DNA of 64,000 bases. It comes from Gordionus sp. m RMFG-2023. Its lineage: Eukaryota > Nematomorpha > Gordioida > Chordodea > Parachordodidae. A program made the position numbers and the translations under genes. The notes under the pieces were generated by a model that had not been told where the DNA came from, did no database searches, and saw only the letters and a list, made by a program, of their open reading frames with translations. Of this stretch, positions 1-64,000 are shown piece by piece (position 1 is the stretch's first letter; the number at the start of each line of letters is the position of its first letter). The stretch is taken from the NCBI RefSeq assembly GCF_954871325.1, contig NC_088775.1, forward strand, positions 27,629,561-27,693,560, read 5' to 3'.

Positions 1-420
1 AAAACAAGGATATAAATAATAAAGTAAAGAAAAGAGGGAGGGAGAGGGTTTATATTTAATTTTGACTTGGGAATGAAATTATTTTAACAAAAAATAAATA
101 TTTTTATTATGGAATTAATTTTTGGGGGGGAAAAAAAGGGAGGGGAATAGAATTGGAAGTTAGTTATGCTATTATGGGAAAAACAAAAAATAAGTAAAAA
201 ATGGAAGTTAGAATAAAAAAAATTTTTTCGGCAAAAGGATTCAAAAGTAGAATAGAAATAGAATTGTTATTTTTTTCATTGATAGAGAAAAATTTTTTTT
301 TAAAAAAAATATTAAATCAAGGAAGGAGGGGGAGGGGTATTTTTAAGAACAAAATTATAATACATACTTTTAATATTATATATATTTTTTTATTATATTT
401 TATTCTAGGAATTTAATAAA
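1..420. repeat. low-complexity A/G-rich DNA
   Basis: Long A and G runs (gggggggg near 123, repeated ggagggg blocks) and A/T tracts. A 71-codon open frame from 201 is Lys/Phe/Ile-rich translation of homopolymers and has no recognisable domain, so I do not call a gene. Confidence 0.6.
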
Positions 421-519
421 TAAATTTTAAAGTTTGATGCAATATATATGAGATATTATATACCTCTTAAAAATTTTTATCTATAACCCTTGAGCACAAA
501 GATTTTAAATTTGGTGTGA

Positions 520-860
520 AGATGTATTTTTATTATCTAATTTCTTACCTATGTTCATCTTTTAAAAAACTTACCTGGTTTTATCTATTTTATCAAAAAA
601 CTGTTTTTTACCCAAAAAATATAAAAATCATTCTCTAGTATATTTTGCTTTTACTAAAATATACATATCCTCAGGATTCAAAATTTGGCACACATGTTCC
701 TTAATGTATTTGTTATAAAATTAAATATATCTGACATCTATAGCTATACTAGAAGTCACGCAATATCGATGTTTATAATATATGTCACCTTGGGGTAAAG
801 CTGTTATGGGTAAAACGGTTAAAATATATAATTACAGTAACACCAAATAATATATTAAAC
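520..860. repeat. dispersed repeat fragment, relative of the 54466-55362 element
   Basis: This stretch aligns by eye with about 54540-54860: both contain gatgtatttttat, then ctaatttcttacctatgttc, then aaaaac(t/c)gttttttac, then (g/t)gttatgggt(a/g)aaac in the same order and spacing. Neither terminus of the element is recognisable here, so it is an old internal fragment. From 861 to about 1540 I see only A/T-rich sequence with no gene. Confidence 0.65.
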
Positions 861-1544
861 GGATTCTTAGCTTGTGGCATATATCTTTTAAACCCAAATA
901 TATTTACAGTACAAGATTATATCTGCTGTAATAATTAAAATGCTAGCTTAAATATTGAAATTGAAAATAATGAGGAAAATCTTACAGTGAATAATATAGA
1001 ATTTTTGACTCAAAATAATGACAGATATTTCTTTAAAGTATAACTAGGAATTATTAGTCCCTTAATGGGCATGGTGGGCATAGTTTATTCCACTAACTTT
1101 AGGTGGGAATTGATTGTTTCTTATAGAAATTACTGCCTTAATTAACTATTAAACATGACGTTTATACTTTTAAAATTAATTTTATCACTTAAAATATTTT
1201 GGAGTATTTGACCTTATTTAACCAGGTCAAATACTCCTCCCATCAATTGACCTAAATTGAACTGTCGATTGACCGACTTGCCAACTCTGATAAAAAGTAT
1301 TCAAAAATCATCTTCAAAACCTAGTTTATGGTGTGTACATCCTATCTGTTTTCTTGCTAAATTTAGTGGTACTTTATTTTGATATAAAAAAATAAGCTTA
1401 TTATATTTTTTTTTAATGTAATAAATTTTATAAGATTAGAGAGAGAGATGAAGGAGAATTGATTATTTATTTTTTTTAAATAATAAATTATAAAAAATAT
1501 TAAATAATTAATAAATAAAATCTAAAACTAATTTGAAATCACGA

Positions 1545-1705
1545 CTCGAGTTCACGACTTGAGTTTATGACTTGAGTTCACGACCTGAGTCGACTTGAGT
1601 TCACGACTTGAGTCGACTTGAGTTCACGACTCGAGTTATCGACCCAAAACTTAGACTCAGTTTTCGACTAAGTCGACTCGACTCAGTCGTTTTACAACAC
1701 TACTT
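1545..1705. repeat. short tandem array of a CGACTTGAGTTCA-like unit
   Basis: About eight imperfect copies of a 13-19 bp unit (cgacttgagttcacgact variants) followed by tcagtcgttttacaacacta. The last motif, read in reverse, is TAGTGTTGTAAAACGACTGA, which resembles the hAT-type tips of the neighbouring MITEs. The array may be the subterminal repeat of a hAT MITE whose other end is lost. Confidence 0.6.
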
Positions 1706-1978
1706 AATAATATTTTTATTAACCATGGCAAATATGAAGGTAATTTAATATGGTAAATTTGACAGTAGAGATTTAATAAAATGGTACAATATGCAACAAA
1801 TTGTGGCGAAGATGCCGTTATTTAAAGAGGAATATTTGCTTCATTTAAGGTATTTGGCCTATGAGTTGGATAGGCATTTGATTGGGAAAATATGGAAACC
1901 CATATCCCATTCAAAAGTAACCATTTCTCCCTTGGGATCAGTGACGTAACCTCGATTTTTATGTAGAGGTGTCCAATG

Positions 1979-2207
1979 TAGTTTTGTTAAACGGCTCGTT
2001 TTGAGCCGATTTTTTAAAACGGCTAGCTCAATATTTTAGTCAGAAAGATATTGCCTATGCCTCGAGATTTCAACAATATATATCTAGACCTTTGTTCCTT
2101 CTATGATCAAAATCTTCAGGTTTGCGTAATATTTTTATTTTTCTAGTTGTAATATTGAGTTAGCCGTTTTTAAAAATCGGCTCAAAATGAGCTATTTAAC
2201 AACACTA
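1979..2207. mobile_element. hAT-type MITE, copy 1 (229 bp)
   Basis: The terminal inverted repeats read TAGTTTTGTTAAACGGCTC on the left and TAGTGTTGTTAAATAGCTC in reverse on the right. The element is flanked by a perfect 8-bp target duplication, gtccaatg, at 1971-1978 and 2208-2215. An 8-bp TSD with a TA-starting TIR is the hAT signature. There is no coding capacity. A second family member lies at 2880-3102. Each end also forms a local palindrome (CGGCTC..GAGCCG). Confidence 0.9.
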
Positions 2208-2704
2208 GTCCAATGTTTAAAAAATTTTGGCCTTCATTGGCCTCGACTTTTCCTTATGAACTTTAAATTAATAAATATATACATAATAAAGGAAATTCTT
2301 TGTAATACAATAAATTCATTTTAATAATTTTATCAAATACTTATTTAATTAAAATACAAACAAAAATCATAAACAAGAAACATAAATTTATTTAATATCA
2401 AATTTAATATTGAATCAGTGCTTAGGAATTGGGCGATCGCAATTTATATTGCGTTTCAAATGAAATAAAAAACCTTAGCCTTGTTTAAATTGAGGTGATA
2501 TTGAGAATGTAAAATAATAATTTTTCTTATTACTATGATATTTGACGCAACGATACTATCGAGCTAATTCAAACGTCAAATTTATTCGCGATTCAACGCA
2601 GCATCAAAATCGCCAAATTTGGACCCATTATAAGTATTATGGCATTCGTTAATAATGTTTCTTTCTATATGCTTAAAATAGTGGATGATATAAAAAGTTT
2701 AAAT

Positions 2705-3358
2705 TAGGGGTGTATGATACCACTTTGTAATTGATATCGACCGATTACCAATCCGATATTATATCTGATTTTGATTCCTAATCGTTTTAATTTTCAATGC
2801 ATACTACTTTTTAATAATACAACATCTATAATTTAACTACATAACATAAGTCATATAAATATATTATAATGACCAGAGTTAGTGTTGTTAAACGGCTCGA
2901 TTTGAGCCGATTTTTAAAAACGGCTAACTCAACATTATAGCCAGGAAAATATTGTCTAAGCGTCGAGATTTCGCCAATAGATGTTCAATACTATGTGCCA
3001 TCTATGAGCAAAATCTCTAGGTTTTCATAATATTTTTCTGGCTAAAATATTGAGTTAGCCATTTTTAAAAATCGGCTCAAAATGAGCCGTTTAACAACAC
3101 TAATCAGAGTTATAGCCTATATTCATGAATCTAAAAGTTTATCAAATATATTTGATAAATAACTTATTTATATAATATTATTTTATTTAAATAATAATTA
3201 ATAAACAAATATTATGAAATTGGAAATGTTTTTTTAAATATAATTTCGCCATTTTATCGGATCCGAAAATTTTCCAAAAATATCGGTCGATAACCGATAT
3301 TTAAAAAGACGAAATATCGGCCCGATCCGTTCCTATAAAAAATATCGGTACATTATTA
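2705..3358. mobile_element. older hAT-like non-autonomous element carrying a nested MITE
   Basis: A perfect 8-bp duplication, gtttaaat, occurs at 2697-2704 and 3359-3366. The inner ends read TAGGGGTGTATGATACC on the left and, in reverse, TAATAATGTACCGATA on the right, a degenerate inverted repeat. Subterminal sequence is rich in short gatatcg/cgatatc motifs on both sides. No protein is encoded. The 2880-3102 MITE sits inside it. Confidence 0.7.
2880..3102. mobile_element. hAT-type MITE, copy 2 (223 bp), nested
   Basis: The ends read TAGTGTTGTTAAACGGCTC, and the right end in reverse is the same, giving a near-perfect inverted repeat. The flanking duplication is accagagt (2872-2879) against atcagagt (3103-3110), 7 of 8 identical. 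It is the same family as 1979-2207, with a similar interior (aatattg, cctcgagattt/cgtcgagattt, catctatgagca). Its better-preserved ends suggest a younger insertion than its host element. Confidence 0.88.
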
Positions 3359-3366
3359 GTTTAAAT

Positions 3367-4199
3367 ATTATAATATATATATATATATATATTGAAGAGG
3401 GTAAAAAATTATATGATTGTATAAAAAAAAATAGGTATTGCATGAAAAAAAGGTAAAAGAAATAAAAGATATATAAAATATACTAGGTGTATCAAAATCG
3501 AGAGTTTGGAATGATCTTCAAAATAAAAAAACTTTCATGATTGAAATGACAAATTTTTTAAGAATTTTTATGATCTTTATAAAAATCTCTTCAATATTTT
3601 TTGGTTAAACTATATAAAATCCTTAGAAATAATATTTGGGTAAATGAATGATATGAAACAGATGTATTTAATTTTCAGCTTAATTCTCACACAGCCTATA
3701 GCCATTCCTGCTAATGCATTTGTGTGGTAGGAAGTGAGATCTCATATATTTATAAGGCTAAACTATTCTGGATTGCATGCAAGTTGTTCTTAAAAACTTT
3801 TCAACCTCTTTATGGAAAATGACATCTTATAGATGTGTTGATAAGGTCACCAATATTATTAAAAAAATTTTAAAATTGCCCTGAGATTTAATGTCTGTTC
3901 CAAAATTTTTCAGCTTCTCAAATAGATTTTGGGGACGATCTGTAATGCGGAGTTTTTAATTATTACCAAAATTGAGAGAATCTAATAATTTTAATATTTC
4001 ATAACCGTCTACAATTTCCAAAACATAAAACAAAACTAATCACTTTATACTAATTTTCCTACAAAGTTTCATTTTCTTTAGCGGAAAATTAGCTAAGAAA
4101 ACGATAAGAGAAATTACCCAACTATACAGTTATGAATGAATAATGATTGATCTCTAGATTTTGTCAATAAAGAATTAAAATGTTAAATTATTATTGATA
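3367..4199. other. A/T-rich spacer, no gene seen
   Basis: The stretch begins with a (TA)n microsatellite at about 3372-3392. The rest has no frame with a recognisable domain and no clear terminal repeats. Confidence 0.5.
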
Positions 4200-4367
4200 T
4201 GTAATGTTAGTAGTAATCTAAATATTAGAAATAATTCTTGAAATTGATTTTCTTTTCATATCAAAAAAACATTTCCTTTTTCGTATTCAAATTCATATAA
4301 AAAAATATAATCATAAAAAATAAACATTTTCAAAAAATAACAAAATAAAACAATTCAATACACTACA
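4200..4367 (-). repeat. 3' LTR of gypsy A
   Basis: In plus orientation it runs from tgtaatgttagtagtaatc to caattcaatacactaca and is matched by 11168-11341 with scattered substitutions and small indels. Read on the minus strand it starts TGTAG and ends TTACA, the usual TG..CA. The sequence just inside (gattgggg on the minus strand) could be a weak polypurine tract. Confidence 0.8.
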
Positions 4368-4399
4368 TTTATCCCCAATCTAAATGGTTTCGTCCGTAT

Positions 4400-4993
4400 T
4401 CATTTCGGATATCGATCTTGACTTCTATCTGCTTCCTCCCTTTCCTTAGGGTTCATTTTATCGTTATTGTTTATTACGTCCTCTTTGTATACTATCTCTC
4501 TGTGCTCTTCTACTTCGTACTCTTCAGTTATTATATTTTCGGTTCTTTTCCTTAATTGATCACTATAACTTATAATCGTTTTCCCCCTATACTTCATATG
4601 GTAGTGATTTGAGTATGCTTTTAATAATGACTTTTCCCCACTTTATTTTCTTTATTATTGTAAATGCGCGATCACACTTTTTCATTTATCTCGAATATTT
4701 GAGTGTAGTAGTCTAACTTCTCCTTTTTGTTACCCCGTTCGAATATTTGGTCTAATTATCCTCTAGGTTTAATTTTTAGTAGTATATCGGCGGGACTTTG
4801 TTCATTTTCTGCCCCTGGGGTATTTCGGTAATTGTAGAGATAAATAGCTAGACTGGTTTCTAAATCATCCTCGTTTTTTTTATTCATGCTCTGTTTAAAG
4901 GTTCGACAGCCATGCCGTTAGTCTGAGGATTGTATGGACCTCCGTGCACTAATTGTATTCCTTTTTTTCGCAAAAATCATTGAATATTGCTGT
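4400..4993 (-). pseudogene. gypsy A integrase, C-terminal part (interrupted)
   Basis: On the minus strand the end of the open frame (4597-4400) reads YRGKTIISYSDQLRKR, the typical tail of a gypsy integrase near the basic stretch before the polyprotein end. Next to the hAT insertion (4993 down to about 4900) the core continues with residues matching the family's G-I-x-H-x2-(P/G)-x-Y-N-P-Q-T-N-G segment, including a recognisable HGGPYNPQTNG-like stretch. In between the frame is broken several times. The upstream half lies on the other side of the hAT element (8273-8843), and the 8-bp duplication attgtgac shows they were once contiguous. Confidence 0.75.
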
Positions 4994-5539
4994 ATTGTGA
5001 CCAGGGTTGCCAGGTCAAAATTTTTAAATTGTGGGAGAAATTTGGTATTTTGCGGAAATAATATTAAAATTGTGGTAGAAATATAAAAGTTGTTAAAAAA
5101 AATTTTTTGCGGCCTTCGGTAGGTATTTTGAATTGACTTAATTATCCGCCTATTATTTTTTATAATTAGTTTATATAAATACAGTCGGTAACTATTTTTC
5201 AAAATAAAATAACATCTTGATTTATTAAAATATATTAATTTATAAAACAACCAACGATCCTTTTTAAATATTAAAGAATGTAAACAAGATAAGATTTTAT
5301 AAAAAACCAATTATTATAATTTTACAATGTAAAAAATATATTTTATGCGAATGTTCCGCAAAACATCCGCAATTGGAAATCTAGCTTGTGTGTGTGTATA
5401 ACATTATAGGGATAGGCGCTTAATTATCACGTATCACGTTTAAATACATAATAAGGTAATATTGTACTCATTTCAATGATAATTATTTTATTTATTATTG
5501 TTCAATCACATTATTATAATCAGTGCAGAAGAGTGTATC

Positions 5540-6380
5540 TACATCCATTGCAAAACAAAAATATTCTCCAAAAATAAGAAATAACACAGATGCAACTACA
5601 GTTGCGGCAATTGTAATCACTTATCTTGTAGTACAACATTCTCAGAGCTACTTATCATTACAATGTGCGTAGAATCTTTCCACATAATATTTAACGACTC
5701 CAAGATAAATGAAAACTTTATTTGTAGAACAAAAATGAGCAAACATATCATCAATGTTTTAGAAAATGAATTCAGGAGGTCAATTCTTGACGATTTGAAA
5801 GATGTACATACATATGCAATTCTAACAGATGCATCTAATAAGGGAAATATTAAAATATTTACCTTGATCCTCTGCTATTTTAACAAAATTAAGGACGTGT
5901 CAAGGAAACGATTAAATTTTTTCCCCTTAAATAGTGAAAAATCCAAAGGCAGAGTTTACCATATAATGGTAAATATAGCAGATTCGGGAATCAATTAATT
6001 GCATGTCAGCTTTCTGATCTGATAATGCCTCAGTGAATTTGGAAAAAACCAGAGTGTATTTACAGAATTGAGTCAGCACAATGTTGGTTGCGATATGTTC
6101 CTAATACCCGCCATCGATATATTCTTAAAATTTTATAAACCTTTAAAAATATATTTATTAAATAAAGATTATAAAAGCTGTCCTAACATTTCGAAAATTT
6201 TTTTCAATAATGAATGGCAGAGGTGTATTTAGGATTGAATTCACATGTAGGAAATCTACTACATGCTGTTAATGTGCAGTTGCAATCAGAAGAATCTTAA
6301 CAAAGATTCACAAAATTATGCTGCAGATGTGTTCTTCTTTACAGTTAAAAATTGACAATAAATTTTATGGCGCCAAAAAA
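5540..6380 (+). pseudogene. hAT transposase N-terminal half, inverted duplicate
   Basis: The plus-strand frame around 5663-5998 contains SFHIIFNDSKINENFICRTK followed by ILTDASNKGN. This is the hAT region running from the helper helices to the first catalytic Asp (the DASNKGN segment, equivalent to the D-E-S motif). Immediately upstream, in another frame, ATTVAAIVITYLVVQHS fits the conserved E-x3-A-x4-Y-x4-H region, so a frameshift separates them. After 5998 the frame decays but LKIDNKFYGA is still readable near 6350. The segment is an inverted copy of about 6940-7960 in the same element. The same sequence starts again at 63673 in the second hAT copy. Confidence 0.75.
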
Positions 6381-6406
6381 TATGGAAAATTAAATAAGTT
6401 ATAATG

Positions 6407-7960
6407 TTAATTATATTTTATTTGAGATTTAAATAATAAAAATAAACGTTTACCGTCGTTAGTGAGATATTTATAAAATTCCTGGCATGACATATTATAA
6501 ATATGTTTAACCATTAGCTCGGCCTCTAATGTTGTTAAAGCAATCCGATTTCTCTCCTTTTTCCAGGCAATCCTCATCAGGCTAAAAATGTGCTCGGATG
6601 AGGCATTAGGATGAGGTAAGGAGAAGACACTGGCATATTTTTTCCAAGCATGGGGATTTATAGTTATTACGAAAAAATTCAACCCATTTCTTTTCTACTT
6701 TTAGACCATCTAACTTAGTATTCTTGCTAATCATAAAAAATAGAGAGAAAAACAATCTTTTCAAACAAGACATCAATTAAATTACAAAAACCATCAATTG
6801 ATGGTTTCTGTTCCAAGGTCAAATTTATACATTTGTAAATAGATTTGTTAAAATTTTGATTGTAAATTTTCTAAAATTGTCTTAATAAAAATATCTTTCA
6901 TTCAAAAATGTATTAATTAGAGTATCATTTGAACATTTTAATATAATATTTTTAGCAATAGCGCCATAAAATTTATTATCAATTTTTAACTGTAAAGATG
7001 AACAGAGCTTTAGCATTATTTTGTGAATCTTTATTAATAAAGAATATACAACTGAATAAACTGCATGAAATAGATTTCCTACATGTGAAACTAATCCCAA
7101 ATATGCTTCTGCCATTTCATAATCCAAAAAATTTTTCAAAATTTTAGGATTAATTTTAAAATTCTATCGATGGTAAGTATTAATGATAACCACCTGATAG
7201 GAACATATCGCAAAAACTCACACCATTCCAAGTCAGACCACTCTACCAACTCTTTTAATTCATTAACTCTTTTAGTTGATGAACTAAATTCGTTAAAACA
7301 TTTCATCGCAATTATTTCGACATCCATAGATAGTACATTTATTGCCTTCTTGCAAGAATCATGTTGTATATGGCATATACAGCCAATTGTTATTAATTCA
7401 TTATTGTGCTGCCTCAATTAGGTAAATCTTTGGTTTTTGCCAAAATTTACAGAGGCATTATCAGCGCAGATAGCTGACATACAATTCATTGATAACACTG
7501 AATCAGCTATATTTACATTATGTGGTTAGCTACATCTTTGGATTTTTCACTATCCGAGGAAAATATTTTAACAGTTTTATTGAAATGTTCTTATTCTAGT
7601 TGAAATAGCGAAGGATCAAGGGAAATGTTTTAATATTTCCCTTATTAGATGCATCTGTTAGAATTGCATATGGATGCTCATCTTTCAAATCATCTAGAAT
7701 TGACCTCTAGGATTCAGGTACTAAAACCAAGTAAGGTTTGCACTTATATTGAAGTCATTAAATATCATGGGAAAAAGATTCGACCAACATTGTGATGATA
7801 TAGCTCTTTGAATGTTGAACTACATAATAGGTTTATACGATTTCCGCAGCTGTAGTTGCATCTGTATTATTTATTATTTTTGGAGAATATTTTTGTATTG
7901 CAATCGATGTTGATATACGATATGCTCCCCTATACTGACTTATATGAATGAAATGATGTT
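6407..7960 (-). pseudogene. hAT transposase (broken), main copy
   Basis: Reading down the minus strand: 7960-7600 encodes the N-terminal half, including a DASNKGN catalytic-Asp segment near 7650. 7417-7136 encodes CICHIQHDSCKKAI and RWLSLILTIDRILKL, the hAT middle region where C-x2-H and (R/T)RW motifs are typical. 7139-6882 encodes a helical stretch (ending LINTFLNERYFY). 6682-6407 encodes the C-terminal dimerisation region with NASSEHIFSLM, matching the hAT N-A-x-x-E-R-x-F-S-x-x motif. Stops and frameshifts separate all parts, so it cannot make transposase as it stands. It resembles ZMYM/ZBED-like or GTF2I-repeat-like hAT proteins of animals. Confidence 0.8.
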
Positions 7961-8272
7961 GATTTATTATTGGATAAAAATAAAACAGGATAAAAAGAAA
8001 TTTACAAATTAGACATGTTTTTCGAAATATTTAAAATTTATTTTAAAAATATAAAAATAATCAATTACTGTCTCTCAAAATTATTATTTTTATATTAAAA
8101 ACGTTAAAATACTTTTTAAAAACATTGCTGGAAAAATTATAAAATTGCGGTAGATTTTTGCGGGAGATTTCCAATTGCGGTAGTTTTGCCGGAGAGAGAT
8201 GTCTGCGTGTAAACTAAAAAATTGCGGGAGTCTCCCGCTGATGGGGGGAGACATCGCAACCCTGATTGTGAC

Positions 8273-8950
8273 CCATTATCAGAAATGATTATCTTATGAA
8301 ATCCGAATCTGGCAAAGATATTTCTTAATATTTTGATCTTGCTTTCGGTTGTAGTACTAGTCATGGGAACTATTTCTGGCCAGCGACTGCTAGCATCTAT
8401 TACTACCAACCAATAATGTTTTTGAAATGGTCCAACATCCAATATAATCAAAACCCCGGTGCCATGCTTTTGATGGTTTGGCCAATTTTGAATTGATGTC
8501 TTTTGAAGCATATTGTGTTGTTCCTGGCATTCTCTACATTTTTAATCCGTGTTTCTATATCTTTGTTTATATTAGGCCCCTACGAGTATTGTCTTGCTCT
8601 CATCTTCATTTTTACCATTCCAATATGTCCTTGATGTATCATGTCTAACACGTTGTTTCGGTATTGTTGTGATATTATCATTTTAGTTCCCAAAGTAAAC
8701 AACCTCTCTGTTGTGATTTCCTCACTCCTTTGGCTGCACTCCTTTAAACACGTATCATAGTTTATTGGCCATCCGTCTATTGTATACCTGTATACTTTAG
8801 AGTACATCATCTTGCATTGTTTTTCTTTCGATTTCACTTGCATTTAAAGGTGTTTGTTCTCCCATGTATTTGATTTAATGTTTCTCTTTTGATATTGTGG
8901 TTCCCTGTATAGGTAATCGAGATAGCAAGTCAGTATTGGCTAGTTGTCGA
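8273..8950 (-). pseudogene. gypsy A RNase H end and integrase, N-terminal and core
   Basis: From right to left on the minus strand: 8945-8910 gives ANTDLLSRLPIQ, the conserved end of gypsy RNase H (N-x-D-x-L-S-R). 8843-8580 gives IHQGHIGMVKMKMRARQY, the His-x3-His part of the integrase zinc finger, followed in another frame by CRECQEQ, the Cys-x2-Cys part (near 8530). 8511-8280 gives GPFQKHYWLVVIDASSRWPE (catalytic Asp) and FHKIIISDNGSQ (second catalytic Asp). The frame then runs into the hAT element at 8264 and resumes at 4993. The third catalytic residue (Glu) would lie on the far side of the insertion. Confidence 0.85.
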
Positions 8951-8953
8951 CAG

Positions 8954-9900
8954 GGATGTGAACCCGGACCCTGAACCCTCGTATTTTGGCTGAACCCGAA
9001 CCCTGACCCTTTTTAAAAGTGGAGGGTCCTAGGGTTCTAGGTGTCATAAAATTTTTTTAAAAATAATATAAATTTTATTAACTTTTTTTGTGGAATCATT
9101 TATTTTATCTTTGCGTTTATCTTCCAATTTTCTTCCTGGACTTCCATTTTATTTAAAGATTGATATCATAAATTATTTCCCAGTGTAATATTATTTTATG
9201 TAAATTTATTAATATGCTATGTTATAGAAATACGTTGATTATTTTGTAGTACAATTAATAATATTTTAATTTAAATGATAATGCACAACACGTTGGTCCT
9301 CATTTTGTATGATGCTAGAACGATTATTAAGTTTGAAAGATTTCTGTAATGATTTTATTATAGGAGCACGTGAAGTCATTTTGTCGGAAGATGATTGGTG
9401 ACAAATAAAGGACCTTACTAGTGTATTAGTTGCTTTAAAAATAACAATATTAAGATTACAATCAGAACAATTATGTTTATTTGATTTTAAGGTATATGGA
9501 TTAGATGCCGATTAGATTTAGAATTTACAGTCCTTTTTATACTAAATATTAGAAAACATGAAAATTCGAGAGCAACATATTTGCAAAATAGTGTTATATA
9601 TTTAGACCCTCGATATCAAGTTCTATTGAGTATTGAGCAATAACAAATGGCTAAAGACCATCTTAAAGATTTATGGCATAAGCAAAACTCCATTATTTAC
9701 AATATATTGGAGGCTACGACAATACCCATTGGTTGTAGTGATAATAATAATGATAGCAACATTGATAATCTTGAAATTTTACTTTTAGATAGAGGAAAAA
9801 AAATCAAATTATTATCAGATTACCAGATATTTTTAAGCTTCCCTCACTTTAATTTTTAAATAGGCATCAAACTGGCCCACAAATTCGTAATGTTTTATCT
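8954..9900 (+). mobile_element. hAT remnant replacing gypsy A reverse transcriptase
   Basis: The left tip CAGGGATGTG is followed by GC-rich repeats (aacccggaccctgaaccctcg and relatives), typical hAT subterminal repeats. On the plus strand, 9311-9420 reads MLERLLSLKDFCND, and 9590-9860 reads VIYLDPRYQVLL then MAKDHLKDLW, which fit the C-terminal half of BED-type hAT transposases (the L-D-P-R-(Y/F) motif is characteristic). In-frame stops are present. The right end is not recognisable, so about 9900 is approximate. The gypsy RT expected here is absent, implying a deletion. Confidence 0.7.
9311..9860 (+). pseudogene. BED-type hAT transposase, C-terminal fragment
   Basis: Recognised from MLERLLSLKDFC, LVALKITILRLQSEQ and YLDPRYQ; hAT proteins carry 'W.....L...L..f...T..lS' followed by 'LDPR'. 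Several frame breaks and stops make it non-functional. The terminal dimerisation domain (A-x-x-E-R-x-F-S) was not found. Confidence 0.65.
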
Positions 9901-10296
9901 TTCTTTTGAACAATTACTCTGGTGATGCATAAAGTGAATGATTAATTTTTTCTATTACTCCTATTTTTATCTGTCTAAATATTTTTCTTTTAATGCGTAT
10001 GGTAGGGGAGGTGATTTACATTGGCTTCTCTTTTTTCATTTATATTTGTGCCTTAAAATCTTTTAAACAGCCCAATTCTTTGGTAAATAATTGAGGAAAT
10101 TTATTTTGTATATTAATATTATTTATTTGTATGGCCCCTTTCAGGTAATTTTTTTTGTAATTATGAGAGGTAGTTATAATGTTCACTCTTTATATTGTAC
10201 TTTTACTACAGTGTAATCTAATGGTGGTATATTGGTCCCTGTATAGCTTTTAAGTTTTAGCATGCAACTTGTTAATCCAGGACGATTAAGTTGATT

Positions 10297-10482
10297 TTAT
10301 CTATCTATTTCGTTTATTATGCTTACCCCAGCTCCAGTATATAATTCCATTCCGATATCGCTATTGCTTATTTTGATATCCACCCAAAATTTTAGATTAT
10401 ATTCATTCGTAATAAAATTCAATATTTCTTTTCTACAGACTCGAGAAATATGCCCAATTTTTGCATTTATAACAAGTGGCAT
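10297..10482 (-). pseudogene. gypsy A aspartic protease remnant
   Basis: The minus frame contains IGHISRVCRK (the second half of a CCHC zinc knuckle) and then MELYTGAGVSIINEIDR. Gypsy proteases read D-(T/S)-G-A-x-x-S-I-I at this point; here the catalytic Asp is Tyr (YTGAG), so the protease is dead. Further down the minus strand (10290-9960) weak matches to the protease-RT linker and the start of RT (SPPLPYALKEK) can be seen before the sequence is cut by the hAT remnant. Confidence 0.7.
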
Positions 10483-10599
10483 TCTTGAAATGACAATTCT
10501 CCCTTCAATTGTTTCGGCCGCAAGAGTGGCAGGGATTTGGTTTTTTTGTAGCTCGTATTATAATTATTATATGATTATGATTGTTTATCATTCTCATTA

Positions 10600-11160
10600 T
10601 TAACTTTTTTAATTCTATTTATATTATTAATATGTTACTCTTCTAACTGATCGATTTTAGTTTTATTTTGTATTTTTTATGGCTGTTTCTACTGCAGTAT
10701 CTGAATAGCTTTATTTATGTCTATATCATCTTCGGATAATAATCTTTGTAAAATTTTAGGATTTTTTATTCCGAATATAAATTTATCTCTTAATGCAGTA
10801 TTTAAATATTCCCCAAATTCACAAGTCGTTGCTAATTTTCGAAGATTTTGTATATAGTCTATAGTTTTTCCTCATTTTTTTGATTATATTGATAAAAATT
10901 ATATCTCTCTAACAATTATATTAGGTTTGGGATGAAAAAATTTGATTAAAATATTATGTATTTCTAATACCTCTTTGTTTCCCGGACTATCAGGTGCACA
11001 CAAATTTACCAGTATTTTGTAAGTATCATACCCTATTGTTAATAACAGTGATTTTTCCTGTGATGATGGTAAACTTAGTAATGTGTTAAATTCTTTAAAG
11101 TCGTACTAATTTTCGTAACACAGGGTTGAATCCGTTAGACTTTTTATCGACTGCGTCATT
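10600..11160 (-). pseudogene. gypsy A gag-like stretch, decayed
   Basis: It lies between the 5' LTR and the protease on the minus strand. Short blocks look like gag capsid (for example ALRDKFIFGIKNPKILQRLL on the minus strand near 10790-10740), but the frame is broken repeatedly. Confidence 0.55.
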
Positions 11161-11167
11161 CTTGATA

Positions 11168-11341
11168 TTTAATGTTAGTAGTAATCGAAATATTGTTAGA
11201 AATAATTCTTGCAATTGATTTTATTTTATTTCATATCAAAAAACATTTCCTTTTACGTATTCAAATTCATTTAAAAATAGTATGTTCATGAAAAATAAAC
11301 ATTTTAAAAAAATACAAAATAAAACAATTCAATACACAACA
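11168..11341 (-). repeat. 5' LTR of gypsy A
   Basis: A direct copy of 4200-4367. The outer end on the plus strand is tttaatg rather than tgtaatg, so the terminal TG/CA is mutated on one side. On the minus strand it starts TGTTGTGTATTG. Confidence 0.78.
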
Positions 11342-11365
11342 ATTATGGCAGGGTTCGCATCCCTG

Positions 11366-11545
11366 CTTGTTTAAAATATCAAAAATAATTCGAATTTTTT
11401 TTTCTTAGTAAATGATCTTCAATTCATTATCCAAAATACTTTAGATTAATATTTGTTTAAAATATCAACAATAATTCAGAGATCTTAGTAAAATTTCTTC
11501 AATTCAATATCCAAAATAATTCGTATTATTTCATATAAATTTCTT
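11366..11545. repeat. two-copy tandem repeat, about 85-90 bp
   Basis: The block tgtttaaaatatcaa(a/c)aataattc...cttcaatt(c)...ccaaaata is present twice in tandem. It is A/T rich and no gene was seen. Confidence 0.6.
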
Positions 11546-11744
11546 CATAATACCAAAATAATAATAATGGCGATCTTTTTTCACAAAGTTCCCTTTTTCT
11601 TTTCATAAAGTAAATAAATATCATGGCCAGAGACAAATATATCTACATTTATTTATTGAATTTTAAATATCTATAAATTTATTTATTTTTACATTAAATA
11701 TATAATCATTATTAATCATTTTAACATTACATTTTTGGATTAGG

Positions 11745-12180
11745 GGATGTCCTGACCCCGAATCACAGATAGTTACTCCACTGCGAGGGTTAATCCACCT
11801 CGCCCTTTATTGTCCGATGTGTTAAGAAGACACACATGATGTAGGGAATTTGGTATATTAGTCCTTTTTAAAGCTTCGGCGATTAAATGATTAAACTCGC
11901 TGTGCCCGGGGTGGCGTTCTTTAAAGAATCGGCAATATTTTTTAACCTAAGGCATTGCATAGAATGCAAACAAACGGTGAAAAGATTCATACCCGGCATA
12001 AAGTCCAATTGAGATCCTCATTTGTTCTGAAAAGAAATGTAGATGGCAATTTTGGCTGAGGATTGCCTCGACCCATTCACTCTTCTGGTTGTTGGAATGG
12101 AAATTCGGAACGCTCAACCAGAAGAAAAATCCCAATCCCTCTGCATGCATGAAATGGATGACAGGAGATTGACAATTGAT
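11745..12180 (-). pseudogene. retroelement-associated nuclease-like protein fragment
   Basis: The minus frame from 12150 reads GFFFWLSVPNFHSNNQKSEW, then QMRISIGLYAGY, then a stop. The same frame continues past the stop with GHSEFNHLIAEALKRTNIP and NKGRGGLTL. This order (A/F-W-L-S-x-(I/V)-P; F/M-R-I-x-x-x-L-R-x-G; R-H-x-x-(I/F)-N-x-x-I-x-x-A-L-x-x-A-x-(I/V)-P; D-(G/N)-K-R-x-D-G-x-T-L) matches, as I recall it, a widespread invertebrate family found at the C-terminus of retroelement reverse-transcriptase proteins, probably a PD-(D/E)xK-type nuclease. The Cys-rich segment between the two halves is lost. It is GC-richer than its surroundings. Family assignment is from memory. Confidence 0.55.
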
Positions 12181-12432
12181 TCACCCAAATCCATAGCCGA
12201 AGCTAATTGATGATCAATAAAAACATTTAAAATAAATAACTAAAATTTGTTATTATTTGAAAATTATAATTAGAGTTGTATATTTCCCCGGAAAAATTTA
12301 ACGAAAATAATGAAAAGTTTGAAAAAATAAAATATACATTAAACATTTCGATAATTTTATTAAATTAGTGGGAATTAGTGTAAAGTGAAAATGAAATATT
12401 TTTAGAGGAGTTATAAAAATATTTGCGATTTA

Positions 12433-12616
12433 CAGTGTTGTGCAGATTTAGATCAAAACATTTCCATATGTATTAATTTATTTGAAAATAAAATTATTTG
12501 ACTTGTAAAAAATTGTTTTAAAATATATTCTTATCAATTTTTACAAGTTAAATAATTTTATTTACATACGAATTAAAAAATATGGAAATGTTTTAAATTA
12601 AATCTGCACAACACTG
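12433..12616. mobile_element. mariner/Tc1-type MITE (184 bp) with long inverted repeats
   Basis: It starts CAGTGTTGTGCAGATTTA and ends with the reverse complement CTGCACAACACTG, with arms of about 80 bp. It is flanked by TA on both sides (12431-12432 and 12617-12618), the mariner target. It has no coding capacity and would fold into one long hairpin. Confidence 0.85.
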
Positions 12617-12947
12617 TATTAATGAGAAAATTTTAAGATACTTATGGAATGAGAAATTCTGTGTTTTTTTTTATAAAACAAACACCTACAAAAGACATTA
12701 AGGTATATAACAAAACTATTAAAAATTTCTGCTGATGTCTAGGTAGGTAGATCAGAGTGAATTTTGGCCACCTCTTATTTCGAAGAGAATGAATCCCTAA
12801 ATCGAATAGGTTCATGCTAAGATTTACTATATACAATAATATATTAGGTGTTCACTTCACTTAACTATTAAATTAATTATATCGGCATCTAATATATTTA
12901 TTTGATTGCCTTAGGTTTATTAGTGAATTCAAAACTTTTATCTATAG

Positions 12948-13919
12948 ATTAGCCTCAATTATGATAATCATCTTAAAACTTCCAGTACAAAAAACGAGCC
13001 CTTAGCCCGCTTTTATGGCTACTATCCCACCACTACGAAAGTTAGTGATTTGACCAATCTCTTCCCCCCGTCTCCCACATCCCACCCGGAACCTTTTCAA
13101 ATTACTTCTTCTTTCTCCTTGGGAGAGGCTGAGGGTGGACCATCCACCCAAAATATTTTGACCTCAGATACATTTCAGCAGGCGCCACAGCTCATGACGT
13201 TGTTAGATTCGCGAAAGTGCCCCAACTTTCTTCGGGGATCGTGCAATGACGGACCTACGTTCAGATTCATTCATCATCAGAGTAACGCTTCGATTAACCC
13301 GCCTTTCCACGACCATCGTAACAGTATATGCGTGTACGAATCCACCGGCAAATACCAGTACGTTACGGATTCTTCCGAACTGGACGTTGGCAACCCACCC
13401 ATTAAGGACAGCGATAATGAAGATTCGTTCATGTTGGATGTCGAAAGAAAGCCTATCAGCCTATCCATACCCTCGTCGACCTCCTTTTTCCTGTCGGAGT
13501 TGTCGTCCACCTCTATAACTACCTTTTCGATTTTCTCATCTCTCGTTAAGGCCACCGCCTGCCCAAACAACGCAGAGCTAATAGATCAGATCGGTGGTGA
13601 TATCACCCCAAATCCAGATGCCGTCTCGAATTTCTTAGAATTCAATGATAGGTTTAATTCCGAAAATAAGTGTTTGAAATTTTTATTTCAGAATAACCTA
13701 CTCTTCACATCCAAATATTGTATTTGCGGTTCTATGGCATATTTTTACGAAGACTCGAGAAATAAAATATTCAGATGCTCTAATCGTAAATGTTATAAAA
13801 GGATATCCGTATGGAAGGATACCATTTTTTACTCGAATGGCATAGGGGCCGTCAATATATTTCGCCTAATATACCTATTTTTGGAGAATTATCACGTTTC
13901 GCAATCACAATTGAGAGAA
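12948..13919 (+). CDS. Merlin/ISXO2-derived protein, exon A: CCCH-like finger and zinc ribbon
   Basis: A single open frame runs from just after tctatag (a 3' splice-site-like sequence at 12947) to GAA|gtatat at 13919/13920 (5' splice-site-like). There is no start ATG at its beginning. The first in-frame ATG is at 13194, just before the finger, so an upstream exon is possible. Near 13212-13275 lies KCPNFLRGSCNDGPTFRFIHH, a CCCH-type finger pattern C-x7-C-x5-F-x3-H in which the third Cys is Phe. After a Ser/Thr/Pro-rich linker (about 13280-13560), 13680-13915 encodes the ISXO2/Merlin N-terminal region: a zinc ribbon (YCICGS ... FRCSNRKCYKR) followed by ISVWKDTIF and a helical stretch ending SQSQLRE. 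Base composition is visibly GC-richer than the flanks. No in-frame stop occurs over 972 bp. Confidence 0.7.
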
Positions 13920-16283
13920 GTATATATATATATTATATGTATTTTAATTATACAATTCATAGGCCAGCGGACAAGGTTTACCACGAGCTCATTCACCCGT
14001 GGTTTTAATTTTTTCCAGCCTGCCCTTGACAGACCTCCAATGCACACACTAGGCCTAACGAATAATGTATTTGAATTATTCATATTTTAAAATAAAATAA
14101 TTCACCTGAAAAAATATTGACCGAATATTTTTAAGATTTTTTTTTACATCTAATTTTTAAACGGAAAAAATGTCAATAATCTGATGATAAAGAACAATGC
14201 TCTCAAGTTATTAACAATATGGTGTTGTTTAGAGTTATAATATTTACTTGCACTGAAATAATTACAATCAATCTACATCAGGAGATATTTTGGACATTTA
14301 TTAAGTTATACCAGTATATCAATTCGAAATATACAAATGAAAAATATGAGAATTTTCGTAAGTCGAAAAAAAGCAAAATTGCCTATAATATTTTGAATTG
14401 AATTAAAAATAATTATAAAAAAAATACATATTAAAATTTCATATTTTTGGTTGTAAAAAATCTATTCAAAATGCAAAACACTGTAAATTTTTGTTTACTT
14501 TATTATAAGTATGGCAAAACCTGTTTTCTTTTTCTTCCAAAAAATGCCTTTATAAATATTATTATATTATTCTAAACGTGGGTGAAAATTTTGATAAAAT
14601 ATAGTTTAACATAAATTAGGAGATTCTTGGGAAAAATATCAAGTCAAAATATTAATGTTTCCATGTCCGTATACCACTCGAGGGTTAATTAATTTTTATT
14701 AAATAATAAACAATTTTCAAAGTTAATGTCCAATAAGGCTTGCTAGTTTTTCTCCAAAAACAAGCTTCCCTAGACTAAACGTTCTAGAGGAGCGACAGAT
14801 GTATGAGAAATTATATATTTTTAAAACATGAATTTTAAATTTTGGAAATCATCCTGAGATAAAGTAGGTCAATTTAAATCACCCCAATTTTTTAAAAAAA
14901 ATTATTGATTTATATCAATATTTTTAATAAAATTCTATTTAAAATATTTTTAAAAATGAAAAAGGCTATTTTTGATCAAATTTTACCTAAAATTCCAATT
15001 ATGTTTAATAAAAAATCTAACATTTTATCATTTTCATGGATAAGAAATTTATCAAGATGAAATCCCAAATTAAAAAAAAATATTCAAAGTTTTATTTAAA
15101 TTTTCATTTTTAAAAATATTTTTAAAGAATTTAATTTTCGAATCGAATCCGAATAATGTTTTTATATTCATAATACAAATAAGGAATTGTTCGAATGGTA
15201 TTTTTGTAGGTATAATGTTGATTTTCAGGGTGGTTGGTTACAAAAACAACCATATAATAATAATAAAGTAATTTATATATATTTAAATTTTTTTGAAATT
15301 TTGTCAAATAACCAAACATTTTAAAAATAATTTATGTAATATTTTGTTATAAACAACTGATTCATCCTCAGAAGATAAGGTTAATTGAAACATTTATATT
15401 ATTTTTTAAAAAATTAACCTTTAACAGACAAAAGGGAGGAGAGGGAGAGTTTCTAAAAATGTTAGATTTTTGGGGACATACTAATCAATTGACACAAAAC
15501 TAATTTATTAAGATTCTTTTAGAATATTACCTTACATTTTAAATTGGGTTAATATATCAGAACACCCATTTGGGAAATAATAGTAGCTAAAATTAAAAAT
15601 AAAAAAACATCATTATTTTATAAGCCAAAAAAATAAAATTTTAAAATTGGTTTAACTGTTTTATTTGAGGATATTCATAATAGTATTCGTTTATTCCGAA
15701 TCACTGATATCGACTAGTTAAGTTATATATTAATATTATGCACATATCTAATTTTTGAATCAGCTTTATATGACAATTATCAAATTAGCTTATGACTTAT
15801 CAATATATATTTTTTCCAACAATTTCCTGATGGTCTACTGAAACATTAACCTTTTACTTGCAAGGTAATATTATATTAAGATAAAATTTTTTATAATATA
15901 TAATATTTTTCAATCTAAATCAGCACTTCCCTGCTGACTGAAATACGAGTATTCGATTTAAATCTCGATTTGAATTTTTAAAAATCTATGCCAAACCTAT
16001 AATGAAGATAATGGTTAATGAATGAGAGAGATATATATAAATATTTGATATATTTTTTAAAGGTAACTATTTAATTTTGTCTTTATATTTAAAAAAAACA
16101 TGTTAATTTAATTTATAATGCCGAGCCAATTTTTAATCATTTTTTTTACTCACCGTCCAACTACCAAATTTTATAGTTATTTCCTGCCCGACTATGGTCC
16201 AGTTTCACTACTCACTCACTAATGATAAATTTGGGGTGTGATCACAGTTTTTGTTTTTATAATTTATTACTATAATAAACAAG
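13920..16283 (+). other. probable intron 1 of the Merlin-derived gene (inferred)
   Basis: It starts gtatat and ends aacaag. Joining 13919 to 16284 keeps the frame (phase 0) and gives LRE followed by ATKLSAKTTLSYYKIFRQVC, the order expected for Merlin proteins. The 2.36 kb is A/T-rich. Short open frames inside (for example 14219-14401 and 15131-15319 minus) have no recognisable domain. No complete transposon was delimited. Confidence 0.5.
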
Positions 16284-16575
16284 GCGACAAAGTTATCCGC
16301 CAAGACAACCTTGAGTTATTACAAAATATTTCGCCAAGTATGCATCTATGTAAACGCCAAGGAGTGCAAACCGATAGGAGGTGCGGACAAAACCATAGAA
16401 ATCGGAGAAATTCAGCTCAACAACACTAAATTTCCCAGGAGAGGGAAGCTAAAACCGCCTCAAATTTGGGTTGTAGGGGGTATTTGTCGCGATACAGATG
16501 AATTCTTCCTGGAATTGGTTAGCGAAAGAAATAGCACTGTGCTGACTGATTTGATAAAAAAAAACATATTACATG
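16284..16575 (+). CDS. Merlin/ISXO2-derived protein, exon B: first part of DDE domain
   Basis: Ninety-seven open codons run from aacaag|GCG to CAT G|gttta. The readable core is IGGADKTIEIGEIQLNN, then WVVGGICRDTDEFFLELV, then STVLTDLIKKNI. In ISXO2/Merlin transposases the first block is G-G-x-(G/D)-x-x-(V/I)-(E/Q)-I-D-E with the first catalytic Asp. Here that Asp is Gly (IEIGEI). The remaining blocks match the family strands W-V-F-G-x-I-x-R and the helix before the second Asp. The exon ends in phase 1 exactly where the family continues P-G-(T/S)-x-I-x-(T/S)-D. The matching continuation is found at 44855. Sequence right after 16575 (ttaaattttattttaac) no longer fits the family, supporting a splice site or a breakpoint. 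Confidence 0.7.
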
Positions 16576-16739
16576 GTTTAAATTTTATTTTAACATTTAT
16601 ATTTTCTAAATTCTTCACACCAAGTTGAGTTAATTATTTTTTTGACTGCTAATATCTAGTATTTAATATTAGAATCAGAATTTGTAATATGCTCTTCAAA
16701 ATAAAAATTTTTTTAAGGCTCTTGATCTCTCAAAAAAAA

Positions 16740-17604
16740 ATTTAAGTGAAAATATGGGTGTTGATTTAAATTAAATTTTTAATTAAAAAAAATCTAAACT
16801 TAAATTTGTTTCATACAACCTTCGAGCTATAAGTATTTTATCATTTTGTTATATCAATTTATTTTGTAAATAATTTTATATCAATGTATTTAAATTAACT
16901 ATTTTTGTTATATATGTCGTATTGGGATATAGAATCATGTAGGATTGAATCCCCACGTTTTATTCGGAATTTAAAAAATATTCCGAATCCCCATGAAAAC
17001 AAAATAATATAATTACTCTTTCTTCCCTTTTTTGCCATCTGGCTGGCACCATATAATTAAAAGGCCAAATTTAAAAAAAAGTAATTAGTATAAAATTAAG
17101 GCATATAATGAATGAAAAATAAGGTTAAACATTTTTGTTTTTGTAAATTTATATGAAATATTAAATATTTCCACATGAATATAAATTTTAAAAAAATCCG
17201 AATTAAAAAAAAATTATTTATTGCAACAATTCTTTAATGCTATATGACATTTCGTTGAAATTTAAGGTTGTTCTTGAAACACTAACACCTTTTATTCATG
17301 CAACCCATTTTGCAATTGCATAACGATGGTTTCCCATAGTTTGTGACATTTCCGGAAGCTCCTAAATATTTTTAGCAGTTTAAATAAATAATTATATATT
17401 TTATGTACATAAATTAATTTGAGGAGTATATGTGGTTATTATAAAAATAGCTTAAATTACTTATTATTGATATATCTTTGTTGGGAACTTCAAAATCATT
17501 TAATTTTATAGTTTTATTTTTATATAGACTAGAGGCAATAAATGATGCTGAAATTTTTCCAGCAAACGTTCCTACCCATATTTTGTTTAATTTTTAATAC
17601 TTTC
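16740..17604 (-). repeat. gypsy 3'-end sequence, left inverted copy
   Basis: This is a diverged reverse-complement copy of about 25290-26410. The match covers a Cys-rich coding tail (minus strand, about 17400-17210, reading LCNCKMGCMNK-like but with frame breaks) and the downstream noncoding part (tgttgatttaaattaaattt near 16760). It is interrupted at 17604 by gypsy B and resumes for about 35 bp at 24381-24415. Confidence 0.8.
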
Positions 17605-17944
17605 TGTCAAAAAAAAAGGAGTTCAAATGTTAACTATATCAAAAATTACTAAAACCAACGAAATTCTAAAATATAGAAAAATCTAAAAGAAAAACTAAAG
17701 GAAGCACGGAACTGAAACTTGGATCTATATTTTTATTAAGTCACAGTAAGTAAAAATTCAAAAGTTTTATTATAATTAAAAAAATCATGAAAAATTAAAA
17801 AGTGATTCTTTGTCAAAAAAAAATCAACAACATATTAATTAAAAAATGACTGACATTTCTTTAATTATATACAATTGATAAAACTAATATATATATATAT
17901 AAAAATTGATTGACATTATATTAGAAAATGTCACATTTACGACA
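17605..17944 (-). repeat. 3' LTR of gypsy B
   Basis: 340 bp, TG...CA ends, about 99% identical by eye to 24036-24380: substitutions at the aaaatctaaa/aaaatgtaaa, atatttttatt/atattattatt and tcaacaac/tcaataac positions, plus A-run and (TA)n length changes. Confidence 0.95.
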
Positions 17945-17946
17945 TG

Positions 17947-17959
17947 CCCCCCCCCCTTT
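17947..17959 (-). promoter_or_regulatory. polypurine tract of gypsy B
   Basis: The minus strand reads AAAGGGGGGGGGG, two bases before the 3' LTR start. This is where the primer for plus-strand DNA synthesis is expected. Confidence 0.8.
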
Positions 17960-18175
17960 ATGGGCTGTGGCACGCCTATAAACAAACAAATAAACAAGAA
18001 AAAATAGATATTTTTAAAAGATTTGTCACGGTATATATATTCTGGGACAAAAAAAAATGATCGATATATATCGGTGTTGCATGATCAATCAAATTGCTAT
18101 AGCAGATTTGTAAAATTTTATACAGTCCTTCGATTTTATTTTTAATTTAATAATATCATGATTACCTTAAATATT

Positions 18176-18352
18176 TCAAAAAAAATAGCTAATTTCAATG
18201 TGAATGATTGTGATAGTGAATATAACTATGGGAAATACCAAACTCGAAAGGGACAATAGATATTCCCTAAAGCTTGTCAAATCATCTGCTTCGTTTTCTT
18301 TGTCTGCGATATCCATTCGTAATAAAGAATGTTCATTGCCTAAATTCATCAT
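18176..18352 (-). CDS. small membrane-type ORF in gypsy B 3' region (58 aa), function unknown
   Basis: The minus frame starts MMNLGNEHSLLRMDIADKEN and continues into a hydrophobic stretch (LSSLVFPIVIFTITIIHI) near its end, a likely single transmembrane helix. It lies downstream of integrase, where some gypsy elements carry an env-like gene. It could equally be a chance frame; no env motif is visible. Adjacent minus-strand sequence up to about 18500 is also GC-richer and partly open in another frame. Confidence 0.3.
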   Translation of the reverse strand: MMNLGNEHSLLRMDIADKENEADDLTSFREYLLSLSSLVFPIVIFTITIIHIEISYFF

Positions 18353-19000
18353 TGGTGGTACTGTGGTATTCCTTTGTGGAGTTTTGGGATAACGAAGACG
18401 TTATTATTATAATCGGGTGGTTGTAATTGTTCCGAAAGGTGGAGTGGTGGAGTAAACGATAATTCATGAGCATTGGTTTGATAATCAACTGGACACGAAG
18501 GAGAAACAACTTTAAAAAAAAACTTTACTTAAAAATTTTTATGAATAGAGATCTAGTGGGTATTTGTATGAAAACAAATTATTATAATACTTTTTACAAA
18601 AAAATTATATGAGGAATCTATTATAATATTTTAAAAAAAAACTTATAATATATTTTAAAAAAAAAACTAATAAAAAAAAACTTATATTAATGTATACTTT
18701 TTACAGCGCAAAGCACATTATAACAAACAAAAACTATTTCTCCCATGTGCTTCAATTTTCTCAATAATATTATTACAATATCCCTTGGTGTGAGCGTCAA
18801 GTGAAACAAATAACATAACCTTCTAATTCACTCACGCGAATCCCCCAAAATTAATATTATTCATTACTACTTTTAAAAATAAGTAAGGACAAAAATTGGC
18901 AACCATAGAACTGGGAGAAACAAATATTGAATACATCAACCATCTTCTTACCAAATGTTTAAGTTGATCAAAATTAAAATCACCAACTATTTGAATACCC

Positions 19001-19260
19001 TTAAAAAAAACTTTCTATTAATCTAATAAAAAATAAAAACATCTTTTCATTACACTAAAAAAAAACTTTCTATTGTTTTCATTACACTAAAAAAAAAACT
19101 TTCTATTAATCTAATAAAAGATAAAAACATCTTTTCATTACACTAAAAAAACTTTCTATTCATTTAATAAAAGACAATATGCAAACATCTTTTCATTACA
19201 TTGAAAACAAAACTTTATTTAATAAAAGATAACATTAACACAAATCTGTTATTCATTTAA
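19001..19260. repeat. tandem repeat, about 60-65 bp unit, in gypsy B
   Basis: Four to five partial copies of aaaaaaactttctatta(a)tctaataaaagataaaaacatcttttcattacact, lying between integrase and the 3' LTR. Confidence 0.75.
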
Positions 19261-19312
19261 CAAAACAGACAAAGAACATTCCTTAACGAACCAAACCGAA
19301 GAAAACTTTCCA

Positions 19313-19552
19313 TATCATTACCATGTTGACAAACTTTTTATTAAACCCGTCTACATTGAACTATGATTTTAATCGAAAATGACCAACAACCCGTCTATAT
19401 TGAACTATGATCTTTAATATGACCAAATATATTTCATTACCATGTTGACAAACTTTTTATTAAACCCGTCTAAATTGAACTATGATTTTAACTGAAAATG
19501 ACCAACAACCCGTCTATATTGACATATTTTCAATATGACCAAATATATTCGG
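19313..19552. repeat. tandem repeat, about 120 bp unit, two copies, in gypsy B
   Basis: ccatgttgacaaac begins at 19321 and again near 19440. Each unit itself holds two acccgtcta(c/t)attgaactatg blocks. A C15 run (about 19570-19584) followed by A10 lies just beyond it. Confidence 0.75.
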
Positions 19553-19713
19553 AAACCGAACCCATACGAACCCCCCCCCCCCCCAAAAAAAAAATAAGAC
19601 GCTTCTTATTATCCCAATCTTACATGATCGTGATGACGAATCACAGTCACCCCTGTTATTAACAAAATTTCACTTAATTTCTAACCCCGGTTCAATATGA
19701 CCCGACCCTTTTC

Positions 19714-20430
19714 TCATTTGGTTGCCCGATCGTCAAACAATCGGGCCCAAACCTTTTGTCCCACGGCAAACCGCCCTAATTTTACTTCCATTGAGGTAAT
19801 AGTTTTCTTCTTTGGTTTTAAGAAATCCAAAGGACCCCGTGTTCGCCTACCTAAAAATAACTCGACAGGCGTAACTCCCTCTCGATTACGAGAATTGAGG
19901 TAATATAATTGAGACATGTAAGCCTCCTCTTTATGGGTTCCAGCCTTTTTGATCCAATTTTTAACAATGGCTACCATCCTCTCAGCTTGTCCATTCGAGC
20001 TGGAATGATATGGTGGAGCCATAATGTGTTTTGTCTGTGACTCAACACAAAACTGTTTAAAATCTTCACTGACAAAGGCGCGACCCCCGTCAGACACTAT
20101 CTTGTCCGGAAAACCGAGCATATAATTCTCTTAATTTTTTAACAACAATTTTTGTGGTATATCCATGTACTTCTGCATATTCTATCCATTTAGAATACGA
20201 GTCTACCACTAAAAAATATGTCCTTTTATCAAGATCAAAGAAATCGATGTGGATACGTTCCCAAGGTTTCTTTGATTTAGGCCAAAATTGCCCTACCTCT
20301 TTACGGGGCATAGGGGAACAGGCATTACAAGGAACGCATTTCCTGGTAATCCGTTCAATATCTTTACCCATACCAGGCTACCATACATATTCTCGTGCCC
20401 AAGATTTCATCTTGTCTCGACCTTGATGGC
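19714..20430 (-). pseudogene. gypsy B integrase (two frames, one in-frame stop)
   Basis: From 20430 down the minus strand: AGHQGRDKMKSWAREYVW, then a TAG stop, then GMGKDIERITRKCVPCNAC. This is the HHCC zinc finger, with a Trp codon probably mutated to TAG. The catalytic core follows: PWERIHIDFFDLD (first Asp), then, after a frameshift near 20100, FPDKIVSDGGRAF (second Asp) and YHSSSNGQAERMVAIVK (Glu). The C-terminal part ends FAVGQKVWARLFDDRATK. All three catalytic residues are intact, so few mutations separate this copy from an active one. Confidence 0.9.
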
Positions 20431-20560
20431 CGGCATGCAATAATTTCATAATTTTACTCCGTAATTTATAAGGAATTACGGCCCTGTTTCCCCTCATAAT
20501 ACAATCATCAACAATTGATAATTCTTTCTGTATTTTTTTATATGCATCATATTTGTTTTT

Positions 20561-21987
20561 TTAAGGTTTATCTCCTGATAGACTTAATTTTATCTGACCT
20601 AGAACTTTGTCATTCACAGTATTGGCTTTCAAATCCTCCCAATTTGTAGGACCCCCTTTTAAAATATAAGACAGAGAACGCACTAAGGCCTTCTCTCTAT
20701 CACTTATACTACTATTTATTTCCGGGTCTGCACAGCCAGAACCCAACCTGGACAAAATATCCGGCGAATGATTCTCTTTGCCCCGACGATATCTAACCTC
20801 CACGTTAAAACTGCCCACTAATAATAACCAACGTTGTAACCGGGGAGATAGCATTAACTCCCTATTATCTTTTCGGAATAGGTGGATTAACGGCTTGTGG
20901 TCAGTAAAAATTTCAAATTTTTTACCAATCAAATATTCACGGCATTTCGTCAAACCGAAAATCACGGCCAAGGCCTCCTGTTCAATTACCGAATACCTCG
21001 TTTCGACATCCCGAAAAACTCGGGGAAAAAAAGGATGGGTCTTTCCACACCCTCAATTACATGTAATAAGGCTCCTCCAACACCTTTGTTGGAGGCATCA
21101 ACCGCTAAAATAATTTCTAAATCATTGTTGAAACAGACTAAAATTGGCTCTTCCCCAATTTTTCCCTTTAAAATTTCAAATGCTTCTTGTTGCTCTACTT
21201 TCCAATCGAAATGAACACCCTTTTTTAATAACTCATATAACGGGGCAGCTACCTTCGCAAAATCCTCTATAAAACGATGATAGTAATTTACCATATCCAA
21301 AAAGTACTGCACTTCAGCCTTATTATTGGGCTGCTTCAAATTTAATATATTTTTCAAATTTTTTTGCAATGGCTTCACCTCAATCCCATTTATTTGATGG
21401 CCTAAATATTCGACCTCTATTACGCCCAAAATGCTTTTTTCTTTGCTGGCTCTCAAGCCTTTACCATGAATTCTTTTAAAAACTCCCTCCAGACGATGGT
21501 TATGCTGCTCAGGCGTTATCCCTGTAATTAGCACATCATCCATGTAATAAAATACACCCTCTAGTCCTTGGAAAACGGACGCCATGGTGCGCTGAAAAAT
21601 AGGCGCTGACACACTCAACCCAAATGGTAATCTACAAAAAGCGAACAACCCTTTGGGAGTCGTGATCGTCAATAATTTAAGAATCTCCTCCCTCAAAGGT
21701 AATTGTAAATAGGCTGACGAAAAATCAACCTTTGAAAAATATTTCGCTCCCTTCAACTGGGCCAAAATTTCCTCAATTCGGGGTAAAGGATATTTAACCT
21801 CTACTACCCATCGATTAACGGTTACTCTGAAATCAGCACAGAGTCTCAATTTACCATTTGATTTCTTAACCGGTACCAACGGGGTTGCCCATACACTATA
21901 TTCCACTGGAACAATGATACCATCTTTAACCCATTGATCCAATTCTTCGTCAATTTCCTTTTTCCATTCAAAAGGACTCGACGACAC
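20561..21987 (-). pseudogene. gypsy B reverse transcriptase and RNase H (frameshifted)
   Basis: The frame 21987-20986 carries RT: GIIVPVEYSVWATPLVPVKK, LCADFRVTVNRW, YFSKVDFSSAYLQLPL (first Asp), FCRLPFGLSVSAPIFQR and FYYMDDVLI, a YMDD catalytic motif near residue 150. It continues into RNase H (ILAVDASNKGVGGALLH). The frame is lost at an A7 run (21026-21032) and recovered in 20971-20561, which gives LTKCREYLIGKKFEIFTDHK and SPDILSRLGSG, the RNase H second half. An in-frame TAA ends this frame at about 20561. The single-base slip in a homopolymer could be mutation or assembly error. Confidence 0.92.
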
Positions 21988-22074
21988 GCTAGGAAAATAG
22001 GTGCAAATCCTTCCCTTAATTTTATATCTACTTGATAATCATTAAGACAACCTAATTTGTCTTCGAAAATTATT

Positions 22075-22764
22075 TCATATTTTATGTAATTCATGAATAC
22101 CAATAGCAACCACTGTGGTTTTATCAATGCTAATGTTGTTTTCAACCATTAATTCCGTGGACTTTACATACCTATCAGAATTACGGGTTGAATCATTTTG
22201 TTTTACGGTTAAATCATTCCCTTCTATTTCACGGATATTTTTTCGAGCAATATTTTTAGGTTTAGTCTCGTCTCGGGCTGAACCATTATGTATTGCAAAA
22301 ATATTCCAATAATTACTGAAAGGACCTAACTGAACAATCCAATCCCACCCCATGATGGTTTCCACATCTTTCTTTACTACCCATAAATCTAGGAAAAATG
22401 TGGTATCATGAAGAATTACGCCCAATTTAGTTTTTCCCAAAACTATTATCTCAGACCCATCAAATTGTCTGACACACATAGATTCTTTCTCGAGCTTACC
22501 TTTAGGCCAATACTTAAAATAATTTCTTCGAGACATTATAGAAATGCTAGCCCCTGTGTCGAACAACATGTCAATATCCCTCGAGTCAACTCTTACGATA
22601 ACTCTTGGACAAGGACGAGGTTCGACTAATCTCTCAGTCATTAAAATATCATATGTTTTAATTGACTGATCAATATTAATCTCATTTGAAACATCAGTTT
22701 CATGAGAATTCTCATTTGAACATAAATTCAACTCGGAATTTAGTGGTTCCTTAACAATATTCAT
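22075..22764 (-). CDS. gypsy B aspartic protease region
   Basis: A 229-codon minus-strand frame. The catalytic motif is DMLFDTGASISIMSRRNYF, followed by the flap-like region and IMGWDWIVQLG, which matches the gypsy protease closing motif (I-(L/M)-G-x-D). The catalytic Asp is intact. Flanking segments are charged linkers. The frame does not join RT directly; between 22075 and 21987 two small shifts are needed. Confidence 0.85.
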   Translation of the reverse strand: MNIVKEPLNSELNLCSNENSHETDVSNEINIDQSIKTYDILMTERLVEPRPCPRVIVRVDSRDIDMLFDTGASISIMSRRNYFKYWPKGKLEKESMCVRQFDGSEIIVLGKTKLGVILHDTTFFLDLWVVKKDVETIMGWDWIVQLGPFSNYWNIFAIHNGSARDETKPKNIARKNIREIEGNDLTVKQNDSTRNSDRYVKSTELMVENNISIDKTTVVAIGIHELHKI

Positions 22765-23034
22765 ATTTTTTTTTGCAATATAACTGGGATATTTTTCCCA
22801 TCTGAAAGTATTAATATTCCTTTCATCGGAATATTTAAAAATACCCCTAGGATATTTCTCCTATTTAAAATCATTAGAATCTTTATTATTTTTATCATCA
22901 TGAATAAAAAAATTTCGGTTATAACCCCTGCTTTTACGAGAATTATATCTCATTTCAGCATGATTATTTACTTTATTATCATTTTTCCATCCCGATCTCC
23001 TACCTACTATATGATTACATTTGCAATCATATAG

Positions 23035-23847
23035 TCAATTTTTGATACAGTTTATGGCTACATGTCCCGGTTTGTTACATTTAAAACACAAACGGGATTT
23101 GCCATAATTCGATCGTAAAACATCAAATTTATTCGTGTTAGTACCAGAAATTTTTCTAACATTAAAATTTTCTAATGCCAGTTTCTTTAACGGAAAACCT
23201 TCACGAAAATTTTGTTCTTTGACTACGCAGGTCTCCACCTTGTGACCCACATACCCACAGCGGGTACATTTCAAATCTTCTAAAATTTTCTTATGACCTG
23301 AAAAGCCATTTTTTTCAATGGAAATATTTTTTTCATTTGTCCATGTCGGACCACGTATTTGGCCCTTATTAATATTACTATTCGCCATAACCAACGTATT
23401 TATATCTTGATATATAATCTTAATCACTTCTTTTAATTCTTTCAATTCCTGGAAAATAACTATAGATCTCTCCACACTATCCAAACGATCATCGTTATTA
23501 TCTTTCATCGTTTCCACCTTTTCAGGTCTGCCGTTCTTGATTTCATTTAAAATTCCATATAAACTACTTTCCAAGACCGAAATCTTTTTCCAACAATCAG
23601 CCGACACCGGCGTGTCTATTTTCCAATTACCATATACTCTGGTCGCAACCAGCGTACATTTTTCAAACAAAAATTTTATCATAATATGTAAGACATACAG
23701 TAGGACCAACAATAAAATTGTCACTAAGGCATTATTTACATCAAATTTATCAACCATTTGATACAAACTTTGATAAGTAATACTCGGATACTCCGAAATT
23801 TTATCAAATACGCTAGGCTCAATATCAAAATTAAATATAAAGCCCAT
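23035..23847 (-). CDS. gypsy B Gag-like protein with two zinc knuckles
   Basis: A 270-aa minus-strand frame from ATG. Near the C-terminus are two CCHC knuckles: CTRCGYVGHKVETC and CFKCNKPGHVAINC, both fitting C-x2-C-x4-H-x4-C, the nucleocapsid signature. Residues about 38-62 are strongly hydrophobic (ALVTILLLVLLYVLHIMI), unusual for a Gag and possibly a membrane anchor. A stop ends the frame just after the second knuckle. The sequence between 23034 and 22764 contains stops and short basic stretches. Confidence 0.85.
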   Translation of the reverse strand: MGFIFNFDIEPSVFDKISEYPSITYQSLYQMVDKFDVNNALVTILLLVLLYVLHIMIKFLFEKCTLVATRVYGNWKIDTPVSADCWKKISVLESSLYGILNEIKNGRPEKVETMKDNNDDRLDSVERSIVIFQELKELKEVIKIIYQDINTLVMANSNINKGQIRGPTWTNEKNISIEKNGFSGHKKILEDLKCTRCGYVGHKVETCVVKEQNFREGFPLKKLALENFNVRKISGTNTNKFDVLRSNYGKSRLCFKCNKPGHVAINCIKN

Positions 23848-24035
23848 CTCATTATATGAAAAATTTATATTACTTTAAAACGGCCGTGTTAAATTTCTAA
23901 AAATTTACACAAAAAGGTGATTGCGTTGTGTTCTGAGGCGAGATACAAAATATAAAATAAAATATTTTTTTTTTTTACCTTGAAATACCGAATAACCCTG
24001 GAATCGAAACTATCCTGGTAGTCTCGGTCAACAAC

Positions 24036-24380
24036 TGTCAAAAAAAAGGAGTTCAAATGTTAACTATATCAAAAATTACTAAAACCAACGAAATTCTAAA
24101 ATATAGAAAAATGTAAAAGAAAAACTAAAGGAAGCACGGAACTGAAACTTGGATCTATATTATTATTAAGTCACAGTAAGTAAAAATTCAAAAGTTTTAT
24201 TATAATTAAAAAAATCATGAAAAATTAAAAAGTGATTCTTTGTCAAAAAAAAATCAATAACATATTAATTAAAAAATGACTGACATTTCTTTAATTATAT
24301 ACAATTGATAAAACTAATATATATATATATATATATATAAATTGATTGACATTATATTAGAAAATGTCACATTTACGACA
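24036..24380 (-). repeat. 5' LTR of gypsy B
   Basis: 345 bp, TG...CA ends, partner of 17605-17944. Transcription of the element would start in this copy and run leftward. The sequence just inside (minus strand GTTGTTGACCGAGACTACC) is where the primer site should lie, but it does not start with the usual TGG, so I do not assign a tRNA. Confidence 0.95.
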
Positions 24381-24415
24381 CTTTCCCTTCTAAATTTTTA
24401 GGAACAAAATATCTC

Positions 24416-24600
24416 CAGAGGTACCATTTGCATCGCCCGGCCCGGATTTTTTAAAAAATAAATATTATAATTATTTTTAATGGTGATTTAAAATATTTGG
24501 TTTTAAAATATACAGCCCAGCCTGGGTATTTAAAAAATTAAAATGCGACATGACCCGTGTATACCCAGACCGGGCTTAGGGCCGGACCTGCAGGCCTCTG
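24416..24600. mobile_element. GC-rich MITE of hAT type (185 bp)
   Basis: The ends CAGAGGTACCATTTGCATC and, in reverse, CAGAGGCCTGCAGG surround cggcccgg-type repeats. A related copy lies at 29930-30182. Flanking 8-mers do not match, so the exact ends are uncertain. From 24601 to about 25060 there is a two-copy direct repeat (tattgggcg(a/g)gattttttttcatggaat blocks near 24656 and 24737) and no gene. Confidence 0.65.
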
Positions 24601-25319
24601 AAATAACTGATATGAATTATCAATTAATTTAATTTTAATATAAATTAGTAATTGTATTGGGCGAGATTTTTTTCATAGAATTTCTAAATTATTACATTTT
24701 GAAATGAAAATTTATTTTTAATATGAATTAAGAATCTTATTGGGCGGGATTTTTTTTCATGGAATATCTAAATTATTACATTTTGAAAATTTATATTAAT
24801 ACAATTATTTTATTTTTAATATTAGTTAAAAAAAAATTTTTAATGCCTCAAATTTTTTTATTCAAAAAAGTTACAGAATATAATTTATATATTAAAAACA
24901 CTCAAATACAAATCTATTCAAAATATACGAAAGGAAATGTAGTTAATATTTTTAACAATTCCGTCACTTTTTTACTGTTTACCAATGAGGAAAATTATGT
25001 GAAAACTATATACATTGCTACTAAAATAAGATTCCCGCTTTCGAATTGTTCATAATATTACTAATAGTTCTTGTTCAAAAAATGTTGTAAAATTACATGG
25101 AAAAATAGTTGTGCTACCAATAATATTGGGAATAGTATTTCTAATATTTTAAAAAGGGCCCCTTCTTTTATTTTATATTTAAATGATCGTGGGCGGCAAA
25201 ACATGATTATTATCGAATAATTGGACAAAATAACTTTATCTTAGGTCACCACTTGTTATTACCTATCCATATGACAGAGAACAAATATCTATCCTAAAAA
25301 TTTAGAAGGGAAAGTATTA

Positions 25320-25695
25320 AAAATTGAACAAAATATGGGTAGGAACGTGTAATGGAAGAATTTCAGCACCATTTATTGCCTCAAGTCTATATAATACTAT
25401 AAAATTGAATGATTTTGAGGTTCTTAACAAAGATATATTAATCATAGGTAATTTAAGCTATTTTTATAGTAATCACATATACTCCTCAAATTAATTGATG
25501 TACATAAAATATATTAATTTTTTATCTAAACTGCTAAAAATATTTAGGAACTTCCCCGAATGTCACATAATTGGGAAAACATCTTTATGCAATTGCAAAA
25601 TGGGTTGCATGAATAAAAGGTGCGAGTGTTTCAAGAACAACATCAAATGTTCAACGAAATGTCATATTGCATTGAATAATTGTTGCAATAAATAA
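25320..25695 (+). pseudogene. gypsy integrase tail with a Cys-rich domain
   Basis: The clear part is 25495-25695, ending KTSLCNCKMGCMNKRCECFK and then KCSTKCHIALNNCCNK followed by a stop. The spacing C-x-C-x3-C-x4-C-x-C-x6-C-x3-C is a compact zinc-binding-type cluster that I recall at the C-terminus of gypsy integrases in invertebrates and parasites (often annotated KRAB-A-like or SCAN-like). Upstream, in another frame, QNMGRNVNGRISAPFIASSL is consistent with the preceding integrase tail. The catalytic core is absent. Confidence 0.6.
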
Positions 25696-26088
25696 TTTTT
25701 TTTTTAAAAAATATATATTCATATGAAAATATTTATGATTTCATATAAATTTACAAAAAAATGTCTTTTAACCTTATTCCTTTTCATTCATTATATGCCT
25801 TAATTTTATACTATTTACTTTTTTAAGCATTCTCTTATCCTTTTTGATAATTTATATAATTTATTTATTATAACAAAATATCTCTTAAAAATAAAATTTT
25901 CTGGTGCCAGCCAGGCTGCAAAAAAGGAAGAAAAAAAATATTATTTAATTGTTTTAAAAAATATATTCCGAATCCCAATTATATTTTAAAAAAAAGATTC
26001 CGAATAAAATGTGGGGATTTAAGATCTCGAATCCTCACGTTGGGATTCCGAATCCCACATGATTCCATCCAATACGACATATATATAT

Positions 26089-26263
26089 ACTTTAAAATTT
26101 GTTATATTGACATAGTTGTAAACTTTTATCATTTAAATTGAAATAAAGAAATTTCTATTTAAAAATTATTACTGTTCATCACTTGTTACATGATAGCAGC
26201 AGTGGGATTCGAACTCACGCATATAAAAGTTTACAACTAAAAAAATATAACAAATTTTAAAGT
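26089..26263. mobile_element. hairpin MITE carrying a tRNA 3'-end-like segment
   Basis: Arms of about 40 bp (actttaaaatttgttat ... aaacttttat and its reverse) flank a 90-bp centre. It is absent from the homologous left copy near 16912, so it is a real insertion; flanking TA on both sides suggests a TA target. The centre includes tagcagcagtgggattcgaa, the complement of a tRNA T arm and acceptor end. Confidence 0.7.
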
Positions 26264-26394
26264 ATATATTTATATATATAACAAAAATGATAGTTAATTT
26301 GAATACATTAATATAAAATTATTTACAAAATAAATTGATATAACAAAAACGAATTTTCGATTTTTTTAATTTTTTTTATTTAAAAATTTAATTT

Positions 26395-27030
26395 AAATCA
26401 ACATTCTTCACTCGAAAAAAATATCTTAACCATTTATAGCTTTTATTTTTCATGATAGCGTTGTTCAAATCGCAATCTTCATTTGTTAATATCCTATGAT
26501 GTCATTACTTTTCGTGATCATATTCTATGATGTCGTTAAATTTCTTGATCGATCAACATTCTGCTAAATAAATCATCTCATTTTTTATTCAAATATTTAT
26601 CAATAAGTGTACGTATTATTTTTTATGTAATGTATATGTTTTGTGAGTGGATGCTAATTATTGTGAAATTTTTGTGTTTTTAAGATATAATCTTCATACC
26701 GTACGGATATTGTTCTCTTTCTTACTGGCCTCGATACGTTAGGCAAAAAAATTTTTCGATTATATCTTTTCCAACACTTCCCCTCTTGTAAAATGTGATA
26801 GTAGGTAAAGTGTTCTGTTCATACGTGATAATTTTATCGGTAGTAACTCTTTTAAAATGTGACCGTAGGTAAAGTGTTCTTTCATACGTGATAATTTTTT
26901 CGGTAGTAAATCTTTTTTTAAGTTGATCTAAATGTCTCCTTATTACCCCTTTTTTTGTGTTTATTTGATATAGCATATTGTTTTCTTTGTTTATGATAAT
27001 GCTTTCGTCCCATTTGTTTACTCCAAACAT
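26395..27030 (-). pseudogene. gypsy C integrase tail, inverted duplicate
   Basis: The minus frame 27030-26722 reads NNMLYQINTKKGVIRRHLDQ and, further on, TFYKRGSVGKDIIEK, the gypsy integrase chromo-like tail. The plus-strand equivalents are at about 27700-27880 (RRHLDQL, TFYKRGKVGKDII). This arm also contains a short internal duplication (the TTEKIITYE block occurs twice). Downstream noncoding sequence to 26395 also pairs with 28000-28170, so the whole forms a palindrome with integrase core in the centre. Confidence 0.75.
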
Positions 27031-27079
27031 TTAGATAATGAAATAAAAAATGCAAATCTTGTAATATTTGGGCAGATAA

Positions 27080-28060
27080 TCCCATTAACACACAGCATCT
27101 ATGGATGATAACGACAACGCCATTCGAATGAATACATATTGACTACGCTGATTTTTTTAACAGATACAGGTTGCTTATATTAGACGTATACGCTAAGTTT
27201 TTAATAATCACGCCGGTTAAACAATAACTGCCGAGATCACAATAAAAGAATTAATGAAAACGATGAGCTTATTTGGCATTCCAGAACAAATAGTCACGGA
27301 CAATGGCTCAAATTTTTCAAGTCAACAGTTTAAAAAATTTTGTGGAATCCACGGTATACATTACTTTCTGACTTCAGTCCACCATCAGCAGTCCAATGGG
27401 CAAATCGAAAGAATGGTTAGAACTTTCAAAACGAACACGAAAAGATGCATGGAGCAAAATAATATAGACTTAGATATCGCTCTTGAAATTTTTTTTATTC
27501 AATTACAGCAATACATTTAAACACGGCAGGTATTCCTTGAAGGAAACTAATGTTTAATCACACATGAGAACCAAATGAGATTTAATAAAGTATATAAAAA
27601 ACAACGATAATATTTTGCTCATGACTTTACCGAAAAACAGAACTATGGATATCGGAGAAAAAATTGGTACAAAATATGAGTAAACAAACGGGACGAAGTC
27701 ATTATCATAAACAAATATGCTATATCAAATAAACATAAATAATGGGATATTAAGGAGACATTTGGATCAACTTAAAAAAAAGATTTACTACCGATAAAAT
27801 TATCACGTGTGAACATAACACCTACTGTCACATTTTACAAGAGGGGAAAGGTTGGAAAAGATATAATCAACACAAGAAATTTTTTTTTGACTAACATATC
27901 AAGGTCAGCTAAAAAGAGAACACTACCCGTACGGTATGAAGATTATATCTTAAGCAAAAAATTTACAATAATTAACATCAACACAAAACATATACATTAC
28001 ATAATTAAAAATAATACGCATACTTATATAAAAAAAAATTTTTTGATGAGTATTTGAATA
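27080..28060 (+). pseudogene. gypsy C integrase (core and tail, broken)
   Basis: IHIDYADFFNRYRLLILDVY (about 27140-27200, first catalytic Asp) is followed, after frame breaks, by the open frame 27254-27520 with LFGIPEQIVTDNGSNFSSQQ (second Asp) and HHQQSNGQIERMVRTFK (Glu). After about 27660 come the tail blocks RRHLDQL, TFYKRGKVGKDII and KKRTLPVRYEDYIL, the usual end of gypsy Pol. All three catalytic residues remain but stops and shifts break the gene. RT and Gag are absent, so it is a 3' fragment. Confidence 0.82.
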
Positions 28061-28205
28061 GATTTATTTAGCAGAATATTGATCGATCAATAAATTTAAC
28101 GACATCATTATAAAGGCTATAAATGGTTACGATATTTTTTTGAGTGAAGAATGTTGATTTAAATTAAATTTTTATATAAAAAAATCTAAACTTAAATTCA
28201 TTTTG

Positions 28206-28400
28206 TTGTTAATTAGTCGAGCGTAGTCATAGTCATGGAAATCGACTAAAAACTTTAGCGACTAAATTAGTCTATTAGTCGACTAAAACGACTAATTTAG
28301 TCGACTAAAAGGACTAATATAGTCGACTAAAAAGACTAATATAGTCGACTAAAACAACTAATATAGTCGACTAAAACGACTAATTTCGACTAAGTTGATC
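28206..28400. repeat. tandem array of agtcgactaaaacgactaat
   Basis: About nine copies of a 19-20 bp unit, each containing the palindrome agtcgact. It is preceded by gttgttaattagtcga, which resembles hAT tips. Direct neighbour of the next array. Confidence 0.8.
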
Positions 28401-28429
28401 TATTTAGTCAGCATATAGGTAAAAATATA

Positions 28430-29440
28430 TATTGTAAACATATTAAGTTAAAATTTACGTGAAGATTTATCATAGAAAGTGACAATTGTCATAATCGTTA
28501 TTTTTGAACTTTTTTTAATTTTTTCAAAGCAAAGTAAAAATATATATTGTATAAAGATGTTAAAATAAAATTTCAGTGAAGATGTACCATAGAAAAGTGA
28601 CAATTGCCATAATCGTTATTTTTTAACTTATTTGAATTTTTTTAAAGTAAATAGGTAAAAATATATTGTAAAGATGTTAAAATAAAATTTCAGTGAAGAT
28701 GCACCATAGAAAAGTGACAATTGTCATAATCGTTATTTTTTAACTTTTTTTAAAGTAAATAGGTAAAAATTATATATTGTAAAGATGTTAAAATAAAATT
28801 TCAGTGAAGATGTACCATAGAAAAGTGACAATTGTCATAATCGTTATTTTAGAACTTTTTGAATTTTTTCAAAGCAAATAGGTAAAAATATATATTGTAA
28901 AGATGTTAAAATAAAATTTCAGTGAAGATTTACCATAGAAAAGTGACAATTGTCATAATCGTTATTTTTTAACTTTTTTGAATTTTTTTAAAGTAAATAG
29001 GTAAAAATATATATTGTAAAGATGTTAAAATAAAATTTCAGTGAAGATGTACCATAGAAAAGTGACAATTGTCATAATCGTTATTTTTTAACTTTTTTTA
29101 AAGTAAATAGGTAAAAATTATATATTGTAAAGATGTTTAAATAAAATTTCAGTGAAGATGTACCATAGAAAAGTGACAATTGTCATAATCGTTATTTTTT
29201 AACTTTTTTGAATTTTTTTAAAGTAAATAGGTAAAAATATATATTGTAAGGATGTTAAAATAAAATTTTAGCGAAGATGTACCATAGAAAAGTGGCAATT
29301 GTCATAATCTTTTTTAACCTTTTTGAATTTTTTAAAACAAATAGGTAAAAATATGTATTGTAAAGATGTCAAAATAAAATTTCAGTGAAGATGTACTAGA
29401 AAAATGACAATTGTCATAATATTTATTTTTAACTTTTTTG
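28430..29440 (+). repeat. minisatellite array, about 111-119 bp unit, nine copies
   Basis: Each unit reads roughly ggtaaaaatatatattgtaa, agatgttaaaataaaatttc, agtgaagatgtaccatagaa, then aagtgacaattgtcataatc. Unit starts measured at the tttcag motif fall near 28453, 28571, 28688, 28799, 28917, 29036, 29147, 29266 and 29380. Each copy holds the perfect 12-bp palindrome TGACAATTGTCA (slightly altered in some). The array is reverse-related to 31900-32790. Confidence 0.92.
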
Positions 29441-29929
29441 CTGAAACGAGCTGACTTTAGCCTACGCCCGTTATTATTAACTGCCATAATTGACGTGTAT
29501 GGTTTCGCAAACCTCGCTAGCTCTAAATTGACAACTCATGATAAATAATATCTAGATTTCATAAATACTCATAAAACTTATTCAATTTATAGAAGAGTTT
29601 ATAAACTTTTGAATAAAATTTAAAATATATAAATTATTATATATTTTAATAAAAATTAAAATTCTGTCATGTAAAAATCTTTTGAAAATTTCACAAAATT
29701 TTATTTCTAAATAAAATATTTAGCAATCATTTATTAATGAAAACTATATTAGGATAAAATTTTAACCTTCTGGTTTATTTAATTTTAAAATGAGATTAAA
29801 TTGTTTTCCAAGCCCCGGGGTTTACCTAACCCTAGTCTCCCCTATACTATTTTATAAATATGTAATTTAACTTCTAATAAAGAAGGTTATAATATTGTAT
29901 AACAAAATATTCAAATAATAGCTTTAAAT

Positions 29930-30182
29930 TAGTGATCTGCATCGAGCCTAATTTTTCAGGCCCGGCCCGAAATATTTTTAAAAAAGTTTACCCCGGACGG
30001 AACGAAATTTTTTTTAAAAAAATTTACCGGCCCGGCTCGAATTGATTTAAATACAGAAATTGATTTATATAATTTCTAAATTCTCTAATTAAACGATATT
30101 TAAAAAAATATTCGGCCTCACCCAGCCCAAATCCAATTTTTTTTAAAAAAAACCCGGCAGGACCTTGCAAATGGTACCTCTA
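29930..30182. mobile_element. GC-rich MITE of hAT type, second copy
   Basis: Left tip TAGTGATCTGCATCGAGCC, right tip in reverse TAGAGGTACCATTTGCAAGG, with ggcccggcccg-type subterminal repeats. Same family as 24416-24600 (shared GGTACCATTTGCA). No matching 8-bp duplication found. 29441-29929 and 30183-30950 are A/T-rich without a recognisable gene. Confidence 0.65.
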
Positions 30183-30950
30183 AAGGTCTATGATTTAAAA
30201 TTTTACAATTACAATACTATTCTTAAAATTAATCTTTTTATTATATCAGTATATTCTAAAAATTAATATCTTTTCTTAAATTAAAATTAGTAAAAAAAAA
30301 ATTATTTAAAAAACAATGAATTTTATATCCAAATAAATAAAATTATTCCCCTCTCTTTTGGTGCCAGCTAGACGATAATTATAAGAATAAAAATATTTTA
30401 AGTTATTTATTTTTTTTATCTTAGAGAAAAATTATTATTAAAAATATAAACAATGAAATTAATATTAAAAAAATAAAAATTATAAAAAAATAACAAAATA
30501 AATAAATATAATATTAACCCGAAACTTTTTATAAACACTTTTTTCATATGATCATTTTTAACTTATTTCTTCATTGTTTATTTTATTTTCTATCAAATTT
30601 ACCTTTCTTATATTAAAGTTTCGAAAATGACTTGTGAAATTTTTATTTAATATATATTTTATTTACATAATAAAAGATCAAAAAATATTTATTTTTCTAT
30701 TTGTATTGCACATAATAACAAAAAAATATATCTATATTATATAATAATCTAGTGTAATAATTTATTAAATTAATTGTTCAAAGGAATAGATCGGATTCCC
30801 TCTTCGATATATCGTATCGTATGTGAATAGAAGGCTGAAATTGAAATTAGTGAAATTAAATAATAGGCTAGTAATAGCCTCAATTATATGAATTCTGTTA
30901 TTGGGTTTGGGATATATAGAACGATACTGATTTTTCAAAATGCCAAAAAA

Positions 30951-31332
30951 ATTCCTTTATTATTTTAAATAAAATTTACCAAATCAGACACATTTGGTAA
31001 AATGGGAGGTCTTCTCCCCCCCTATCATATTTATATGCTTCTTTATATTATTACAATATAATTTTACGCTATATTATTAATGGAAATCTGGTAGCAAGCC
31101 TTCTCTAAAAGATCTTGTAATTTTGTATCTTCACAATAGAAAAAACAATATTTACATCTCATTTTTTTATTATCAATATAATTCATTATAAATATAAAAT
31201 TATCATTTATTTTGACATTTTTTTTTGTAGCATGAATATTAAGAATCATATAAATATGATAGGGGGGAGAAGACCAACCATTTTACCAAATGTGTCTGAT
31301 TTGGTAAATTTTATTTAAAATAATAAAGAATT
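30951..31332. mobile_element. inverted-repeat element with about 95-bp arms
   Basis: The left arm attcctttattattttaaat ... gacacatttggtaaaatggg ... tatcatatttatatg is repeated in reverse at about 31240-31332. The interior has a 61-codon minus frame (31249-31064) with a C-x2-C pair but no recognisable domain. No target duplication is clear. Sequence from 31333 to 31890 is A/T-rich filler. Confidence 0.75.
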
Positions 31333-31899
31333 TAACCCTATCAAATAACTAAAAGTGCGTATATGATGTCACAAAAATATAAAAAAATGAATAAAAATAA
31401 TGACCTTATAAAATTTATGAGAAATATTTAAAAAAAAAGATTATAAACCCGAGGAAAATTTAAAACATAAATTGGCCAAAGGCCTTCAAAGAGAGAGCCT
31501 AGCATAATTCAATAAAATATAGTAAAAAAAATTATCCAAAGGCCTTCATTTCTCGAAAAAAACTTAGATAAACTTAGAATATTTGGTGTATAATCTTAGT
31601 AATTGTTTAATATAAATATGAGGGCTAACTTTGAAAATGCTAAAATTAATTTCGTAATTATATTCATTTTCGAAAAGCTATTTAATACTTTGATAGAACT
31701 TGTAATTTAAGATCGTTCACTAAAGTGAATAAATATTTAAAATGTATTTACTCACAGAATTGAAATAATTAAGTCAAAGATATTATAGTTAATTGATATA
31801 CAAATAACAGATGCAGTATTCTATATTTAAATATATTTCGTAATTAACATTTTAGGAAAAAATAAATTAATCTCACGAAATCTTAATCTAACATGTTTA

Positions 31900-32790
31900 C
31901 AAAACATATTTTTACCTATTTACCTTAAAAAAGTTCAAAAATAAGGATTATGACTTGTCACTTTCTATAGTACACTTTCACTGAAATATTAATTTAACAT
32001 GTTTACAAAACATATTTTTACCTATTTACTTTAAAAAAATTCATAAAAGTTAAAAAAATAACGATTATGACAATTGTCACTTTTCTATAATACACTTTCA
32101 CTGAAATATTAATTTAGCATGTTTACAAAACATATTTTTACCTATTTACCTTAAAAAAACTCAAAAAAGTTCAAAAATAACGGTTATGATAATTGTCACT
32201 TTTAGTACACCTATATTGAAATTTTAATTTAACATGTTTACAAAACATATTTTAACTATTTACTTTTAAATAACTCAAAAAAGTTTAAAAATAACGATTA
32301 TGACAATTGTCACTTTTCTATAGTAAACTTTCACTGAAATATTAATTTAACATGTTTACAAAACCTATTTTTACCTATTTACTTTAAAAATACTTAAAAA
32401 AGTTTAAAAATAACGATTATGACAATTGTCACTTCTACAGTACACTTTCACTGAAATATTAATTTAACATGTTTATAAAACATATTTTTACCTATTTATT
32501 TTAAAAAAAGTTCAAAAATAACTATAATGACAATTGTCACTTTTCTATAGTACACTTTCACTGAAATATTAATATGTTTACAAAACATATTTTTACCCAT
32601 TTACTTTAAAAAAGCTCAAAAACGTTTAAAAATAACGATTATGACAATTGTCACTTTTCTATAGTACACTTTCACTGACATATTAATTTAACATGTTTAC
32701 AAAACATATTTTTACCTATTTACTTTGAAAAAACTCAAAAAACTTCAAAAATAACGATTATGACATTTGTCACTATTACCTAAAAAATTA
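31900..32790 (-). repeat. minisatellite array, about 96-120 bp unit, eight copies, inverted relative of 28430-29440
   Basis: Units start acatgtttacaaaacatatt and include aacgattatgacaattgtca then cttttctatagtacactttc. Starts fall near 31901, 31997, 32117, 32232, 32350, 32467, 32572 and 32691. The TGACAATTGTCA palindrome and the flanking motif are the reverse complement of the first array's unit. Confidence 0.9.
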
Positions 32791-32829
32791 TCTATCAAAA
32801 GATATATAATAGATTAAATTACGTAAAAT

Positions 32830-33320
32830 ATAAATATATATTAATCATTTTAAAAATATATTTAAAAAAATTTATTAAAATAATATATTAAAAAATATCA
32901 ATCAAAAAAATTTATTAAAAAAATCCTATAACACAAAAGTTAAAAAAATTAGCGATCAAAAGATATATATAAAATATAAATTAAAAAAAATTTAAATATT
33001 AAAAAAAAATAACAATCAAAAATATATTTAAAAAAATTTATTAAAAAAATAAATACAAAAAATAAAAAATATAAAAAAAAATATCAATCAAAAAAATATA
33101 TTTAAAAAAAATTTATTAAAAAAACATAAACACAAAAAATAAAAAAAATTAGCGATCAAAATATATATTAAAAAAAAATATTGATCAAAAAATATATTGT
33201 AACAAATTAAAATATCTTTTAAAAAAAAATATAAAATAAATTTATAATAATAAATTAATATTAAATAATAATAAATTAATCTCAAATAAATAATAAATTT
33301 ATTAATTTGTAAAATAGAAT
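32830..33320. repeat. extremely A/T-rich degenerate tandem repeat
   Basis: Repeated blocks of (a)n tttattaaaa and ttagcgatcaaaa (near 32950 and 33150) with almost no G or C. The Ile/Tyr/Phe-rich minus-strand frame at 33088-33351 is a by-product and not called as a gene. Confidence 0.6.
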
Positions 33321-33322
33321 AC

Positions 33323-33433
33323 ATTGCCTGATTTAAACCGGCAATGTGCACATTGCCTGGTTAATTGCCGAAATAACAAAATTACCCTGCCTACCACTAT
33401 CTCACATTGCCGAAAATATTCCGGCAATGTATA
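33323..33433. repeat. two CATTGCC/GGCAATG hairpins
   Basis: acattgcctgatttaaaccggcaatgt-type sequence (quoted in parts: acattgcc ... ggcaatgt) and, 80 bp on, acattgcc ... ttccggcaatgt. Each can form a short hairpin. They abut the left end of the next element. Confidence 0.6.
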
Positions 33434-33659
33434 TGTCGTAATTTTTAAAGGGATCATGACTATCCGGGATCTTCACGGGATTTAAAGGGATAACTAAAAA
33501 TTAGGGTTTTAAATTAAGGAATGATAATACGGGAGGATATCACGTTTTAATCGTGATAAAGAGGAATCTTATTTTTAAAGCGTTTTCCACGAGTTTCGTT
33601 GCGTTTTTTAATTTTCAATGTTGTTTTTTTGGCCTTATGTTATAAGATATGTCTAGTAT

Positions 33660-34560
33660 AGGGTATCAATCGATAGAATCAAAAGATCTATTCAACTGAA
33701 ATTCAATCTCTGCCCCATAATGGGCGGTCGGATGGGGGTGGGTGAAAAAAATAATTTTTTTGATATGGGTATGAATCGATAGCTAATCAAAAGATCTATT
33801 CAACTGGAAGTCAATCTCTGCCCCATAATGGGAGGTCTGGAGGGGGGGGGGTGGGGGGTGTAAAAAATAATTTTTTTTGATATGGTTATCAATCGATAGC
33901 TAATCAAAAAATCTATTCAACTGGAAGTCAATCTCTGCCCCATAATGGGCGGTCTAGAGGTGAGGGGGGCGGGTGTAAATAATAATTTTTTTTGATATGG
34001 GTATCAATCAAAAGATCTATTCAACTGGAAGTCAATCTCTGCCTCATAATGGGCGGTCTAGGGGGTAGGGGTGAGGGAGGCGGGTGTAAATAATAATTTT
34101 TTTTGATATGGGTATCAATCGATAGCTAATCAAAAGATCTATTCAACTGGAGGTCAATCTCTGCCCCATAATGGGTGGTCTGGGGGGGGGTGTAAAATTT
34201 TTTTTTTTGAAATGGGTATCAATCGATAGCTAATCAAAAGATCTAATCAACTGAAGGTCAATTTCTACCCCATAATAGGCGGTCTGGGGGGGGGGAGTAA
34301 AAAATAATTTTTTTGATATGGGTATCAATCGATAGCCAATCAAAAGATCTATTCAACTGGAGGTCAATTTCTGTTCCATAATGGGCGGTCTAGAGGTGTG
34401 GGAGTGGGGGGTGTAAAAAATAATTTTTTTTGATATGGGTATCAATCGATAGCTAATCAAAAGATCTATTCAACTGGAGGTCAATGTTTGCCCCATAATA
34501 GGCGGTCTAGGAAGTGGGGGTGGGGGGGGTGTAAAAATTTTTTTTTTTGATATGGGTATC
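33660..34560 (+). repeat. left subterminal array, about 110-bp unit, eight copies
   Basis: Each unit: gatatgggtatcaatcgata, gctaatcaaaagatctattc, aactggaggtcaatctctgc, cccataatgggcggtct, then a variable G-rich run, then gtaaaaaataatttttt. It continues as a more diverged unit (gggtatcaaataaaagctaa) to about 34980. 34990-35931 is A/T-rich without a gene. Confidence 0.92.
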
Positions 34561-35931
34561 AAATAAAAGCTAATTTTAATATGGTTTGACTGAAAGTCGT
34601 CATTCTTGATTTTGATAGGTATGACTTGTTGTGGGGTGTTGGGGTAAGGGTGGGGTATGTGGGTAGGAGTGGGGTGTAAAAAAAATATTTTTTTGATATG
34701 GGTATTAAATAAAAGCTAATTTTAATATGGTTTGACTGAAATTCTTTATTCTTGGTCTTGATGGGTATGACTTGGTCTGGAGTGTAGTGGGGGTGTAAAA
34801 AATAATTTTTTTGATATGGGTATTAAATAAAAGGTAACTAAAATTTTTTTTTTTTGTAATAATAATAATCACTATAGAGGGCGGGTCTAGGTCTTGGAGG
34901 GTGACGAATATTTTTATCAACATAAAATATAGATGTGGGTATCAAATAAAAGCTCATTTAAATATCTTTAGATAGAAATATTTATTTTTTGTCTTGATGG
35001 GTATGACTGCCAGCTCTCAACATATTAACAAAATGTCTAGTTGGATAGAATTTACAGAAATAAAAGAGAATGAAGATTAAACAATTTTTTAAATCTCTTT
35101 TCGTTTCCGATCCTGAACTTGAAATATATAATTTGCAGTGTTCTATTCACGATATTCCATAGCTATTTATTTAGTATCGATATTATCATGCAACATTTTT
35201 TTTAAAAGAGAGATTACGGTAGCTCGATACTAAATAAATAGCCAAAATTATTATAATAATTTTTTAATTAATTATCATTATCTTTTAATTTTATTTTAAA
35301 ATTTACATTTATAAATATGCATTGTAAATATATTTGTCAAAAAAATAAAATTTTTTAAATGTCGACAGTATAGAATGATAATAAAAATGATTTTGGTACA
35401 GATCATATCGACAAAGGAATATCCCTTGAAAATGATGATGATATGGAATTTCCTTTTCCCTAATTACAAATTATTTTAATCTCGATAAAAAAAATTAACA
35501 CAGGATAAATTTTCTGTAAGATGTGGCCGAGGTTTTATCATCAAAAGTTGCTTCAACTTGAGAAAACATTTAAAGGTAATATATCTTTAAAAAAAATTAG
35601 AGCATCTATAATGTTTTTGAGTTAGATGAGTTTATGTGATTTTATGGCCTACTAAACAAGCTATATTTCAACTGGCCATAAGATAGTGCGCTACATTTTT
35701 GAAAATATAGCGATACGCCTTTTTATTTTTATAAAATAGCGGTAAAGCACGCTATTTTTAAAAGTAGCTTTTAACAACATTATAAAATGCTTCCTTTCTT
35801 CTTATCTCCCTCTTTCTCCTTCTCAATTTTAAAATATTTAATTTTCAATAATTTTAATGTCATAATTTATTTTCGTTTTATTTCATTTAATATAATGTTC
35901 ATTATATAGTAAGATTTATTTTTTAGGAAAT

Positions 35932-38900
35932 CAGGGTTTCGAACCGTTTAGTATAACGGTTCGGTTCGTTCCGGTTTTTAGTTTAAAATTTTATAAAGGT
36001 TTTGTTCCATTTCGGTATTTTAAAAAAATAATCATATCGGTTCGGTTCGGTTTATAATTTATAACGGTTCTTTTCGGTTTGTTCCGGTTTTTATAAATTT
36101 AATTTTAAAAAAAATTAATCATTAACCATGTATATATTAATTTTAGAGAAAAATCTTTTTATAATTTCTTATTTAATTTAACCATGAATGATAATCTAAT
36201 AGATATTTTTATTAAACTTAGTAAATATAAATTAGACAAATCAATTCTTTTTATTTCATAAATAAGATAAACACAAACATGCGCAAATACAATGAGGAAT
36301 AAAATAACACATAAATATAATGAAATTTATATTATTTATTTTTAAAAAGAGAATTGGAACGGATAACTAAAATATTTTGTAATATTTCAGGATTTAATTT
36401 AGTTCTTTGCGCAGAGAGTATAAACTTAAGGCTAGAAAATGCTCTTTCTACGGATACCTGCGTAGCTGGAACTGCTAGCACAACCATAGCTAACTTATAA
36501 AGTTCTGGCATACTATTCTTTACATTTTCCCAATAATTCAAAAGATTTGCATCTTTTTCTAATCTCTCTATATTATCAAATGACCGAATTATATACTCTA
36601 TTTCTACACATTTATTATAATTTTCTATGCCCTGAGAACTATTCTTATTAAGGCTTTCATGCGACATTAATAAATCTTCAAAATCATCATCTAAGTTATC
36701 TTTCGAATGTGAACACGTAGGAATAGTATCTAGATTTTCAATATTCTGATTATTTAAATTTTGGATTAAGTTCCAAGTTTTATAAAGATGTTTTTTGGCG
36801 ATATCTTTTTCTTCAAATGATCAAAATACATTATATCTTGGGTCGAGATATATAGCTGAGCAAAAAACTTCATTTTTCAAATTAATCTCTCGTGCTTTGA
36901 TTGTACAAACTAAAAGTTTGGCAAATGAAGTGTCTATTTTGCTAGTTTGCATGATACATTTGATCCATGCTGCATAAAAATCGCCCATGGTCATTTGTTC
37001 ACTTTATATATATTTTGTCAAAATATAAGATGGATATAAAGCTTTTAATATATCACTAATTATTTTCCATTCATTCTCTGACAAACATTTTTCACGATCA
37101 TTACTTTGGGCCGATATTTCTTGGCAAAAGTTTTTTAACTCTAATAATCTTTCCAACATTAAATAGATTGAATTCCATCTTGTGCAACAATCTATTAGTG
37201 GTTTTTTAAATTTAATTTGGACAAAATAGACATTGTAGTCTGATTTCTTATTTTTTTGCAAATGTTTCTTGCTTTATTAATAATAACAATTTCATTTGAA
37301 TTTTTTATGCAATCATTAATTGCTAATTGAAATATGTGGGAGGCACATCTAATGCCCATTAACATGGATCTCGTATGAGGTACAAGATTAATACTTTCAA
37401 TATTAAAAAAAGGTTCTTCATTTTCATTAACAATTATATCATCATTGTTATTTAAATTATCATTATCTAAATAATCATTAAGGATATCATCTTCATCATC
37501 TTCTTCATCATGATGTATTAACAGCTTGATTAATTTAATCATGTTAGCTGCATTGTCTGTGGTTATCGTATAAATTTGATCAATTCTTATTTCATGTTCG
37601 TTTAGAACATCTAGAATAATTTTTTTTAGATATTCTAATGTATGTCTTTCTTTTATCTCTTTCATGCATAACGTTCTTAATTTTATTTCTCCATTATCTA
37701 TAAATTGAATATTGATCCCCAGTATGGACCTATCATATCGAGTTGCAATATCTAATTTTAACGATATAAGTTTTTGGTATATTTCTTTTTTTAAATTTTG
37801 CGAAAAATCAAATGCCATTTTTTTAATATTATTGCGTATATTTTCAGAATTGATGGTATTACCACCCAATCCTACAATTATCGGATCTATAATATTTCTA
37901 AATGCTTTGTCATCAATTGATTTTATTGGTCTCCCATGAACTGTGATTAACTCAGTGCAGGAGCGGATTAAAGTGTCTTTATTAATATTAATTTGTATTG
38001 TATTAGTTTTGGTAAAAGCATTTTGAATTGTATTATGATTATTTGCATTTTTTGTTATTGTTTTTTTAATAGTCAAATTATCTTCTTTTTTTTTAATAAT
38101 TTGAATTCCTTATCGTGGAATCTTTCTATATGTCGTTCAAGATTTGCTGCATGGTCCCCGGTTAAAACTTTACCACAGTTTTCTAGTTTACAAGTAGATT
38201 GATTTTTTACAATATCTAATTTAAAATATGATCGCACAGGATTTGACTTTTCCCGAACCATTTAATAGATACTAATATGCTATATGATGATGAATAGATC
38301 AGAATCTTTTATTATAAAAATAGAATAAATAAATTTCTTAATAGAATCAGTATAATTTTTTATTTATCTTATCTGACAAGATCTCCCCCAAAAACGTGAA
38401 TTATATGCAGGCCTACCCTTCATATAATTATGCCGATTTTTTCCTCAAAGATACTAACAACAAACCTTGTACACAGATGAAACTAAACAAGTGAATGGAG
38501 CTTACTAATACCATTTTAATAAATAATTTGATTTAATAGAGAAAAGAAAGAAGCAAAAAGATAAGATATAAAATAAGAAGAAAAGGCTGTTTAAAATTCC
38601 AAAAACAACTGTTTTTTATTAAAAAATTAAAGTTAATTAAATTAAAACTTTAATGGATACTTTATCATTTTATAATTATCCAATTGAATTTCATGTGTTT
38701 AAATTTTATTTGGTACTATAAGATTTAGAAGGTTAATCAGTAAGTAGTTATTATTTCAAGAAATTATCCACTAAAGTGTAAATGGAAATAAATAAATAAA
38801 TTAACCATAAAATACAGGAATATTAATTAACAATCATATGTTTTTTTTTAATTTCAGAATTCTAATATTCATTTAAGTCATTATAAATTATTCATTATGA

Positions 38901-39449
38901 AAATATTAATTAATAAGAAATTAATATAAAATAGTATTTTATTAAAAGTAATCAGTACCTGATTTTCTTTAGATGTTAGTTAGAATTATGATTTTTCCCA
39001 AATTATTAGCAAGTATTAATAAGCTAATTAATAACTAATATACATATATATATATATAAGATTAAACTGTTAATTTAAAGAATAGTCTTGTTTGATTTTA
39101 AGATTCTTATCTAATTAACTGGTAATTCGCCTAATCTCTATTAAATTGAGTATTTATTAAAGTGAAAAGAAAAAACAATAAACATGGTGGTATTAATTGA
39201 CATGTAAAAAATATTCAATTTGAAAAGAAATAAAGAGTTTAAAAATTTCCCCAAGGAAAATTCAAATTTCAAATTTAGGTTAATAATGTTTAAATTTAAT
39301 TATTTTTTAAAACCGTTTTGAACCGGTTTAAACCGGTTTAAAATATTTATAACGGTTCGGTTCGCTCTTTTTATAGCGGTTACGGTTACGGTTCAGAAAA
39401 TTATAACGGTTCATTCCGGTTTGGCGGTTCGGTTCGGTTCGAAACCCTG
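35932..39449 (-). mobile_element. BED-type hAT transposon (3518 bp) nested in the 8.1-kb element
   Basis: Both ends read CAGGGTTTCGAACCG inward, followed by subterminal aaccg/cggtt repeats on each side (more than ten copies at 35940-36090 and 39310-39445). The transposase is on the minus strand. The adjacent 8-mers, taggaaat and tgattaat, do not match well (4 of 8), so the target duplication has decayed or the ends are off by a little. Confidence 0.88.
36332..38261 (-). pseudogene. BED-type hAT transposase (frameshifted)
   Basis: On the minus strand, 38261-38073 encodes a BED zinc finger (CKLENCGKVLTGDHAANLER then HIERFH). 38076-37195 encodes the catalytic N-terminal half, including RSCTELITVHGRPIKSIDD, KKEIYQKLISLKLDIATRYD and IYTITTDNAANMIKLIKLL (the T-D-N-A-x-N-M motif carries a catalytic Asp), then an acidic insert, then MGIRCASHIFQLAINDCI (C-A-x-H-x-x-Q-L). 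37261-37004 encodes DCCTRWNSIYLMLERLLELK (the T-R-W-N-S motif). 36667-36332 encodes the dimerisation end, VPATQVSVERAFSSLKFIL. Two or more frameshifts interrupt what is otherwise an almost complete protein. Overlap of the first two frames at 38073-38076 could even be close to functional. Confidence 0.9.
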
Positions 39450-39670
39450 TGATTAATGATAAAAATACTACAAACAAAAATGTCTTTCAATTTAAAAAAA
39501 TTTTTATAAAAGGAAATAAAAAGTTAAGATTTAGAATTTTTTTTCTAGTTAATACTTAATTTCAAATTTCTTTTTTATATATTTATAATTCAAAATATTA
39601 ATATTTTTAATAATGCCCCAATTAGTTACCTAAAAATCTTACTGAATATAATATTTTTAAATAAATTCTC

Positions 39671-39889
39671 ATGACAAAAAATTATACAAATATTGATGGA
39701 ATAGATGCCAAACTAAAATCTAAAATTAAAGGACTTTTTTATTTAAAAAATAATACTATAATGTGTTCGAAGAAAAACAAGCCAATTATTATATTGTCCG
39801 AATTGGGTGAAATATTTAAGACACATCACAATGATAAGAATCATACAGGTAAATGTTTATTGAATTACTTTTTATTTGTATTCGAATAA
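39671..39889 (+). pseudogene. possible gypsy integrase N-terminal finger fragment
   Basis: A 72-codon frame with FYLKNNTIMCSKKNKPIIIL and then IFKTHHNDKNHTGKCLL. The H-x4-H spacing after a short strand resembles the first half of an HHCC integrase finger (..H-x3/4-H-x-G). The rest of integrase is absent, so this is tentative. A hAT MITE tip (TTAGAGATCTGCTTCGGG) appears near 40096. Nothing else is called in 39450-40260. Confidence 0.35.
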
Positions 39890-40261
39890 TTTGATTGATT
39901 AAATAAATATTCACTAGTATATTATTAGCATAGTTGAAAAATATTAGAATATTATTTTATTTTCATATTGTAGTTTATTTGATGTTAGTTAAACCCGACC
40001 CAACCCATCAAATTGTGATTATTTTATTTCGGTTTGTCTGAAATTTATTTTTCCATATGGGTTTTTCATCGAATTTAAATTTAATAAATGATATCAATTA
40101 GAGATCTGCTTCGGGATTAATATTTTAAGCATGATCCATTTTTTTTAAAATTTGTTAGGCTCTGCCCTATCCCCAATTTTTTCATATATTTGTCCAGAAA
40201 AACGCAACCCCATATAAAAATTATAAGCCCGCCCGGCTTGGTCCGAATTTATTTAAATATA

Positions 40262-41300
40262 GATACCCCTACCCCCCTAGACCGTCCATTAGGGGGCAGA
40301 GATTCACCTCCAGTTGAATAGATCTTTTGATTAGCTATCGATTGATACCCATATCAAAAAAATTATTTTTTACACCCCCCCCCCCCCCACTCCTACCCCC
40401 TAGACTGCCCATTAGGGGGCAGAGATTCACCTCCAGTTGAATAGATCTTTTGATTAGATATCGATTGACACCCATATCAAAAAAGATTATTTTTATACAC
40501 ACCCCCCTCCCACTCCCACCCCCTAGACCGCCCATTATGGGGCAGAGATTCACCTCCAGTTGAATAAATCATTTGATTAGCTATCGATTGATACCCATAT
40601 CAAAAAAAATTATTTTTTACACATCCCCCCACCCCACCCCCTTACACCGCCAATTATGGGGTAGAGATTGACCTCCAGTTGAATAGATCTTTTGATTAGC
40701 TATCGATTGATACCCATATCAAAAAAAATTATTTTTTACACCCCCCCCCCCCCCCTCCCCCAACCCATCCCCCTAGACTGCCCATTATGGGGCAGAGATT
40801 GACCAGTTGAATAGATCTTTTGATTAGCTATCGATTGATACCCATATCAAAAATAATTATTTTTACACCCCCCCCCCTACCTTTACCCCTTAGACCACCT
40901 ATCATGGGGCAGACATTGACTTCCAGTTGAATAAATCATTTGATTAGCTATCGATTGATACCCATATCAAAAAAGATTATTTTTATACACACCCCCCTCC
41001 CCCCCCCCAACCCATCCCCCTAGACCGCCCATTATGGGGCAGAAATTCACCAGTTGAATAGATCTTTTGATTAGCTATCGATTGATATCCATATCAAAAA
41101 TAATTATTTTTACACCCCCCCCCAGACTGCCCATTATGGGGCAGAGATTCACCTACAGTTGAATAGATCTTTTGATTAGCTATCGATTGATACCCATATC
41201 AAAATAATTATTTTTTTCACCCACCCCCACCCGACCGCCCATTATGGGGCAGAGTTGAACTTCAGTTGAATAGATCTTTTGATTAGCTATCGATTGATAC
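40262..41300 (-). repeat. right subterminal array, about 110-bp unit, nine copies
   Basis: Reverse-complement units of the left array: gggcagagattcacctccag, ttgaatagatcttttgatta, gctatcgattgatacccata, then tcaaaaaaattattttt and C-rich runs of up to about 18 bases. Homopolymer C runs vary most between units. The 72-codon minus frame at 40335-40553 is a translation of repeats. Confidence 0.92.
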
Positions 41301-41529
41301 CCTATACTAGACATATCTTATCTCATAAGGCCAAAAAAACAACATTGAAAATTAAAAAAACGAAACTCGTGGAAAACGCTTTTAAAATAAGATCCTCTTT
41401 ATCACGATTAAAACGTGATAATACCATACCGTATAGTTCTTTATCCTTTAAAAATTGAAATTTTAAAGGGATCCCTTTAAATCCCGTGAAGATCCCGGAT
41501 AGTCATGATCCCTTTAAAAATTACGACAT

Positions 41530-41985
41530 CATTGGTGATTTTATCTGCATAAAAAATCTTCATGATTATCTTACTCCCGTCTATGCTAGCTTACTACTTT
41601 CACTTAGATCTTTAATCAAACCTTATAATAAAGGAGGACACGATTCAAATCTATTAAACCTTTTATTTATTAATTTTTCAGTAAGTCAAAAATAATGTTT
41701 TTTTATTTAAAAAATACAACAAATTTTATCCTATAATTTAATAATCGCCGAAAACATTATATCATCGAAAAATTATATATTTTCACATAAATCATATCAT
41801 TATTATTATTATTTAATTCCGACCAATGATGAAACAAATTTTTTTAAAGAAAATTTAATTTTAATCTTCAATTTTGTGATCTTCAAAAATATTTTAGTCA
41901 AAATTTTTGAGCAAATAAATTTTATACATTTTTTTTTCAAATTCTTATTAGAATGGTCAATATCTATTTTTTTGTTAATTCATTA
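41530..41985. other. A/T-rich spacer, no gene seen
   Basis: No recognisable protein or terminal repeat between the two elements. Confidence 0.5.
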
Positions 41986-41993
41986 AGTATAAT

Positions 41994-43788
41994 TAGAGAA
42001 CTGCAAAGTAATTTTTTCGCAACCCGAGCCCGACCCGAGCCCGAATTTAAAATTTTTTTTTGCCCGACCCGAGCCCGAGCACACATTTTTTAATCCAACC
42101 CGACCCGAGCCCGACCCGAATAAAATTTTGCAATTTAAGTTTTAATATTATAATAACCAAAAAAAAATTTATGTGTATTTATTCAGTTCAGCCACCTTAA
42201 ATAAAAGTTTATTTGACGGCCATAATCTATTCAAGATATATATTAAGTTGCATTTTATTAAATTTGTAAAAAATATTATAAATTTGGTGTTGATATATTT
42301 AGATATACTATGAATATAAATAGATTCCAATTTCTATTGAAAGTGTTTAGATTTGATGATATGAATACAAGAAATACAAGGAAAGCACTTGATAAAGCCA
42401 CACATATTAGAGAAATTTTTGATATTTTTAATGATAATTGCAATAATACTATTCTGTTAGACAATATGTTACTATTGATGAAATGCTTCCTGCATTCAAA
42501 GGAAAATGTCCATTTAGGCAATATATGCCAAATAAACCATCAAAATATGGTCTGAAAATATATGCTCTAGTTGATTCTAGAACTTTTTATACATTAAAAA
42601 CAGAATTATATACTGGCAAAATCAGCCAGAAGGGCCATATAAATTGTCAAACAAGCCATTTGATGTAGTTGAAAGACTAATTCAACCAATTTCAAAAAGT
42701 AATAGAAATATTACAATGGACAATTGGTTTACTATCTATGAATTAGCTAATTATTTAATATCTTCACATTCCCTAACAATAGTAGGGACTATTAAAAAAA
42801 ATAAAAAGCAGTTACCTGCATTATTTTTTAATAAAAAAAGAGATATATATTCAAGTTTATTTGGATCAAAGAAAATACTACTATAGTTTCATATATACCA
42901 AAAAGGTATAAGAATGTAGTGTTGCTTTCAACACTACATTATGATAATAAAATTGATGTAACAACTGGTGAATTGTTAAAACCAGAAATTATCTCAAAAT
43001 TTTACATATTTGATGATTAATATTTTTTTTGATATATGATATTTTTTTATAAAATTTATGTAATTATCATTATTCAACATTGATTTAATAAAATTTGAAT
43101 TTTTTGAATTTTATTTAGTGATAATAAAATAATTAAAGGAAGTACTGAAAAAGAAAATTTTATTTCAGTAATTTTAGGAAAATTTGTCTAACTTTTTTTT
43201 GGAAGTAAATATTAATCTAAGATTTTGTATTTATTATCTCCAATATTTTTTAAATATATACTCAAAATTTTAGATCTCAATTTTTAATATGTTTTGAGAT
43301 ATATCTAATCAAAATTTGGGGTAAAATAGACCCCACCTTTGTAGTTAAGGGAGTTTTTTCTACCTTTGTAGTGAAGGGTTAAAACAAATGTTAAAAAAGA
43401 CAATGTATAGGCTAGATAAATAATAAATAAAACTTACATAAAATATGTCTTATCTTGTAATTTACGAGAAACACAATTTAGTAATAAAATAGTTTGGTAT
43501 CCGGTTGTTAGGTTTATAAAATAATAATTAATAATGACATGACATGTTAATATGATTGATATTTTAATCCTAAAATGTGATAAATATTAAATAATATGAT
43601 TTTATAATTAATATTATAAATTATACTAACTATTTAAGATATTAATATTATTTATATATTTTCGGGTCGGGTCGGGTTTTCGGGTCGGACAGCTTTTACA
43701 ACCCGACCCGAGCCCGAACCCGAGAAATTTTATTTTTGATGTCCGAACCCGACCCGAGCCCGCTACGGACAGCCCGTGCAGTTCTCTT
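41994..43788 (+). mobile_element. 1795-bp element with GC-rich ends, carrying piggyBac-type transposase remnant
   Basis: The ends TAGAGAACTGCA and, in reverse, AAGAGAACTGCA are followed on both sides by (gcccgacccga)n subterminal repeats. A perfect 8-bp duplication, agtataat, lies at 41986-41993 and 43789-43796. The 8-bp TSD points to hAT-type mobilisation, but the protein inside is piggyBac-like. Confidence 0.82.
42310..43015 (+). pseudogene. piggyBac (PGBD-like) transposase fragment
   Basis: Reading across three frames: NRFQFLLKVFRFDDMNTR, then VTIDEMLPAFKGKCPFRQYM (first catalytic Asp), PSKYGLKIYALVDSRTFYTL (second Asp), LSNKPFDVVERLIQPISKS, NITMDNWFTIYELANYLIS (third Asp), VGTIKKNKKQLPALFF and finally KNVVLLSTLHYDNKID. 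The order and spacing fit the piggyBac DDD domain, and all three Asp residues are preserved. At least three frameshifts are present, and the N-terminal region and C-terminal Cys-rich finger are missing. Confidence 0.88.
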
Positions 43789-43796
43789 AGTATAAT

Positions 43797-44340
43797 TACT
43801 TAATTGTTGGTATTATTTTTTTAAATTAACCATTATAAATAATATATCACTAAAATATTTTTTTTCCCTCTCACTTATTTTCACGAATTTACAAAATATT
43901 ACTGGCAATAATTTTATTATTTACTTTACAAAAATACTGGCCAGTTTAATGTCTAATAGATATTTATCATTTTTACCATGAGATGGCCCAATATCGCTTT
44001 TTTTTTACCTATACTGGTAACATAAAAGAATATAAGATATATTTTACCAGTCTTTATTTCTGCAAACAAATTTTTTTGATTTATTTAAGCCATAAAAAAT
44101 GTCTTTCAATATTTATGAATAGGTAAAAAGTGGCTCTTTGTGTAGGTGATTATTATATGAAATTGATGGGATTGAAATCTTTGTATTTTTTTATTCATTT
44201 TTGTTTCGGCTTGGGTTAAGAAATTTATGCTGTCAGAAGAAAACAATGAAACACGAGGAAAATCTCATAAAAGATTTACCAAGGACCTAACCAAGAAATT
44301 GTAATTATTCTGTCAGGTCTTGATCCCTCGGCGAACAAAC
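43797..44340. other. A/T-rich spacer, no gene seen
   Basis: Only short A/T-rich stretches, nothing recognisable. Confidence 0.45.
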
Positions 44341-44369
44341 GTTCGCTTTCTCATTGTTCTAAAAATTTT

Positions 44370-44600
44370 TTAACCCGCTTGCCCGCCCACCCATGTATTT
44401 TCTTTCCTCTCGCCAATATTTAAAAAATATACTGGTTGGGCTCCATATATTATTTTATTTTAATGTAAAATTATGAAATAAAAAAATAATTTTTAATAAA
44501 TAAGGTTTAATTTCGCTCGAAAAATATTTTATAACGCGTACCCGCCCAATGTTTAAAATTTTTTAGCCCAGCCATTACTGACCTCTGACAAGGGCATCAC
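44370..44600. mobile_element. decayed GC-rich hAT-type MITE
   Basis: Contains cccgcttgcccgcccaccca and acccgcccaatg blocks, and ends near gctgggctaa in reverse, with right tip CAGAGGTCAGTAATGG (reverse) at about 44595. The left tip was not found. Confidence 0.5.
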
Positions 44601-44854
44601 TAGCCTTATATCAGGAGACTCAAAAAAATTTTTAAAATTATTTTCAAAATGACCTTCCTTTTTTAGAGAACATTTTCAATAAAAAGACCGTTTTTAACTA
44701 AAAAAAATTCAGGGGACTCGAGCCTCTGTGCACCCCTTCCTCCTCTAGTTATGGTATTGACTAGCTCTAATTTTGACCAGAATCACCTTTGTTCAAAACT
44801 CTTTTATATACAATATTATAAATATAATGTATTTCATAAAATGTTATTTTAAAG

Positions 44855-45180
44855 GTACTACACTCATCACCAATTGTTGGAACGATAATAAAGACCTAGA
44901 TGACATAGATTACACCCTTTATAGGGTGAGCCGTACGCCGAACCCTCCGCTTATTAGTGGGGGAAATTGCGAAGTTAATTTACATACCCATAATATAGAA
45001 ATTTTCTGGGCTCATCTGAAGGCTAACATTGTTAAGCACAGCAAGGACCAGTACATGCAAGATTATTTGAACGCCTACGTATACCGGCAAAAGAGGAAAT
45101 ACCTTGGCACCTTCGACGTCTTTAAATTGTTTCTAAAAGATATCATGTTTTCTTACAATGTTGTGAAAGATAAATTATAA
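44855..45180 (+). CDS. Merlin/ISXO2-derived protein, exon C: DDE domain second half
   Basis: An open frame from aaag|GT ACT to a TAA stop. It reads TTLITNCWNDNKDLDDIDYT, a short linker, then VNLHTHNIEIFWAHLKANI and YVYRQKRKYLG. In ISXO2/Merlin proteins the first block is T-x-I-x-(T/S)-D-C-W with the second catalytic Asp; here it is Asn (ITNCW). The family's H-T-x-x-I-E-x-x-W-x-x-(L/F)-K block with the third acidic residue is intact (NIEIFWAHLK). The acceptor leaves two bases (GT) that complete the split codon CAT-G|GT-ACT after 16575, giving H-G-T-T as the family requires. It is GC-richer than its surroundings and uninterrupted. Whether it is joined to exons A and B or is a separate copy needs transcript evidence. 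Confidence 0.65.
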
Positions 45181-48144
45181 AAAGAAAATTATTTAATAAT
45201 TTATTCTTGTATATTATTCATAATCACGAAAACTCGTCAAATATCGACAAATAAGTATTTATATAGCATATTTATTTTATATGTAAACTGTTATATTTTG
45301 TTATATTTTGAATAATTATTTAATAAATGGGGGTAAAATAAATAAATGTTGCAAATCGGTTTTAATTTTAAATTTATTATGACGTCGTCAATCTGATAAA
45401 AAGTTAATAAGGGTCTTCGGCATTTTGAACATCATTATTCCAAATATCAATACATATGTAATTAATTCCTTAGTTAGATCTTCCTTAAACAAGTTTTCTC
45501 GCGTAAGTGGAAAAATAGATAATATACATTTTGAAAAAATATATATAAATAGTATATATTGGTCCGGTTTGTAGAAATTTTTTATCGGTTTTTCTGCCCG
45601 GCTCAGCTCGTAATTATTCTTCCCCGACCCGTAAATATATTTTGTACAAACTATTTATCCCGGTATAAGTTATTTACTATATAATAAAATTTTCAACATC
45701 AAAAACATTTTAATCCTGCTTGGCTCGTAAAAATATTGTAATATGTCCGACTTTCCCTAAATTTTATTTTTTTTAGCGTCTTCGGCCTATTATAAAGATA
45801 ATCTTTTGATTTTTATCAACCTTAGTAAAAAAAGATATTATTCCTTTGTCCCTATAGCTTCGGCTAAAAGGAAAAAATTGTTTGTTAGTTCTCGTAGATA
45901 TATTCAATTAATAAAAATTTTGCCTATATACACCTCTTATCCCCTCCCCTTCCCACAAAAATTTCAATATATCATTACAAACAATAATTTGAGAGAAAAA
46001 TAAGTATATGATTTTTTTAAATAATGACTATAATTCAAAAAAAACGATAAACTAAACTTATTTTAAAAATTTAACAAGCTAAAGGCCGGGAATATGCCGA
46101 CTTAAATATTTCAAATTCAAATAAAAATTTTTGGGAAATAATTAACCTGATGGTGCTCCCTCTCCTTTAGCAAAACCTGACTACGCCTATTAACTAATGT
46201 CTACTTCTTAATCAAATTGAGGTATTTCATTTTATAAATGTGACTTCATATTGCCTTGGATAGCTCCCATAAAACAAAATGATAAAAAAACTAAACTTGT
46301 ATCATATAAATCGGTAGAAAACTAGATTTGAAGATGTTTCCGGACATAGTGTCAATTCTAAAGAAGTTTTTTTGAACAATTTAGACAAGGATTGTTTAGC
46401 ATGAAATTTTCAAACGAAAGATAAAAATCTAATATTTTAAATAAATTTGCCGAAATAAAATCCTTTCATTAAGTTTAACATGACAATCCAATTTTCAGCT
46501 CTTGTCAAACCTATTTTTAACGTAACAAAATGCCGTTAGAATTTTTATATTTAAAATATTTTAATATACTATTTTAAATCATATTCTTATTGTTACCATA
46601 GATTATAATCTATTTTATATATATAAATAAAAACATTAAATATTATAAATCTATTTCTTACCCTTACAGTTAGCGCCAATTTGCGGTAAATTATACATAA
46701 ATACACAAAAATACAGCACATTTTATATACTTCCTCGCGAATTTGTGCTAACTCTGAATGCAGGGCAACTCCTCGTTCACAATTAGCACATATTAGCAGC
46801 CGAAAATACAGAATATTTTTTATAATTCGCGCTAAGATTATGAGTATAATATTTACCTCGTTCATGTTTCTTTGCAAATGAACGTCTTCGATATTTTTGC
46901 TAACGAACAGCAAAACACGAACGAATTTGTTTTTTTTAGATATTTACAGCACTACGAATAATACATATTTCATATTCAAAGCTGCGTATTCATTCCAATT
47001 TTAAAAGTGATGAAGTTTGTTTTGTATTTTACTTAAGGTTAAGTAAATTGAGGGTATTATGAAGGGCCGCTTAAAGTTTCTTCCTGGGTCGCTAAAAGTC
47101 TTGGGATAGGGAATATGATGCAGGATGATCATTGAAATTGAAAGGGGTAAGATGATGTATAGTTTTGCTAATTTTGATCTTGTTTTTTATGCTAATTTTG
47201 GATTTTCTTTTTTACAGCGAATTTTAATTTGGAAGGGTAATATCGTAATTAGCTTGGTGAGAGAGAATTCCACCTCTGAAATTTGGCTGTTTTCGTAAAT
47301 ATACTCTACTAATGAACATCCTCCTATATACCCCTACCCCCCTCTCCTCCAAAAATTTATATAATGTAGTTAACGAGTTTTAGTTGATTGATATTCTTTG
47401 AGTTTAAGTAGTAGTTTATTAATTAAAATATAAATTCGTTTTCTAGTTTCTCTTTTTAAATATGACCTGAAATCATAATCTATAATAGGATTAATATTAA
47501 TCTGATAAAAGTTGCATTCATAAAATTGTTAATCATAAATTCAACTTTAATATTTTTAAAACATCCTCTTGTGGGTAATATATTACCTTTTTAAATCTTT
47601 ATAAATTCAAAATTATAAGAGAAACTTTAAAAAACAATAAAATTGTTAGAGCTAAAACCGACTGTATCGCCAGGGATTCTATCTGCCCAAATATTTATTT
47701 AAGTTATAAAAACTTATCTTCAATTTATATTAAAGATGCTGAGGCCCATCAAAATAGATTGTAAAAGCGTTTATGTTACTTAAAAGAAAAGGGGAATGTT
47801 GTAAATATTTTTTCAGATTTAATATATTTTTTGAATAAAAAAAAGTCACAACTCAATTTTAAAATTTTGATTCTCTTACTTACACTTTCCATTTTTTTGT
47901 AAACTATGATTCATTCATATTTATATCTGTCATTTTATAAAAAAATTACTGTGGACAGGTCATAGTTAAAACAACTGAAGAATTTAGTACAATTGACATA
48001 TATTTTTAATTAAATAAATTATAATAATAGTTAATAAAAATTAACTTCAGTTTAGAATTGGAGTGCTCTACTTGCAAATATGTTAAAACCAGGAAAAATG
48101 TCACCGTGGAATTATTTTTTGTTCAAAGGCTGCATTTCTCTTAT
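45181..48144. other. A/T-rich region without a recognised gene
   Basis: Open frames at 45806-46003 (plus) and 46593-46913 (minus) have no recognisable motif. 45560-45720 contains a few cggctc/cccggct motifs that may be remains of a GC-rich MITE. 46660-46860 is slightly less A/T-rich and contains repeated (gc)taa(c/t)tctg-like pieces, unexplained. Confidence 0.4.
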
Positions 48145-49935
48145 CAATGACGAAGCGTCCATAGAAGCAAGGGAAGCATTGCATCCCTTGAAATTTTTCT
48201 TACAAAATTTTTAAATAAACTTAATATAATCTTTGTACCCTTTGTAACTATGCTAAATAAACTAAACTGACTTCGTTAAAAACATTAATATATATTATAT
48301 AACGTTAAAAAACGTTAAAAAAATTAATGTAATTTTTATAACGTTGAAAAATTAATATTATTTTTACTATATTAAGAAATACTATTATTTTTATTACGTT
48401 AAAAGTTACTATTATTTTTACTACGAAAATTTACTATTATTTTTTACTACGTTAAAAAAATATACATGTGGGAAGCTAATTTAATATTGCTTATTTTTTA
48501 AATAAATAAAGAGAAAATCATGCCATGGTATTGTATAATTTTACCATTAAAAAAATAAGCATTGGGGAAGCAAATAAAAAATGCTTATTTATTTAATAAA
48601 GAAAAGAGAAAGAAATTTTTTTATATAACATTTTTTTCCTTACTTTTTTAAAATAAAAAATTTTCCGTTTTTAAAATCCTTAATTAATGTTTAATAATTG
48701 TAATTGTATTATTGAAAATTTATTAACATTATCATTTAGCTCAAGGAATTTTGATGCGAAAAAATTGATTACTGAAAAAGGAAGACCAAAACCAATTTTA
48801 CAAAACTTAAAAAAAGAAATCGCTTGCATCCGTTATTTTTCTATCGATAAATATGAAAAATATGAATGGCTCACTGGATGTGAATTTTCTAATTCTCTAT
48901 ATTGTAGGTCATGCCTATTATTCCCAAAGGAAAAATATGTTTGGAATGATAAAGGATTTTCGGATATCAATAATTTTTCAAAGGCAGTTAAACGGCACGA
49001 AGAGTCAATCGCTCATTTGCAGTCGATGATTCAATTAAAAACATTTGGCCAAAATCGTATTGAAAATATGATGGATTAGATGTGCAAAATATCAATAGAA
49101 CAGCATAATTCTAAAGTCAACTCAAATAGAGAAATATAAAAATATTGATCAACTCTATATGTTTTCTTGGAATTCAGGAGCTCGTATTCCGTGGTGATGA
49201 TGAATCTTCTAATTCAGTAAATAGTGGAAATTATATTGAATTAATTTATTTGCTCGCGACAGAAAATTTAATATTGAAACATCATTTAGAAATAGTGCAG
49301 TTTTTATTGGACTATCAAGCGATATTCAAAATGATTTGATTAATAATATTTCATATATCTTACACCAAAAAATATTAAATTCATCGAATTGTTAGATATT
49401 AGTCGATTCCAAATAATCAAAATTTCCAAAAATATTTATTAGATAATTTAAACGACACTTATTTTTAATTTTTCGACTTACACAAGCTGGAAATCGAATT
49501 AAAGGTAGTGTTTCGGGATATTGAATTTAGAAAGAAAAAGAATATTAATGAAATACTTGAATTTTTAATAAGCACCGATTTGATGAAAAGTTTTAAAAAG
49601 TTTTATAAATTATGCAAATTCATCTTAACTTTGGCATCAATAACAGCAAGTGTAGAACGGAGTTTTTCATCTTTAAAAAGAATCAAATCTTATTGCAGAA
49701 ACAGGACGAGCCAAAATCGATTATCGAATCTATCTTTTATTTCGATTGAAAAAAAGTTATTAAAAAATTTAAAAGCTAGCGATAACTTTTATAATTCAGT
49801 ACTTGATCATTTTACTCAAAAACTAATACCACCTATTTATAAATCTTAATGTTTTTATGGTTTGAGTTTGACTAAAATAAAAATAAAAATTTTTTTGATT
49901 GTTTCCCTAGTAGTGAACTTGACGCTTCGTCAATG
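48145..49935 (+). mobile_element. internally deleted ZMYM-type hAT element (1791 bp)
   Basis: Terminal repeats CAATGACGAAGCGTC and, in reverse, CATTGACGAAGCGTC (14 of 15 identical). The transposase fragments lie on the plus strand in order. The outer 8-mers (tctcttat, agaattta) do not match, so the target duplication is lost or the ends extend slightly. Confidence 0.75.
48687..49849 (+). pseudogene. hAT transposase with TTF/ZMYM-type zinc finger, internally deleted
   Basis: 48687-49079 encodes the N-terminal TTF-type finger region: GRPKPILQNL, YEWLTGCEFSNSLYCRSCLL (C..C-x2-C), FPKEKYVW and FSKAVKRHEESIAHLQS (H-x4-H). A short fragment at 49145-49339 reads QELVFRGDDESSNSVNSGN and continues with similarity to the ZMYM1-like segment before the catalytic domain. 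49508-49849 is the dimerisation end: LCKFILTLASITASVERSFS then SLKRIKSYCRNRTSQNRLSN. Most of the catalytic core is missing. In animals such proteins are often annotated zinc finger MYM-type protein 1-like. Confidence 0.85.
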
Positions 49936-51700
49936 AGAATTTATTAAATAAAAGTAAAATAAATAGAGGTATCTACTATAAATCATCAAATTATATAATA
50001 TAGACACACAATCTTTATTTAATTTTAATTTATTTATGGAAATAATAGCTGAATAAAAATTTTTGCAAATACTGATAATTTTCCAATATATATTTTATAA
50101 TAATTTTTTTATAAAATTTAAAAAGGTGCACGAAGAGTGAATAAAATATGATAATATCATAAATATAGCAAAAATTAGGAAAATAGCTCAAAATTGCTAA
50201 CGTAGCCAAAACTTTATATTTTTAAATCTAGTTTCTATTTATATATTTAGCATAAATTAATCAATTAAAATCACTCCATTTCAAACCAACTAAATTTATT
50301 AATTCAAAATATAAAGATTAACAAGATTGTGTAAAATTCATTAAAAAAAATTAAAAAGTCGGCTAAAATTAATAAAATTTAAAAAAAAACATAATATAAA
50401 ATAAAATAAAATATTTTTCCCTATATTTTTTAAGAAAAAATTTTAAATAACTTTTTGGATTACCGTTACCCAAAAGAAACGCGTATTGCCATTTTAAACA
50501 AGTAAGGAATGCTCCTTTTCCTCAAAAAGGTATCGCCGTTAGTAACGACGTTACTTAACAGCACTAATATTTAGTATTTTGAAGTACCGAGTAACATTCC
50601 TTTTGAAAAGCAAGTAACGCGTTCCTATTGAACATAAGAAGTAATGATAAAGCTTTATTTTTTCAAATGTAACGTGTTAAGTGTTTCCTTTTTGAAGTAA
50701 CGTTTTCTACCATTTTATTTGTCCTTGACTGATGTTTCTTATTATATCATTAGTTTATATTTGTTCCAAAACTCTCGCAATGTCATTAGTAAGCTTAGAA
50801 TGTTATTATGTTGGAATATTTCCATTTTATATATAGTTTTTTTTGTCAAATAATGTTTTTTTAATCTATTTAGGAGGTTATGAATAAGATCACTGTTTAA
50901 AAAGGGTTAGCATGTTTGATAAAGAATAAAAAGGCTATATATTGTTAGTATCAATGCAAAACTTTCAAAGATTTTTTTATGTTATTAACTTTTTAATTGA
51001 GATGGGTGATTTAATAAATTATTAGTAATTACCCTGCCTTTGTTCCTCTCTATGATTCTCATCAATAAAATCATCTTCGAAATGTTTAAACAGGCTAGTG
51101 ATATTTAAAGGGCAATTTTGTTGTGTAAAAAAAAATAAAAATCTCAGAAAAAAAATTCCCACAGAAAATATTACCCGCAAAACATTCCCCCCCCCACCTC
51201 CCCCCCCCCCCCCAAAAAAAACAATTTCCCCGTTTTTTAGATATTACATGATACGTGATTTATAGCGCTTATGACCTCTATCGTTGAAAATTTAACAGAG
51301 CTACGCTAGGTATTCCTCATTTCCATCTAAATGGATTAAATTAAGTTGGATGAAAAATTAAAATGAAGAGCCCTTTACACGTTTATGGGTAAGTCGCACA
51401 TATTTGCACGCCCAACAGTCCGAGAACTATTATTTAAACGTCCATAGGATAAGAAAAGAAAAGAAAAGTTGCGCAAAACAAAAGCCTAAACCCGAGAACT
51501 TCAGTATAATTTAATTGCTTTAAGGGTGTAAGGTGGCTGATTTTAAGTTTAAATAGCGTAAATCTTAAATAATTAATATCGATATTGAGAGATTTAAATT
51601 AATCCTAAAAGAACAAAATTTAATATATATTATTTAACTTTTGGTGAAATAAAATGTTCAATTTTAATATTTTAGTTCGATTAATATGATTTATAATCTT
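49936..51700. other. A/T-rich region with one MITE end and a C tract
   Basis: At 50542-50567 the sequence ends ...gtaacgacgttacttaacagcacta, in reverse TAGTGCTGTTAAGTAACGTC, a hAT-type tip; degenerate agtaacg motifs lie on both sides (50460-50700). The opposite end was not found. A tract of C9 and C14 separated by acct lies at about 51187-51214. No gene was seen. Confidence 0.5.
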
Positions 51701-51719
51701 GATATTCTATTATTTGCAT

Positions 51720-53710
51720 TTGCAGCATTCGAGAAAAAATTCCCTATAAATATATCCTTGAAATAAAATCCCCAAATAAAATATTTACGAATTTTGAGAA
51801 AATCAACAAAATAAAAAAAAAATTCTGGAAAATATATTTCTGAAAAAGATTTCCCAAATAAAATTGCAATTATAAACAAACCCAATTTTTATAATATTAA
51901 AATGATCTAAACCATAGAATGTTTAATATTATGGCCATATCCCGAACCCAGTTTTGAAATTTAAGCAAAAAATTATTATAAAATAAAGTAATGCTTAACT
52001 ATATCTATATCATATCCCCAACCTTAATTATCTCCTTAGATACCTTGTTTCTGTGATATTAAGTAAAATATTATCATAAGTTACGATATAATTGTAATGG
52101 TTCCGCCCGAATACTGCATTTAAAAAATTTTTAAGATCAATTTTTGGCCCTTACCGTCAGGTTTCTGCTTTAAATAAATCTAAATCTGAAATTTGTTTTT
52201 TAATTTTACCTCTCGAAGTGTCGAGACTTCAATTAATTAAAACATTATTAAATAAATTCTTGTTTGCCTTTAAACATTTCCCACAACTTTTAGATATTTA
52301 TGGGAAGGAATTTTAAAGGTTTATAATGATTGGAAGAAATTGTATAAAAAAATACGTACATATTTTTTTTCTTTTAATAAAATATTCATTTTTGCAAATT
52401 TTTAGGAACATAGATTTATAAAATTATTTTTATCATTTTCAAGAAGTTTTTTTTAAATATCCAATTGGGAGATTTTAATTAGGGGTTTTCATAATTACCT
52501 TTAAAGTTGATCGTACTATTTTTTTTCCAATTAGCTGAGAAATAATAAGGATTTGTTTGATAAAAATTAAAACCTCTCTCAATTTCCGTTTATAAAAAAG
52601 TTATCCTTATAATTTTTTATCTGAGCATTGTATAAATAATTTATTGTAATCGTTTCATTTTCAACGTAGACGCTCCTTAATTTGGTGTCACATTTCCTTT
52701 ATAAATTATAAAAAATCTATTCGAATACTTTTTATGCTACCGCTGCTAAATAATAAATTGAAAGATACCACCAGATTTATCTAGTCTCATATTTTAAAAT
52801 TAAAACTGTAACACCCCTTTAACGTTGAGAATACTCAAAGCTCAGAACTGAATATCCAGAATTATTTCTTAATACTCAGTAATACAATGAAATTGTCCTA
52901 AAACGGATATTCTAAAGATAAATTGCTCGGAAAAATATATCAAAATTATTATAATTTTTTCTATCGATATTAAAAAAATAGTCACTATTAGCAATTATCG
53001 CGCTATTCATTTCGTGCTTTTTTCTCGATATTGACTTCGTATTAATAAATTCGGTATGTATAATTCGCAAAATAATTTACTCCAAATTGTCTTTATTTGG
53101 TTTCACCTTCTCTGTAAGATTATTGCTATTATAAATTGGTGATAAAGGTTTCGCTGTTATGTATTAACTTCTAAGTGGTGAATTTTCTGCTATAAAAAAA
53201 TTCTCGATATGTTCTTGGCTAAATAACATTCGAATGTGGATTCGCGACATTTATCTATAAAATCAATTTGCTTTAATAAATATTCGCGATAAAAATTTTG
53301 TTTAAATTTTTTTTTGATAAATGTTTTGCTATTTTGATGGTTTTTTTTCAATTTAAAACTTTATTGAGTCTGAAAAAAAATTTTTGAGTAAAAATCTTTG
53401 AGGATTAACTTTTAATATAAATTGTGATTTCAACTTTTTAATGTAAATAAATTGCAAAATATTTAGTTATATATAAAAGAACTTTTATAAAAAATATTTG
53501 GAATTTTCAGTAAAATTTGATCAATTTATTTTTGTTATTTAAAACAAAAATTATTCAGGGAATATTTTTCCTTTTTTTTCCAGGGAATTATTTTCCATGG
53601 GAATTTTATTACGGGAAATTATATTCATTTCTTCAAGAAATCTTTTTCCAGGAGAAATTTCCTGGATATTAAATTCGGTGAATTTTTTCCAGGATTTCTT
53701 TTCCGATGAA
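51720..53710. mobile_element. possible decayed MULE-like element
   Basis: Both ends hold degenerate arrays of a 13-16 bp unit in opposite orientation: (a)aaaaattccc / aaataaaatcccc on the left (51725-51870) and ttttccaggga / attttattacggg on the right (53515-53705). This resembles the ggaaaaaaacccc arrays of the MULE at 61297-63663. No transposase remains, only A/T-rich sequence. Confidence 0.4.
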
Positions 53711-54465
53711 TTAATTTGCGCTTACCACTGTTACAAACATTCAAATTAAACATAAAAATTAAATGTCCCACCCAAATGGAATAGTATATTAATTTGATCA
53801 GAAGTATTTTCGAAGCTAATAAATTGCTTATAAATAGGTAGCCTATTTTAAACATTTAAATTACGATTAGGAACTAGTGGGAGAGCAGGTAATAGCTTCT
53901 TAAGTGCTTATGTCTCCCCATACGAAGACAACTTAAATTTAATGTTAGTATGTTTCTAAATTATTTTTGTTTAGTAAGTTTTTTTAAAATACTAGTTTAT
54001 AAAGTAAAAATTAATTGTAAATGAGAAGTTTCTAGTTTTTTACGATTTTTTAATTTATTATATTAATTTTTATTATTAATACAATATCTTTATTAATGAT
54101 TAATTTTAGTTTGTTATGTTATTTTTTATCCGGAAGATCTCAAATTTCCGATATAGATTATATATTTTATAATGGCATTTGCAAGATTTTTATTTTGTTC
54201 ACCAAATAATCTTATAAAATCTAAAATATAAACTAATTTTAATTTTAATTTCAATTTCAAAGATATTATCTTTATATATTTAGCGCCCTCTATTATAAAT
54301 ATAATTTGTTACTTATTTATTATTATTTACTTATTTTTTATTTATAGAAAAGTCTATTAATTAGCTTAAAAATTGTATTTACGAGAGCAATTAATTCGGC
54401 TGAAATCTTGAAAATAAACCAATATTCAGCATTTCTAACATAATTTTTATCACACTTGCCATCAA
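53711..54465. other. A/T-rich spacer, no gene seen
   Basis: Nothing recognisable. Open frames on the minus strand have no domain. Confidence 0.45.
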
Positions 54466-55362
54466 TAGGGGAGACCGGGGTAAAGTGATTGAACGGGTAA
54501 CAATGTTAGCAAATAACTTTTTAATCCTTGAAAATACATCATATCTGGTGTGGGGATGTATTTTTATATCTAATTTCTTACCTATGTTCATCTTTTGTAA
54601 AACTTTTCTATTGATATTTGTCAAAAAACCGTTTTTTACCTAAAAATTACTCTCTAATTAATTCTGATTTTGGCAAAATGTATTAAGGCTCAGAATTAAA
54701 AAATTTGTATACATGACGTAAAGCCATAGCAGTAATATAAAATTTATAGGAAGTTTATGATTTAACTAGAAGTCTGGTATAACGATTTGTACAATATACA
54801 TCAGCTTAGGTATAGGTGTTATGGGTGAAACGTGATTTAAACAGTAAAGAAATAATTTTAAAACAATAACGCCTACACCACATAAAAAATTATTTTTGAG
54901 TAAAAAAAACATTAATAAATAGTTTCTGAGTTCTTTAGAATAAAATTTAAAAATTGGCAAAAGAGAAGAATAATTGAAATATACGATGTGCCTAAAATGG
55001 GCACACTCAAAATATGGTATTTTTGATATCTTTTTTACATTATCGTATTATATTGATTAGTTTATACTTAAAGTGATTAGATGTTGAAATTGCAATATAT
55101 TATTCAATTAAACAATTAGTTCAATTTTATTAACCACTGGACCCTGATGCTTAGCCACTTTACCCTGGGTATAGGTGAAATGGGGAAAATGTCACCTTTC
55201 ACATACTTAATCACACCTCCTAAAGTATTATAAGTAGAGAGCTACATTTTTTTTTAATTTGTAGATGAGGGAATTGGTTACATCTATCATTTTTCTATCT
55301 TGCTTATGAAAATTTCATGGTAAAAATGCAAAATACTAATCGTTTTACCTCGGTCTCCCCTA
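54466..55362. mobile_element. element with GGGGAGACC terminal inverted repeats (897 bp)
   Basis: The left end TAGGGGAGACCGGGGTAAAG and the right end in reverse TAGGGGAGACCGAGGTAAAA match closely. Similar gggtaaagtg/cactttaccc motifs recur inside (about 54480, 55155). The flanking 8-mers differ, but TA is present on both sides, so a TA target is possible. No coding capacity. A fragment of the same family is at 520-860. Confidence 0.75.
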
Positions 55363-56352
55363 CTCTTGGTATTTTTGGTGAGGAATTCTTTAAATTATCA
55401 CATTATTAGGGATAAAATAAAGCCAAAGAAGTGACGATCGTAATAAAACCTTCAATTTTAAACAAGCCATTAAGATTGTATTCGCATTACAATTCATGCT
55501 TCCATTTTATAATCGTTAATTGTTCTTTATACACCTTTGTTTTAAATTCGTTTTTTTAATAATAAACCCTTTTTACTAAAAAAATTAAGATAAAGTTATT
55601 TATTCATCATTATTAGCAAGAAAAGCGCTAAAAAAGCAGAAAATAACATTACTAAGTTGAGAAAACATGCTATGAAAATTGAGCTAGGAAGGTGTCCTCT
55701 ATTAAACTAGATGTTTTAGAATATATAGGCCCATAACAATATATACTGTTTGTTTTTAGATATATCTAAACCACATGATAAAAATTTCAAAAGTGGTGTA
55801 AGTAAAACGAATGATGTTTTTCAAAAACAAAGTTTTAAAATGTGTTACCTGACCGATATCACTTAGTCGTCGGATGGATTTTATAAGTCACATACCGCAT
55901 CAAATCATTAGTTGGCATCTGAATAAAAGGTTTAAATAAAACTCCAGCAAATGGTAATGCACGTTGTAGGACATTACTTATCAAAATTATTAATCAGCAA
56001 ACAAATTGCTAAAAATCCGAGTTTGATTTTGATAAATGGAAAGCGTTCCCCATATTATTTTTTGACAATAACAGGAAATATAAAGAATAATTAAATCTTG
56101 AGGTAAGTTTATAAGAACAAGGAAAACATAAAATAGAACACTTCGCCAAAATATACAAATATTGCTGCTTTATATTTGAATGAAAAATAAGTTTAAAAAA
56201 AAATCAAGTCTGCCTCAGTCCAAAATTAAATTTTTTTTATTATGTCCAGTTCTCCCAAGACCCAACTTCCGTTAGGCGATCTTTCGCTAAATTCCGGCTG
56301 TCTCGAAGCAGGGCTCTATAATATTTATATTATTTGGCCATGGAACCTCTAA
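55363..56352. other. A/T-rich spacer, no gene seen
   Basis: Short open frames only. No domain or terminal repeat was recognised. Confidence 0.45.
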
Positions 56353-57575
56353 TAGAGGTCTGCATTGAGTGGGTTTTTAGACCATAAGCTCGCCCACCCA
56401 ATGTTTAAAAAAAATTTTACCCGCCCGCCCGTCAGTCTAAAATTTCTTACCCGCCCGCCGATTAATCTAAGATAAAATTTTTTCCCCGCCCACCCATTAT
56501 TTATAAAAAAATTTTAACCCAACGCTATTATAAAGTTTAATCACGGCCATTCTTTCAATTTTTTAAGCATCTAATAAAAATAACTTCACTATTTCATCTC
56601 TACACAAATTTTATAATTTATGAAATTACTATATTAAGCATAAAAAATATTCAATTTAAATTATGGATAATTTATTTGATCAAATAAAATATTTATGAAA
56701 AAAATATAAATATAAAATTGATATTATATGTGTCGTATGAGGATTCGGAATCTCTTGATTTTAAATCCTTTACATAGGGCGATTTAAAAAATTTTAAAAT
56801 CCGGTTTAACCGGAAATGTATTCTAGCATGTGTAGAGTATTTACCCTATAAATTTCAGCCAATTTCAGCCATAGACATTTTAGTATTTTTTAATTTATAT
56901 GAACAATCCATATAAAAATTAATATAAATTAGAAGTAGTTCTAAAGTTCATGGCAAAATTGGCTGAAATTTATAGGGTGAATAATCTAAACATGCCAGAA
57001 TACATTTCCGGTTAAATCGGATTTTAAATTTTTTTAAATCGCCCTAGGTAAAGGATTTAAAATCAAGAGATTCCGAATCCCCACGGATTTCGAATCCCCA
57101 TACGACATATGTAATTATAATGCAATAATAATAATGAATCGACATTTCCTGGATTCAAACACGTTTTTCTTTGTTCTAAAAACCTTCCAGCAACGCTAAA
57201 TCCTCGTTCAAAAGAAGCACTAGTTGCAGGAATTGCCAATATTTTTCTTGCTAATCTTGATAGCTTTGGCAAATATCTTTCTTGTCGTTTCCACCAAAGT
57301 AGTTTTAAATATATAAAAAAGTTTATTTATTTTAAGAAAAAAGTTTTTATGATACCAAAAGACATTTCATTTTTAATATCCAAAAAAATTCATAAGAACA
57401 ATTTTTTATTATTATTTACTTAAATAATTTTACATTTTTTTTAACCCGCCCGCCCATGTTAAAACGTCTTAACCCGCCCATAGTTTAAATTTTTTTTAAC
57501 CCGCCCGCCCTGTTCCTAAAAAATTTTTTGCCGGCCCACCCGCCCTCCCATTTAGATGGGCGATTTGTCTTTAAT
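56353..57575 (-). mobile_element. GC-rich-ended hAT remnant
   Basis: Left tip TAGAGGTCTGCATTGAGTGG, then repeated acccgcccgccc blocks (56390-56500) and again at 57440-57560 on the right. An inner inverted repeat (56755-56880 against 56945-57080; shared tcgccctagg/gggcgatt and aaatttcagccaattt) marks a second, nested structure. A hAT transposase tail lies between. The right end is approximate. Confidence 0.6.
57063..57272 (-). pseudogene. hAT transposase dimerisation domain fragment
   Basis: The minus frame reads MPKLSRLARKILAIPATSAS followed by FERGFSVAGRFLEQRKTCLN. P-A-T-S-A-x-x-E-R-x-F-S is the diagnostic C-terminal hAT motif of BED-type transposases. The catalytic domain is absent. Confidence 0.85.
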
Positions 57576-58640
57576 TTTCTAATAACCTGCGCGCTAATAT
57601 TTTATTTTTTTGTCTAAATTTTAATTCCCTTAATCGGTCACAAAAATTTCCTATTTATAAATATTTTCTAATTGCATTCATTATTTTTATGATTATAACA
57701 TATTCGTATATGTAATAAATATTTTTTTAAACGAGTTTTTTTTTGACTCGTGTGTCAAGGGTCTTTGCCAGGTCAAAATTTTTAAATTTATGGTAGAATT
57801 TTATTATATATTTTTCTATGGTGTGGTTACGTCCTTATTCCTGCAATTTGCGAGACTTTATTAATTATACAAATTTGTAAGCTATATTCATTAAAAATTT
57901 GTTAATTAATTCTTCATCATAGAGACGCAATTAAATTGTGTTTTTGAGTCACGTTTTTTTAAAAAAAAGTTATAATCGAGTAGAAAAATAATATACACAA
58001 ATTATTATGGCAGATTTATTTTTCTAATGTTTAAAAATATAGCAAAAATTTAAAATGGCTCTTCTTAATAAGGGAAATACAATAATTTATTACACAAATA
58101 AAAATTAAAATATTTTAAAATTTTTCAAAAAATTGAGAGAAAGAATTTAGTTTCTTGATTTCTAAATTTCTTTTTTATGTGGAATTTTTATAGAAAAATT
58201 TAAACATAATTCGGTATGACTAAATACTGCTTTACTAAAATGCATTGCTAAATAGCTATTAATCATAATTATATAATATCTTTTAAAAAAAAATTCCAAA
58301 ACATTTTTTTTATTTTACATAAATCAATTTTTAATTAAGAAAAAATTGATATTATTTAAAATTCTTTTTTTACTTAATATTGTTGGAAAAAAAATATATT
58401 TACTAGCTTATTACAACTTAAATTTTTTTTCAATTACAAAATTTAATATATTTATATCCATAAGAGGGCGTTAAATGCATAAATATGAAAATATATTCTT
58501 AGGAAACCAGAATAAATATTGGATAGCGCTTTTTTTTGTATTTGGGTGTAAATGAAAAACCTAAAAAAATTTAAAAAATAGAGGTTTCTTTGACATTTAA
58601 TTAATGAGTAGGTTTAGAATCGAAAAATAGTAGAAAGTTT
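57576..58640. other. A/T-rich spacer, no gene seen
   Basis: Contains a short aggtcaaaatttttaaattt match (57770-57790) to the hAT copies at 5002 and 60899, possibly a small fragment of that family. Nothing else. Confidence 0.45.
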
Positions 58641-59770
58641 GTAAGGAACATATTGCTGGCTTTATTTATCAAAATCTCTTCATTTTTGGTTTATAAGTGT
58701 ATATTTAGGTGTTAAACATTATCCTAAAAAATATTTTGAAAATATTATGATTTGACCAAATGCCGAGCTCAAAATCGACTACTTACTAAATATTTTATCT
58801 ACCAAATTTGGTAGTAATATTATTTGGAAAATGTTCATTTTTTGTTAATTTATCTATAAATACGTGCAAATCTTTATCCCAAAAATATTTTAAAAATATC
58901 GTGATTTGACCGATAACCGATTTGAAACCGAAATACTGCGCTGCTAGCGCTCTCCATGGAAAATTCTTCATTTTTGGTTTAATAGTGAACAATAAGGTGT
59001 TAAGCATTATCCTAAATAATTTTTTGAAAATATTAAGATTTGACCGAATGACGAGCTCAAAACTGACCACTTACTAAATATTCGATCTACCAAATTTGGT
59101 AGTAATATTATTTGGAAAATGTTCATTTTCGTTAATTTATTTATAAATACGTGCAAATCCTTATTACAAAACATATTTTAAAAATATCATTATTTGACCG
59201 ATAACCGATTTGAAACCGAAATACTGCATTGCTAGCGTTATCCATGGAAAATTCTTCATTTTTGGTTTATAAGTGAACAATAAGGTGTTAAGGCATTATC
59301 CTAAATAGTTTTTTGAAAATATTATGATTTGACCGAATGGCGAGCACAAAACCGACTACTTACTAAATATTCAATCTACCAAATTTGGTAGTAATATTAT
59401 TTGGGAAATGTTCATTTTTGGTTAATTTATCTATAAATACTTGCAAATCATTATCCCAAAAAATATTTTAAAAATATCGTGATTTGACCGATAACCAATT
59501 TGAAACCGAAATACTGCATTACTGGCGTTATCCATTGGAAATTTTTCATTTTTAGTTTATACGTGTACATTGACGTGTTAAGCATTATCCCAAAAAATAT
59601 TTTGAAAATATTATGATTTAACCGAATTCCGAGCTCAAAACCGACCACTTATTAAATTTTTGATCGACCAAATTTGGTAATAATATTAATTGAAAATTGT
59701 TTATTTTTTTATATATATCTATAAATACGTGTAAAACATTATTTTAAAAATATAATGTTTGACCGATAAC
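58640..59770. repeat. satellite-like tandem repeat, about 289-bp unit, nearly four copies
   Basis: The palindrome ctaccaaatttggtag begins at 58799, 59087 and 59376, and a mutated form at 59665, giving periods of 288-289 bp. Each unit also contains two related gatttgaccga(a/t) segments and cgaaatactgcattgctagc. The two minus-strand frames (58795-59070, 59451-59648) are similar only because they are translations of the repeat. Confidence 0.92.
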
Positions 59771-60890
59771 AACATTTTATGACCTCGGCCTGTAAATTTG
59801 TATATTTAATTACTATGAAAATTTTCTTTGTATTTTTATAAATTTTGAAAATATGAACCGAAAAAAATTTTAAACTCTCTATTATATGATTTTCCGGTTA
59901 TTGAATTGATTATTAAATCCATTCTTTTAAATTGGCAAGGTCAATGTTTAATTTAATAAGATCTTAGGACCGGGGCATTTGACTCAGGACATGGGTATCT
60001 TGTATAATATTATAGAAACGATTAATAAATCAAGTAGTTTGAGAAAATTACAAAATAATATATATCATCAAGTCTATCTAACAATGAGTGAGAGGGTGTG
60101 ATCGATTTATAAAATATTAAAATTGGTATAAAAATTCTTGTTTTCATCCATAAATATAATCTTTTCAACTAAATTTTATTTAAAAGCCTTATGTTTGCAA
60201 GAAACTCACGCTTAAAAGGCTGTTCGAAAACAAAGGACTATATAACAAATACAAACAATATTATATATATATAAATTATATTTAGTCTCTCTTTAATAAA
60301 TACTTTTTGTATATTTTTTGGCTTCTCTTATATTTTGGATATAGCTATGTTATTCCTTTCAAGCAAATATATTTTTTATAAACGTAACATCGTGTTTAAT
60401 TAATTAATAAAATATTAAAATCATAAAATATACAAAGATGCTTTCTACAATTTTTATAAAAATAATAAAGATTTATATAAATCACTATTTAATTATTGTC
60501 ATTAAATTTTATAAAGTATGTGGCTAAAGTTAAATGGATTTCATAATAAAAGGAAGGACGCTTTGCAATGCTCTGAATCTATAATTACGTAGAGCATATC
60601 TTCAAAAATATATGATTGAGTTCTTACATGGATAATCAAATTATTTAAAGATCGACCTTTTCACTAGAGATTAATTAAAATCAAAACGAGCGAAGAAACT
60701 GAATATTTCAAGTATCGGGATTCTAATTTACATTTATTTTGATCATAAGTAACTCGATACTAAGAAGGCATATTGGCTAGAATCTATACCCTCTCGAGAA
60801 GTTCATAGTGATAGGCTTAGAAGTTCTGCCACACTATCATATACAATTGCAGTCTCTAGGTTCTAAAGCTTTCAAACTTCGCACATAATG
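59771..60890. other. A/T-rich spacer, no gene seen
   Basis: No recognisable gene or terminal repeat. Confidence 0.45.
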
Positions 60891-61302
60891 TTCATGTACA
60901 GGGTTGCCAGGTCAAAATTTTTAAATTTTGGGAGAAATTTGGTATTTTGCGGGAGTAATATTAAAATTGCGGTAGAAGTATAAAAGTTGTTAAAAAAAAT
61001 TTTTTGCGGGCCTTCGGTCGGTATTTTGAATTGACTTAATTATCCGCCTATTATTTTTTATAATTAATTTATATAAATACAGTCGGTAACTATTTTTCAA
61101 AATAAAATTACATCTTGATTTATTAAAATATATTAATTTATAAAACAACCAACGATCCTTTTTAAATATAAAAGAATCAAGATAAGATTTTATAAAAAAA
61201 CAAATTATTTTAATTTTACAATGTAAAAAATATATTTTATGCGAATGTTCCGCAAAACATCCGCAATTGGAAATCTACCTTGTGTGTGTGTATAACGGTA
61301 AT

Positions 61303-61530
61303 AGGAAAAAAAACCCCTGGAAAAAAAAACCCCTGGAAAAAAAACCCCGGAAAAAAACCCCCGGAAAATAAACCCCCAGGAAAAAAAATCCCCGGAAAAA
61401 AACCCCCAGGAAATAAAACCCCCGGAAAAAAACCCCCAGGAAATAAAACCCCCGGAAAAAACCCCCAGGAAATAAAACCCCCGGAAAAAAAACCCAGGAA
61501 ATAAAACCCCCGGAAAAAACCCCCAGGAAA
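61303..61530 (+). repeat. left terminal array of the MULE, about 13-15 bp unit
   Basis: Roughly fifteen copies of ggaaaaaaaccccc and ccaggaaataaaaccccc variants. Both strands are open over 60 codons here as Gly/Phe-rich or Pro/Lys-rich frames; these are artefacts of the repeat. Confidence 0.9.
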
Positions 61531-61899
61531 AAAAAACCCTTTGGTATTATTTTTCACTCTCATATTTAAGTATAATCTAGCAATAATTTATATTGAATTG
61601 GTATTTAGACAATTGCAAGTTAATAATTTGTTAAAAATATTATTGTTCAGCAACTAGTTAAATGAACAGATATTAATATTATGATCATTAAGTTTTAAAA
61701 TGTATTTTTAATCAAAAGAATAAAAATTGTTTATCAATTAAAAACGATATAATTGGTATTTATTTATAAAATTAAACAATAATAATTTGGATCTTTATGC
61801 CATATATAAAGACAAAAAAAAATTTTAATTTACAAAAATATTTTATTCATAAAATTTATATTTTATAAAAAAAATTTATATTTTATAAAAAAAATTTTA

Positions 61900-63188
61900 A
61901 TGGATCTTATTCTTCCTGGAAAGCTCATATTTGAAGGTTATTCTTATACCATACATAAAAAATGCTCATAGATGGCGCTGCTCAAAGTATTCTTCTTTTA
62001 AATGCCGAGCAATACTTTTTTCAACACTCGATAATCAAGACCCGGTTCTTGATACAGCTCATAATCATCCATCAAATATTGATGGACTAGTAGAAATGAA
62101 ATCCATTGCTAACATGAAGAAGCGATGTATTGTGGCTCCCAGAACTCAAAACGATTTTTATTATTTGATAATGGCCCACAAGCTGAAGAACGCATAATAA
62201 TGTTCGCAACTGATTCCTTGAATCTAATATCTAATAGGACAGAGTGGTATATGGATGGTAATTTTGCCATGTCCCCAAAAAAATTTCTACAATTATATGT
62301 GATTAGAGTAGCAATAAACAATATTTTTATCACAGCGGTTTATTGTGTACTCCAGAAAAAAACTCAAAGTACTTATGAAATAATATTTCAAACAATAATG
62401 TCTAATGTCAGGAAAGGGATTTATTTCCTGATCCATTATATATATACATGGATTTCGAAAAGTCTGCTATGACCGCGGTTAAGAGTATCATTGGTATGAT
62501 TATTAATATGTCTAATAATTTATATTTATTTTTTCAAGTAGGGGATCACATCGTAATTAGAGGATGTTTTTACCATTTGTGTCAAAGTACCCATAGAAAA
62601 ATTCAGAAGCTGGGTCTGGAAAGCGAATACAGGACCGATGAAACTCTAAGTTTTTTTTGTGGTATGATGGACGGCCTAGCATTCGTTCCGTTATGTGATA
62701 TGGGCAATGCAATGACATTCCTGAGATCGGTTACTCCGAGCAATGGTAAGGATATTCTTGATTATTTCGATAAAAATTATGTCAATGGAGTATCAAGGGA
62801 GGTCATAAGAAGCAATTCTCAATCCCAAACACGTCGAATTGAGCCTCGATTTCCTCCAGAAACCTGGAACATCAATCAGAGCACTCTCTCAGATGAAGAA
62901 CGAACAAATAAACAATGCGAAGGTTGGAATCATCGTTTTTCTAATCTGGTTGGGAATAAACACCCATCGATCTGGGTACTCATTAAAAAAATGAAATGCG
63001 AGGTGGCTGCCGACGAAATCAAACTTGAAAGATGGCGCGTAGGTAGTTGGACATCGAAAACAAAATCGCAGAGTTCTCACAACCAGATTCGGCTAAAGAA
63101 ACTTTGCGAAGAATACCGTGATGGGGTGCGAAGCCTTCAAGATTTTATAAGAGCGATTTCCTTCAATATTCGATGTCAACCCATATAA
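61900..63188 (+). pseudogene. MULE transposase with FLYWCH-like finger (frameshifted)
   Basis: From about 61915: LIFEGYSYTIHKK, then HRWRCSKYSSFKCRAILFS and DTAHNHPSN, a C-x(7-8)-C...H-x-H FLYWCH-type finger split by a frameshift near 61955. 62125-62472: TEWYMDGNFAMSPKKFLQLY (first catalytic Asp) and VYCVLQKKTQSTYEIIFQTI. 62448-63188: MDFEKSAMTAVKSIIG (second Asp), RGCFYHLCQSTHRKIQKLG (the C-x2-H motif), then NKQCEGWNHRFSNLVGNKHP (third acidic residue, Glu) and SIWVLIKKMKCE. All catalytic residues and the order of the MULE domain are present. Frames overlap with two or three shifts; one could be a short intron or assembly error (ttattttttc near 62530). Confidence 0.9.
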
Positions 63189-63484
63189 TTATTATTATAA
63201 ATTATAAAATTTGTATATACATAATCATGATTTACAAATAAAATAAATATTTCTTATTTCTAAGTTTTGTCAAATTTAGTCTATTTAAAATCATATTTAA
63301 AGATGGTATTGTATTTTTACTATAGCAAAATTTTTTTACAATACATAGTTATTTTACTGAGGCATTTTTTCCCAGTACCAATTTAAACATCAGTTTTTCA
63401 TATTTAAGCATTTTTTTATGGAGAGTAGGCCAAATAAAAATATACCTATATTATTAGGTCTTAAGTAAATTCTATAAAAATGAA

Positions 63485-63655
63485 AAAAAATCCGGGGGTT
63501 TTTTTTCCTGGGGTTTATTTTCCGGGGGGTTTTTTTTCCTAGGGGTTTATTTTCCGGGGGTTTTTTTCCTTGGGGTTTATTTTCCGGGGGTTTTTTTCCG
63601 GGGGTTTATTTTGCGGGGGTTTTTTCCGGGGTTTTTTTTCCAGGGGTTTTTTTTC
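63485..63655 (-). repeat. right terminal array of the MULE
   Basis: Reverse-oriented copies of the left unit (ccggggg tttttttcc and ttattttccgggggg variants). Confidence 0.9.
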
Positions 63656-63672
63656 CGGGATTCGTGTATAAC

Positions 63673-64000
63673 ATTATAGGGATAGGCGCTTAATTATCAC
63701 GTATCACGTTTAAATACATAATAAGGTAATATTGTACTCATTTCAATGATAATTATTTTATTTATTATTGTTCAATCACATTATTATAATCAGTGAGGAA
63801 GAGTGTATCTACATCCATTGCAAAACAAAAATATTCTCCAAAAATAAGAAATAATACAGATGCAACTACAGTTGCGGCAATTGTAATCACTTATCTTGTA
63901 GTACAACATTCTCAGAGCTACTTATCATTACAATGTGCGTAGAATCTTTCCACATAATATTTAACGACTCCAAGATAAATGAAACTTTATTTGTAGAACA
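63673..64000 (+). pseudogene. hAT transposase N-terminal part of copy 2 (incomplete at window end)
   Basis: Matches 5403-5730 nearly base for base, including the region encoding CVESFHIIFNDSKINE, with a one-base A-run difference near 63983 (aaactt against aaaactt) that shifts the frame. The rest lies beyond the window. Confidence 0.75.

Follow-up and report, generated by a model that had tools for sequence, protein, structure and literature searches.

A Gordionus gene predicted to join a ZC3H10-like host segment to a Merlin transposase that looks catalytically dead

Introduction

Can three open segments, separated by introns of 2,364 and 28,279 nt and set among transposons, be the exons of a single host gene derived from a Merlin transposase? 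The question is raised by a 64,000-nt stretch (the window) of contig NC_088775.1 (C1; 27,629,561-27,693,560) from Gordionus sp. m RMFG-2023, a parasitic hairworm of the phylum Nematomorpha. The initial annotation proposed such a Merlin-derived host gene; one spliced gene with one DNA match per exon is indeed what we find, but the proposal had overlooked both the fusion with a duplicated ZC3H10-like part, which makes up two-thirds of exon A, and the loss of catalytic aspartates.

Results

Exon structure and splice junctions

The gene model comprises the following features, given in window positions.

12948-13919, plus strand: exon A, open, inside a 380-codon open stretch
13920-16283, plus strand: intron 1, 2,364 nt, GT...AG, join used by the database protein P0004
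16284-16575, plus strand: exon B, open, remaining helix-turn-helix (HTH) residues and N-terminal half of the RNase H-like domain
16576-44854, plus strand: intron 2, 28,279 nt, nested transposons inside, join used by P0004
44855-45180, plus strand: exon C, open, C-terminal half of the RNase H-like domain, stop TAA at 45178-45180

Exons A, B, and C together provide 529 codons without a stop or frameshift. Across 60 Markov simulations of 64 kb, no open stretch exceeded 163 codons. Both introns have GT/AG edges, with the exon A donor GAGAA|GTATAT at 13920 joining the exon B acceptor AACAAG|GCG at 16284, and the exon B donor CATG|GTTTAA at 16576 joining the exon C acceptor TTTAAAG|GT at 44855. The junction edges and the fitting phases (0 for A/B, 1 for B/C) agree with what had been annotated, as does the open state of all three segments. 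We take the exon B donor (GTTTAA) and acceptor to be weak against the general splice consensus. The GC contents of exons A, B, and C are 0.425, 0.408, and 0.380, respectively, compared to 0.274 for the window, and the third-position GC of exon C is 0.472, against 0.298 and 0.246 in its flanks. Beyond exon B the frame runs for 17 more codons into intron 2, with the stop at 16626-16628.

Both proposed junctions are used exactly in P0004, a 514-aa database entry named "unnamed protein product [Gordionus sp. m RMFG-2023]", which consists of a methionine followed by A, B, and C minus 16 exon C residues. The missing residues correspond to one further feature.

44974-45021, plus strand: in-frame GT..AG segment of 48 nt that P0004 lacks, the loss of which removes the catalytic-Glu motif

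The 16 residues interrupt the RNase H-like fold, and the AF2 model is weak there (pLDDT 46 to 61). P0004 scores below the cut-offs of both Pfam PF12762 (18.5 versus 27 bits) and the prokaryotic NCBIfam IS1595 model NF033547 (22.3 versus 75 bits). No orthologue outside Gordionus was found among 992 and 300 homologue candidates, in which P0004 was the sole match, nor among the 120 of 5,527 matches listed in a search with an added Merlin query row.

A 5' exon supplying the start methionine is implied by P0004. There are 14 ATG|GT sites upstream within the window, none distinguishable as the start. The fusion locus and the locus of the ZC3H10-like paralogue described below have AG|CCTCAATTATGAT in common, which may be the true acceptor; the comparison of window positions 5001-12947 with the upstream stretch of the paralogue showed no similarity at E <= 0.001.

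The host-derived N-terminus

Exon A divides into three parts.

12948-13613, plus strand: host part, codons 1-222, copied from the N-terminal region of a CCCH gene resembling ZC3H10
13614-13625, plus strand: four-residue linker, codons 223-226
13626-13919, plus strand: Merlin part, with the N-terminal zinc ribbon (C-x-C ... C-x4-C) followed by the beginning of the HTH, donor GTATAT

Codons 1-222 show 43% identity to amino acids 7-246 of a 710-aa open reading frame in the same genome (G000:C1:44414186-44416318), located 16.8 Mb from the fusion and encoding a ZC3H10-like protein with three CCCH fingers. At 13584-13613 the DNA identity to this paralogue reaches 90%, and the host homology stops at GDITPN. 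The methionines of the open stretches of two hairworm Merlin copies (L001 and L014) align with codon 227; in three other relatives the corresponding methionine falls at codon 225. The Merlin profile match begins at codon 230, the Merlin share of exon A being only about its last 98 codons, and the transposase is near full-length. On these homologies, the single frame with host sequence in codons 1-222 and Merlin sequence from about codon 227 onward is a host-transposase fusion.

The host part is damaged in its known functional core. Read by eye, finger 1 has its third Cys replaced by Phe and finger 2 keeps one of four ligands, so that four of the eight ligands of fingers 1 and 2 are retained; the zf-CCCH score is below the cut-off (13.9 versus 20.5 bits). 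Neither finger 3 nor the coiled coil occurs in the window, where only amino acids 11-242 of the paralogue match at E <= 1. For derivation of the zinc finger from CPSF4, the E-value was 1.9e-5 summed over four weak fingers, with a best single i-E of 2.1; this origin was superseded by the 710-aa paralogue. For other Merlin proteins (61 members), zf-CCCH does not appear in the 25 families listed out of 32.

The Merlin part

The window protein by itself retrieved P0004 only, and the Merlin family was reached through the added Merlin query row. The two alignments hold 66 (A2) and 60 (A3) of 119 relatives among the matches listed (5,527 in total). When 1,331 open pieces from the six frames of the window were searched with a profile of 66 Merlin relatives, only exons A, B, and C exceeded the threshold, covering profile positions 10-106, 106-206, and 199-305; two more pieces at E of about 0.5 are noise. 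This coverage bears out the annotation of the three segments as successive parts of one ISXO2/Merlin domain, except that codons 1-222 of exon A derive from the host. The joined protein scores 174.7 bits against the Merlin profile and passes Pfam PF12762 (DDE_Tnp_IS1595; 31.1 versus 27 bits), which each single piece fails.

The first catalytic Asp is replaced by Gly in exon B (IEIGE) and the second by Asn in exon C (ITNCW), while the third acidic residue, Glu, is retained in exon C (HTHNIE); the corresponding residues are D in 66/66, D in 65/66, and E in 64/66 relatives, a set biased toward intact DDE because the added Merlin row has intact motifs. Altogether, 38 of 77 conserved Merlin columns are altered. 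The enzyme thus looks catalytically dead, and the loss of both aspartates argues strongly against a working transposon.

The Merlin part of exon A is predicted with a pLDDT mostly above 80. A PDB sequence search with the whole protein gave nothing useful (best E 0.93). The integrase core dominates the matches of the fold searches, which is evidence for fold and not for function; the top Foldseek TM-scores are low (0.11 to 0.20 by query), to which the disorder of residues 1-213 probably contributes. The fusion groups with hairworm Merlin copies in a tree of 108 columns, on a long branch, estimated separately at 7.37 against a median of 0.24, which is too long for any dating.

Copy number and mobile Merlin elements

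A DNA search of the 287-Mb genome, which skipped very common words, matched each of the three exons once. The genome search, which scored 84 of 102 candidates, returned 85 rows: four from this gene, one from the paralogue, and 80 others confined to the Merlin part, 74 of these 80 with E <= 0.001 and several being pieces of one element. The Merlin elements of the same genome keep their catalytic motifs, as counted in seven copies (L001, L002, L014, two in L015, L016, and L017; L009 sits inside L015, and L010 and L011 were left out), with the second Asp read only in L001, L002, L014, and L016, the search pattern being unfit for the hairworm spelling.

The available text of PMC8101967 describes Merlin elements as having terminal inverted repeats starting with GG and an 8- or 9-bp target duplication. 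Four of the five Merlin loci examined (L001, L002, L014, and L017, not L016) have 8-bp target duplications with terminal repeats. At the fusion, two hairworm end sequences matched with at best 5 and 4 mismatches, compared to 4 to 5 and 3 to 5 in 10 shuffles each; the flank-versus-flank comparison gave a best E of 0.024, and no Merlin target duplication was found flanking the gene. Whole-element Merlin matches at 32.8-33.3 kb proved to be AT-rich low complexity. Dispersed copies of the exons and terminal inverted repeats around them, which would have counted against the proposed host gene, were thus not found. L001 has two putative introns, placed by eye about nine residues downstream of those of the fusion; given this offset, they are not the same introns.

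Transposons in intron 2

The following elements were recognized inside intron 2.

17075-25824, unstranded: terminal-inverted-repeat element, arms of about 530 nt, 87% alike, with the gypsy element inserted within
17605-24380, minus strand: gypsy-type LTR retrotransposon, LTRs at 17605-17944 and 24036-24380, RVT and zinc-knuckle domains
26527-28108, unstranded: inverted-repeat element, arms 83% alike
28415-32778, unstranded: element whose two ends are inverted tandem arrays with a 119-nt unit
33433-41529, minus strand: hAT element, hAT dimerisation domain, inverted repeats of about 1.2 kb containing tandem arrays

Four element spans hold 22,793 of the 28,279 nt (about 80%), in line with the annotated enlargement of the second intron by nested insertions. 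The two gypsy LTRs, aligned over 339 bases, show 4 mismatches and 7 additional gap columns, and the flanks carry the 5-bp duplication CTTTC.

Coding constraint

The frame is open despite heavy divergence. In 300 runs of a neutral simulation, 7 remained stop-free after 10 conserved-column changes, 31 after 5, and 132 after 2. Compared with the paralogue, the host part has a Ka/Ks of 0.31 (upper bootstrap bound 0.45), a pairwise value near saturation (Ks 1.37) that includes the constraint on the intact paralogue; a copy neutral throughout, paired with a constrained paralogue, is estimated to give about 0.55. A ratio near 1, named in the initial annotation as refuting its proposal, was not seen, the value covering the N-terminal host part only.

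Discussion

The locus is probably a domesticated fusion gene of Gordionus, in which a ZC3H10-like host segment and a Merlin transposase form a non-catalytic protein of the DNA-binding type. A ZC3H10-like CCCH gene would have been duplicated and the duplicate fused, shortly after GDITPN and in frame, to a hairworm-type Merlin transposase of almost full length, the gene being spliced from a 5' exon and exons A, B, and C. Selection may have kept the frame open while the two aspartates (D->G and D->N) and intact CCCH fingers were lost, and later transposon insertions would have swelled intron 2 to 28 kb, leaving the gene unbroken. We infer that the fusion is expressed and that its function and target are those of a non-catalytic nuclear protein, in which the retained Merlin zinc ribbon and HTH, judged by the parent family, would bind DNA, possibly sequences related to Merlin ends. 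Such a protein could be a regulator, or a competitor of mobile Merlin copies elsewhere in the genome.

The main rival, which we consider unlikely, is that the fusion was once functional and lost its maintenance recently, being a young pseudogene that does not yet carry stops. The loss of four of the eight ligands of CCCH fingers 1 and 2 and of two of the three catalytic residues damages both known functional cores and also fits a loss of function, as do the 38 of 77 changed Merlin columns, the branch of 7.37 against 0.24, and the 28 kb inserted into one intron; however, 529 codons over three exons remain free of stops and frameshifts, both introns keep GT/AG edges, only 7 of 300 neutral runs with 10 conserved-column changes stayed stop-free, and the Ka/Ks of 0.31 (upper bound 0.45) lies below the roughly 0.55 estimated for a neutral copy. 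It is improbable that only a shorter protein is made from A and B with read-through into intron 2, consisting of the host part, zinc ribbon, HTH, and half an RNase H fold, with exon C as a relic. The long intron, the exon B donor presumed to be weak, and the 17 codons of open frame would suit this possibility, but exon C is open, in phase, richer in third-position GC than its flanks, matched once in the genome, and joined in P0004.

Capture of a host gene fragment by a mobile Merlin element (transduplication) is very improbable: the genome does contain Merlin elements with 8-bp target duplications, yet here each exon has a single DNA match, catalytic residues are gone, and flanking terminal repeats do not exceed chance. 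Practically negligible is a chance alignment of unrelated decayed Merlin pieces. Although at least 80 further rows attest to other Merlin pieces in the genome, the three segments share strand and order, cover the profile contiguously with matching phases, and are joined exactly in P0004, and the 64 kb hold no other Merlin piece above the threshold. The more specific suggestion that exon C belongs to another decayed copy also looks unlikely, since exon C has one DNA match, continues the profile, and is joined in P0004.

Starting from the domesticated fusion, one may speculate, at rather long odds, that it is a trans-acting controller of hairworm Merlin elements, in which a dead transposase that still recognises Merlin ends is coupled to part of an RNA-binding-type protein, the whole being retained because it restrains or re-uses the mobile copies. 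If true, this would make it the first case of Merlin co-option in an animal for which the host donor gene has been identified in the open-access literature, among the matches listed. The assembly holds relatives of both parents, an intact ZC3H10-like gene and Merlin elements with catalytic motifs and target duplications, and therefore makes the steps of transposase capture testable in the animal phylum Nematomorpha. The locus is also an example of a frame retained while an intron expanded to 28 kb by nested insertion.

Comparison with known systems

Like Merlin/IS1595 transposases (PF12762), the fusion has a zinc ribbon, an HTH, and an ISXO2-like RNase H domain, and it groups with hairworm copies; unlike them, it lacks two of three catalytic residues, is flanked by no terminal repeats or target duplication that we could find, has one DNA match per exon and large introns, and carries an extra 222-residue host segment. 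Its first 222 codons are homologous to the ZC3H10-like paralogue (43% identity), whereas finger 3 and the coiled coil are missing and fingers 1 and 2 are damaged.

KRABINER and CSB-PGBD3 carry transposases of the mariner or piggyBac type. Both genes, together with SETMAR, whose transposase part is HsMar1 according to the available text of PMC8327481, are named as host-transposase fusion genes in that of PMC12062965. The Gordionus gene likewise joins a host segment in frame to a transposase, but uses Merlin instead of mariner or piggyBac, and the host segment comes from a CCCH protein, its fingers being damaged.

Merlin domestication has so far been suggested, in the sections of PMC8101967 concerned with it, from preserved protist frames and one nematode chimera: candidate domesticated proteins occur in Stentor, Symbiodinium, and Perkinsela, and a candidate Merlin-WD40 chimera in Caenorhabditis brenneri. 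The Gordionus fusion resembles these candidates in preserving a Merlin frame without terminal repeats, some of them having an altered DDE and one being a proposed chimera. It differs from them, as far as those sections describe them, in that both a host donor paralogue and the point of fusion have been pinned down, and in that the genome itself supplies Merlin elements for comparison.

Gene structure and matches to Merlin

The window (C1:27,629,561-27,693,560 of a hairworm, phylum Nematomorpha) is AT-rich (GC 0.274), and transposon pieces are numerous in it. Reading the sequence bore out the three open plus-strand segments, with their junctions and phases, that the initial annotation had proposed:

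12948-13919, plus strand: exon A
16284-16575, plus strand: exon B
44855-45180, plus strand: exon C

A Merlin profile built from 66 relatives was run on the 1,331 six-frame open pieces of at least 25 codons each. Exons B (82.5 bits), C (36.5 bits), and A (34.4 bits) were the sole three pieces of the window above threshold, two extra matches at E ~0.5 being noise. They match profile positions 106-206 (B), 199-305 (C), and 10-106 (A), in agreement with the earlier claim of consecutive parts of one Merlin domain, and the joined exons score 174.7 bits over positions 10-305 of 347. The open stretch containing exon A spans 380 codons, versus a longest of 163 codons in 60 simulated 64-kb sequences, which led us to dismiss a chance origin of the exon pattern.

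The two proposed joins are reproduced with single-base precision in the database protein P0004, titled 'unnamed protein product [Gordionus sp. m RMFG-2023]'. Compared with the joined exons, P0004 has one additional Met at the start and is 16 residues shorter within exon C, the missing stretch matching a 48-nt in-frame segment with GT..AG edges. P0004 is a predicted protein, and its cluster has four member sequences, all on one contig.

Fusion of a host-derived part with a transposase

The earlier reading as a Merlin-derived gene holds for the transposase, but the front of exon A is a copy of a paralogue elsewhere on the same contig, which we take to be ZC3H10-like from the layout of that family:

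C1:44,414,186-44,416,318: paralogue (open frame of 710 codons, encoding three CCCH fingers)

The paralogue matches zf-CCCH in three stretches (49.8 bits) and has a weak, bZIP-like coiled coil under the cut-off. Searching the Gordionus assembly (287-Mb, 267 contigs) with it returned only the paralogue itself and window exon A (aa 7-246, 43%). The host homology stops at GDITPN, with 90% DNA identity to the paralogue at 13584-13613, and no paralogue portion beyond GDITPN has a match within the window. Near the fusion point, the GC content steps from 0.470 (exon A codons 1-207) to 0.345 (codons 208-324). Codon 227 aligns with the Met of open stretches at two other Merlin loci of the genome (L001 and L014), so that a near full-length transposase begins four residues past the host part. 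By eye, the third Cys is missing from finger 1 of the window protein, and finger 2 retains one of four ligands; the zf-CCCH match scores 13.9 bits, versus a Pfam cut-off of 20.5.

Loss of catalytic residues

The 66 aligned relatives, which were drawn with a typed query row of intact motifs and form a sample skewed toward intact enzymes, have the first catalytic Asp in 66/66 and the second in 65/66 cases, where the window gene has G and N, respectively; the Glu, present in 64/66, is retained. There are 77 columns in which 90% or more of these relatives agree; of these, the window gene keeps 39 and the relatives keep 53-77 (median, 76). The Merlin copies of the hairworm itself came from a separate search and allow a comparison without this intact-motif bias. 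Their frames read IEIDE over the first motif in 9/9 (seven separate copies, L009 lying within L015) and HTQ..E over the third in 9/9, and TD[SK]W is present in four listed copies. In a tree of the exon B region (108 columns), the window gene clusters with nine hairworm rows (95/92) on a long branch.

Copy number and mobile Merlin elements

A DNA search of the genome, which skips very common words, gave a single match for each of the three exons. The protein search, with 84 of 102 candidates scored, gave 85 rows, of which four are the window gene, one is the paralogue of the front part, and 80 cover the Merlin part only, at 29-40% identity except for one at 59% over 27 residues. A Pfam family search added two places, both with internal stops. 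Merlin is thus a repeat family in Gordionus, but the window gene is not among its recent copies.

Five hairworm Merlin elements were examined, four of which have 8-bp target duplications and GG-ended inverted repeats (locus coordinates):

L001, 905-2665: exact duplication AAAAATTC
L002, 895-2683: exact duplication GAAATATT
L014, 2542-4762: exact duplication TTTTTAAA
L017, 2937-5203: exact duplication AATCATTT
L016, 2155-4146: inverted repeats present, matching duplication absent

No terminal repeats or target duplication like these were found in the flanks of the window gene. The transposase genes of L001, L002, L014, and L017 appear to contain short introns; those of L001, judged by eye, measure about 40-50 nt. 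L015 holds two divergently oriented copies (C5:22318424-22318852, minus; 22319107-22319400, plus), the matched stretches being 254 bases apart.

Probable maintenance of the reading frame

Compared over 220 codons, the host part and the paralogue agree in 96 residues; with Ka at 0.43 and Ks at 1.37, the Ka/Ks is 0.31 (bootstrap 0.18-0.45); by our own estimate, about 0.55 would be expected for a neutral copy paired with a strongly constrained paralogue. Differences at the three codon positions are 0.36/0.32/0.51, and for exon B against L014, L001, and L016 about 0.48/0.38/0.67, a divergence too great for a ratio. Under neutral simulation, the host part stayed stop-free in 0/500 runs at the observed distance, 1/500 at half, and 8/500 at a quarter of it. 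The whole coding sequence, drifted to 38 changed conserved columns, was stop-free in 0/300 runs (minimum, 8 stops); with 19, 10, 5, and 2 changes, 0, 7, 31, and 132 of 300 runs were. The frame was thus probably maintained through most of the divergence, though maintenance of the fusion gene may have ended recently.

Intron 2 and neighboring repeats

The 28-kb second intron (16576-44854) is transposon filled, as had been claimed, with 22,793 of 28,279 nt within four element spans, listed here together with a fifth element from outside the gene:

17075-25824: element interrupted by a gypsy element (5-bp duplication CTTTC)
26527-28108: element
28415-32778: element with inverted repeats of 119-nt tandem units
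33433-41529: hAT element, hAT domain inside, inverted repeats of ~117-123-nt tandem units
61303-63659 (outside the gene): element with tandem-array inverted repeats (15/29-nt units) around a 260-codon open frame

The gypsy LTRs are near identical, with 4 mismatches over 339 aligned bases and a further 7 gap columns, indicating a recent insertion. Provided that all four spans are insertions, the older intron measured at most 5,486 nt. The 260-codon frame has no Pfam match. The intron also contains a transposase fragment at 42262-42555 (DDE_Tnp_1_7, 37 bits), of the piggyBac type. Exon A is preceded, at a distance of about 330 bases, by a palindromic 188-bp element (12431-12618; arms of 81 nt, 88% complementary). 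Direct repeats near the window ends, about 56-58 kb apart, pair 5002-5402 with 60899-61296 (95% identical) and 5394-5731 with 63664-64000 (99%).

Possible function and comparison with known fusions

The window protein has probably lost nuclease and CCCH activity, which leaves the zinc ribbon and HTH. Our best guess, by analogy with SETMAR and other fusion genes, would be a noncatalytic DNA-binding regulator, perhaps acting on Merlin ends; a part in DNA-binding regulation is suggested tentatively, and control of Merlin itself would be less probable still. SETMAR is described to bind the inverted repeats of its own transposon (PMC8327481); further host-transposase fusion genes are named in PMC12062965. 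Among the matches listed for open-access literature on Merlin, fusion genes, and hairworms, titles and abstract openings name no Merlin-CCCH fusion, and a term search of a fungal co-option screen (PMC10799480) found Merlin and IS1595 unmentioned. PMC8101967 describes Merlin proteins of protists that are likely domesticated, in some cases with an altered DDE, and a candidate nematode Merlin-WD40 chimera, so that both Merlin domestication and Merlin chimeras had been suggested earlier.
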